38,552 nucleotides of DNA from the NCBI GenBank assembly GCA_016931455.1, contig JAFGES010000126.1, positions 1-38,552 on the forward strand. Reading direction: 5' to 3'. A model generated the notes under the pieces. That model was not told where the DNA came from, ran no database searches, and saw only the letters and a list, made by a program, of their open reading frames with translations. The DNA comes from Desulfobacterales bacterium (GTDB taxonomy: Bacteria; Desulfobacterota; Desulfobacteria; Desulfobacterales; JAHDSC01). Positions 1 to 38,552 of this stretch are shown here, in pieces. Made by a program: the position numbers and the translations under genes. How positions within the stretch are numbered: the first letter of the stretch is position 1; every line of letters starts with the position of its first letter.

Positions 1-298
1 ATTAAATCCAAACGGCTCAGGGCAGGATGGGATAACAATTATCTATTAAAGGTCTTAAAAGGCTAATTCTCAAATGCGGTTACCCTGTGAAATAAATGAC
101 TTGCTCTTGCAGAAATGCATGCTAATCTTGACACAGTACATATGTTAATATTTTGCGTAAGAATGTCGATATCAAGCTAAGCAGAAGGCGAATACGTGAA
201 ATTACACCCCGGTGGTACTTCTTCAAAAATTTATAATTTGACAATATCGGTGATTCTTGATTTATACCGAAAAATATTAAAATATACGTAGGGAGATA
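1..298. other. Gene-free leader region upstream of the FadL-like gene
   Basis: I see no convincing coding frame or RNA gene here. The only readable signal is a sigma-70-like promoter close to the right end, annotated separately. The left part may be the tail of an intergenic region that starts outside the window. Confidence 0.5.
238..267 (+). promoter_or_regulatory. Candidate sigma-70 promoter for the FadL-like gene
   Basis: A perfect -35 hexamer TTGACA lies at 238-243. A -10-like TTTATA (261-266, 17-nt spacer) or TTATAC (262-267, 18-nt spacer) follows. Transcription would begin near 274, leaving a short leader before the start codon at 302. The -35 is strong and the -10 is weak; no activator site was recognised. 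Confidence 0.5.
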
Positions 299-301
299 AT
301 G

Positions 302-1561
302 ATGTTCGGAAGATTGATAGCCTATACTCCAAAGTCGATCTTATTATATACATTCTTTGTTTTATTTTCAGTTTCGAGTTGTTATGGATCAGGATTCGGC
401 ATTTTTACTCAGGGTGCCTCAGCCTTGGGTCAGGCAGATGCAGTTGTTGCTCATAGTGATGACCCCTCTGCTGTTTTTTTTAATCCCGCCCTTATCACTA
501 ATCTTCCCGGTACCCAGATCGAGGTCGGAACGACAATAATAATGCCCTCACGTGAATTTAAAAGCGATTTGACCGGTCATGTTTATACAACTGAAGATAA
601 AGTATATTACCCCAGCACCTTTTATCTGACACATGCATTAACAAAAAAAATCAGCACAGGTCTCGGCGTTTTCAATTCTTTCGGCCTGGGAACAACATGG
701 GACGACAAGTGGGAAGGAAGATACCTTACAACCAATTCGGAAATTGAAACGTATAATATTAATCCCGTCGTAACTTTTCAGATAACACCCCGGATTTCCT
801 TTGGAGCCGGTCTGGATTTTCTTTGGCTTGAGGCCACCCTTGAAAAAAAATTGAGTTCCGGACTTTCAGGAGTGGCTGATATCAATCAAAAATTCTCCGG
901 AGACGGCAATGGTACTGGATATAATATAGGGGTTCATTTCAATATGAGTGACACCATATCTTTAGGAGCCTCTTATCGAAGTGAAATTGATGTCGATATT
1001 GATGGAAATGTGACTTTTAATTTACCCTTGCCTCTTTTCGCCACCTTACTGCCCAATGCCGGTGGCCACACCACGCTCAGACTGCCGCAACAATTTTTTG
1101 CTGCGATCGCATACCAGCCATTTGAAAAATTATTAATTGAAGCAGGTCTACGTTGGGAAGACTGGTCATCCTTCAAACAATTGAAAATAGATCTTGATCA
1201 AGCGATTGGCGGGAATACTTCCACTGTTGACATAAAAGACTGGCACGATACCTATGCTCTGAATCTGGGGATGCAATACCACTTAAACAAAGGCATATCG
1301 CTCTTGGCCGGTTATCTATACGGAGAAGACCCAATCCCAAATCATTCATTGGAACCGTCGATCCCCGATTCCAACACCCATCTTTTCTGCGTGGGTACAA
1401 ATATTAAATATAATAATTTTAAAATTGTTCTCAGTTACGCATATCAACTGCAGGAAACAAGACATAAAAACAACACGATTGGAGAGTTGGAAGGTACGGC
1501 AAACGGCGAATATCATACCGATTTTCACATGGTTGGCTTCAGTCTTGTTTACAGGTTGTGA
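302..1561 (+). CDS. FadL/OmpP1/TodX-family outer-membrane protein
   Basis: This is a predicted outer-membrane beta-barrel of the FadL family, whose members let long-chain fatty acids or other hydrophobic compounds cross the outer membrane. A signal peptide of about 28 residues precedes the mature start SGFGIFTQGASALGQADA. The family's N-terminal NPA signature follows in PSAVFFNPA. The rest alternates polar and aromatic residues as expected for beta strands and ends in GFSLVYRL, with a terminal Leu rather than the more common Phe. Length, about 420 residues, is normal. Two ATG codons are adjacent at 299 and 302; the second is chosen because the GGGAG at 291-295 is better spaced from it. It stands alone, with its own promoter. 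Family is confident; the substrate is unknown. Confidence 0.87.
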   Translation: MFGRLIAYTPKSILLYTFFVLFSVSSCYGSGFGIFTQGASALGQADAVVAHSDDPSAVFFNPALITNLPGTQIEVGTTIIMPSREFKSDLTGHVYTTEDKVYYPSTFYLTHALTKKISTGLGVFNSFGLGTTWDDKWEGRYLTTNSEIETYNINPVVTFQITPRISFGAGLDFLWLEATLEKKLSSGLSGVADINQKFSGDGNGTGYNIGVHFNMSDTISLGASYRSEIDVDIDGNVTFNLPLPLFATLLPNAGGHTTLRLPQQFFAAIAYQPFEKLLIEAGLRWEDWSSFKQLKIDLDQAIGGNTSTVDIKDWHDTYALNLGMQYHLNKGISLLAGYLYGEDPIPNHSLEPSIPDSNTHLFCVGTNIKYNNFKIVLSYAYQLQETRHKNNTIGELEGTANGEYHTDFHMVGFSLVYRL

Positions 1562-1568
1562 TGCAAAC

Positions 1569-1598
1569 GCGTCCACACTTTTGAGCTACGGACGCTTT
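1569..1598 (+). terminator. Weak candidate terminator after the FadL-like gene
   Basis: A 6-bp GC-rich stem (GCGTCC at 1569-1574 with GGACGC at 1590-1595) has a 15-nt loop and is followed by only three T residues. It lies just past the stop codon. The short T-run makes efficient intrinsic termination doubtful. Confidence 0.3.
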
Positions 1599-1756
1599 CA
1601 TAGATATACGCTATTAATATCGCTCTGATTAATTTTATTTCCCTAAAACACATTTTTCTTTGACAGATAAATTTATCTTATTTATATTTTTTATTCTTAG
1701 GAAAATTTAATGAATGATTTTTAAATAATCTTTTAAACTAGAGAGGGGGTGAAAAT

Positions 1757-2026
1757 ATGAACAAAGCAGATTTAATCAATGAAGTCTCTAAAGTCTTTAA
1801 AACAAAAAAAGAGGCCCAAACAGCAGTTGACTGTGTTCTTTCCGCTATCACCGAGGCATTGAAAAAAAATGAAGATGTCACGCTGATTGGCTTTGGAACT
1901 TTTAAAACGGTTAAAAGAGAAGCTAGAATGGGCAGAAATCCTCAAACTGGCGAAGCAATTCAAATTGAATCAAGAAACGTCCCCAAGTTTGTACCCGGGA
2001 AAGCCTTGAAAGAGGCGGTGAATTAG
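1757..2026 (+). CDS. hup: DNA-binding protein HU
   Basis: This is the small histone-like nucleoid protein HU (89 residues, the usual length). It acts in the cytoplasm as a dimer that bends DNA. The N-terminal helix MNKADLINEVSKV, the GFGTF turn near residue 46 and the beta-arm signature GRNPQTGEAIQI followed by PKFVPGKALKEAV are all typical of HU rather than IHF. A strong Shine-Dalgarno stretch (AGAGAGGGGG, about 1740-1748) precedes the ATG. It is monocistronic, with a near-perfect intrinsic terminator about 115 nt downstream. Confidence 0.95.
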   Translation: MNKADLINEVSKVFKTKKEAQTAVDCVLSAITEALKKNEDVTLIGFGTFKTVKREARMGRNPQTGEAIQIESRNVPKFVPGKALKEAVN

Positions 2027-2139
2027 ATATCATTTTTTTTGAAGGATCGAAAAATATTCAAATCGCTGGAAACCCTGGTGAAGGATCCGATAAACACCCC
2101 GAAACACAATGCACGTTTGGTTGTTAAATTAAAAATCAT

Positions 2140-2170
2140 AAAAGACAGCGTTATTATAACGCTGTCTTTT
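2140..2170 (+). terminator. Strong intrinsic terminator after hup
   Basis: A perfect 14-bp stem (2140-2153 with 2157-2170) closes on a 3-nt TTA loop. Its core is GACAGCG/CGCTGTC and it is flanked by an A-run on the left and a T-run on the right. Because of that symmetry it could work on either strand, but only hup points at it from nearby. Confidence 0.85.
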
Positions 2171-2446
2171 AATTTGTGCCGATCTTTATTTCCCCTACCC
2201 TTACGAAACAACGAAGTCTAAATATTATAGCATCACCATAGAAAGCAACTACTGAAAAACAACTTGACATACTCTTTGGGCTATCTTACTTAACCTAAAG
2301 AATAGTTGCTTCATAGGATTGGGTAAATCGAATAAAAATACCTTGAAATTCTAAACAAAATGATATATCAAAATTTTGCTATGCTGCTTGAAGGTGTCTT
2401 ATTCAAGTCATAGTTCTCATGAATTTTTATTGAAGGAGGATATAGA
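2171..2446. other. Intergenic region with candidate CBS-gene promoter and inverted repeat
   Basis: No gene is visible in these roughly 275 nt. A TTGACA box sits at 2264-2269 with a poor -10 (TACTTA, 2287-2292, 17-nt spacer). This candidate promoter is bracketed by a 9-bp inverted repeat, AAGCAACTA at 2243-2251 and TAGTTGCTT at 2303-2311. The bracket could be an operator pair or a long-loop hairpin; its function is unknown. Confidence 0.35.
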
Positions 2447-3028
2447 ATGGAAAACGAAAAAAGGGTCAAGGACATTATGAATCCTATTGAGGAGTATAGT
2501 ACTGTTGATGTTGAGGCCCACCTGTGTGAAGCTTTAAGTATATTGAAAAAAAATCACGAGAACATTAAATCATGTGCTGTTGGTACCTTTCACAAAACGA
2601 TTTTTGTAACGGATGCATCTAAAAACATTATAGGCAAGTTGTCGATGTATGATCTTATTCGTGGATTGGTACCCGAATCTGCAAAGAAGCCGGCGCTTAG
2701 AGCCTATCGCGCGATTCTGTCTTCACGAGCAGAAGCTGTAGCCGATGAGGTCGGCGAAATTCAAAAACGCTTTAAATGGCTCGATAACACCTTTTTTGAT
2801 CTGGTTAAACAAGAGGTAAACACCAAAATTAAAGACTGTATGAGCCCCGTGCAAGCTATATTAAAAGAAGAAGATACCCTGAATTGGGCTATCTATTCCA
2901 TGTTTAGAGTCAATGAACGCGAGCCTCTTGTCGTCCGTGACGGCAAAATCGTAGGGGTGATAAACCTCATGAATATTTTCGGTGAGCTTCTCGATATCGT
3001 GGGTCCGGAGTGCAATGTAAACTGGTAA
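2447..3028 (+). CDS. CBS-domain protein
   Basis: This 193-residue cytoplasmic protein is built mainly of two CBS motifs. The first begins RVKDIMNPIEEYSTVDVEA (about 6-24) and includes VTDASKNIIGKLSMYDLIRG. The second begins TKIKDCMSPVQAILKEEDTL and ends PLVVRDGKIVGVINLMNIF. CBS pairs usually bind adenine nucleotides and act as energy or redox sensors. No catalytic or channel domain is attached, so the protein probably regulates a partner that the sequence does not reveal. A strong Shine-Dalgarno GAAGGAGG (2432-2439) sets the start. It stands alone and is followed by a branched hairpin. Confidence 0.85.
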   Translation: MENEKRVKDIMNPIEEYSTVDVEAHLCEALSILKKNHENIKSCAVGTFHKTIFVTDASKNIIGKLSMYDLIRGLVPESAKKPALRAYRAILSSRAEAVADEVGEIQKRFKWLDNTFFDLVKQEVNTKIKDCMSPVQAILKEEDTLNWAIYSMFRVNEREPLVVRDGKIVGVINLMNIFGELLDIVGPECNVNW

Positions 3029-3130
3029 CAAATACTGGAGGAACAAGGACGACCCGGTTGGAAACCAATCCACCGCCAATCCATACCATATCAGCAAATG
3101 ACTCATCGAAAACAAATCAAATAAGGCTTT

Positions 3131-3184
3131 AAGGCTCTTAATAGAGGTAATGTTGCTGCAACATCACCACTATCAAAGAGCCTT
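3131..3184 (+). terminator. Long two-part hairpin after the CBS gene
   Basis: An outer 9-bp stem (AAGGCTCTT 3131-3139 with AAGAGCCTT 3176-3184) encloses an inner stem. The inner stem is GGT/ACC plus ATGTTG (3150-3155) with CAACAT (3159-3164) around a CTG loop. Only a short T-run follows, so it may be a terminator, an RNA-stabilising element or a small palindromic repeat. Confidence 0.5.
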
Positions 3185-3344
3185 TCAGCTTAAGGATGGC
3201 AAATTTGCACCGTCTCTCTCAACATCAAGTGGAACCTATTAATTTATCTTTTTTTTTAATTTTTCAAGCTTTAATTCCTCCCTTATAGTTAAGGTCTAAG
3301 TTCATTTATAATTATCTCCATCGTCCTTATGTAACCCATATACT

Positions 3345-4247
3345 ATGAAAACTCTAATCTGTATCGATGGAAATCCCAATGCTCTGAAAGCCACTAAACT
3401 AGCGGCAAAGTTTGCATGCGATAAAAATAGCGAAGCCGTTTTTCTATTTGTACGAAGATATCGAAAGCGCACTCGCGGGTACGATCTTCGCAGTAAAGCA
3501 ACAGAAATATTTGCCGAATGGGATGAAAATTTACCTGAAATCAAACATCTCCATGACGCCGAAACAGTATTTAAAAAATCACGTCAATGCAAAACCATCG
3601 AGACGGAAATGGGAGAAAACCATAGAACCCTTGTTCATCTCGGCAAAGGCGTTTTCGAGGAAGGTAAAGTGCGCCTACGCTCGGAAAGCAGCATCCGTAT
3701 TAAGATTAGAGAAGGCTCACCGCCCGAAGAAATAATTCGAGAAGTCACAGAAGGTAGTTATGAGCTCGTTGTGCTGGGAGCACGTCGTAGTGGGGAATGC
3801 CGATGGTATGATGTGGAACATATTCCTTTAACGGTCGCTGAAAAAATCTCCTGTTCCGCTATAGTCGCCAGCAAGGAATTTGAAGAAGGTCAACCGCTAC
3901 TAGTAGTTGTCGGAGCCCGGCCCCTCCCGGAATCCGCTTCTCGTATCATTCATAGGATTGCAAGCAAAATGAAAAGCAATATTGATCTATTAACCGTAGG
4001 GCGTAAATATAAATCCACCCCTCAGTTCCCGGGACATGTATCCGCCATGGTGGATACATGGTCGGCAGCCTCCTTGAAGGTAAGACATAAAGTCCTAACC
4101 GGTGAACCGATCGATCTTGTCCGTCAAATCGGATCCGACTATGGCCTTGTCATTTGCCCGGCAAGCGACAAGCCCATGAGAAAAAAACTGGACAAATTAC
4201 CAAAAAAAATTCTCTGTGATCAGCTTAATCTACTGGTTTTAAGATAA
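3345..4247 (+). CDS. Tandem universal stress protein (UspA family)
   Basis: This 300-residue protein appears to hold two Usp folds. The N-terminal unit starts MKTLICIDGNPNALKATKLA and ends with LVVLGARRSG, where the Usp nucleotide-binding loop belongs, then EKISCSAIVAS (about residue 177). The C-terminal unit starts LLVVVGARPLPESASRIIHRIA and ends QLNLLVLR, a typical Usp terminal strand. A clean GXXGX9GS/T motif is not obvious, so ATP binding is uncertain. No convincing Shine-Dalgarno sequence precedes the ATG. It is convergent with amrS, with only about 4 nt between the two stop codons. Confidence 0.8.
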   Translation: MKTLICIDGNPNALKATKLAAKFACDKNSEAVFLFVRRYRKRTRGYDLRSKATEIFAEWDENLPEIKHLHDAETVFKKSRQCKTIETEMGENHRTLVHLGKGVFEEGKVRLRSESSIRIKIREGSPPEEIIREVTEGSYELVVLGARRSGECRWYDVEHIPLTVAEKISCSAIVASKEFEEGQPLLVVVGARPLPESASRIIHRIASKMKSNIDLLTVGRKYKSTPQFPGHVSAMVDTWSAASLKVRHKVLTGEPIDLVRQIGSDYGLVICPASDKPMRKKLDKLPKKILCDQLNLLVLR

Positions 4248-4251
4248 TATT

Positions 4252-5265
4252 TTATTTCCATACTCCATCGATCTTAGCTCCGCATTTGTGGCAGCAACCG
4301 CTATCTAAATGATTTTGTCGAATGGTGTATCCAATCCGCTCAATGAGCAGTTGGTTACAAGCATAGCAATAGGTATTTTCGCCGCCATCCCCCCGAATGT
4401 TACCGGTATATACATAACGCAGCCCCGCCTCTAATCCAATCCTGCGTGCACGACTTAAAGTTTCCACCGGTGTACGGCCTCGATCCGTCATCTTGTAAGT
4501 CGGATAAAAGGCAGAAACATGCCAGGGTATTTCTTCACCCACGCCTTTGATAAAATCGGCAATGTCTTTGAGTTCACTATCGGAATCGTTTAAGTCCGGG
4601 ATTACAAGGGTCGTCACTTCAACCCAAACACCGCATTCCTTCATACGAATAATGGTATCTAGTACCGGCTGAAGTTTGGCCTTGCAGATCTTTTTATAAA
4701 AATGGTCGGAAAAAGCTTTCAAATCAATATTATTGCCATCTAAGACCTCGGCCATAGCGGTTGAAGAAGTTTCAGTCATAAAACCATTTGAAACAAATAC
4801 ATTTCGAATCCCCTTTTTCTTGGCCAAGATTGCAGTATCGTAGGCAAATTCAGCAAAAATCGTAGGTTCAGTATAGGTATAAGCAATACTGAGGGAATCG
4901 CTGTCGCCAACCTCCTTAACAATATCTGCCGGGGTTAAATCTTGCCCGATGATCCTTTTCTCATAAAAACGGGGGTATTGGGAAATTTCATAGTTCTGGC
5001 AATGTAAGCATTGAAAATTACAACCCACGGTCGCTATTGAAAAAGAACGCGTTCCCGGAAGAAAGTGAAATAAAGGTTTTTTTTCAATCGGGTCAACATT
5101 CTTCGTGACAATTTTACCATATACCAAAGAATACAGAACACCATCCTGGTTTTCCCTGACCATACATATACCCCGTTTACCTGGATCAATGACGCATTCA
5201 TGGGCACAAAGATGACACTGAACCTTTTCATTTGCAAGTTTTTCATAAAATCGGGCTTCTTGCAT
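4252..5265 (-). CDS. amrS: AmmeMemoRadiSam-type radical SAM enzyme
   Basis: This radical SAM protein is of the family named after the AMMECR1-Memo-radical SAM gene trio. The CX3CX2C cluster motif is at GCNFQCLHCQN (about residues 82-90 from the chosen start). A Cys-rich N-terminal segment (CHLCAHEC, GICMVREN) and a C-terminal zinc-ribbon-like part (CYACNQLL, CCHKCG) are both typical of the family. The reading frame is open from a GTG at 5271, but AAGGAGG is correctly spaced only from the ATG at 5263-5265, giving 337 residues. It lies 2 nt downstream of the small membrane-protein gene. No AMMECR1 or Memo gene is in the window. The reaction is not settled for this family as far as I know. Confidence 0.88.
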   Translation of the reverse strand: MQEARFYEKLANEKVQCHLCAHECVIDPGKRGICMVRENQDGVLYSLVYGKIVTKNVDPIEKKPLFHFLPGTRSFSIATVGCNFQCLHCQNYEISQYPRFYEKRIIGQDLTPADIVKEVGDSDSLSIAYTYTEPTIFAEFAYDTAILAKKKGIRNVFVSNGFMTETSSTAMAEVLDGNNIDLKAFSDHFYKKICKAKLQPVLDTIIRMKECGVWVEVTTLVIPDLNDSDSELKDIADFIKGVGEEIPWHVSAFYPTYKMTDRGRTPVETLSRARRIGLEAGLRYVYTGNIRGDGGENTYCYACNQLLIERIGYTIRQNHLDSGCCHKCGAKIDGVWK

Positions 5266-5267
5266 AA

Positions 5268-5684
5268 TCACACCTCCTTCGAAGTCTCTGATTCCCAGAG
5301 TTCTTGAGATTTAAAAGCGTAAAAATACAAAGCGATGTATTCCGGCAGCATAATTACAAACAATATGGATCTAAGTATTATGGCAAAAACGATATCCTGT
5401 TGTGACAGAATTGTCCTTCCAACAATAATGTGATAAACAACTTCCAGGATTAAAATTAGGAAAAGCCATATTTTCCAAAAAACAGCCCCGATTATTGTCT
5501 TCCGATAGGCATAACCGTAAAGACCGGCTAACGGGATGATTGGAATCGGACGGGTAAAATATTTATAAAACGACTCATCGATGAAAAAAAGAGAAACATA
5601 TTTCAGCGCCAGCAAAGCCGCTACAAACCAAAAATATATTTTCCAGCCGTTTCGGCTGCTTTGCTTCTTCAATGTTTGAAACAT
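5268..5684 (-). CDS. Small multi-pass membrane protein of unknown function
   Basis: This 138-residue protein has four likely membrane helices (about 15-34, 43-60, 66-90 and 95-122) and a charged C-terminus. I recognise no family. It ends 2 nt before amrS on the same strand, so the two are probably co-transcribed. It follows the amino-acid permease genes by about 50 nt and could also be the tail of that operon. A role as membrane partner or accessory of AmrS is speculation. Confidence 0.65.
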   Translation of the reverse strand: MFQTLKKQSSRNGWKIYFWFVAALLALKYVSLFFIDESFYKYFTRPIPIIPLAGLYGYAYRKTIIGAVFWKIWLFLILILEVVYHIIVGRTILSQQDIVFAIILRSILFVIMLPEYIALYFYAFKSQELWESETSKEV

Positions 5685-5735
5685 AATATGAGGCCATAGT
5701 ATGAGACCAGGGATTGTGGGATTGTTTTAATCTAC

Positions 5736-6476
5736 TTAAGACGCCTCCGAGTTATCTTTTAATTCGACAATATCCCGTTGGCGCATTCGTCCGGATGTCT
5801 TGTAACTTAGCCTTTTTTCAAGATAGCGGCTAGTCTGTGTTAAACCAAAACAAATGATAAAATATATGACGGCGATTGTAAAGAAAATCTCGGCCGGAGC
5901 ATTCATTGTCCGGTTATTGACCTGGGTAGCTGTTCGTGTGAGTTCCTGGACGCCTATAATATAGGCCAAAGATGTATCTTTGGTAAGTGATACAAACTGA
6001 TTGACAAATGAAGGAATCATATTTCTCAGTGCCTGTGGCATAATAACATATGCCATCGCCTGACGATAATTAAGCCCCGTGCCCCTTGCCGCCTCCATCT
6101 GACCTTTAGGTATCGACTGAATTCCGGCCCTGACAATTTCAGCAACATAGGCACCCGTAAATACTGAAAATGCAATCAATGTCGTCCTGATTTCCGGCAT
6201 TGGTTTTTTAAAAATAACAGGTACGAGAAAATAAAACCAGAAAATAAGCAAGAGCAGGGGGGTGCCCCTTATAATCTCAATATAGATGATTGAAGGAAAT
6301 CTTACATACCATCGTTTGGAAAGACGCATCAGGCCGAAAAGAATGCCGATCCAGAATGCAAGAAATATCCCCCCTAAGGCAAGCAAAACACTTAAGCCAA
6401 GCCCCCCCAGAGGTCCATGAGGATAGCTTCCTAAAAGGAAATATACCATATTTTTCTGAACAACTTCCCAGTGCAA
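5736..6476 (-). CDS. Polar amino-acid ABC transporter permease (HisM/GlnP type)
   Basis: This is an inner-membrane permease of a polar amino-acid importer, 246 residues with about five helices. The EAA loop that docks the ATPase is seen as EIVRAGIQSIPKGQMEAARGTG followed by VIMPQALRNMIPSF. The start is a TTG at 6474-6476, supported by AGGAGG with a 6-nt spacer; the nearest ATG lies well inside the conserved part. It follows the other permease by 10 nt, consistent with a heterodimeric channel. It is the last transporter cistron of the operon. Confidence 0.9.
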   Translation of the reverse strand: MHWEVVQKNMVYFLLGSYPHGPLGGLGLSVLLALGGIFLAFWIGILFGLMRLSKRWYVRFPSIIYIEIIRGTPLLLLIFWFYFLVPVIFKKPMPEIRTTLIAFSVFTGAYVAEIVRAGIQSIPKGQMEAARGTGLNYRQAMAYVIMPQALRNMIPSFVNQFVSLTKDTSLAYIIGVQELTRTATQVNNRTMNAPAEIFFTIAVIYFIICFGLTQTSRYLEKRLSYKTSGRMRQRDIVELKDNSEAS

Positions 6477-6486
6477 AAATTTCCTC

Positions 6487-7188
6487 CTAGTATTTGATCA
6501 TCCTCAAGAATTTCTTATTGTAAATGTTTATCCCTAAAGAAATAATTAAAGATATAGCAATGTAAAGCAGCGTCACGACCGTAAATGCTTCAAACCCTCT
6601 AAAGCTGTATGATTCAATCTGCCGCGCCATGTAAGTAAGCTCCATAACGCCGATGGTCATTGCAAGCGATGAGTTTTTCAAAAGATTTAAAAACTGGGAT
6701 ATCAATGTCGGAATAACAATTCTAAAAGCCTGCGGTAAAACGACATAGGACATGGCTTGGATGAATGAAAGGCCCGTGGCCCGCGATGCTTCCATTTGTT
6801 CTTTCGGAATCGAAAGAATACCGGCCCTAATCTCTTCGGCGATAAATGCCGACGTGTAGATGGTCAATGAAACAACGCCGACGGCAAATTCATAATTATG
6901 GGCATAAAGCCATTGATTGATAACTTCCGGCAAAACAACATAAGAACCAAAATACCAAAAAAATAACTGGATGAGTAAAGGAGTATTTCTGAAAAATTCA
7001 ATATAGGAAATCGTTATCCACTCTAAAATTTTGATTCTGGTCATTCGAAGGGTGGTGATGATTGTACCGAGCAGCATTGACAGCACAATCGAAAGTCCGG
7101 AGATTTTAAGCGTAATAATTAAACCCTTTATTATCCAATCCCGATATTCTCCGGTAAGGACCAGCATCCAATTAAATTCGTAGTTCAC
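6487..7188 (-). CDS. Polar amino-acid ABC transporter permease (second subunit)
   Basis: This 233-residue inner-membrane permease pairs with the downstream one. The EAA loop is EEIRAGILSIPKEQMEASRATG followed by VVLPQAFRIVIPTL. The region NTPLLIQLFFWYFG is characteristic of the HisM/GltJ group. It starts with GTG at 7186-7188, preceded by GGAG with a 7-nt spacer. It lies just downstream of the hairpin that follows the binding-protein gene, so it is probably made in smaller amounts than the binding protein. Confidence 0.9.
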   Translation of the reverse strand: MNYEFNWMLVLTGEYRDWIIKGLIITLKISGLSIVLSMLLGTIITTLRMTRIKILEWITISYIEFFRNTPLLIQLFFWYFGSYVVLPEVINQWLYAHNYEFAVGVVSLTIYTSAFIAEEIRAGILSIPKEQMEASRATGLSFIQAMSYVVLPQAFRIVIPTLISQFLNLLKNSSLAMTIGVMELTYMARQIESYSFRGFEAFTVVTLLYIAISLIISLGINIYNKKFLRMIKY

Positions 7189-7202
7189 AAAAAATCTCCA
7201 AT

Positions 7203-7234
7203 AAAAAAGGTGCTTCGGATAGGAAGCACCTTTT
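7203..7234 (-). terminator. Intra-operon terminator/attenuator between binding protein and permeases
   Basis: A 12-bp stem (7205-7216 with 7223-7234; core GGTGCTTC/GAAGCACC) has a 6-nt loop and runs, on the minus strand, into six T residues. It lies between the binding-protein stop codon and the first permease. Such partial terminators commonly let periplasmic binding protein be made in excess over membrane subunits. Confidence 0.8.
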
Positions 7235-7246
7235 GATCAACCCCCT

Positions 7247-8074
7247 TTATTCAGGGAAAGTCTCCATTTTCCAGGTTAAAGGCATATAATATTTTGTTTG
7301 GGGCCCAAACCATTTATCATAAAGTTTTTTATAGGTACCATCATTCCACATTTCGATGAGCGCTCTGTTGACAAAATCAAGAAAGTTGGAATCATTTTCT
7401 CTAACACCGATACCATAAGGCTCATTGGCGAAAAAGTCACCGACGATTTCCCAAGCATCCGGATTGTCATCGCTGGCTTTCAGGCCGACTAGAATCCCCG
7501 AATCAGTTGTTACAGCCGAAACTTTTCCTTGCTTCAACGCTAAGAATGCTTGGGGATAGCCCTCAAAAGATATGACCGTACATTCGGGTTGAACCTGTTT
7601 AACATTTTTTTCACTTGTGGAACCTTTTGCCGTACCCACTCTCTTTCCAGCCAAATCGTGATAGCTTTTAATTCCGCTTTCCTTTTTGACTAAAAGCTTC
7701 TGGCCATCCATAAAATAAGTGATAGTGAAATCAATGACTTCATCTCGTGACAATTTATGGGTCATGGTTGCAGCGGCAAGATCGATCATACCCTGCGTCA
7801 GTGTGGGAATTCTAGTGGCCGATGTCACGGGTTTGAGTTCCAGTTCGACACCCATTTTATCGGCAATATACCGGCATATATCCACATCAAAACCAACAAG
7901 TTTCTTTGTCTTTTCATCTACAAAACCAAATGGTACGACAGCATCTTTAACACCGGCCGTTAATACACCCTTTTGCTTTACATCCTCTAAAGTGCCGGCG
8001 TTAAGAGATGTGATTGAAGACATTGTAAGAACTCCTGCTAAAAGTAACGCAAAAACCAAGTTCATCCTTTTCAT
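7247..8074 (-). CDS. Polar amino-acid ABC transporter periplasmic binding protein
   Basis: This is a periplasmic solute-binding protein of the polar amino-acid family (SBP_bac_3), 275 residues. A signal peptide, MKRMNLVFALLLAGVLTMSS to about residue 26, precedes GTLEDVKQKGVLTAGVKDAV. Family landmarks are GFDVDICRYIADKMG, DLAAATMTHKLSRDEVIDFT, LAGKRVGTAKGSTSEKNV and the closing WNDGTYKKLYDKWFG. It resembles GltI-type glutamate/aspartate binders most, but the ligand cannot be fixed by eye. It is the second cistron, after the ATPase. Confidence 0.92.
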   Translation of the reverse strand: MKRMNLVFALLLAGVLTMSSITSLNAGTLEDVKQKGVLTAGVKDAVVPFGFVDEKTKKLVGFDVDICRYIADKMGVELELKPVTSATRIPTLTQGMIDLAAATMTHKLSRDEVIDFTITYFMDGQKLLVKKESGIKSYHDLAGKRVGTAKGSTSEKNVKQVQPECTVISFEGYPQAFLALKQGKVSAVTTDSGILVGLKASDDNPDAWEIVGDFFANEPYGIGVRENDSNFLDFVNRALIEMWNDGTYKKLYDKWFGPQTKYYMPLTWKMETFPE

Positions 8075-8108
8075 ACTTATCTCTCCTTTTAAAAATTTAT
8101 TAATAAAA

Positions 8109-8831
8109 TTAGAGTATCTCCTTTAGGAACAATTTTGTTCTTTCATGCTGGGGATTCTTGAAAAAGTGCTCCGGAGTTCCACCTTCCAGTATCTTGCCGT
8201 AATCCATGAAAAATATTCGATCGGCCACTTCTCGGGCAAAGCCCATTTCATGGGTGACGACAATCATGGTTATGCCCTCGCGTGCAAGATCTTTCATAAC
8301 GTTAAGCACTTCATTGATCATCTCAGGATCAAGCGCAGAGGTCGGCTCATCAAAAAGCATCACTTTGGGGCGCATGGCCAATCCACGGGCGATGGCTACG
8401 CGTTGCTGCTGGCCGCCGGAAAGTTCGGCCGGGTATTTATGAGCCTGCTCATGAATTCCAACGCGCTCTAATAATTCATAAGCAATTTTTTCAGCTTCTT
8501 TCTTGGGAATTTTTTTTGCCTTCATCGGGGCAAGGGTAATATTTTTTAGTACGGTAATGTGAGGATACAGATTAAATTGCTGAAACACCATCCCCACCTC
8601 AGCTCTCAACTGATTAATATCGGTTTCCGGACTATTGATGTCTTTGCCTTCGACGATAATTTTGCCCTGTTGAATATCTTCAAGGCGATTAATACATCGA
8701 ATAAAAGTGCTCTTACCTGAACCACTAGGTCCGCAAATAACAACGACTTCACCCGAGTTGATATGCTCGCTGATTCCTTGAAGCACATGAAAATCACCAT
8801 ACCATTTATGAATATTTTCTATTTTGATCAA
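8109..8831 (-). CDS. Polar amino-acid ABC transporter ATPase (GlnQ type)
   Basis: This 240-residue cytoplasmic ATPase energises the importer. It shows Walker A GPSGSGKS (34-41), Q-loop VFQQFNL, signature LSGGQ (137-141), Walker B VMLFDEP (157-163) and the H-loop [15 protein letters not shown] that marks the GlnQ/GltL group. It starts with TTG at 8829-8831, with AGAGG upstream. It is the first cistron of the operon. The second importer at 13.2-15.9 kb has no ATPase of its own and might share this one. Confidence 0.93.
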
Positions 8832-9035
8832 TATTTACCTCTGCCGGTTTTCTAAAGCCGAATTCATAACATTGTGACAAAAAAATCAATAGTCGGCTTC
8901 ATCATATTGCAATTAGATTCAGTTAATGAATATGACAAAAATATAATTTTAAGTCAAGATAATTGAAATTTTATAGACAGTGCGCATTCATTGATAAAAT
9001 AGTTATTTTAAGTAATAAGGAAGATTAATCGGCAT
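8832..9035. other. Intergenic region: leader of the amino-acid importer operon
   Basis: It holds the promoter annotated at 8929-8957 and, in the transcribed leader, a 7-bp inverted repeat (AAGCCGA 8855-8861 with TCGGCTT 8893-8899) separated by 31 nt. I see no terminator for rtcB on its far side and no small gene. Confidence 0.4.
8929..8957 (-). promoter_or_regulatory. Candidate sigma-70 promoter for the amino-acid importer operon
   Basis: Read on the minus strand, TTGACT (8952-8957) is followed after 17 nt by CATATT (8929-8934). Transcription would start near 8922, giving a leader of about 90 nt before the ATPase start codon. Confidence 0.5.
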
Positions 9036-10466
9036 TTAGCCCTTGATGCAAATGATTGGTTTTACCTTAGCGACTTTACTCGTAAGACCGGCTTTTTCGG
9101 CAGCCTCAATGACGGTATCGATATCTTTGTAAGCCCCGGGGGCTTCTTCGGCGATCCCCCTCATAGACCGACTGCGAATCAGAATTCCCTTTTCTTCCAA
9201 TTCTCCTATAACCTGGCTGCCTCTCCAGTGTTTGGTCGCTTTCTTACGACTCATGCAACGACCGGCTCCATGACAGGCGGAACCAAAGGCTTTCTGCAGT
9301 CCATCTTTAGTTCCCGTTAAGATATAGGAAGCCGTACCCATGCTACCACCAATCAAAACCGGTTGCCCAATATTTCTAAATGCCGGCGGCAAGTTTGGAT
9401 GCCCGGGACCAAATGCTCGAGTAGCGCCTTTCCGATGAACATAAACGTTTTTTTCTTTCCCCTCAATCTGATGTTTCTCCATTTTGCATGTATTATGAGA
9501 GACATCGTAAAGCAATGGAAGAGAAGTATTCGGAAAAATTTCGGCAAAAACATCGCGAATCAAATGCATGATAACTTGACGATTGGCTAAAGCACAGTTA
9601 ATCGCCGCCCGCATGGCCCCAAGATACTGCACGCCCACCGGTGAATCAAGCGGGGCACAGGCCAACTCGCGATCAGGCAAATGAATACCGTATTTGGGAG
9701 CGGAGGTTACCATGAGTTTGAGAAACTCCGTGCCGATCTGATGACCCAGTCCACGAGAGCCGCAATGAAGGCTCACGACGACTTCGCCCTGATTGAGCCC
9801 GAAAACGGTTGCGGAGCCGGGATTGTAGATTTCTTCAATGACCTGGATCTCAAGGTAATGATTACCTGATCCCAACGTCCCGACTTCATCTTCCTGACGT
9901 TTCTTGGCGCGCGCAGAAACATATTCCGGCTTAGCTTCAGCCATTCGACCATGTTCTTCAATCCGTTCTAGGTCCGATTTCGTTCCATAACCTTGGGCAA
10001 CGGCCCATTGAGCGCCTCCGCTGAGCATTTTATCCATTTCTTTTAGATTGAGGTGCAACAATCCGGTACTACCCACGCCGGCCGGAATATTGTGGTAAAG
10101 AAGATCGGCAAGTTTTTTTTGAACGGCAAAGACTTCATCTGCATGTAGACCGGTGAGCATTGTCCGTACCCCACAGGAAATATCAAATCCAACGCCTCCG
10201 GCCGATATCACCCCTCCCTGCTCGGGGTCAAAAGCCGCCACTCCACCAATTGGGAATCCATACCCCCAATGCGCATCGGGCATTGCATATGCCGCTTTGA
10301 CAATACCGGGCAATGTGGCCACATTGGTTATTTGTTCATATACTTTTTGATCCATTTCAAGAAGCTGATCTTTACCGGCGTAAATGATCGCCGGTACCCG
10401 CATTTGACCAAAAGGCAAAATGTGCCATTCGAAGTCGGATTGCTTTTTTAAACCTGAAAGATCCAT
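9036..10466 (-). CDS. rtcB: RNA-splicing ligase RtcB
   Basis: RtcB is a GTP- and Mn-dependent RNA ligase that joins 2',3'-cyclic phosphate (or 3'-phosphate) to 5'-OH ends. Motifs in order are DAHWGYGFPIGGVAAFD, the metal-site segment GVGFDISCGVR, LGSGNHYLEI, SLHCGSRGLGHQIG, YDVSHNTCKMEKH, IGGSMGTASYILTG and the guanylylated-His motif ACHGAGRCMSR. Length is normal. The frame is open from 10487, but AAAGGAGG is correctly spaced only from the ATG at 10464-10466, giving 476 residues and avoiding overlap with the archease gene. The archease gene lies 13 nt upstream. Confidence 0.95.
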   Translation of the reverse strand: MDLSGLKKQSDFEWHILPFGQMRVPAIIYAGKDQLLEMDQKVYEQITNVATLPGIVKAAYAMPDAHWGYGFPIGGVAAFDPEQGGVISAGGVGFDISCGVRTMLTGLHADEVFAVQKKLADLLYHNIPAGVGSTGLLHLNLKEMDKMLSGGAQWAVAQGYGTKSDLERIEEHGRMAEAKPEYVSARAKKRQEDEVGTLGSGNHYLEIQVIEEIYNPGSATVFGLNQGEVVVSLHCGSRGLGHQIGTEFLKLMVTSAPKYGIHLPDRELACAPLDSPVGVQYLGAMRAAINCALANRQVIMHLIRDVFAEIFPNTSLPLLYDVSHNTCKMEKHQIEGKEKNVYVHRKGATRAFGPGHPNLPPAFRNIGQPVLIGGSMGTASYILTGTKDGLQKAFGSACHGAGRCMSRKKATKHWRGSQVIGELEEKGILIRSRSMRGIAEEAPGAYKDIDTVIEAAEKAGLTSKVAKVKPIICIKG

Positions 10467-10479
10467 CGCGCCCCTCCTT

Positions 10480-10902
10480 TTATACATCTACAATACACTG
10501 GGCCAACCACAAACCCTCTGTTGTTTTAACGATCCGCAGCTCGGTAAAGGTGGCTCCCTTGACTTCCACCGCGGGTTGATGCCTTTTGTTTGAAATACTT
10601 TCACCCCAAAGTGTTGCCTGCAAACATATCTTTTCTATCGTTACTTCAAATCGACTAAAAAGCATTCTACGGGTCATCATTTCATAAATGAGCGCATTCA
10701 ACCAATCAAACAGCAAAAGCTCATGATCCGGTGCTTCACATTGAATCGAAATCGCATCTAAAGGCTTTACTTTTTTTGGAACGGTAATTACGGCCGTTAG
10801 GGCTAAAGCAACTTGTTCAAAAGCTTCCGATATTGTCCGACCAATTCCCCGGACTCCAATATCCGCCTGATGGTGAAAGTGCTCCCAACGCTGAACAGAC
10901 AT
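10480..10902 (-). CDS. Archease (RtcB activator)
   Basis: Archease is a small metal-binding protein that promotes RtcB guanylylation and turnover. The N-terminal signature WEHFHHQADIGVRGIG carries the conserved Asp, and the protein ends CIVDV, the usual archease terminus with a metal-binding Asp. The start at 10900-10902 (140 residues) is preferred over 10929 because AAAGGAGAA is well placed only for it. It lies 13 nt upstream of rtcB in the same operon, a common pairing in bacteria and archaea. Confidence 0.9.
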   Translation of the reverse strand: MSVQRWEHFHHQADIGVRGIGRTISEAFEQVALALTAVITVPKKVKPLDAISIQCEAPDHELLLFDWLNALIYEMMTRRMLFSRFEVTIEKICLQATLWGESISNKRHQPAVEVKGATFTELRIVKTTEGLWLAQCIVDV

Positions 10903-10959
10903 CACAAGCTTCTCCTTTTTATTCATCAATCTTCATTGTAAAGAAAGATTTATGCATGA

Positions 10960-11763
10960 TTATTTGGCCGTTTTGCCCACCAAAATTTTAACAGCCTCCA
11001 TATATTCTGAAAAACCGCGCTGAAAAATATCATTGTGATTGGCACCTGGAATTTTCAATAAAGTTTTGTCCTCGGCTCGGCAAGCATCAAAAAGGGCCTG
11101 ACCATCTGCAAACGGTATAATATGATCGCGCTCGGCATGAATAATTAAAGTGGGTTTTTCGAATAATCGTATTTTATCAAGATTTCGAAAACCGACCTCT
11201 TCTTTAAATTCAACGGCTTGCAAGTCGACGCCCATAAGCTGCAGCAAGGGACCGGCATAGGCAAATCCGCTTTCGACAATCAGAGCGTCAATTTCGTTTT
11301 TGTAATTAGCTGCAAGTTCAAGCACTGATGCACTTCCCAATGATCTACCCATAGCGATAAATGAGCTTGTATATTCATTTTCTTTTAACCATTTGCGAAC
11401 AAATTCAAAAATCACATGACAGTCCCGCATCATGGCGGTTATGGTCGGTCGACCCGTTGAACGTCCATAACCCCGGTAATCGACCGGTATAAAATTAATT
11501 CCCATCCGGTTATATATGGGACCCAGTTCATCATAATCAGCTACAATTTCACCATTGCCGTGAAAGTAAAGCATATTAGGGGCTGTTTTTTGGGTCATAT
11601 GAAACCGCGCACCGATGACGACATCCGCCTCAACTGAAATAAGCATGTTGCGGGCATGAATATTAGTGTCCGCACCCTTCCATTCCACCCTGGGGTGAAA
11701 TAAAGAGCTTAGAACCTCCGGTTGATCAAGAGTTGAATAATCGATTTTAGAAATATCTATCAT
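10960..11763 (-). CDS. Alpha/beta hydrolase
   Basis: This 267-residue cytoplasmic serine hydrolase resembles ABHD13/17-like proteins. Visible elements are the oxyanion strand MLYFHGNGE, the turn YRGYGRSTG, the nucleophile elbow GRSLGS, the acid in HAERDHIIPF and the catalytic His in PGANHNDIF. No signal peptide is present. A strong GGAGGTG precedes the ATG. It lies upstream of archease and rtcB on the same strand with a 57-nt gap, so co-transcription is possible. The substrate is unknown; esterase or thioesterase activity is only a family expectation. Confidence 0.85.
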   Translation of the reverse strand: MIDISKIDYSTLDQPEVLSSLFHPRVEWKGADTNIHARNMLISVEADVVIGARFHMTQKTAPNMLYFHGNGEIVADYDELGPIYNRMGINFIPVDYRGYGRSTGRPTITAMMRDCHVIFEFVRKWLKENEYTSSFIAMGRSLGSASVLELAANYKNEIDALIVESGFAYAGPLLQLMGVDLQAVEFKEEVGFRNLDKIRLFEKPTLIIHAERDHIIPFADGQALFDACRAEDKTLLKIPGANHNDIFQRGFSEYMEAVKILVGKTAK

Positions 11764-11803
11764 AGGTTCACCTCCATCTCTTGGGCATATTGTAAGTATA
11801 ATT

Positions 11804-13141
11804 TTATATATCTTTCAACAATTTGTTTTCCGGCAATTTTTCAATTGCATCTCTAAATTTTTGCAGCGTTTCGGATAAAGCTTTAAATTCGTTCGTCTGT
11901 GCTGTCGGTATCGTATCAATACCTCTACGATCCAAAGCTTCAATGATATATTGTATTGTTAAAATGTTAATATCAAGGGCGGGTTGAAAAGCCGGTTCAA
12001 TATACTCTTCCGTCATTGTACCCGTCAAAATCCTGCTTTCAGCCAATTCCTGTAACACTTCATGAACCAATAGAATCGGCATTTCTAAAATACCTGAAAT
12101 CTCAGTCGCACTTAAGGGATCTTTTCCCTTGGAAAAATTGATAATTATTAAACGGGCAATTTGAAGCGAAATCAATTTTCTGAATGAAAGGCTGATCCGG
12201 CGGCAATCCAGTTCATATTCATACAGATAAACGTTCTGATGGGCAAAACAGAATTCAGCTCCAAAAAGTACGATCAGCCAACTCAACTGCAACCAAATTA
12301 AAAATAAAGGCAACGCGGCGAAACTGCCGTAAATTGCATTATACTTGGTTACACCTACTTGAAAGGTAATATACCCCAATTGCGCAATCTGAAATATGGT
12401 CCCGGAAAGTATACCGGCGATCAGGCTGGAAGTGAAATTAACCTTCGTGTTCGGCATAAAAATAAAATTAAGGGTAAAAAGGCCCCAGATGAGAACATAA
12501 GGTAAAAATTTCAAAAGAAAAAATATGAGCGGGCTTATAAATCCCAATAACGAGATCTTTGCAGTTATCAATGTAACCTGAGTTGTAATAAAAACTGTCA
12601 CACTGCCGGCCATGATGACAAGGATAGGACAAATCATGATAATAAAAAGATAATCAGTGAATTTTCGTAACAATGTTCTTGATTTCTTTATTTTCCAGAT
12701 ATCATTTAAAGAACTTTCAATATGGCTTAACAATTTTATCACCGTCCAAAAAAGAACGACGACACCGATACCGGCGATTAATCCGCCTTTAGTATTTTCA
12801 AGCAGATTATGGGCAAAATCGGCAATTCGGATCACAACATCTTGTTGTGCGACAAATTTTTCTAAAAGCTCCTTTTCAAGAAGTTTTTCAAAACCAAAAC
12901 CCTTCGCAATACCAAAAACCATAGCCAGAACCGGTACAATGGACAACAGTGAATAGAAAGTCAGTGCGGAAGCTCTTAACACGCATTTATCTTTATTAAA
13001 TCCACGTAAAGTCAAAAGGACAATTCTCAATTGCTTGATGGAAAATGCCTTTATTGGGGAAAGCCTTTTTAAACGAATTCTCCAGATATCAATTTTAATA
13101 AAACGAATAGTTTTAGATTTTAGTTCCCTGGCTATTTTCAT
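11804..13141 (-). CDS. YihY/BrkB-family inner-membrane protein
   Basis: This 445-residue protein has about six membrane helices in residues 50-300. Family landmarks are the N-terminal RASALTFYSLLSIVPVLAMVFGIAKGFG, WTVIKLLSHIESSLNDIWKI and AIYGSFAALPLFLIWLQLSWLIVLFGAEFCFA. The last 140 residues are cytoplasmic and look like a winged helix (LSATEISGILEMPILLVHEVLQELAES), an extension common in bacterial YihY proteins. The family's biochemical role is not established. The stop codon lies 40 nt before the hydrolase start. Confidence 0.85.
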   Translation of the reverse strand: MKIARELKSKTIRFIKIDIWRIRLKRLSPIKAFSIKQLRIVLLTLRGFNKDKCVLRASALTFYSLLSIVPVLAMVFGIAKGFGFEKLLEKELLEKFVAQQDVVIRIADFAHNLLENTKGGLIAGIGVVVLFWTVIKLLSHIESSLNDIWKIKKSRTLLRKFTDYLFIIMICPILVIMAGSVTVFITTQVTLITAKISLLGFISPLIFFLLKFLPYVLIWGLFTLNFIFMPNTKVNFTSSLIAGILSGTIFQIAQLGYITFQVGVTKYNAIYGSFAALPLFLIWLQLSWLIVLFGAEFCFAHQNVYLYEYELDCRRISLSFRKLISLQIARLIIINFSKGKDPLSATEISGILEMPILLVHEVLQELAESRILTGTMTEEYIEPAFQPALDINILTIQYIIEALDRRGIDTIPTAQTNEFKALSETLQKFRDAIEKLPENKLLKDI

Positions 13142-13205
13142 TTATTGAACCCTATTTTTCCGTCAATAAAAGCTGTTCTTTTTTGTTTATTTTTAAGATT
13201 GCATT

Positions 13206-14090
13206 TCACGCTTCGTTTTTTCTCATGTAAATCTCCATACGTTCCACAGCCAAAGAGCAGGAAAGCGTTAAGACCAAGTAAAGAGCTGTAACTGTGATCC
13301 AAACTTCAAAGGTCAAATAGGTAGCCGACATCAATTCCATGGCCTGAAATGTTAATTCCTGAATAGAGATAACCGAAACAATAGATGAGTCTTTGATTGT
13401 GGAAATAAATTGACCGGCTAAAGGAGGTAGAATTCTTTTGGTTGCCTGGGGCATAATAATATAGCGAATCTGCTGCCGGCTTGACAAGCCGCATGCGATT
13501 GCCGCCTCCCATTGTCCTTTTTCAATGGATTGGATACCTGCTCTGACAATTTCTGCGATATAGGCTCCTTCAAAAATCGCCAAAGTAATCAACGCTGATA
13601 AAAATTCTGAAAATAAAGACGGCGGAGCAAATAGAAACGTCACACAGGCCTGAGAATTTTCACTCAGATTTCTGATAAAGGTGTCTACGCCGATAACCGG
13701 TAAAATCTGATTGCCAACAAAATAATAAAATATAAAAATCAAAACCAGGGGGGGTAAATTTCGAATTAATTCCACATAGGTTCGGGCCAGAAGCCGTTTG
13801 AAAAGGCTGGAGCTAATTCGACATAAACCCATCGCCGTTCCAATGATAACGGCCAGCAATGTGCTCCAAATGCTTAACCGAATCGTGGTGAAAAGGCCTT
13901 GTATCAGTAGATTTGCTACCCACTTGCCTTTCTGTGGATCATAACAAAAAAGGTACTGGGGTATGACATCCCATTCCCAATGATAATGAAGCCTGATTTT
14001 TATTCGATAAGCAATATAAAAAAGAGCGGCCAAAATAAGCAGTGCTATTATAATATCAATTGATATACTGAATTTATTATATCTTTTCAC
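13206..14090 (-). CDS. Amino-acid ABC transporter permease, second importer (distal)
   Basis: This 294-residue inner-membrane permease is of the GlnP/AapM type. The N-terminal extension with an extra helix (IDIIIALLILAALFYIAYRI) and WDVIPQYLFC are typical of the longer AapQ/GltK-like subunits. The EAA loop is AEIVRAGIQSIEKGQWEAAIACG with IMPQATKRILPPLAGQF. It is the last gene of a permease-binding protein-permease set. No ATPase gene is adjacent; upstream sequence leads to the palindromic repeat and downstream is yihY-like. Confidence 0.9.
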   Translation of the reverse strand: MKRYNKFSISIDIIIALLILAALFYIAYRIKIRLHYHWEWDVIPQYLFCYDPQKGKWVANLLIQGLFTTIRLSIWSTLLAVIIGTAMGLCRISSSLFKRLLARTYVELIRNLPPLVLIFIFYYFVGNQILPVIGVDTFIRNLSENSQACVTFLFAPPSLFSEFLSALITLAIFEGAYIAEIVRAGIQSIEKGQWEAAIACGLSSRQQIRYIIMPQATKRILPPLAGQFISTIKDSSIVSVISIQELTFQAMELMSATYLTFEVWITVTALYLVLTLSCSLAVERMEIYMRKNEA

Positions 14091-14178
14091 CGGATGAGAA
14101 CCTTACTGCAAATCATATTAAGGCCGCCTTTTAAATAAAACCGATCAAACCAATGCAACGAGCCAACTTTTCTATAAA

Positions 14179-15012
14179 CTATTTCAGCATATCTTCCCAA
14201 CTTTTGCTGTCAAACCAATAGTGTTTACGTTCTTTTAACCAGCCTTCAGCGTCAACCACACGAATCCAGTTATTGAAATAATTAAGGGTATCAAAATCCC
14301 CTTTTCGAACTGCAAAGCCGATAGGCTCTTTGGTGAAGATCTCTTTAAGCGGCAGGAAAAATCTATCCGGGTATTTAAACACCTGGAATGCCGGCATCGG
14401 AGCGGAGCCGACGACCGCGTGAACTTTGCCGTTTAAAAGCTCTTGATAGGCATGTGATTCATCATCAAAAAGCCTTAACTGAGCTTTTGGCATAAACTGC
14501 TTGGCAGCGGTAACAGCAGTCGAGCCAAGTCTGGCTGCAAGGACGACATTGGGGTGATTAAAATCTTCCAGACTCTTAAAACCTGAAGCGATTTGTTTGT
14601 GTGCAACCATCGACATACCGGTATAATCATAGGGAATACTGAAATTGACTTTTAGATTGCGATCCGGTCGAATTCCCATGCCGCCGATAATAACGTCAAA
14701 CTTACCGGTGATAAGTGCCGGGATAATACCGGCCCATTTGGTAGGAACAAATTCAACTTTAACGCCCATATCCTGTGCAAGCCGGGTGGCAACATCAATC
14801 TCAAAACCAATTAATTTGCCGGTTTTGTCTTTCATTGCCCAAGGTACGAAAGTAGACATACCGACGCGCAAAACACCGCGTTTAAGCACCTTTTCAATCG
14901 TACTCTCGGTAATCAATTGCTGTTGAAGATTACCGGCAAAAGCAATACCACCTAAACGAACAATTAGAATTACAGCTACCGCAAACAATAAAAATTGTAA
15001 TCTTACCTTCAT
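14179..15012 (-). CDS. Amino-acid ABC transporter periplasmic binding protein, second importer
   Basis: This 277-residue SBP_bac_3-family protein has a signal peptide ending near IAFAGN (about residue 28). Landmarks are VLKRGVLRVGMSTFVPWAMKDKTGKLIGFEIDVATRLAQD, FDVIIGGMGIRPDRNLKVNFS and AARLGSTAVTAAKQF. It begins with an AAAGGAGA Shine-Dalgarno site and sits between two permease genes. The ligand cannot be told by eye; it is clearly different in sequence from the binding protein at 7.2-8.1 kb. Confidence 0.9.
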   Translation of the reverse strand: MKVRLQFLLFAVAVILIVRLGGIAFAGNLQQQLITESTIEKVLKRGVLRVGMSTFVPWAMKDKTGKLIGFEIDVATRLAQDMGVKVEFVPTKWAGIIPALITGKFDVIIGGMGIRPDRNLKVNFSIPYDYTGMSMVAHKQIASGFKSLEDFNHPNVVLAARLGSTAVTAAKQFMPKAQLRLFDDESHAYQELLNGKVHAVVGSAPMPAFQVFKYPDRFFLPLKEIFTKEPIGFAVRKGDFDTLNYFNNWIRVVDAEGWLKERKHYWFDSKSWEDMLK

Positions 15013-15069
15013 CGCTTATCTCCTTTCATGGATCGTAAATATTTTCTGATTTGAAAAAGGCTTAAAATA

Positions 15070-15861
15070 TTAAGATTCGATTCTAATTTTATTTTCCATA
15101 AAATTAACGACAATTGAAAGTGCTATGTTTATCAAGAGATAAATAAAGGCAACGACAAACCAAACTTCAAATACCAAATAGGTCTCTGCAGCAATCGCCT
15201 GTCCCTGCATGGTTAAATCGTATATGGCGATCGTACTTACCAGGGCTGAATCTTTGATCAGTGATATGGCTTGACTCGTTAAGGGAGGAAGAATGCGTCG
15301 AATGGCCTGCGGCAAAATAATATAACAATAGGTTTGTAAAGTGTTTAATCCGGAACTGTATGCAGCTTCCCACTGACTTTTATCAATAGAAACAATTCCG
15401 GAGCGAAATATTTCCGATGCATAGGCTCCTTCAAAAAGACTGAGCGCAAGAACCGCTGAGGAAAATCGACTAATACCAAGCACCGGAGACAAAACAAAAT
15501 AAATAAAAAAAAGCTGTACCAGCAGTGGTGTATTACGGATAATTTCTAAATATCCGCGGGCCAGAATTTTGCCCATCAATGAATTTGATAATCGAAGCAA
15601 CGCCGTTATAAGCCCCAGTAGGGTTGCAAGAATCAGACTGATTGCAGTAATGCGAAAAGTTACGATCAAACCCATAATTAGAGGGCCTGCTGTAAATTTA
15701 CCCTCGTCAAAAAAATAGATATATTGAGGGATCCGATACCATTGCCAATTATATCCCAACCGCTCGGTGCCACGGGCCATCAACCAGATGATAACGCTGA
15801 TCACTAAAAAATATTTAATGATATCGATCAGAGTTGAACGCTTAATCAAAATCATCTCCAC
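15070..15861 (-). CDS. Amino-acid ABC transporter permease, second importer (proximal)
   Basis: This 263-residue inner-membrane permease has a similar N-terminal extension (LGYNWQWYRIPQYIYFF) and an EAA loop SEIFRSGIVSIDKSQWEAAYSSG with ILPQAIRRILPPLTSQA. It is the first gene of the second importer. The open frame starts with GTG at 15861, with an ATG at 15855 and a TTG at 15849 as alternatives. A GGAG lies within the first codons and best fits the TTG, so the exact start is uncertain. Confidence 0.88.
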   Translation of the reverse strand: MEMILIKRSTLIDIIKYFLVISVIIWLMARGTERLGYNWQWYRIPQYIYFFDEGKFTAGPLIMGLIVTFRITAISLILATLLGLITALLRLSNSLMGKILARGYLEIIRNTPLLVQLFFIYFVLSPVLGISRFSSAVLALSLFEGAYASEIFRSGIVSIDKSQWEAAYSSGLNTLQTYCYIILPQAIRRILPPLTSQAISLIKDSALVSTIAIYDLTMQGQAIAAETYLVFEVWFVVAFIYLLINIALSIVVNFMENKIRIES

Positions 15862-15950
15862 AAACGGGTAAAGATTGATAAATCCGATTGGATAAATTAC
15901 TTTTAACTAAGATTAAGATAGGGCACCATAAATATCAAGGCTTAACTTAC

Positions 15951-16088
15951 TTCAATGTTTACCCTACGGGAAAGCCGGAGGACTCCAGATCCGGCGTTGC
16001 CAAGGGGTCGCAGTAGATTACTACGGCTTCCCCCTTGGCGCCTTGTCTCTGAAGCCCTCCGGCTTTTGCAACGTTGGGGTTAACTGAA
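15951..16088. repeat. Large imperfect palindrome, REP/MITE-like element
   Basis: About 138 nt fold on themselves. The ends match as imperfect inverted repeats (TTCA...ACCCTACG against TTCAGTTAACCCCAACG). Inside is a perfect 11-bp pair, AAAGCCGGAGG (15971-15981) with CCTCCGGCTTT (16056-16066). The centre pairs GCCAAGGGG (15999-16007) with CCCCTTGGC (16031-16039) and GTAG with CTAC. It is far more GC-rich than its surroundings and contains no gene. It may be a non-autonomous mobile palindrome. Confidence 0.7.
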
Positions 16089-16190
16089 CCTCGAGATTTA
16101 TGAGGATTCTAAAGGTTCTTTTTTTCCAGTTCATTTGCTGTAACAAAAATCTATTGACGTATAAAATCCGAAATGTTAGAAAGATTTTCC

Positions 16191-16199
16191 TGTTATAAT
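16191..16199 (+). promoter_or_regulatory. Candidate extended -10 promoter of the thiamine operon
   Basis: TG-T-TATAAT (16191-16199) is a perfect extended -10 element without a good -35. A second candidate, TTGACG (16154-16159) with TAGAAA 17 nt later, lies slightly upstream. Either would start an RNA about 100-130 nt before the riboswitch. Confidence 0.5.
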
Positions 16200-16306
16200 C
16201 ATCATAATATAATTAAGGTGGTTATGCAGCGGCGAATTCAATCGCCTAAAAGTTCTCAAAAGATTTTGGTCCAACTAATGGGCTAAAAAAATTATTACAA
16301 TTCAAT

Positions 16307-16385
16307 GTGTTAGGGGTGCCCTTGGAAAAAGGGCTGAGAAAAGACCCTGAAACTTGACCTGGATAATACCAGCGTAAGGAAACAC
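16307..16385 (+). promoter_or_regulatory. TPP riboswitch (THI element)
   Basis: The conserved THI-box parts are in order: outer stem GTGT (16307-16310) with ACAC near 16382-16385, then GGGGTGCCC, the GGGCTGAGA core, ACCCTGAAACTTGACCTGG and the closing AATACCAGCGTAAGGAA. The aptamer binds thiamine pyrophosphate. It precedes thiE and is followed at once by a strong terminator. Confidence 0.96.
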
Positions 16386-16404
16386 GTATTAAAACTTTAA
16401 GACT

Positions 16405-16450
16405 AAAAAAGCAGATACGGCTACCTTATGCCGTTATCTGCTTTTTTTTT
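16405..16450 (+). terminator. Riboswitch expression platform: intrinsic terminator
   Basis: The A-run and GCAGATA-CGGC (to about 16421) pair with GCCG-t-TATCTGC (from 16430) across one bulge, and ten or so T residues follow (16442-16450). It lies between the TPP aptamer and thiE. The expected mechanism is premature termination when TPP is bound. Confidence 0.9.
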
Positions 16451-16467
16451 GGAGTAAAATAAAGCCT

Positions 16468-17097
16468 ATGAAAAATAAAAAATCATTTTTTAGCACCCAA
16501 AAAAGAAATATTTATTGTTTTGCAGATACCTTGCCTCTTTGCAAGGAACTGCTCAATGCCGGAGCAAAAATCATTCAGCTCAGGAATAAACACCTGGATG
16601 ATTCGGCATTTTTCGATTTGGCAACAGCAATGCTGGCACAGGTCAAAAGCTGTAATGATGCCATATTGATTATCAATGATCGGGTCGATATTGCATTGGA
16701 AATCGGTGCCGACGGAATCCATATCGGTCAGGAAGACGAGAGTTATCATAGGGTTATCAGCCGTATGCCCACCGATATGATCGTCGGAGTGTCCGTCAAC
16801 TGCGTGGATGAGGCGCTTGAGGCCCAAAAGGCCGGTGCGGACTATGTCGGTGCAGGCGCTGTTTTCCCGACATCAACAAAGCCAGATGCGGATCTTATCA
16901 GCTTGGAAGAGCTTAATGGTATCGTGCAGGCTATCAGCATTCCGGTTGTTGCGCTGGGTGGAATATCAATCGATAATATCCATCAAGTGATGGAAACAGG
17001 TGCACAATATTACGGTATTATTTCAGAAATAAATAATGCCGAGGACATTTCGGCTCGATTTAATCAATTTTTTAATATTTTAGTAAAAGGAAAATAA
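16468..17097 (+). CDS. thiE: Thiamine-phosphate synthase
   Basis: ThiE joins the hydroxymethylpyrimidine pyrophosphate and thiazole phosphate halves to make thiamine phosphate. The TIM-barrel motifs are present: GAKIIQLRNK, LIINDRVDIALEIGADGIHIGQED, VSVNCVDEALEAQKAGADYVGAGAVFPTSTKPDA and VVALGGIS. The N-terminal strand (NIYCFADTL) is shorter and less typical than usual. Length, 209 residues, is normal. GGAG at 16451-16454 is 13 nt from the ATG, rather far. It is the first gene of the riboswitch-controlled operon and ends 1 nt before thiC. Confidence 0.92.
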   Translation: MKNKKSFFSTQKRNIYCFADTLPLCKELLNAGAKIIQLRNKHLDDSAFFDLATAMLAQVKSCNDAILIINDRVDIALEIGADGIHIGQEDESYHRVISRMPTDMIVGVSVNCVDEALEAQKAGADYVGAGAVFPTSTKPDADLISLEELNGIVQAISIPVVALGGISIDNIHQVMETGAQYYGIISEINNAEDISARFNQFFNILVKGK

Positions 17098-17098
17098 A

Positions 17099-18382
17099 AT
17101 GAGTACAATCATTGACGACTTGAAAAAAGGAAACATTCCGGATTTTGTAAAAACAATCGCTGCAGATGAAAGCATTGACCTTCAGGAATTGATTCGAAAT
17201 GTGATTAGCGGCCATGTAGTCATCTGTCGCAATAATCTGCATAGCACATTGAATCCTATCGCTATCGGTAAAGGTACCCGTATCAAAGTCAACGCCAATA
17301 TCGGCACTTCACCGACCCTTTGTGATTTTTCTGATGAAATGGACAAAGTACAGATTTCTATCGACAGCGGTGCGGATACACTCATGGATTTATCAATTGC
17401 CGGTAATATCAGTGATTTTCGCAAAAAGATAGTTGAAGAATTTGATATTACATTAGGAACCGTCCCCATATATGAAGCCATGATCGGATTAAAAAGTCCG
17501 GCAAATCTTACGATTGAACGTTTTTTAGAAGTCGTCGAAAAACAAGCCGAAGAAGGTGTAGACTTTATGACCATTCACAGCGGTTTGCAGCAAAAACATA
17601 TTCCCTTTGTCGATCAACGTGTGCTTGGAGCAGTCAGTCGCGGGGGATCCATTATGGTTCAATGGATGCGGCGGCATCAAAAAGAAAGTTTTTTATATGA
17701 ATATTTTGATGAAATATTAAAAATCGCACATCAATATGATATTACCATGTCGCTGGGAGATGGATTACGTCCGGGCTGTACGGCCGATGCAAACGACAGG
17801 GCTCAATTCGGTGAGTTGGAAACGCTGGGAGAGCTTGTACAGCGTTGTCGAGACGCCCATGTACAAGTAATGGTGGAAGGACCCGGCCATGTACCCTTGC
17901 ATTTGATCGAGGAAAATATTAGAAAACAAAAGCAAGTATGCAACGGAGCTCCATTTTATGTTTTAGGTCCTTTAGTTATTGACCATGCCGCGGGCTACGA
18001 TCACATTGCAGGAGCTATCGGTGGTGCTCTGGCTGCATTTTACGGTGCTGATTTTCTATGCTATGTTACACCGGCCGAACATTTGCGCCTGCCGACGAAA
18101 GAGGATGTCCGCGAAGGGGTGATTGCTTCTAAAATTGCGGCTTCGGCAGTTGATTTAACACGCAATAAACCCAATGAGGTCAAAAGAAACTTGGATATAT
18201 CCATTGCCAGGAAAAATTTCGACTGGGAAATCCAGCATAAATTGGCTATTGATCCAAATAAATTTTGTCAATATCTTGATAAAGTCGAATCAGGCTCCCC
18301 GCAGGGCGACCAAGACATTCCTTGCTCGATGTGTGGTGAATGGTGTGCCATCAAGCGTGCACGGGAAAACCTTATCAAGTAA
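17099..18382 (+). CDS. thiC: Phosphomethylpyrimidine synthase
   Basis: ThiC is a radical SAM enzyme that rearranges aminoimidazole ribotide to hydroxymethylpyrimidine phosphate. At 427 residues it is the short form, lacking the N-terminal domain of the E. coli type. Landmarks are KVNANIGTS, the core MTIHSGLQ, SLGDGLRPGC, VMVEGPGHVPLH and DHAAGYDHI. The C-terminal cluster motif reads CSMCGEWC, that is CX2CX3C, one residue shorter than the CX2CX4C of the E. coli enzyme. Short ThiC-like proteins include the benzimidazole synthase BzaF. The thiamine operon and TPP riboswitch favour ThiC. Confidence 0.92.
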   Translation: MSTIIDDLKKGNIPDFVKTIAADESIDLQELIRNVISGHVVICRNNLHSTLNPIAIGKGTRIKVNANIGTSPTLCDFSDEMDKVQISIDSGADTLMDLSIAGNISDFRKKIVEEFDITLGTVPIYEAMIGLKSPANLTIERFLEVVEKQAEEGVDFMTIHSGLQQKHIPFVDQRVLGAVSRGGSIMVQWMRRHQKESFLYEYFDEILKIAHQYDITMSLGDGLRPGCTADANDRAQFGELETLGELVQRCRDAHVQVMVEGPGHVPLHLIEENIRKQKQVCNGAPFYVLGPLVIDHAAGYDHIAGAIGGALAAFYGADFLCYVTPAEHLRLPTKEDVREGVIASKIAASAVDLTRNKPNEVKRNLDISIARKNFDWEIQHKLAIDPNKFCQYLDKVESGSPQGDQDIPCSMCGEWCAIKRARENLIK

Positions 18383-18405
18383 AACAACAAGACGGGTAAA
18401 TATTT

Positions 18406-19383
18406 ATGTTAATTAAAGATGCCGGTGGCGAATTTGCTTTGATTCAAAGACTCAGCCGTATCATTCCTTCAAACCATGATACGATTGTAGCCGGTATTGG
18501 TGATGACGCAGCGGTCATTAAAATAAACCCTAAAGACGACCAATATCTGCTTGTGACAACCGATACGCTAGTGGCAAATGACCACTTTAAAACAGTGTGG
18601 GCAAAGCCGGAGCAAATCGGAATAAAAACCATCGAATGTAATGTCAGTGACATTGCAGCCATGGGCGGCATACCCACCTACATGTTTATATCGCTGGTTT
18701 TGACACCCAAAACAACGGTTGAATGGACTGAAAGATTATATAGCGGCATGGCTCTATCATGTAAAAAACACAATATTATTACAGCCGGAGGAGATACGAC
18801 CCATGGGGAAGTAGAAGTCATCAGCATTACCCTATTGGGAACGGTTTCCTCAAAGAATCTTTGTTTGCGCAGTCAGGCTCAACCTGGAGATTGGATAGCC
18901 GTTACCGGAGCCCTGGGGGCATCATCGGCGGGACTGAATCTGTTGTCCCGTGATCTACCGGTATCTTCCTATCTGCTTGAAAAACACCTATCTCCTCATT
19001 GTCGCCTCGATGCCGCCCAACATTTGGCACCTATTGTAAACGCCATGATTGATATCAGTGACGGCCTATCATCAGAAATCAATCATATCTGTTTTCAAAG
19101 CAAGGTCGGAGCACAAATTTTTGCTGAAAGCATTCCCTTACACCCTGATGTTATTGAGGCGGGAAAAACTTTAGGCCAAGCACCTATTGATTTTGCATTA
19201 AACGGAGGAGAGGACTATGAACTGCTTTTCACCATCGCTCCTGAAAATTTTAACAAGCTGAAGCAAACCGGCTTAAAATATTATATTGTCGGAAAAATTA
19301 CGGACACCGAAGAAGGTTGTTACCTGATCACTGAGTCTGAAAATAAAATCAAACTCCAAGGAGGCTACAATCATTTTACATAA
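18406..19383 (+). CDS. thiL: Thiamine-monophosphate kinase
   Basis: ThiL phosphorylates thiamine phosphate to the active cofactor thiamine pyrophosphate. It belongs to the PurM/ThiL fold. Seen in order are GIGDDAAVI, TTDTLVANDHF, NVSDIAAMGGIPTYMFISLVL, AGGDTTHG, VTGALGASSAGLNLL, DISDGLSSEINHI and NGGEDYELLFT. Length, 325 residues, is normal. It follows thiC by 23 nt. A good AAGGAGG near its 3' end probably serves the next gene. Confidence 0.95.
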   Translation: MLIKDAGGEFALIQRLSRIIPSNHDTIVAGIGDDAAVIKINPKDDQYLLVTTDTLVANDHFKTVWAKPEQIGIKTIECNVSDIAAMGGIPTYMFISLVLTPKTTVEWTERLYSGMALSCKKHNIITAGGDTTHGEVEVISITLLGTVSSKNLCLRSQAQPGDWIAVTGALGASSAGLNLLSRDLPVSSYLLEKHLSPHCRLDAAQHLAPIVNAMIDISDGLSSEINHICFQSKVGAQIFAESIPLHPDVIEAGKTLGQAPIDFALNGGEDYELLFTIAPENFNKLKQTGLKYYIVGKITDTEEGCYLITESENKIKLQGGYNHFT

Positions 19384-20164
19384 CAAAATTTATAAAGCTG
19401 AATTGTGCGATGAGTTACTAAAAAAAATTAGGCATCACGCACCGCTTGTCCATCATATTACCAATTGGGTGACAATCTATGACTGTGCTCAAATCACCCG
19501 TTCAATCGGGGCCCTGCCGATCATGGCACATATGAAGGAAGAAGTTGCTGATATGGTCGCCCTTGCCGATGCGTTGGTGCTCAATATCGGCACCCTGAAT
19601 CATGATCTGCTGGACAGTATGCTGACGGCGGGCCGGGCTGCCAATGCCAAAAGTATTCCTATTGTGATCGATATTGTCGGCTGCGGCGCGACCCCTGCAA
19701 GAACCGAAGCGGTTAAAAATTTAATGGGTCATTTGCAGTTTGCAATCATTAAAGGCAATGCTGGAGAAATCGGCGCTGCTGCCGGTGTTAAGGCTGTCGT
19801 AAAAGGCGTAGAATCCATATCCGTTAGTGGCGACCTATCTGAAATTGCAAAAACATTTTCCAAATCAGCAGATGTGGTCGTCGTCATCACCGGTCCAACC
19901 GATATTATTACCAATGGAGATGAAATTCATCTTTGCCGCGCAGGGCACCCATTGATGGCTAAAGTTGTTGGAACCGGGTGCATGTCAACATCTGTTTTAG
20001 GGGCCTTTGCATCCGTTGCAGACAATGTTTTTGATTCAGCCGTCTGCGCGATGAATTTTTACGGAGCAGCAGGTGAAGACGCTGCATCAAAGGCAGCCAC
20101 CCCTATGGCTTTTAAAAATGAATTTCTTGATAGCATCTATCGTAAGGCGCATTTAAATATATAA
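19373..20164 (+). CDS. thiM: Hydroxyethylthiazole kinase
   Basis: ThiM phosphorylates the thiazole alcohol for salvage. Landmarks are PLVHHITNWVTIYDCAQITRSIGALPIMA, LNIGTL, IVIDIVGCGATPARTEA, IKGNAGEIGAAAG and the active-site Cys segment VGTGCMSTSVLGAF. The first ordinary start codon is a TTG at 19403 without any Shine-Dalgarno site. A perfect AAGGAGG (19358-19364) stands 8 nt before an in-frame ATT at 19373, which would overlap the thiL stop codon and supply a normal N-terminal helix. I therefore propose the ATT start, with 19403 as the fallback. No thiG, thiH, thiS or thiD gene is in the operon. Confidence 0.85.
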   Translation: MLHNKIYKAELCDELLKKIRHHAPLVHHITNWVTIYDCAQITRSIGALPIMAHMKEEVADMVALADALVLNIGTLNHDLLDSMLTAGRAANAKSIPIVIDIVGCGATPARTEAVKNLMGHLQFAIIKGNAGEIGAAAGVKAVVKGVESISVSGDLSEIAKTFSKSADVVVVITGPTDIITNGDEIHLCRAGHPLMAKVVGTGCMSTSVLGAFASVADNVFDSAVCAMNFYGAAGEDAASKAATPMAFKNEFLDSIYRKAHLNI

Positions 20165-20175
20165 GGGGTCAGCTT

Positions 20176-21498
20176 ATGCCTGAAAAAGTCATCATTATGG
20201 GAGCTGCCGGTCGTGATTTCCACAACTTTAATGTCTATTTTAAGGACAACCACCGCTACAACGTCATTGCTTTCACGGCTGCTCAGATTCCCGATATCGA
20301 GAGCCGGCTCTATCCACCTGAATTGGCGGGAACTTTTTACCCGGGAGGAATCCCCATCTATCCTGAAGAGCGTCTGGCTGATCTTATACGGAAACACAAA
20401 ATAGATCTGGTGGCTTTTTCTTATAGCGATGTTCCCCATATAGAAGTTATGCACAAGGCGTCAATTGCCATGGCCGAAGGAGCGGATTTTATTTTAATCG
20501 GCGCCACTTATACTATGCTCAAATCCAGTAAAACAGTCATCGCCGTATGTGCCGTTAGAACCGGATGTGGAAAATCTCAAACCACTCGAAAAGTATGCGA
20601 AATAATAAGAAAAGCGGGAAAAAACGTTGTAGTTATTCGGCATCCGATGCCCTATGGAGATTTGAGTAGTCAGGCTGTACAACGATTTTCAACGCCTGAA
20701 GATTTTAATATTCACCAGTGTACAATAGAAGAAAGAGAGGAATACGAACCGCTTGTCGAGCAAAATATTGTGGTTTATGCAGGAATCGATTATGGCCGGA
20801 TTTTGAAAGCGGCCGAAAAAGAGGCAGATATCCTCATCTGGGATGGAGGCAATAACGATACTCCTTTTTATTACCCGGATGTTCATATTGTGATGTTCGA
20901 TCCTCACCGTGCAGGGCACGAATTATTGTATTACCCCGGTGAGACCAACCTGCGCATGACCGATATTGCCGTCATCAATAAAGTTGATACGGCTGCATCC
21001 GAAAAAATTGAACTTGTTCGCAACAACATCGAAAAATACGCCCCGAAAGCTGACATCGTGCTCGCCGAATCCCCTGTCGTTGTCAGTCAGCCGGAGCAAA
21101 TTCGAGGAAAACGTGTTTTAGTGGTAGAAGACGGACCGACATTGACTCATGGCGAAATGTCTTTCGGCGCCGGAACCGTCGCCGCCAAGGTGTTTGAAGC
21201 CTCTGAAATCATTGACCCTCGGCTATTTTCGGTCGGAACGATTAAAGAAACCTATCGTCGCTATCCCCATATCGGTTCTGTGCTGCCGGCTATGGGTTAT
21301 AGCAAAAATCAGATTCATGACCTGGAAACAACCATAAATAATACGGTATGCGACCTGGTCCTCTTTGCAACCCCTATTCATCTGCCTCGAATTCTTTCCA
21401 TCAATAAACCGACCATTCGAGTTCGTTATGACTATAAGGACCATGGCATGCCTGTTTTGGAAAAAATTCTTTTGAATCGAATTCGGAATTTGATTTAA
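20176..21498 (+). CDS. Cyclic 2,3-diphosphoglycerate synthetase-like P-loop protein
   Basis: This 440-residue cytoplasmic protein resembles the archaeal cyclic 2,3-diphosphoglycerate synthetase and its many uncharacterised bacterial relatives. An N-terminal Rossmann-like part (VIIMGAAGRDFHNFN, FYPGGIPIYPE) is followed by a P-loop domain with Walker A VRTGCGKSQTTR (about 126-137), WDGGNND and VINKVDTA. It starts 11 nt after thiM with GGGGT ahead of the ATG, so it is part of the thiamine operon. Its bacterial role is not known to me; the context suggests a link to thiamine or phosphoglycerate metabolism but does not prove it. Confidence 0.8.
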   Translation: MPEKVIIMGAAGRDFHNFNVYFKDNHRYNVIAFTAAQIPDIESRLYPPELAGTFYPGGIPIYPEERLADLIRKHKIDLVAFSYSDVPHIEVMHKASIAMAEGADFILIGATYTMLKSSKTVIAVCAVRTGCGKSQTTRKVCEIIRKAGKNVVVIRHPMPYGDLSSQAVQRFSTPEDFNIHQCTIEEREEYEPLVEQNIVVYAGIDYGRILKAAEKEADILIWDGGNNDTPFYYPDVHIVMFDPHRAGHELLYYPGETNLRMTDIAVINKVDTAASEKIELVRNNIEKYAPKADIVLAESPVVVSQPEQIRGKRVLVVEDGPTLTHGEMSFGAGTVAAKVFEASEIIDPRLFSVGTIKETYRRYPHIGSVLPAMGYSKNQIHDLETTINNTVCDLVLFATPIHLPRILSINKPTIRVRYDYKDHGMPVLEKILLNRIRNLI

Positions 21499-21505
21499 GG
21501 TGGAA

Positions 21506-21580
21506 AGCGGCGTAGTCACTATCGTTTTTTTTTATCCCAAGGCCAATAAAAGCGTTTAAAATGATTTCGCCGCTCTTTTT
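21506..21580 (+). terminator. Possible long-loop terminator of the thiamine operon
   Basis: AGCGGCG (21506-21512) can pair with CGCCGCT (21568-21574), which is followed by C and then a run of T. The loop is about 55 nt, long for an intrinsic terminator, and contains its own T-run (near 21525-21533). Confidence 0.35.
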
Positions 21581-22024
21581 TATATACTCCAAAAGCTTCA
21601 TAACGGTGAAGCGCCCTTTGTTTTTTTCTTCTGTAAGTGGACTCCCACAAATCTATAAATAAAAAGTGTACTATGTTTTTGATACAGCCTGATTTTTGTG
21701 GACTTTTTAGTCTGGCTTTTCGATGCCGACCCTTATGTATCTTATCTTTTCCCAATATGAGCCGTCCCGGAAACCGATCTTCTATAAAACTGATTAAAAT
21801 AAATATGTTATTGATAAATATTTAAAATTAAATTATAAAATTTAATTGGTTTTAATCAACCCCTAATTTTATTTAGTTTTTTTTGATAGAGGAATTAAAA
21901 AATTCAAGCAGTCCTCCAAAATTTTGAGTAAAAATTGAAATCGTGTGCAAAAATGGTAACCGTTGATCATATGAATTTCTGTAAATAATCTTACCAAAGT
22001 CATTAATATCAGCTTCCAGCATTT

Positions 22025-22040
22025 TGGCATATTTGTTGCT
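22025..22040 (+). promoter_or_regulatory. Sigma-54-type promoter for the FeeM-like gene
   Basis: TGGCATATTTGTTGCT keeps the invariant GG (-24) and GC (-12) with the exact 10-nt spacing of RpoN promoters. It also matches the consensus at TGGCA and TTGCT. Transcription would start near 22052, about 124 nt before the ATG. Sigma-54 promoters require an enhancer-binding activator; none is encoded in the window. Confidence 0.65.
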
Positions 22041-22175
22041 GAGTATTTATAGCTTATAGCAAAAAAACGTCGCCATATTTATTTTTGGAGATTTTAACTT
22101 CTTTTTACCACAATAATGCAAAGTTTAATTATGTATTTTAAAATTTCTCAATATATTACTTCAGAAGGTTAAATT

Positions 22176-23087
22176 ATGATGGCAATGACACCAAGTCGTC
22201 GAATTCTCTGGATGAAGCGTTCTTTATATTTAAAAGAAATTGTCAACGATCTAACTTACCCGATCATAAATATAAAATGGGCGGAAACTCAGGAAGAGCT
22301 GGAGCACGTATTCTCACTTGTGTATAAGGAATATTTAAAAGCAGGGTATATAGAAAAACCGGAATCGTCTAAAATATTTTTCAATATACATAACCTTCTG
22401 CCGACTTCAGCAGCTCTAATAATCAAATACGGAAAAGAAGTCATTTCAACTATGAGCATAATCATAGATAATAAATATTTTAAACTACCAATAGATAGCA
22501 CTTATCCGGATGAAATTGATGAATTGAGACAAAAAGGCCGTAATATCTGTGAATTTTCTGCGCTTGCAACTTCGCAGGATTTTCGTTGGCGCAATCTATT
22601 TGCCTATATATTTCGTGAGATGTATTGGTATGCTATGGAAAATAATATAAATGATATATGTATCATGGTAAACCCAAAACACGTCCCTTTTTATAAATCA
22701 ATTCTCCTTTTTGAGGATTTAGGAAAAGAAAAAATTTATTCCCGTTTAGGCGTCCCCGCAGTTGCATTAAGAATTAATCTGAACACCTGGGAAGAAAATT
22801 TGAAAAAAACTTATGGGGAATTAAAACCCGAATACAATTTATACAGTTTCGTCTCTGAAAGTACAAAAAGATCACCCAAAAGCCTTAGATTAAGGCTATC
22901 TTCAAAAAAGCGGCAAAGTCTAGATAACCATATAATTAACTATTTTCTTGCAAAAAATAAATATATTTTAAACAGTTTATCAACAAATCAGAAAAAATAC
23001 ATTTATAACCAAAACCAAAAAAATATGTCTATCTATCGCAATCATTCGGTTGATTCATTCCAAAAGACAGGAAGCGGATTATGCTAA
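22176..23087 (+). CDS. FeeM-like N-acyl amino acid synthase (GNAT fold)
   Basis: This resembles the FeeM family, GNAT-fold enzymes that transfer an acyl chain (from acyl-ACP) to the amino group of an amino acid such as tyrosine. Seen are LPTSAALIIKYGKEVISTMSI (75-95), the strongly conserved DSTYPDEIDELRQKG (107-121), CEFSALATSQDFR (125-137) and IMVNPKHVPFY (163-173), then GVPAVALRINL (192-202). Residues 1-200 carry the whole fold. The last 100 are Lys/Asn/Ser-rich, low in complexity and unfamiliar. AGAAGG precedes the ATG at good spacing. It is convergent with the next acyltransferase gene. Substrate and product are inferred from family only. Confidence 0.8.
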   Translation: MMAMTPSRRILWMKRSLYLKEIVNDLTYPIINIKWAETQEELEHVFSLVYKEYLKAGYIEKPESSKIFFNIHNLLPTSAALIIKYGKEVISTMSIIIDNKYFKLPIDSTYPDEIDELRQKGRNICEFSALATSQDFRWRNLFAYIFREMYWYAMENNINDICIMVNPKHVPFYKSILLFEDLGKEKIYSRLGVPAVALRINLNTWEENLKKTYGELKPEYNLYSFVSESTKRSPKSLRLRLSSKKRQSLDNHIINYFLAKNKYILNSLSTNQKKYIYNQNQKNMSIYRNHSVDSFQKTGSGLC

Positions 23088-23112
23088 CCTTTATTTCCAA
23101 GCCCTAAATTCT

Positions 23113-24303
23113 TCAAACAACAGCGATTGTGTCTTCAATAGCTCCTACGTCAAGGACATGGATATTCATATTTCGGTCAAGATCAATCCATTTTTTCTTT
23201 GACCACAATGCAACCAAATGTTCAAGCTCATTGAGCCAAATTCCAGATTGCTTAGCCAACCAGCCTATCTCGACGGGAACTTTTCCATTCCGTGATGCAT
23301 CTATTAGAATTCTTTTAATTAGAGATTCATATTGACTTGCTGAAGACCCTTCGATTTGTTGTCGTAATCGATTAGCTAGAATCTTACAAACCTCGAAACC
23401 CTTATTTCTATCATATTGCAATTGTTTTATAAAATCCAGGGGAGGCCATACCATCACATCCACCTCCCTGGAATTTGGAATTACGGTTTTTGTACGCTTC
23501 CCTCCGTCTATCAAAGAAATTTCACCAAATATCTGTCCCGGGCCCAATAAAACATCTTCATCAGATAAAGGCCCTTTATCATCGAAGTTTGGCAAAAATT
23601 TGTTATTTATTTTTGAAAATGGCAGTAATCTTACAGATCCCCGCATAATTAAAAAAACTTCATTCCCTGACTCTCCCTGTTTAATTATAATTTCATCTTT
23701 TTGATATATACGCCTTTCATCAGACTCGCTAAAAATCATTTGCAAAGGATCTTGTGATGCTTCACGCGTACCCGGAGGTAAGAGTTCAATATCGATATGA
23801 ATAGGGAGCATAGGAGTATTCAATCTTTCTGATAAAAATTCTTCACCAACGGGTTTTGCACTAAATGATTTCGCAAGCATATTAAAAAGAGGCGGATGTA
23901 AGGTAGCGAGAATATGCCTGGCGTTAACCTTCCTCATTTCTCTAACGCACATTTTTAATAAACCATGGATTAAGCCACGATGTTTTCTATACTTTTTCAA
24001 CGAACAAAACCAACCCAAGCATGCGCATTTTTCCTCTATCCGACCAATTAAATCAGTAAAATCATAATGTTCAAATGCGGGTAAACCAATTGGATTTTCA
24101 GTAGTTAGCCTGATAGTAGCTATAGGAATATCGTTTTTAAAAGCTAATATGTTGACAGTTTCTTCAAAACTATCATAACGATCAATAATATGGTCTGAAT
24201 GATGGCAAAAACGTTTTTCTTCCTCAACAAAAACTTTGTGTCTTAATTGATAAACATGATTTTTTTCTTCGGAGGTCTTAGCAATTTTTAAACAAATGGG
24301 CAT
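23113..24303 (-). CDS. GNAT/autoinducer-synthase-like acyltransferase fused to a cyclic-nucleotide-binding domain
   Basis: The domains read in order. Residues 1-180 resemble acyl-homoserine lactone or N-acyl amino acid synthases: YQLRHKVFVEEEKR (18-31), IATIRLTT, and the acyl-donor loop KYRKHRGLIHGLLKMC (104-119). Residues 193-310 form a cNMP-binding domain with DEIIIKQGESGNEVFLIMRGSVRL and a phosphate-binding cassette GEISLIDGGKRTKT (260-273) that keeps its Arg. The last 75 residues resemble a winged helix (GWLAKQSGIWLNELEHLV). The ATG at 24301-24303 (396 residues) is chosen because AGGAGA stands 5 nt before it; a longer frame from 24369 lacks this. Cyclic-nucleotide gating of acyl transfer is inference. 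Confidence 0.75.
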   Translation of the reverse strand: MPICLKIAKTSEEKNHVYQLRHKVFVEEEKRFCHHSDHIIDRYDSFEETVNILAFKNDIPIATIRLTTENPIGLPAFEHYDFTDLIGRIEEKCACLGWFCSLKKYRKHRGLIHGLLKMCVREMRKVNARHILATLHPPLFNMLAKSFSAKPVGEEFLSERLNTPMLPIHIDIELLPPGTREASQDPLQMIFSESDERRIYQKDEIIIKQGESGNEVFLIMRGSVRLLPFSKINNKFLPNFDDKGPLSDEDVLLGPGQIFGEISLIDGGKRTKTVIPNSREVDVMVWPPLDFIKQLQYDRNKGFEVCKILANRLRQQIEGSSASQYESLIKRILIDASRNGKVPVEIGWLAKQSGIWLNELEHLVALWSKKKWIDLDRNMNIHVLDVGAIEDTIAVV

Positions 24304-24405
24304 ACTTTCTCCTGATTTTACATAAGTTAGAAATTTGCAATCTGAAGAAGAGATAATAGAATTTATCAAAAACGTTCAAAGTCTTTAAAAATATTAAAAA
24401 ATTAT

Positions 24406-24421
24406 CGCAATAAACATACCA
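24406..24421 (-). promoter_or_regulatory. Sigma-54-type promoter for the acyltransferase-cNMP gene
   Basis: Read on the minus strand this is TGGTATGTTTATTGCG. It has the invariant GG and GC with 10-nt spacing, and TTGC at the -12 element. The start of transcription would be near 24395, about 92 nt before the start codon at 24303. The C of TGGC is replaced by T, so it is weaker than the site at 22025. Confidence 0.55.
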
Positions 24422-24588
24422 TTTAAGTTTAAAATTAAAAATCATATATATTCAGATAGTTATAATTTTTTTGATTAACCATTTTGAAAATTTATTAAAA
24501 ATATGACAATATTTGTTAACTTAAAGAACAAAAAGTGATATTGATTTAAATTTAATTTTTATGGTATTATTAATTATTTTTAAATGTC

Positions 24589-24605
24589 ATGAAATTCCAT
24601 TTCAT
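24589..24605. promoter_or_regulatory. Perfect 7-bp dyad, possible operator
   Basis: ATGAAAT (24589-24595) and ATTTCAT (24599-24605) flank TCC. The symmetry and the position between divergent promoters would suit a dimeric regulator. In such AT-rich DNA it could also be chance. Confidence 0.3.
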
Positions 24606-24898
24606 CGCAAATTTCTATAAAACATGCACTTTGAGGTTTTTTATGAAGTGATTAATTAAATGGCAGTTTATGATTAAGCTCTAAAGAATTGATTTTGGAA
24701 AATACATATGATTAGAAGATGAAAAAATGAAGACATGGATGTCAACAGTGCTTGATTCGTCACAAAAATCAATTTTTCACCTTTATGGAATTTAATTATG
24801 TCAGTCCCTGCCGTAATTCTAACAAAAATCAAAATGCCCAAATCTCCTTCAAAAATGCAGCTTAACTTTCAAAGGGCTACACTGTTACTATTTTTTTA

Positions 24899-24927
24899 TT
24901 TACAAATCACATCTTCTTACCGATATT
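24899..24927 (+). promoter_or_regulatory. Candidate sigma-70 promoter of the ABC exporter operon
   Basis: TTTACA (24899-24904) and GATATT (24922-24927) are separated by 17 nt, matching 5 and 4 of 6 consensus bases. The leader would be about 85 nt. AT-rich DNA gives many such matches, so confidence is modest. Confidence 0.35.
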
Positions 24928-24983
24928 CATAATATTAGCGATTTTCGATTTTATCATAAAAGTTTTTATTATATATGAAGAAA

Positions 24984-25000
24984 AATTATAAGTTATAATT
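24984..25000. promoter_or_regulatory. Perfect 8-bp palindrome just before the ABC exporter operon
   Basis: AATTATAA (24984-24991) and TTATAATT (24993-25000) flank a single G, 18 nt ahead of the start codon. It occupies the place of a repressor site or a leader hairpin and takes the place of a recognisable Shine-Dalgarno sequence. Confidence 0.35.
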
Positions 25001-25018
25001 ATTACAAAAAATCAAAAT

Positions 25019-25699
25019 ATGGACGTGGTAAAAACAAAAAATCTCAACAAAGATTTTTTTTTGGGTAAAACTAAAATTCGAGCACTAATAGATATAAATA
25101 TTTCCGTTGAAAAAGGTGAATTTCTTGCTATAGCGGGACCATCGGGGAGTGGTAAAACTACCTTACTCAATTTAATCGGTTGCATTGATTTGCCTACTTC
25201 CGGAATTATCAGAATCGACTCAATCGATACCAACAGACTATCCTCAAATGAATTGGCAAATCTTAGAGCCTCAAAAATAGGATTTATATTCCAATCGTTC
25301 AATTTAATCCCGGTCTTCTCTGCACTTGAAAATGTTGAATATCCTCTTTTTAAAAAGAAAAAAAATAAAAAAGAGAGAAAAGAAATCGTAATGAAGGCCT
25401 TAGAGGATGTTGGAATTGAAAAATTTGCGAAGCATAAACCTGATGAGCTAAGTGGTGGTCAGCGACAACGAGTTGCCATTGCTAGGGCTCTTGTTACTAA
25501 TCCTAAAATCATACTGGCAGACGAACCAACTGCCAATCTTGATCAAAAAACCGGAGCAACGATTTTGGATATAATGAAAAAAATAAACGAAGAGCACAAA
25601 ACCGTTTTTATATTTTCAACCCATGATTCAAAGATCATGTCGATGGCAAACAGAATAATCCGAATAAGAGATGGAGCGATCATTTCCCGGGAAGTATAG
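25019..25699 (+). CDS. ABC transporter ATPase (LolD/MacB type)
   Basis: This 226-residue cytoplasmic ATPase is of the group that drives FtsX/MacB-fold permeases. Walker A is GPSGSGKTT (40-48), the Q-loop is IFQSFNLIP, the signature LSGGQRQR (144-151), Walker B IILADEP (164-170) and the H-loop STHD (200-203). The insertion PLFKKKKNKKERKE is unusually basic. It ends 3 nt before the permease gene. No clear Shine-Dalgarno site precedes the ATG. LolD family members power lipoprotein release or lipid/peptide export rather than import. Confidence 0.92.
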   Translation: MDVVKTKNLNKDFFLGKTKIRALIDINISVEKGEFLAIAGPSGSGKTTLLNLIGCIDLPTSGIIRIDSIDTNRLSSNELANLRASKIGFIFQSFNLIPVFSALENVEYPLFKKKKNKKERKEIVMKALEDVGIEKFAKHKPDELSGGQRQRVAIARALVTNPKIILADEPTANLDQKTGATILDIMKKINEEHKTVFIFSTHDSKIMSMANRIIRIRDGAIISREV

Positions 25700-25702
25700 A
25701 TT

Positions 25703-26959
25703 ATGGAACTGCCTATAAGTCTACGCCTTTCTATTAGAAATGTTTTCCGAAACCGAATCAGATCATTTATTACGCTATCAGCAATAGCTTTTGGAGCCAT
25801 TTCTTTAATAATTGCAGGTGGTTTTTTTGAAGATTCTTTCATGCAGATGCGGGAGGCTTATATTCATAGTTATCTTGGGCACATCCAAGTACATAAAAAG
25901 GGTTTTAGCGATAAAGGGTCTGCAAAACCTTTTGAATATCTGATTGATGAACCCAATAAAATTATAACACTAATTTCATCCCTTGATCATGTAAAAATTG
26001 CTACACCTCGCATTTCTTTTTCAGGACTTTTAAGTGACGGAGAAAACACAATTTCCGTTCTTTGCCAGGGAATAGCGCCTAAAGGTGAAAAAGCTTTAAA
26101 TATAATCGATGAAACCAAGAACGAAAACAGAGGTTTAGGCATACAAGCTGGAGAGAATCTTTCAGAAAAAGATGAATTTGATTTAATTTTGGGGAAGGGT
26201 TTATCAAAAGCTGTGGAAAGTAGTATCGATAATTCCTTGGTTCTACTATCCAACACAGTTGACGGGGCGCTTAATGCTTTTGATTTAAATGTAAAAGGAA
26301 TATTTTTTACGGCATCCAAAGAATTTGACGACAGGACAATTCGAGTGCCGATTTCAACCGCTCAAAAGCTTCTTCGGACCGATAAAGTTCAAACACTTGT
26401 CGTCGTTTTAGATAAGACAAAATATACTACCCAAGTAAAAAATAATCTTCTCAGACTCTTAAAGGATAACAAAATCGGATTAGAAGTTAGAACATGGGAT
26501 GAAATGGCCGATTTTTATAATAAAACCGTTGAACTTTATGGTCGACAATTTTTCTTTCTCAAACTTATTATTTCTATCATTGTAGTTTTAAGTATTTTTA
26601 ATACCATAAACATGGCTATCTGGGAAAGGACTAGAGAGATAGGTACAATAATGGCGTTGGGTTTTAATAGATTTGATATTTTAAAGACATTCCTATTAGA
26701 AGGATTTATTTTAGGCACAATTGGAGGCATTATTGGAATAATAGGTGGCATCATCATGGCCTATCTTATTTCAATTATTGGAATACCTATGCCTCCTCCA
26801 CCTGGTGCGACAGTCAACTGGATAGCAATGATAAAAATAGTGCCTGAAATTCTTATTTCTGCATTCATTATATCTACTTTATCATCATTGATATCATCAT
26901 TTTATCCAGCATTCAAAGCTTCTCGGATGGTAATTGCGGATGCTCTTCGACACATATAA
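25703..26959 (+). CDS. ABC transporter permease (LolE/MacB, FtsX fold)
   Basis: This 418-residue inner-membrane permease has the four-helix FtsX/MacB layout. One helix follows NVFRNRIRSFITLSAIAFGAISLII (about 13-38), then a large periplasmic domain (about 40-275), then three helices (about 285-305, 333-360 and 375-400). The segment WERTREIGTIMALGFNRFDILKTFLLEG is the conserved coupling loop. It pairs with the ATPase just upstream. Together with the LolA-like and outer-membrane proteins downstream it suggests transport of a lipid-like substrate towards the outer membrane. Confidence 0.9.
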   Translation: MELPISLRLSIRNVFRNRIRSFITLSAIAFGAISLIIAGGFFEDSFMQMREAYIHSYLGHIQVHKKGFSDKGSAKPFEYLIDEPNKIITLISSLDHVKIATPRISFSGLLSDGENTISVLCQGIAPKGEKALNIIDETKNENRGLGIQAGENLSEKDEFDLILGKGLSKAVESSIDNSLVLLSNTVDGALNAFDLNVKGIFFTASKEFDDRTIRVPISTAQKLLRTDKVQTLVVVLDKTKYTTQVKNNLLRLLKDNKIGLEVRTWDEMADFYNKTVELYGRQFFFLKLIISIIVVLSIFNTINMAIWERTREIGTIMALGFNRFDILKTFLLEGFILGTIGGIIGIIGGIIMAYLISIIGIPMPPPPGATVNWIAMIKIVPEILISAFIISTLSSLISSFYPAFKASRMVIADALRHI

Positions 26960-26972
26960 GAGAGGCATAAGA

Positions 26973-27722
26973 ATGATCAAATCTTCACTAAAAAGGATTT
27001 ATTTTTTAATAATAATTTTGTTTCTCCCTATTCCCTGTCATGCTGATCCATCCGCCGAACAAATATTGAAACAAGCAGATGAAATCCGAAACCCTCAACA
27101 GGATTATAAAGTAATTGTTGATATTATCAGCAAAAAAGTAGGAGAAAAGGACAAATCAGCAAAATATGAAGTTTTAGTAAAAGGCAAAGAAAAAACTATT
27201 ATAAAAACGCTTTATCCAAGTGTTGATAGAGGAACATCTCTGCTTATGATCCATTATGACTTATGGGTATTTTTGCAGAGTATATCAAAACCTCTCAGGA
27301 TTTCATTTCAGCAAAGACTATTTGGAGAAGCTGCAAACGGTGACATTGCTAGGGCTAATTTCTCTGGTGACTATAATCCCAAACTACTACTAACTGAAAA
27401 AATAGATAAAAAAAGCTACTATGTTCTCGACCTTACCGCAAAGGATGAACGAGTCACCTATCAAAAAGTGATTCTTTGGGTCCAAAAGGATAATTTCCAT
27501 CCTTTCAAAGCGGAATTCTATGCTATCTCCGGTAAACTTTTAAAAACCTGTTCTTATGAAAATTATAAGGTAATATTGGGTCGTCTCAGGCCTACTCGAC
27601 TTGTCCTTGACAATGCTCTGAAACTCGGTCAAACATCAATTATAGAATATAGCAATATGACTCAGGAAAATTTTGCCGACAAATTTTTTAATAAAAACTA
27701 TTTAAAAAAACTTAAATATTGA
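26973..27722 (+). CDS. LolA-like outer-membrane lipoprotein-sorting protein
   Basis: This periplasmic protein is of the lipoprotein-sorting (COG2834-like) group. A signal peptide ends in IPCHA near residue 25, and DPSAEQILKQADEIRNPQQDYKVIVDI follows, typical of the family. The rest is beta-rich with LVKGKEKTIIKTLYPSVDRGTSLL and RISFQQRLFGEAANGDIARANFSGDY. The start at 26973 (249 residues) is chosen over 26934 because it has GAGAGG ahead of it, carries the signal peptide directly and avoids overlap with the permease gene. It probably shuttles a hydrophobic cargo between the ABC exporter and the outer membrane. Confidence 0.82.
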   Translation: MIKSSLKRIYFLIIILFLPIPCHADPSAEQILKQADEIRNPQQDYKVIVDIISKKVGEKDKSAKYEVLVKGKEKTIIKTLYPSVDRGTSLLMIHYDLWVFLQSISKPLRISFQQRLFGEAANGDIARANFSGDYNPKLLLTEKIDKKSYYVLDLTAKDERVTYQKVILWVQKDNFHPFKAEFYAISGKLLKTCSYENYKVILGRLRPTRLVLDNALKLGQTSIIEYSNMTQENFADKFFNKNYLKKLKY

Positions 27723-27781
27723 TCCGTATTTTTAGCTAATAATAATCTCATCATGCTTTACAATATTTTTTCAAAAAAACC

Positions 27782-29134
27782 ATGCGTATATACATACCTG
27801 TAATTTTTATAACTATTTTATCTTTGGTCTTATTAGCCCTTACAAATCCTACTGTTTCCTTTTCCTCTAACATGTCGGAAGATTTTTTCAATGGCTTATC
27901 TTCAGATACCTTTTTGTTTTCGGGACAGATTAAAAACGAAACTGCCTATAGAACTTCTCATCCTAATCAAATTACAAAATTAAAAAATATTTTAAATATA
28001 AACTTATTAGGAGACATAACAACCACTGTTTCCTACAATTTATCCAGCCGTTTTTATTATGATGCTGTTTTTGATCTTTCCGGAAATTATAACAAAGAAG
28101 TGGAAAATAATCAGGAAAAAGAAGCTAAATTAAGAACAGCCTTTCTGGATTTCAATCTCGGAGATGTTGATTTGAGAATCGGAAAACAGCAAATCGTTTG
28201 GGGAGAAGCGGTTGGTCTTTTTTTTGCGGATATCATTAATCCCAAGGACCTTAGAGAATTTATTTTACCCGAATTAGGGGAAATTCGAATTCCGACATGG
28301 GCAACTGATATAGAATATTATTTTGATGATAATTACTTTGAATTTGTTTGGATACCAGTGCCGAAATTTAACAAATTCGGCACATTCGGCTCTGAATTCG
28401 ATTTTGAAAGGTTACAATCTATTCAAGAAAATATAAGTGTGATATATCTTGATAAAAAGGAACCGTCATCCAATCTTAAAAACAGTGAGTTTGGCTTCCG
28501 CATATCCCGCCTAATTGGAAATTGGGATTTAAGTATGTTCTACTTCTATGGCTACGATTATTTCCCTGTTAATTTTAGGGGCTACTTTAGCAACTCATCA
28601 AATCCAAATACGGTAATTATGGTAAGCCCGGAATATAAAAAAATAAATATATCCGGCATGACATTCTCAAGTGACTTCAATAATGTTATTTTAAAAGGCG
28701 AGTTTATCTTCAATAATAATAAATATTTTGAAGTGTCAGATCCATTAGATACCGATGGAGTTGTAAAAAAAGATTACCTGGATTATATATTGGGTATGAA
28801 TTACACATTCTTTGATCGAATAGATTCCAATTTTCAGCTTATGCAAAGAATTATCTTTAATTACGACAAAAAAATTCTTGAAGATGATGTTACGGTTTCT
28901 TTTTCAATCTGGCTAAAAACTAGTTTCTTAAATAATACCTTAGAACCCGAAATCTTTTTTGTGTCAAGCCTAAATAAGAAAGATCTAATGATTAGGCCCA
29001 AGCTAAGTTATACATTCGCAGATAATTGTAAGCTTACAATGGGTATAGATATTTTTGAAGGGGTATCGGATGGCTATTTTGGTCAGTTCGACGACAAGGA
29101 CAGGATTTATTTAGAATTGAGTTTTGATTTCTAA
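27782..29134 (+). CDS. DUF1302-like outer-membrane beta-barrel protein
   Basis: This 450-residue secreted protein has an N-terminal signal peptide (VIFITILSLVLLALTNP) and many alternating beta-strand segments. The motif VDLRIGKQQIVWGEAVGLFFADIINPKDLREFILPE matches the DUF1302 style of outer-membrane proteins (RIGxQxVxWGE...NP.DLRE). The last residues YLELSFDF end in Phe, as outer-membrane barrels usually do. It is placed directly after the LolA-like gene, 59 nt on, and no Shine-Dalgarno site is visible. It may be the receiver or exit pore for the exporter. Family call is by motif only. Confidence 0.7.
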   Translation: MRIYIPVIFITILSLVLLALTNPTVSFSSNMSEDFFNGLSSDTFLFSGQIKNETAYRTSHPNQITKLKNILNINLLGDITTTVSYNLSSRFYYDAVFDLSGNYNKEVENNQEKEAKLRTAFLDFNLGDVDLRIGKQQIVWGEAVGLFFADIINPKDLREFILPELGEIRIPTWATDIEYYFDDNYFEFVWIPVPKFNKFGTFGSEFDFERLQSIQENISVIYLDKKEPSSNLKNSEFGFRISRLIGNWDLSMFYFYGYDYFPVNFRGYFSNSSNPNTVIMVSPEYKKINISGMTFSSDFNNVILKGEFIFNNNKYFEVSDPLDTDGVVKKDYLDYILGMNYTFFDRIDSNFQLMQRIIFNYDKKILEDDVTVSFSIWLKTSFLNNTLEPEIFFVSSLNKKDLMIRPKLSYTFADNCKLTMGIDIFEGVSDGYFGQFDDKDRIYLELSFDF

Positions 29135-29207
29135 ATCTTTCAATGAGTTTCAAATGATAGTCGATTAATTTCTTACGCATTTTAAAAAAAATAGTTCAAT
29201 TGAAATA

Positions 29208-30296
29208 ATGTGTGAAAAAAAGATGATTAAATGCAAAATATGTCTTCTGCCTGCAATTGTTCCTGGCGTAATTATTGATAAACAAGGGATTTGCAACTTC
29301 TGTCGCAATTACGATAATGCCGATTTTTCTAATATGGAATCGGTTCGAAAGGAAAAAGAAGCGGATCTGGAAAAAGCACTAAATAACTGCAAAGGAAATG
29401 GTGTTTACGACTGCCTTGTCCCGGTAAGTGGCGGTAAGGACAGCATCTATCTATTATACAAGCTAAAAATAAAGTACGATTTGAAAATTTTAGCTTTTAC
29501 AACAAACATAAATATTCCTGAAATAGCTTGGAAAAACATAAAGCGGACAGTTAAAAAACTTGATATTGATCATATATCTTACAGCCCGTCTAAGCGTTTT
29601 TATAAAAAACTATTTCGATATTTGCTAAAAAATCAAGAAGAGCGGGGTGCAGTATATACTGTATCTTATGTATATGCACCACTTTTTGAAGGCGATGCGC
29701 TTAAGATTGCTATAGAAAAGAACATTCCACTTGTTTTAGCCGGATACTCGCCGGGTCAGCCTGAACCTGAAAGAATGTTCTACGAATTTTCACGATATTT
29801 GATTTCCAAAACAGACTGGACTCCACCAGAATTGAGAACGTGCGGATTTTTTAAGGAATCTGAACTTTCATATTTCTTTAACCCGCTTAGCTATCCATCT
29901 GATACTACCTTTCCAAGATATTTAGCTCCTTTTCACGCTTGGTCATACAATCAAGATGATATCATGAAAAAAGTTGTTAAATTAGGATTGGTGGACAGCA
30001 GCAAACACGCAAATCCAATCTATAGCAATTATCCAATTAACTGGCTTTTAATGTACTCAGATCTTAAAAATTTTGGCTATAATCCATATCATCCTGAATT
30101 TTCAAAATTAATTCGGGAAGGTAAAGCCAACCGTACCTATTGGAAAATCATGGCACCTGTGGTCAATTTCATGATTAGGCGAAAAGCCTTTCTTGGACAA
30201 AATATCACTAAGAGTCTCAAATGGTTGGAGCTTAACACGAGCGATCTAAAGATTACTCGTGCCAGGGGTGCATATGATCCTTTACCGGGGCCTTAA
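29208..30296 (+). CDS. PP-loop ATP pyrophosphatase, sugar-amidotransferase-like (WbpG/PseA type)
   Basis: This 362-residue enzyme resembles N-acetyl sugar amidotransferases. Four Cys form an N-terminal metal site, CKIC (9-12) and CNFC (29-32), followed by the adenylating PP-loop VPVSGGKDS (71-79) and LKILAFTTNINIPEIAWKNIKRTVKKLDIDH. The C-terminal half (DSSKHANPIYSNYPINWLLMYSDLKNFGYNPYHPEFS) is specific and less familiar. WbpG works with a HisH-type glutaminase, but none is nearby. It could adenylate and amidate a sugar, or a carboxylate made by this locus. The first ATG is used; a second at 29223 is possible. Confidence 0.7.
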   Translation: MCEKKMIKCKICLLPAIVPGVIIDKQGICNFCRNYDNADFSNMESVRKEKEADLEKALNNCKGNGVYDCLVPVSGGKDSIYLLYKLKIKYDLKILAFTTNINIPEIAWKNIKRTVKKLDIDHISYSPSKRFYKKLFRYLLKNQEERGAVYTVSYVYAPLFEGDALKIAIEKNIPLVLAGYSPGQPEPERMFYEFSRYLISKTDWTPPELRTCGFFKESELSYFFNPLSYPSDTTFPRYLAPFHAWSYNQDDIMKKVVKLGLVDSSKHANPIYSNYPINWLLMYSDLKNFGYNPYHPEFSKLIREGKANRTYWKIMAPVVNFMIRRKAFLGQNITKSLKWLELNTSDLKITRARGAYDPLPGP

Positions 30297-30402
30297 GTTA
30301 CAACCTCTTTCAACATGGATTGTTGCCAGGAATTGACTTATCGGCAGAGCAATTGTCTATAGATACATTTATAACATAGTTACTTAACTAAAGTTCTAAA
30401 CA
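30297..30402. other. Short spacer between amidotransferase-like and acyl-CoA synthetase genes
   Basis: I see no terminator or clear promoter in these 106 nt. The two genes may be co-transcribed, or the second may have a promoter I cannot recognise. Confidence 0.4.
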
Positions 30403-32253
30403 ATGAAAAAGAAAATATTAATGGCCTCGGAAACCATCCCGAGCCTATTGAAGGCCCGTGCCCAACAGTCTCCCGAAACTGTTGCGCATTGGACAATTGA
30501 TGGTTTCGGCACATGGCAGCCTACTACGTGGAGGGAATTCCACCATACTGTTTCTATATTAGCGGCAGGCCTTCAAAATATAGGACTATCCCCTGGGCAA
30601 AAGATCGGTCTAATGGCCCCGACCTCACAAACCTGGGAGTACTTGCAAATGGCTATCCTTATGGCAGGGGGTATTATTATAGGAATTGACCCGCACGATC
30701 TTGATGAAAATATTAACGAGATCGCCAACCGAACTGAACTTGCCGGACTTATCATACAGAATCCGAGTTTACTAAAAAAAATATCATCTAATGTACGCAG
30801 TAACTTGAACTTTATCATAGGGATAGATTGCTCTTCCAAGGATAATGATTTTGAAAACTTCTTTAAGTTAAGTGATCTACAAAAAACGAAAAATGAATAT
30901 TGCTTTTCCAATAGACTAAACAGCAATGATCCGGCAACGATTATTTTTACTTCAGGCACGACAGGTACTCCCAAGGGTATTATGTATACACACGCCCAAA
31001 TCTTCCTGGCTTGTAAGTCTATACTTGAAACTTTCGATGATGTAGAAGAAGGAAATAAACTTGTCTGCTGGCTTCCACTTTCAAATCTTTTCCAGCGAAT
31101 GATCAATTTTTGCGCAATCGCCATTGGTGCATCAACTTATTTCGTAGAAAATCCTCAAGATGTTCTTAAATATATTCCATCAATAAACCCTCATTTCTTC
31201 GCCGGAGTGCCTCGATTTTTTCAAAAATTATATTCAGGGATCAGGGAAGAAATAGATCAGAAATCTGTATGGATACAAAAATTAATTGAATGGGCTCTTA
31301 AAGTTGGTGACACTCATGCCTGTTCTTTGCGGAGTAAGAAAACACCGCCACTTTCTACACGGATTTTTTACAAAGTTCTTGATCCGCTAATCCTCAAACG
31401 CATCAGACAGCTCATGGGATCAAATCTCAAGTATATAGTAAGCGGATCTGCTCCCATGCCGCAATGGCTACTTGAACGGTTTCATGCTATGGGCATCTTG
31501 ATATTAGAAGCCTATGGAATCAGTGAAAATATTATTCCTATAGCAGCAAATCAAGTTAACGCTGTAAAATTCGGAACTGTGGGTAAGCCACTGTCTGGAA
31601 ATAACATCAGACTTTTAAATGATGGGGAGTTGGTGGTAAAAGGACCAGGTGTATTTTCAGGATATTATAATGACGAATCTCAAGAAGGCTCACTAAAATC
31701 AGATGGATATTTAGCGACTGGTGACTACGCGAAAATAGACAATGAGGGCTTTATAACCTTAACCGGTAGAAAAACTGAAATCTTCAAAATATCCACCGGT
31801 AGACGAATTGCACCTGCTGCAATAGAAGAGCGCATACGTAGAGTAGCATATATCGACCATGCTGTAGTTTTCGGTGCCGGAAAAAATTTTTTGATCGCAC
31901 TTCTCTCGATTTCTTTGCCACTTTTTCTCAAGCAGGCCAAAAAACTCAACCCTACATTTACTATAAATAAAGCAAACATTCCAACTGCTTTTTATAACAG
32001 CATAAAATTCGATGTAATTCAAGAAATTGCCCAACTGCCTAAATATAAGCATCCAGCAGGATTCCTACTTACTACCCATCCTTTTACCATTAACGGAGGT
32101 GAATTAACTGCCAATCTCAAGCTGCGCCGAAAAAACATTGAAATAAAATTTAAGAAACAGATCAGTCAACTTTATGCAAAATTAAAAGAAACTCACGAAT
32201 CTGGAAATAGAGTGTTCGATAACGCTAATAATATTATTATCTATGAAATATGA
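30403..32253 (+). CDS. Long-chain acyl-CoA synthetase (AMP-binding)
   Basis: This 616-residue adenylate-forming enzyme resembles FadD15-type long-chain acyl-CoA synthetases. Motif TIIFTSGTTGTPKG lies at about 180-193. The segments LEAYGISE, LATGDYAKIDNEGFITLTGRKTEIFKISTGRRIAP and the C-terminal GELTANLKLRRK follow; the Lys in this last motif is the catalytic one. No carrier-protein or condensation domain is attached. It overlaps the next gene by 4 nt (ATGA), a sign of translational coupling with the reductase. Activation of a fatty acid to acyl-AMP or acyl-CoA is the expected reaction; the chain length is unknown. Confidence 0.88.
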   Translation: MKKKILMASETIPSLLKARAQQSPETVAHWTIDGFGTWQPTTWREFHHTVSILAAGLQNIGLSPGQKIGLMAPTSQTWEYLQMAILMAGGIIIGIDPHDLDENINEIANRTELAGLIIQNPSLLKKISSNVRSNLNFIIGIDCSSKDNDFENFFKLSDLQKTKNEYCFSNRLNSNDPATIIFTSGTTGTPKGIMYTHAQIFLACKSILETFDDVEEGNKLVCWLPLSNLFQRMINFCAIAIGASTYFVENPQDVLKYIPSINPHFFAGVPRFFQKLYSGIREEIDQKSVWIQKLIEWALKVGDTHACSLRSKKTPPLSTRIFYKVLDPLILKRIRQLMGSNLKYIVSGSAPMPQWLLERFHAMGILILEAYGISENIIPIAANQVNAVKFGTVGKPLSGNNIRLLNDGELVVKGPGVFSGYYNDESQEGSLKSDGYLATGDYAKIDNEGFITLTGRKTEIFKISTGRRIAPAAIEERIRRVAYIDHAVVFGAGKNFLIALLSISLPLFLKQAKKLNPTFTINKANIPTAFYNSIKFDVIQEIAQLPKYKHPAGFLLTTHPFTINGGELTANLKLRRKNIEIKFKKQISQLYAKLKETHESGNRVFDNANNIIIYEI

Positions 32254-33380
32254 AAACTTATTTTATTACAGGAGCAACCGGCGCGATCGGGTGTGCTATC
32301 GTACCTTTGCTACTGAAAAATGATGACTGTCAAGTTAGGCTATTGATGCGGGCAAAAAACCATCAAGACCTTGAAAATAGATTAGCCAAGTTAATGACAT
32401 TTTGGGGATATGTTTCGAATCAAAACAAAATCCTTTGCCGCATCAAGGCTATCCCCGGAGATATAACCCTACCCCGTTTCGGTACGAATCAGAAAGAATA
32501 TGAAGGATTAAGCTATGAATGCACCCATATTATTCACAGTGCCGGTAATGTAAGAATGAATTTACCATTGGAAGAAGCCCGCAAGTGCTCTGTAGATTCA
32601 GCCCATAATATTATGGGTTTTGCTGAAGCATGCCGACAACGGGGTAATCTTAAAAAGGTAGAATTTGTGAGTACGGTAGGGGTAGGAGGGCGAAATCCTG
32701 GTTTAATACCGGAGACATGGATCACAAATAAACGTGGATTCCATAATACCTACGAAGAGGCCAAGGCAGAATCGGAAATATTCATCGCCCAACAAATCAA
32801 GAATGAAATGCCCGTTACAGTCCACAGACCCAGTATGGTTGTGGGTGATTCTAAAACAGGGAGGATTATTCATTTTCAAATTTTTTACCATCTATGCGAA
32901 TTTCTGTCAGGTAGCCGGACCCTCGGTATAACACCTGATGTTCAGAATACTTTATTAGATATAATTCCTTCGGACTATGTCGCACGTGCAATCGCATGGT
33001 CCTGCAACCAAGATGCCACAGTCGGCCATATTCTCCATTTATGTTCAGGTCCGGATAAAGCTATTGAGATTAATGATTTAAAAACTAAAATCCAAGACAT
33101 TTTTAAATCCTATGGTAAAAAATTGCCGAAAACAATTTCAGTGCCGATAAATCTGTTTCGAGTCAGCCTTCCCATCATTAGATTGTTCATCTCGCCGAGA
33201 GCTAAACGTGCCCTTAAGGCCCTGCCTATTTTCTTTGAATATCTGGCCGAGCACCAATCGTTTGCAAATCAAAGTACCCAAGCATTGTTGTCCCCTGAAG
33301 GAATTGTAGTACCACCCATAAGGGACTACTTGGAAATAATTTTAACCTATTATCTTAGGCACACCCATGGCCTATTTTAA
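32250..33380 (+). CDS. Thioester/fatty-acyl reductase-like protein (NAD-binding 4)
   Basis: This 376-residue extended-SDR enzyme resembles the reductase domain of carboxylic acid reductases and fatty-acyl-CoA reductases. The Rossmann motif GATGAIG is at 8-14. The segment HIIHSAGNVRMNLPLEEARKCSVDSAHNI contains the typical region after the nucleotide site. The catalytic set is S141 (STVGV), Y168 and K172 (YEEAK). Its C-terminal EHQSFANQST and IRDYLEIILTYYLR are common in this family. Overlap with the acyl-CoA synthetase suggests that an activated acyl chain is reduced to an aldehyde or alcohol. Confidence 0.82.
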   Translation: MKTYFITGATGAIGCAIVPLLLKNDDCQVRLLMRAKNHQDLENRLAKLMTFWGYVSNQNKILCRIKAIPGDITLPRFGTNQKEYEGLSYECTHIIHSAGNVRMNLPLEEARKCSVDSAHNIMGFAEACRQRGNLKKVEFVSTVGVGGRNPGLIPETWITNKRGFHNTYEEAKAESEIFIAQQIKNEMPVTVHRPSMVVGDSKTGRIIHFQIFYHLCEFLSGSRTLGITPDVQNTLLDIIPSDYVARAIAWSCNQDATVGHILHLCSGPDKAIEINDLKTKIQDIFKSYGKKLPKTISVPINLFRVSLPIIRLFISPRAKRALKALPIFFEYLAEHQSFANQSTQALLSPEGIVVPPIRDYLEIILTYYLRHTHGLF

Positions 33381-33415
33381 TTTATAATGAACCCAAAAAA
33401 TCATTTTCTCAAGTG

Positions 33416-34699
33416 ATGGGGGCAATAACGAGAATGTCCAAATCGTTCCAAGGCACCAATAATAGTAACCGTAAAAGAATACTTTTTATTGCAGAAGCGG
33501 TCACTCTTGCTCATGTCGTAAGGTCAATTGCATTAGCCGAAACAATAGACACCTGTCGTTATAACATTTATTTTGCGTTTGATCCCCGGTATAATCATAT
33601 TATTGGAAAATTACCGTTTGCTTACAAACCTATTAACAGCATAACGAGCAAGCACTTCCTTACTTGTGTAGTAAAAGGCCAAACCGGATACGATGTAACC
33701 ACCCTCCGTGCATATATCAAGGATGACTTGAAGCTTTTTCGTGAGATTCATCCAGACATAATTGTAGGGGATTTTCGACTATCTCTGATGATTAGCTCTC
33801 GGATAGCAGGAAAGCCGTACATGGGAATATGCAATGCTTACTGGAGCCCATATGTGAAACACCATTTCTTGCCCGTACCAGAGCACCCTTTTACCAGAAT
33901 TTTTGGAGTTTGGCTCACCCGGCAAATTTTCAATCTTGCTAAGCCCCTGATATTTAAACGCCTCGCGCTTCCATGGATAAAGATACTCCGAGAATATGAT
34001 ATGCCAAGCAACGGTCTTGATCTACGCAAAGTCTTCACTCAAGGCGATAAAACTTTGTATGCAGATTTACCTCAGTTGATCCCTACCTCAAAATTACCCC
34101 CTTCACATCATTTCATTGGTCCTATATTGTGGTCAGCACCTGTTTCACCACTCAAATGGTGGGATAAACTATCCGAGGAAAAACCGATTGTTTATGTAAC
34201 ACTTGGAAGTTCCGGAGATTACAGCCTGCTACCGGAAATTTTTTCAGCTATGAAGGAGTTACCAATAACAGCTATCGTCGCAACAGCAGGCGGCAACAAT
34301 CCCACAGACGTACCGAATAACATATTCACCGCTGATTATCTGCCCGGAGAAGAAGCTGCAAAACGAGCAAAACTGGTAATTTGTAACGGCGGCAGTCCAA
34401 CAACTTACCAGGCACTGGCCGCCGGTGTTCCGGTGCTTGGAATCCCCAGCAACCTCGACCAATACCTCAATATGCTCTACCTGCAGCGAGCCGGCCTCGG
34501 GTTATTAGTCCGCTCAGGTAAGGCTACTAAACAAATTCTTTATCAAACAATTAGCGAGATGCTAAACAATCCCTCCTATCGAAATTCTGCCGAATCCTAT
34601 CGACAATACATGAAATTATTTTCGCCACAAGATATTTTTCCCCGGCTTGTGGAATCAGCTTTGGAAGATGGGGTTCCCCAATCGCTTACCCATTATTAA
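33416..34699 (+). CDS. MGT-type glycosyltransferase (GT1-like)
   Basis: This 427-residue UDP-sugar-type glycosyltransferase has the GT-B fold. The N-terminal acceptor domain starts RKRILFIAEAVTLAHVVRSIALAETI. The C-terminal donor domain starts PIVYVTLGSSGD, and the donor-binding segment reads CNGGSPTTYQALAAGVPVLGIPSNLDQYLNM, like the PSPG box of macrolide and natural-product glycosyltransferases. The start is ambiguous: GTG at 33413, ATG at 33416 or ATG at 33434; I took 33416. It follows the reductase by 35 nt and may glycosylate its product. No membrane segment is obvious. Confidence 0.85.
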   Translation: MGAITRMSKSFQGTNNSNRKRILFIAEAVTLAHVVRSIALAETIDTCRYNIYFAFDPRYNHIIGKLPFAYKPINSITSKHFLTCVVKGQTGYDVTTLRAYIKDDLKLFREIHPDIIVGDFRLSLMISSRIAGKPYMGICNAYWSPYVKHHFLPVPEHPFTRIFGVWLTRQIFNLAKPLIFKRLALPWIKILREYDMPSNGLDLRKVFTQGDKTLYADLPQLIPTSKLPPSHHFIGPILWSAPVSPLKWWDKLSEEKPIVYVTLGSSGDYSLLPEIFSAMKELPITAIVATAGGNNPTDVPNNIFTADYLPGEEAAKRAKLVICNGGSPTTYQALAAGVPVLGIPSNLDQYLNMLYLQRAGLGLLVRSGKATKQILYQTISEMLNNPSYRNSAESYRQYMKLFSPQDIFPRLVESALEDGVPQSLTHY

Positions 34700-34767
34700 G
34701 GGTTCCTGCCAAATGGTATTTCCGAGTTCAAATCAATAACGCTTTATCCGTTCGTTGGGGTTTCCGT

Positions 34768-35565
34768 TCAATTTCCTTTGGGGGGTTGAAACATGCGCGC
34801 CACCGTTTTGATCACCATCTTTACCGGAAACAAGGCTGTAAAGACACGCTGTTTGTAAGTTCCTTTGGCAGTTATCACCAATGGCGCATCCCCTGCCAAA
34901 TGAGCAAGGGATGTCTTTACCACCGTATCGGTACTTTCTCTACCCTTTAAGGCGCTGGCATAGGCGCCTGCAACGGTATCAAACTCAGTCTCCGTCGGCC
35001 CAGGCACCAGGGTCTGAACCAGGACGCCGCGGTCTCTCCACTCTCCGTAAAGAGCTTGGCTAAAGCTGGAAACAAAGGCCTTGGTGGCCGCATAAACAGC
35101 CATGTAGGGAATAGGATTATAAGCTGCCGGGGAGGAAACATTGATAATGACGGAGGTCGGAAACGAGCTTAGATCCTCCAAAAAATGATGACATAAAGAA
35201 ACCATTGCCATCTCATTCAATCTGATCATCTCCTCGTAAACCTCAGCAGGGGTCGCTTCAAATCTTCCCCAGCGTCCAAAAGCCGCATTATTAACAAGCA
35301 TGCGTACTTTAACTCCCTCAGTCACCAAATGAGATCTGATCTCAGATATGGCATTGGTACGACTCAAATCGACCGGCAGTATCAAGGCCCGGACCTCATA
35401 TCGCTGAGACAACTTTGATCCTAGGATATCTAAAAGAGGCTTGCGTCTTGCGACAAGTACCATGTTCATGCCGACGGCGGCAAGCTGCAAGGCAAATTCA
35501 CGGCCTATCCCCGATGATGCACCTGTAACCAGGGCCCAGTTGCCTTTCGCTTCTTCCAGTTTCAT
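34768..35565 (-). CDS. Classical short-chain dehydrogenase/reductase
   Basis: This 265-residue NAD(P)-dependent SDR shows TGASSGIG (14-21), DLS, NNAAFG (92-97), catalytic S145 (INVSSPAA) and YAATK (Y158, K162), then PGPTETEF. GGGGGA precedes the ATG. It lies 26 nt downstream of the GMC oxidoreductase on the same strand, so both probably share one transcript. The two genes are clearly richer in GC than the genes from 22 to 33 kb. The substrate is unknown; oxidation or reduction of a hydroxyl or keto group of a lipid is a natural guess. Confidence 0.9.
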   Translation of the reverse strand: MKLEEAKGNWALVTGASSGIGREFALQLAAVGMNMVLVARRKPLLDILGSKLSQRYEVRALILPVDLSRTNAISEIRSHLVTEGVKVRMLVNNAAFGRWGRFEATPAEVYEEMIRLNEMAMVSLCHHFLEDLSSFPTSVIINVSSPAAYNPIPYMAVYAATKAFVSSFSQALYGEWRDRGVLVQTLVPGPTETEFDTVAGAYASALKGRESTDTVVKTSLAHLAGDAPLVITAKGTYKQRVFTALFPVKMVIKTVARMFQPPKGN

Positions 35566-35591
35566 TTAATTAATTCCCCCATATTATTGAA

Positions 35592-37232
35592 TCATGATGC
35601 TTTCAACATTTTTTCGGAAACGCGTAAGGCGTTTGCCGCAATTGTCAGACCGGGATTTGTACCCCCACTGGATGGAAAAAAGGAACTGTCCACCACATAT
35701 AAATTAGATAGACCATGGGCCTTATTGTTGGCATCGAGCACACTTTCATTCGGATCCAGACCAAAGCGACAAGTGCCACACACATGAGCAAGTCTTTCGT
35801 TGTTTTCCGCCTGTTTGATAAGCATAAAACGATAGGGCTTTAAAATCGCTCGGAGTTTTTCACGAAAGGCCTTGATCCTGGCGCTGTCACTTTCGCGGCT
35901 GCGATACTTGATGATAAGTCGACTTCGACCATGACTGTCGGGCTGTTCCGAGAGCATCACGCGATTGTCCTTGATAGGCAGGTCTTCCATTATGGCAGCT
36001 AATATAATGCTGCGAGAAAAAAGATGTCCGAGGATGGATTTCACTACCGGCTTTGCCAACTTAAAAAGCCAAGCAGCCGATGGCAAAGGACTATCACGTA
36101 ACTCCTGCTCCATGCTTTCGACAATGACCGGCCCAGGCGGCATCGCTCCGAAAGACTGAACGGTGCCAAACTTTTGCCCTCCATCAATGTAAAAATCGTT
36201 GAAGGCGATCTCCTTGAGATTGCCGGGAAGTCCTTCACGGATTTTAGGAAAGACCGCGTAAAGATCAATATAATGGCGCATTAAATTTTTGCCAACCAAC
36301 CCTGAATCATTAGCCAAGCCATACGGCCATGCCGGAGAGGCCGAGTCCAATAAAATTCTCGGAGTTGCCAGAGCTCCGGCCGCAAGCACGACTATCTTTG
36401 CCCTTAAGGTCAATTCATGCCTATGCCAAGAACACACCACCCCTCTGACTGCGCTTTGTGTGGCTTCCAGCTTCAAGACCTCACAGTCATCCAGCAGATG
36501 GGCGCTGAATTGTGTCAGTGCCGGCTCCAGACAAATCCGGGCACTGTCATTTCTGCAGTCGTGGCCACAGAGGAAACCTTGACAGCCCTGACAACCCGAA
36601 ACATATTCACAAGCACTGGGCAACCGGTATGGATGAAGCCCCTTTGCGCGCAGAAAATCCTCCAACTCCCGGGAACCGGGACAAGGCGACGGTGGAGGAA
36701 GAAGTTCCGATGTCTCGTTGCCTCGAAGTGGATCAGGAGTGCCACGCACCCGATAGAGCCGTTCCGCCTCCTCATAATAGGGTTGTAACTCTTCATAGGT
36801 TATTGGCCAGCAGTCCGGCAACGTTGATTCAGTTGTGTCTTGATAATGGCGTCTTGGAGTAAAATCGGCGGAGAAGAAGCGCTCCATGGCCATACCGTAT
36901 ATAGCAGAAGAGCCGCCTGTGCCAGAACCAATGAAAGGGATAAAGCGGCGGGAGCGCGCAGTAGACAAGTCTTCGACTTCTTCCCAACAGCGACCGGCCC
37001 GGCCCAGGATTTCGCAATGTTTGGGTTGAGGAACTTCTGGTCGTGCGAAAAAAGTTTCCGCATAATCACCGCACAATGCACGCATGTCACTCAAGTGCGA
37101 TCTGCCCTTCTCGCAGAACAAAACACTTTTGCCAGCCTTAGCCAAAGCATAACCCAGAGTCGCGCCACCCATACCCGTACCAACAATGATGACGTCCCAT
37201 TTGCGTTGCACTAAGTCAGCCGTTTCTGTCAT
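35592..37232 (-). CDS. GMC-family FAD oxidoreductase
   Basis: This 546-residue flavoenzyme is related to glucose-methanol-choline oxidoreductases. The FAD site is DVIIVGTGMGGATLGYALAKAG (13-34). GSGTGGSSAIYGMAMERF follows, then the C-terminal HVCGTCRFG with the active-site His, and FFPSSGGTNPGLTIAANALR. A Cys-rich insertion, CEYVSGCQGCQGFLCGHDC (about 208-226), is unusual for simple alcohol oxidases and may bind a metal or cluster. A GAGGAA Shine-Dalgarno site precedes the ATG. It is the first gene of a minus-strand pair with the SDR. The substrate is unknown. Confidence 0.87.
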   Translation of the reverse strand: MTETADLVQRKWDVIIVGTGMGGATLGYALAKAGKSVLFCEKGRSHLSDMRALCGDYAETFFARPEVPQPKHCEILGRAGRCWEEVEDLSTARSRRFIPFIGSGTGGSSAIYGMAMERFFSADFTPRRHYQDTTESTLPDCWPITYEELQPYYEEAERLYRVRGTPDPLRGNETSELLPPPSPCPGSRELEDFLRAKGLHPYRLPSACEYVSGCQGCQGFLCGHDCRNDSARICLEPALTQFSAHLLDDCEVLKLEATQSAVRGVVCSWHRHELTLRAKIVVLAAGALATPRILLDSASPAWPYGLANDSGLVGKNLMRHYIDLYAVFPKIREGLPGNLKEIAFNDFYIDGGQKFGTVQSFGAMPPGPVIVESMEQELRDSPLPSAAWLFKLAKPVVKSILGHLFSRSIILAAIMEDLPIKDNRVMLSEQPDSHGRSRLIIKYRSRESDSARIKAFREKLRAILKPYRFMLIKQAENNERLAHVCGTCRFGLDPNESVLDANNKAHGLSNLYVVDSSFFPSSGGTNPGLTIAANALRVSEKMLKAS

Positions 37233-37397
37233 TTTTCATTCCTCTAAAACCAATGATATTCCGATCCCAGATCCCTGTTGATAGCCGGAAGCCTGCCTGA
37301 ATTGATATAGTTCTCCGATTCCCGGAATTCGGTTTTCTTACATTCGCTTAGCACTATACTTCTCAATAAGGTCCACTCCAAATTTCTCTCCATGGTA

Positions 37398-38187
37398 TTA
37401 TTTCTTCAGGATAGCCTGCAGCCGTTGCGCCTTTTCAGCATAGGATGGATTAGCAAATACTGCATCAATAGCATTTAACAGAACTTCAGGATTTTTTTTA
37501 AACTCCTTCCAGGTAAGCGACTTGCCGACTCCTACTCCTAACGCCACCACCCTCCGCATATTAAAACCCTGATCTGGGATGGTCGGTATTCCGATGATGG
37601 GTTTACCGTGGAGTAAGGCCTGATAAATGGTTCCATTTCCACCGTGACAAACCACCAGGTCGCTCTCCTTCCTTACCAAATCACCATCAATAAAAGATTC
37701 AGTGAGTAATTCAAGCCTCTTCCAAAGCGCTGTATCTCTTTGTACAAGTTGCTCGGGTATCCCACTCAAAGAAGGGAAAGTAAGGAAGCGCCCTGTACTC
37801 AGTGGATGAGACGTTTACTATTGCGGCATGCCTTATTCCTGCGATATGGGTCGATATGGGTGCTGTGAACCCGCGATCGGTAAGGACAATGTCAGGGGCT
37901 ACTTTACTATAAAGGTCAATATCCGCCTCTATCATCCGCTCAATTTCTTGATCGCTCACAAACCTGAGTTTCCCCTTAGGAATATTGCCAAAAATCACAT
38001 CCGGGTCAGGCTCATAAAGGGGAAGTACTCTGAAACCTTCCTGTTGGATGAATTTTGCTTTGGAACTCTCACCGGCAAAAACCATCTCATGGCCCCTCTC
38101 TCTGAGTTTCTTTGCCAGCAGCAGCGGACGACTTATATGAGAGATAGTGTGAGCATAGGGGACACAGAAAATTTTTTTGAGTCTCAA
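37398..38187 (-). pseudogene. Broken MGT-type glycosyltransferase (frameshift plus internal deletion)
   Basis: The N-terminal half is read from 38187 down (LKKIFCVPYAHTISHISRPLLLAKKLRERGHEMVFAGE and APDIVLTDRGFTAPISTHIAG). It runs out of frame in the sequence after PYFPFFEWDT near 37770. The C-terminal donor domain continues in another frame from there: RKESDLVVCHGGNGTIYQALLHGKPIIGIPTIPDQGFNMRR. The two pieces together span about 790 nt, enough for only some 263 residues, against about 420 in the intact relative at 33416. About 150 residues between the halves seem to be missing, so a simple sequencing error is unlikely to explain it. It once paired with the GMC-SDR strand. Confidence 0.75.
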
Positions 38188-38552
38188 GCCTTTTCGTCAT
38201 ACTTTTTTAATTTGATCTCAAAATAAAAAACATTTGGCACATGCCTTGATCCCTATACTATAAAATTAATAGCGGAGTTATTAAGACAAGATGGCAGCAT
38301 TCAGATGAATATATAAGTCAGTATCTGGTTTACAAGGAAATTTCAATCCTTATTTGGGATAAAAATACCCCCTTCCGCCGAAAAGCGGACTCAGTCAACC
38401 GGTAAAAAAACAATACGAATACCTGCTTGTTAATTGTCAAGCTGAATGGCCATTTGAATTGGAAAGGAGCACCTATATTGCTTCGCAAATTAACCAGCGG
38501 GATAAACAAAATTATTCCTGTGATATTAACCAGTTAAAATTTGTTTATTGGG
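38188..38552. other. Right-end region without a supported gene
   Basis: No complete gene is seen in these 365 nt. A sigma-54-like site, TGGCACATGCCTTGAT at 38235-38250, has a perfect TGGCAC but GA instead of the invariant GC at -12, so it may be inactive. A frame open from about 38367 to the window end might be the start of a rightward gene, but it lacks a clear start codon. Confidence 0.4.

Follow-up and report, generated by a model that had tools for sequence, protein, structure and literature searches.

The block analysed here lies in a 38,552-nucleotide stretch of DNA from a Desulfobacterales bacterium (hereafter 'the window'). It carries the following features, with coordinates given for the window:

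22025..22040 (+): candidate sigma-54-type -24/-12 promoter 5' of FeeM1 (TGGCAC-N5-TTGCW, 1 mismatch)
22176..23087 (+): FeeM-type N-acyl amino acid synthase, FeeM1 (PF21926, 160.4 bits)
23113..24369 (-): second FeeM-type acyltransferase, with a C-terminal cyclic-nucleotide-binding (cNMP) domain (PF21926, 59.3 bits; PF00027, 41.1 bits)
25019..25699 (+): LolD-like ABC ATPase (TIGR02211)
25703..26959 (+): LolE/MacB-type permease (PF02687, PF12704)
26934..27722 (+): LolA-like periplasmic carrier (PF17131, 160.2 bits)
27782..29134 (+): DUF1302 outer-membrane protein (PF06980, 67.6 bits)
29208..30296 (+): NASAT/WbuX-like PP-loop ATP-pyrophosphatase (PP-loop SGGKDS, four zinc-ligand cysteines), the marker gene of the module
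30403..32253 (+): free-standing acyl-adenylating ligase, ACS (PF00501, 212.4 bits)
32250..33380 (+): free-standing thioester reductase, TR (PF07993, 166.1 bits; TIGR01746)
33413..34699 (+): UGT/GT28-type glycosyltransferase, GT1 (PF06722, PF04101)
34768..35565 (-): SDR (PF00106)
35592..37232 (-): GMC oxidoreductase (PF05199, PF00732)
37362..38187 (-): remnant of a second glycosyltransferase, broken in the middle
38552: contig end

Profile searches recovered between 22176 and 37232 all of the protein families that the initial annotation had named: the FeeM-like synthase, the second acyltransferase with its cyclic-nucleotide-binding domain, the LolA-like and outer-membrane partners, the sugar-amidotransferase-like enzyme, the acyl-CoA synthetase coupled to a thioester reductase (an AMP-binding ligase and a PF07993/TIGR01746 protein, with the two genes overlapping by 4 bp), the glycosyltransferase, the SDR and the GMC oxidoreductase. 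The annotation had seen no polyketide or peptide synthase, and the scanned genes indeed encode no carrier, condensation or ketosynthase domain, on which grounds we rejected an NRPS/PKS or carboxylic acid reductase (CAR) locus. As drawn, from 22025 to 38187, the block has a broken gene at its right-hand end: the last stretch is a glycosyltransferase with a missing middle, with which an intact 412-aa relative from locus L053 aligns only at residues 6–144 and 294–407, the two matching parts lying about 50 bp apart in the window. The GC content shifts along the block, from 0.32–0.37 (FeeM1 to the NASAT-like gene) through 0.39–0.44 (ACS to GT1) to 0.50–0.51 (SDR and GMC oxidoreductase).

For comparison we used 54 named loci encoding NASAT-like proteins 56–75% identical to that of the window; as two peptide patterns from this protein served to find them, they sample its clade, and their genes were labelled with profiles from clusters that include the window's own proteins. 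ACS is encoded nearby in 50 of the 54 loci and TR in 47, with median gaps of 1 bp from the NASAT-like gene to ACS and -4 bp from ACS to TR (recounted without three genomes that had been entered twice). The three genes thus form a tightly coupled, recurrent operon, the core of one conserved system, which is kept in records titled as Desulfobacterota, Pseudomonadota and Omnitrophota lineages; the sole Kiritimatiellae locus has the NASAT-like gene and ACS, with no gene labelled TR. Named strains of Nitrosomonas, Methylomonas and Aromatoleum are among the listed carriers. For Methylomonas sp. LW13, PMC11072679 describes the disruption of genes with complementation. Some loci are near copies of one another (L085 and L105 are identical, L102 and L112 almost so), and the module tree was built without L060, L062 and L064, the genomes of which are present under other identifiers. 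Pairwise distances correlate between the three proteins (NASAT–ACS r 0.64, NASAT–TR 0.66, ACS–TR 0.91), but such correlations mix shared ancestry with linkage and were given no weight as congruence. The YxxxK motif of TR is present in 39 of 40 aligned sequences, the remaining one having a gap there, and the protein matches MxaA (PDB 4u7w) at E 1.9e-29. Like CAR and MxaA, in carboxylic acid reductases and NRPS terminal reductases, the window pairs an adenylation enzyme with a thioester reductase encoded together; however, CAR is a single protein with adenylation, carrier and reductase domains, whereas the window encodes two proteins and no carrier domain was found.

Around this core, FeeM-type acyltransferases, the LolA-like carrier, the DUF1302 protein, LolDE-like or MMPL exporters and GT1 recur in subsets of the loci, in L111 with the order FeeM–NASAT–ACS–TR–GT1 in a single direction. 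By contrast, for four control genes of the window from outside the block (FadL, ThiC, TMPS and the ORF at 20176), blastp at E 1e-8 gave no match in the 54 named loci or in 7 further stretches, where ORFs of 100 aa or longer were compared; the recurrence of the block is therefore far beyond chance. The initial annotation had proposed that recurring adjacency would mark one system, and for the FeeM, exporter, LolA-like, DUF1302, NASAT-like, ligase, reductase and GT1 genes this adjacency supports treating 22176–34699 as such; independent scattering of homologues, the pattern it had named as speaking for an accidental neighbourhood, is not what we see over this stretch. The proposal does not extend to the genes further right. 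No SDR homologue was found in any of the 54 loci, and the SDR probably lies outside the system, judging by its distribution. The GMC oxidoreductase, with 55% and 47% homologues in two of the 54 loci (L096 and L075) and a GC content above that of the core, is a doubtful member. Of the broken second glycosyltransferase, the 54 loci hold only GT1-type paralogues.

The NASAT-like protein agrees with the NASAT family in motifs and fold. The family-defining text of PMC10607449 gives a PP-loop SGGXDS and a tetracysteine zinc site, CXXC...[GN]XCXXC. In an alignment of 38 of the cluster's 52 sequences, S74 to S79 of the PP-loop are invariant (38/38), and C9, C12, C29 and C32, all four of which the window protein has, are conserved in 90% or more of the sequences; across the whole cluster, some members of which are truncated, SGGKDS is present in 49 of 52 and the full tetracysteine pattern in 43 of 52. 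An AlphaFold model (pLDDT 92.1) superimposes on LpNASAT (8wex_B) with Z 23.0 and rmsd 5.1 over 325 aligned residues, the next best structure match reaching Z 12.5. The window protein thus has the PP-loop, the tetracysteine zinc site and the whole-length fold in common with WbuX, WbpG and LpNASAT (8WEX), but it scores 120.5 bits against a cut-off of 203.2 for the WbuX subfamily model TIGR03573, and its clade is separate, with its own conserved C-terminal motifs and an operon with acyl-chemistry genes. In our tree, 17 further NASAT-like proteins from the order fall outside this clade. The tree omits L060, L062 and L064 (the same genomes under other identifiers), L097, L107 and L112, and uses 17 of the 22 loci L119–L140: L131 and L138 are module members already included, and L123, L128 and L137 have no ORF with both motifs under the filter. 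A search of the open-access literature returned no description of a NASAT–ACS–TR module and none pairing an N-acetyl sugar amidotransferase with PEP-CTERM; nor did any open-access paper join three of exosortase, PEP-CTERM, WbuX, thioester reductase, DUF1302 and MMPL.

Both FeeM-type proteins pass the PF21926 cut-off of 27 bits and are members of the FeeM family, for which N-acylation of an amino acid is the predicted activity; FeeM1 also matches FeeM itself (PDB 2g0b) at E 2e-10. FeeM1 homologues lie close to the NASAT-like gene in other phyla as well, and in L075, L078, L096, L098 and L111 FeeM is the next gene upstream of it, 103–265 bp away. Among 50 NASAT-like-positive genomes, 43 have a FeeM-family match (above the cut-off in 41), versus 9 of 58 genomes (8 over the cut-off) in a sample of the order; the window's genome and another carrier are part of that sample. 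In L117 a homologue of the cNMP acyltransferase, 49% identical over 386 residues, adjoins a FeeM1 homologue. Upstream of FeeM1, the sigma-54 candidate lies about 135 bp ahead of the start codon. It is weak, because such matches are as frequent in shuffled sequence: the window has 17 matches when two mismatches are allowed, this site included, against a shuffle mean of 16.68, no second clear motif was found upstream of it, and we rejected sigma-54 control in the window. Counting sites with no more than one mismatch and an intact GG/GC gave 46 across the 54 loci, 20 of them within 400 bp ahead of a same-strand ORF; 13 of these precede a PEP-CTERM-like gene and the remaining seven precede DUF1302 (two), FeeM, PrsT, LolE and two unlabelled ORFs. 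As a raw count of candidate sites, this offers a lead only.

The genes of the LolDE-type ABC pair that the initial annotation had described are present, but both score under the curated NCBIfam cut-offs (240 versus 307.75 bits for LolD, 111.5 versus 362.45 bits for LolC/E). Like the NASAT-like protein with respect to WbuX, they are accordingly called 'like' rather than members of those equivalogs or subfamilies. These scores, together with the joining of the genes to biosynthesis, led us to reject bona fide Lol lipoprotein export. LolD-like homologues (45–59%) are found in six of the 54 loci; the LolE/MacB-type permease has 36–43% homologues in at least 14 loci and DUF1302 has homologues in 14. 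The LolA-like carrier matches the LolA-superfamily protein NE2245 (PDB 3buu) at E 2.2e-74. Across the 54 loci the exporter genes are labelled either LolD/LolE or MMPL, the LolD label also taking looser ABC ATPases such as that of L117, next to a BPD-type permease, and as exporter genes were seen in only 26 loci, many contigs being short, export may be optional or encoded elsewhere. The portion of PMC6394551 on AmeABCD of Castellaniella proposes a comparable RND/LolA-superfamily/DUF1302 set (RND, DUF1302, DUF1329) as an envelope export system, deletion of which lowered monoterpene tolerance. It shares with the window a DUF1302 outer-membrane protein and a LolA-superfamily periplasmic protein, and with relatives of the locus an MMPL/RND-type permease; however, AmeABCD has an RND pump, whereas the window has a LolDE-like ABC pair tied to biosynthesis genes.

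PEP-CTERM/exosortase systems, a poorly understood machinery for directing proteins to the cell surface, are widespread among environmental Gram-negative bacteria and have ties to exopolysaccharide. This context was absent from the initial annotation and is the strongest comparative signal. An exosortase is encoded in 44 of 50 NASAT-like-positive genomes, versus 61 of 185 genomes of the class and 172 of 389 of the order (the comparison samples contain two and four known carriers, respectively, and the Fisher tests ignore relatedness), and a PEP-CTERM-like C-terminus, as judged by a text pattern rather than Pfam, is encoded inside 34 of the 54 loci. The window's genome has 11 PF07589 matches, against none in 14 control genomes. 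In its assembly (97% complete, 133 contigs) no exosortase was detected by PF09721 or above the TIGR04178 cut-off, and none was found in six of the 50 carriers. We set aside a count of exosortase-associated markers in 44 of 54 loci, as FeeM itself had been counted as a marker. The NASAT-like gene is rare at E 1e-60 (5 of 389 genomes of the order and 2 of 185 of the class, with the window's own genome counted among the five and the centre genome among the two) although 172 and 61 of these genomes have an exosortase. We therefore rejected the module as a general exosortase acceptor; it could serve a subset at most. A link between FeeM-type synthases and exosortase is already published: the title of a 2011 paper by Craig and colleagues reportedly connects N-acyl amino acid synthases with exosortase. 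FeeM1 is a clear member of the same PF21926 family as those PEP-CTERM-linked synthases, but neither window protein reaches the TIGR03694 (exosort_acyl) cut-off of 111.95 bits, with no listed match for FeeM1 and 21.7 bits for the cNMP protein.

What is established is which families the genes belong to, how the operon is built, that it recurs across phyla and that it is found together with exosortase and PEP-CTERM proteins. The explanation that we consider best, with modest confidence, is an accessory lipid locus of a PEP-CTERM/exosortase surface system, the product of which would be exported to the outer membrane. On the gene families, this product is best read as a lipid derived from an N-acyl amino acid, amidated, carboxyl-reduced and possibly glycosylated. 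The FeeM-type enzyme would N-acylate an amino acid or an amine of a similar kind, ACS would activate a carboxylic acid (either the product of this step or a fatty acid), and TR may reduce the activated acid to an aldehyde or alcohol; the NASAT-like enzyme would spend ATP to add nitrogen onto the molecule and GT1 might add a sugar. The LolDE-like pair (in close relatives, an MMPL permease), the LolA-like carrier and the DUF1302 barrel would take the product across the envelope. Of the initial annotation's acylated, glycosylated lipid delivered to the outer membrane or outside the cell, an acylated molecule taken to the outer membrane is still the simplest reading; 'glycosylated' depends on GT1, which has 38–43% homologues in seven of the 54 loci and lies immediately 3' of TR in L111.

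As those NASAT relatives for which a role has been proposed act on sugars, the substrate here could be a sugar. In such a polysaccharide-decorating pathway the NASAT-like enzyme would produce an acetamidino sugar, as happens in O-antigen pathways, for transfer by GT1, and ACS/TR would supply an aldehyde or acyl group for the exopolysaccharide of neighbouring EPS genes. The NASAT fold and motifs, the XrtA-type EPS genes of some loci (EpsB_2 in 8 of 54) and GT1 are consistent with this, but no dedicated sugar-nucleotide pathway gene was found among the scanned block genes, FeeM, ACS and TR indicate acyl chemistry, and the separate clade below the TIGR03573 cut-off also argues against it; we regard it as unlikely, at roughly one chance in five. 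Rather less credit goes to a secreted, diffusible N-acyl amino acid derivative acting as signal or surfactant under cAMP/cGMP control through the cNMP acyltransferase, with a purely regulatory exosortase link. The acyltransferase family does resemble autoinducer synthases (PF00765 is below cut-off for the G020 acyltransferase) and the cNMP domain is present in the window protein, but a full-length homologue of that protein occurs in only one of the 54 loci (L117), none of the scanned block genes was recognised as a LuxR-type receptor gene, and the LolA-like and DUF1302 partners suggest outer-membrane delivery. An accidental island of unrelated genes would account for the GC shifts and for the lack of conservation of the SDR and second glycosyltransferase, but many genomes repeat the core, its gaps close to zero, and the four outside genes do not recur; we give it very little chance for the block, rejecting it from FeeM1 to GT1, keeping it for the SDR and regarding it as possible for the GMC oxidoreductase.

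Within the favoured reading of an exported accessory lipid, a far more specific and improbable version can be drawn: the NASAT-like enzyme would convert the amide of the FeeM product, an N-acyl amino acid, to an amidine, and ACS/TR would reduce the carboxylate next to it to an aldehyde, which could close on the amidine to give a 2-alkyl-imidazole-type lipid, exported as the PEP-CTERM acceptor for some exosortases, with the four core enzymes forming one new pathway. The molecule that receives the sorted protein is left unnamed where PMC7468200 and PMC1569441 set out their models. In the part of PMC7468200 on the type IX secretion protein anchor, the Wbp/Vim pathway offers a likeness in its amidated, amino-acid-bearing building block and its link to protein sorting; WbpS there is of AsnB type rather than NASAT, and the product is a sugar.

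What the locus provides is a compact, conserved acyl-chemistry operon adjoining PEP-CTERM systems, and hence a concrete gene set and a product class to look for. It places a NASAT-type enzyme in apparent lipid rather than LPS chemistry, beside a stand-alone ligase/reductase pair. Should the anchor idea fail, the operon would still probably direct the synthesis of an undescribed lipid in genera such as Nitrosomonas, Methylomonas and Aromatoleum.

Profile searches confirmed the gene list of the initial annotation, which had proposed that the block makes and exports an acylated, glycosylated lipid, at 22176-37232 of the window; the latter is a complete contig of 38552 bases from a genome of ~3.4 Mb (133 contigs, 97% complete). 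The LolDE and WbuX labels are reduced to ‘LolDE-like’ and ‘WbuX-like’, because the proteins fall under curated cut-offs. The segment at 37362-38187 is a second glycosyltransferase without its middle. The genes discussed below by position are:

22176-23087, plus strand: FeeM1, FeeM-type N-acyl amino acid synthase
23113-24369, minus strand: acyltransferase fused to a cyclic-nucleotide-binding (cNMP) domain
29208-30296, plus strand: NASAT-like (N-acetyl sugar amidotransferase-like) PP-loop enzyme
33413-34699, plus strand: GT1, first glycosyltransferase
37362-38187, minus strand: second glycosyltransferase, broken, middle absent

A relative of the broken glycosyltransferase is intact in locus L053 (412 aa; kept parts 62-68% identical), with a homologue of FeeM1 and a gene for a PEP-CTERM protein close by. 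GC content differs between parts of the block: the genes FeeM1 through NASAT-like have 0.32-0.37, those running from the acyl-adenylating ligase (ACS) to GT1 0.39-0.44, and the SDR and GMC genes 0.50-0.51; given this shift, the right end of the block may have a separate history from the rest.

Scanning one genome per named species (84,980 species) with the NASAT-like alignment yielded 54 loci, assigned by record titles to Pseudomonadota, Desulfobacterota, Omnitrophota and Kiritimatiellae lineages. Six-frame profile labelling placed ACS in 50/54 and the thioester reductase (TR) in 47/54 of these loci, FeeM, exosortase-associated acyltransferase and LolE in 17 each, LolA-like in 15, DUF1302 in 14, LolD-type in 11, GT1 in seven and MMPL in six. 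With duplicates removed, the NASAT-to-ACS gap has a median of 1 bp (n=40; ≤100 bp in 37) and the ACS-to-TR gap a median of -4 bp (n=35; ≤100 bp in 33); keeping duplicates gives 42 and 37 cases, respectively. This spacing is operon-like, and recurring adjacency, which had been set beforehand as the test of a single system, is seen across loci, with near-zero gaps for NASAT-ACS-TR, and supports one system. The same-order relatives G020, G236, G368 and G386 share the order MMPL permease, NASAT-like, ACS, TR (in G386 the ACS is cut by the contig end and the MMPL gene is fragmented), with LolA-like and DUF1302 genes, and acyltransferase genes of the FeeM family or the exosortase-associated type, close to the core. 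In a Propionivibrio locus (L111), FeeM, NASAT-like, ACS, TR and GT1 are consecutive in one direction, the NASAT-like-to-GT1 order being common to this locus and the window. In an Azoarcus locus (L101), 15 kb hold DUF1302, FeeM, LolA, NASAT-like, ACS, TR, a PEP-CTERM protein, GT1, two LolE genes and an exosortase-associated acyltransferase. Membership is not supported for the SDR, which has no homologue in the 54 loci, and is weakly supported for the GMC oxidoreductase, with homologues in L096 (55%) and L075 (47%) and in none of the others. Control window genes outside the block (FadL, ThiC, TMPS and the 20176 ORF) have no homologues at the compared loci.

Further genes surround the core elsewhere. 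A FAD_binding_4 oxidase of ~550-780 aa (cluster c7) is near it in 18/54 loci (including L066, L071, L075, L076, L079, L080, L088, L096 and L098) and absent from the block in the window; the module's product could also be a substrate for this oxidase. A methyltransferase (cluster c13) occurs in 11/54 loci and HprK-related kinase A (TIGR04352, cluster c20) in 6/54, carriers of one or the other including L086, L089, L092, L093, L105 and L109. Two of these, L086 and L105, come from bins titled Klebsiella pneumoniae that are probably mislabelled; the loci group with uncultured Gammaproteobacteria. The Kiritimatiellae-titled genome of L099 (G421) has an unusual expansion of 15 FeeM-family matches.

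The NASAT-like protein carries the PP-loop SGGKDS and the four NASAT zinc-site cysteines, the combination by which the family is defined (PMC10607449). The best structural match to its model (pLDDT 92.1) is LpNASAT 8wex (Z 23.0, 325 residues), far ahead of the runner-up, a tRNA thiolase (Z 12.5). A quick tree, in which long branches leave deeper placement unsure, sets its clade apart (SH-aLRT 99) from 17 further NASAT-like proteins found in the order; a second NASAT-like protein of the window's genome (G000:C29:20133-21173) falls outside the exosortase-linked clade. The 38-sequence alignment has 91 invariant columns and 55 further columns at least 90% alike, figures favoured by recruitment of the sequences via conserved patterns; such conservation, high for so wide a host range, suggests a single fixed substrate. 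NASATs are described as adding ammonia to a sugar N-acetyl group with loss of water (PMC10607449). An N-acyl amino acid bears the same type of amide, which in our view makes the product of FeeM a candidate for the enzyme's substrate.

For ACS, a single adenylating ligase, the nearest solved relative is an acyl-ACP synthetase. The nearest solved chain to TR, which keeps YxxxK in 39/40 aligned sequences, is named MxaA, a terminal reductase of a myxobacterial pathway. Among the 54 loci, full-length cNMP-type acyltransferase recurs only in L117 (Desulfohalobiaceae), adjoining a homologue of FeeM1, an arrangement shared with the window; in the window's protein, FGE and the arginine of the phosphate-binding cassette seem to be kept, hinting at cAMP or cGMP control. 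The LolA-like carrier is near solved NE2245 (3buu), by its name presumably a Nitrosomonas europaea protein, and an N. europaea strain is among the carriers (L080). LolA-superfamily and DUF1302 proteins also occur, with an RND protein, in AmeABCD, described as a proposed monoterpene exporter whose deletion lowers tolerance (PMC6394551).

An exosortase match (PF09721) is present in 44 of the 50 NASAT-like-positive genomes (43 over cut-off), as compared to 61/185 genomes of the Methylomonas class (59 over cut-off; Fisher p 1e-12) and 172/389 genomes in the order to which the window belongs (167 over cut-off; p 2e-9); both tests ignore relatedness. All four same-order relatives carrying the gene have an exosortase. 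FeeM-family matches follow suit, with 43/50 (41 over cut-off) versus 9/58 order genomes (8 over cut-off). Among the 54 loci, 34 encode a PEP-CTERM-like C-terminus, and XrtA-type genes are represented by PrsK (12), PrsR (9), EpsB_2 (8) and PrsT-type (11). PEP-CTERM matches number 11 in the genome of the window, but two models detected no exosortase across its contigs, most likely owing to an assembly gap. The converse link fails: since only 5/389 order and 2/185 class genomes have the NASAT-like gene, the module is an accessory to a minority of exosortase systems.

An association of N-acyl amino acid synthases with exosortase is already in print (reportedly Craig 2011). Searches of an open library that includes few subscription journals turned up neither the NASAT-ACS-TR module nor its exporter partners. 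The sole phenotype found close to this system is for a gene in a Methylomonas sp.; the two FeeM-family matches of that genome are ~50 kb and ~2 Mb from the NASAT-like gene. The exosortase acceptor is not identified in published models (PMC7468200, PMC1569441). That the exported lipid serves as this acceptor in a subset of systems is an attractive idea but, taken jointly with imidazole chemistry, very improbable, given the module's rarity. The gene families, their linkage and spread, and the association with exosortase are demonstrated; we lean towards a lipid pathway with delivery to the outer membrane, for which we infer substrates, step order, product and direction of transport.
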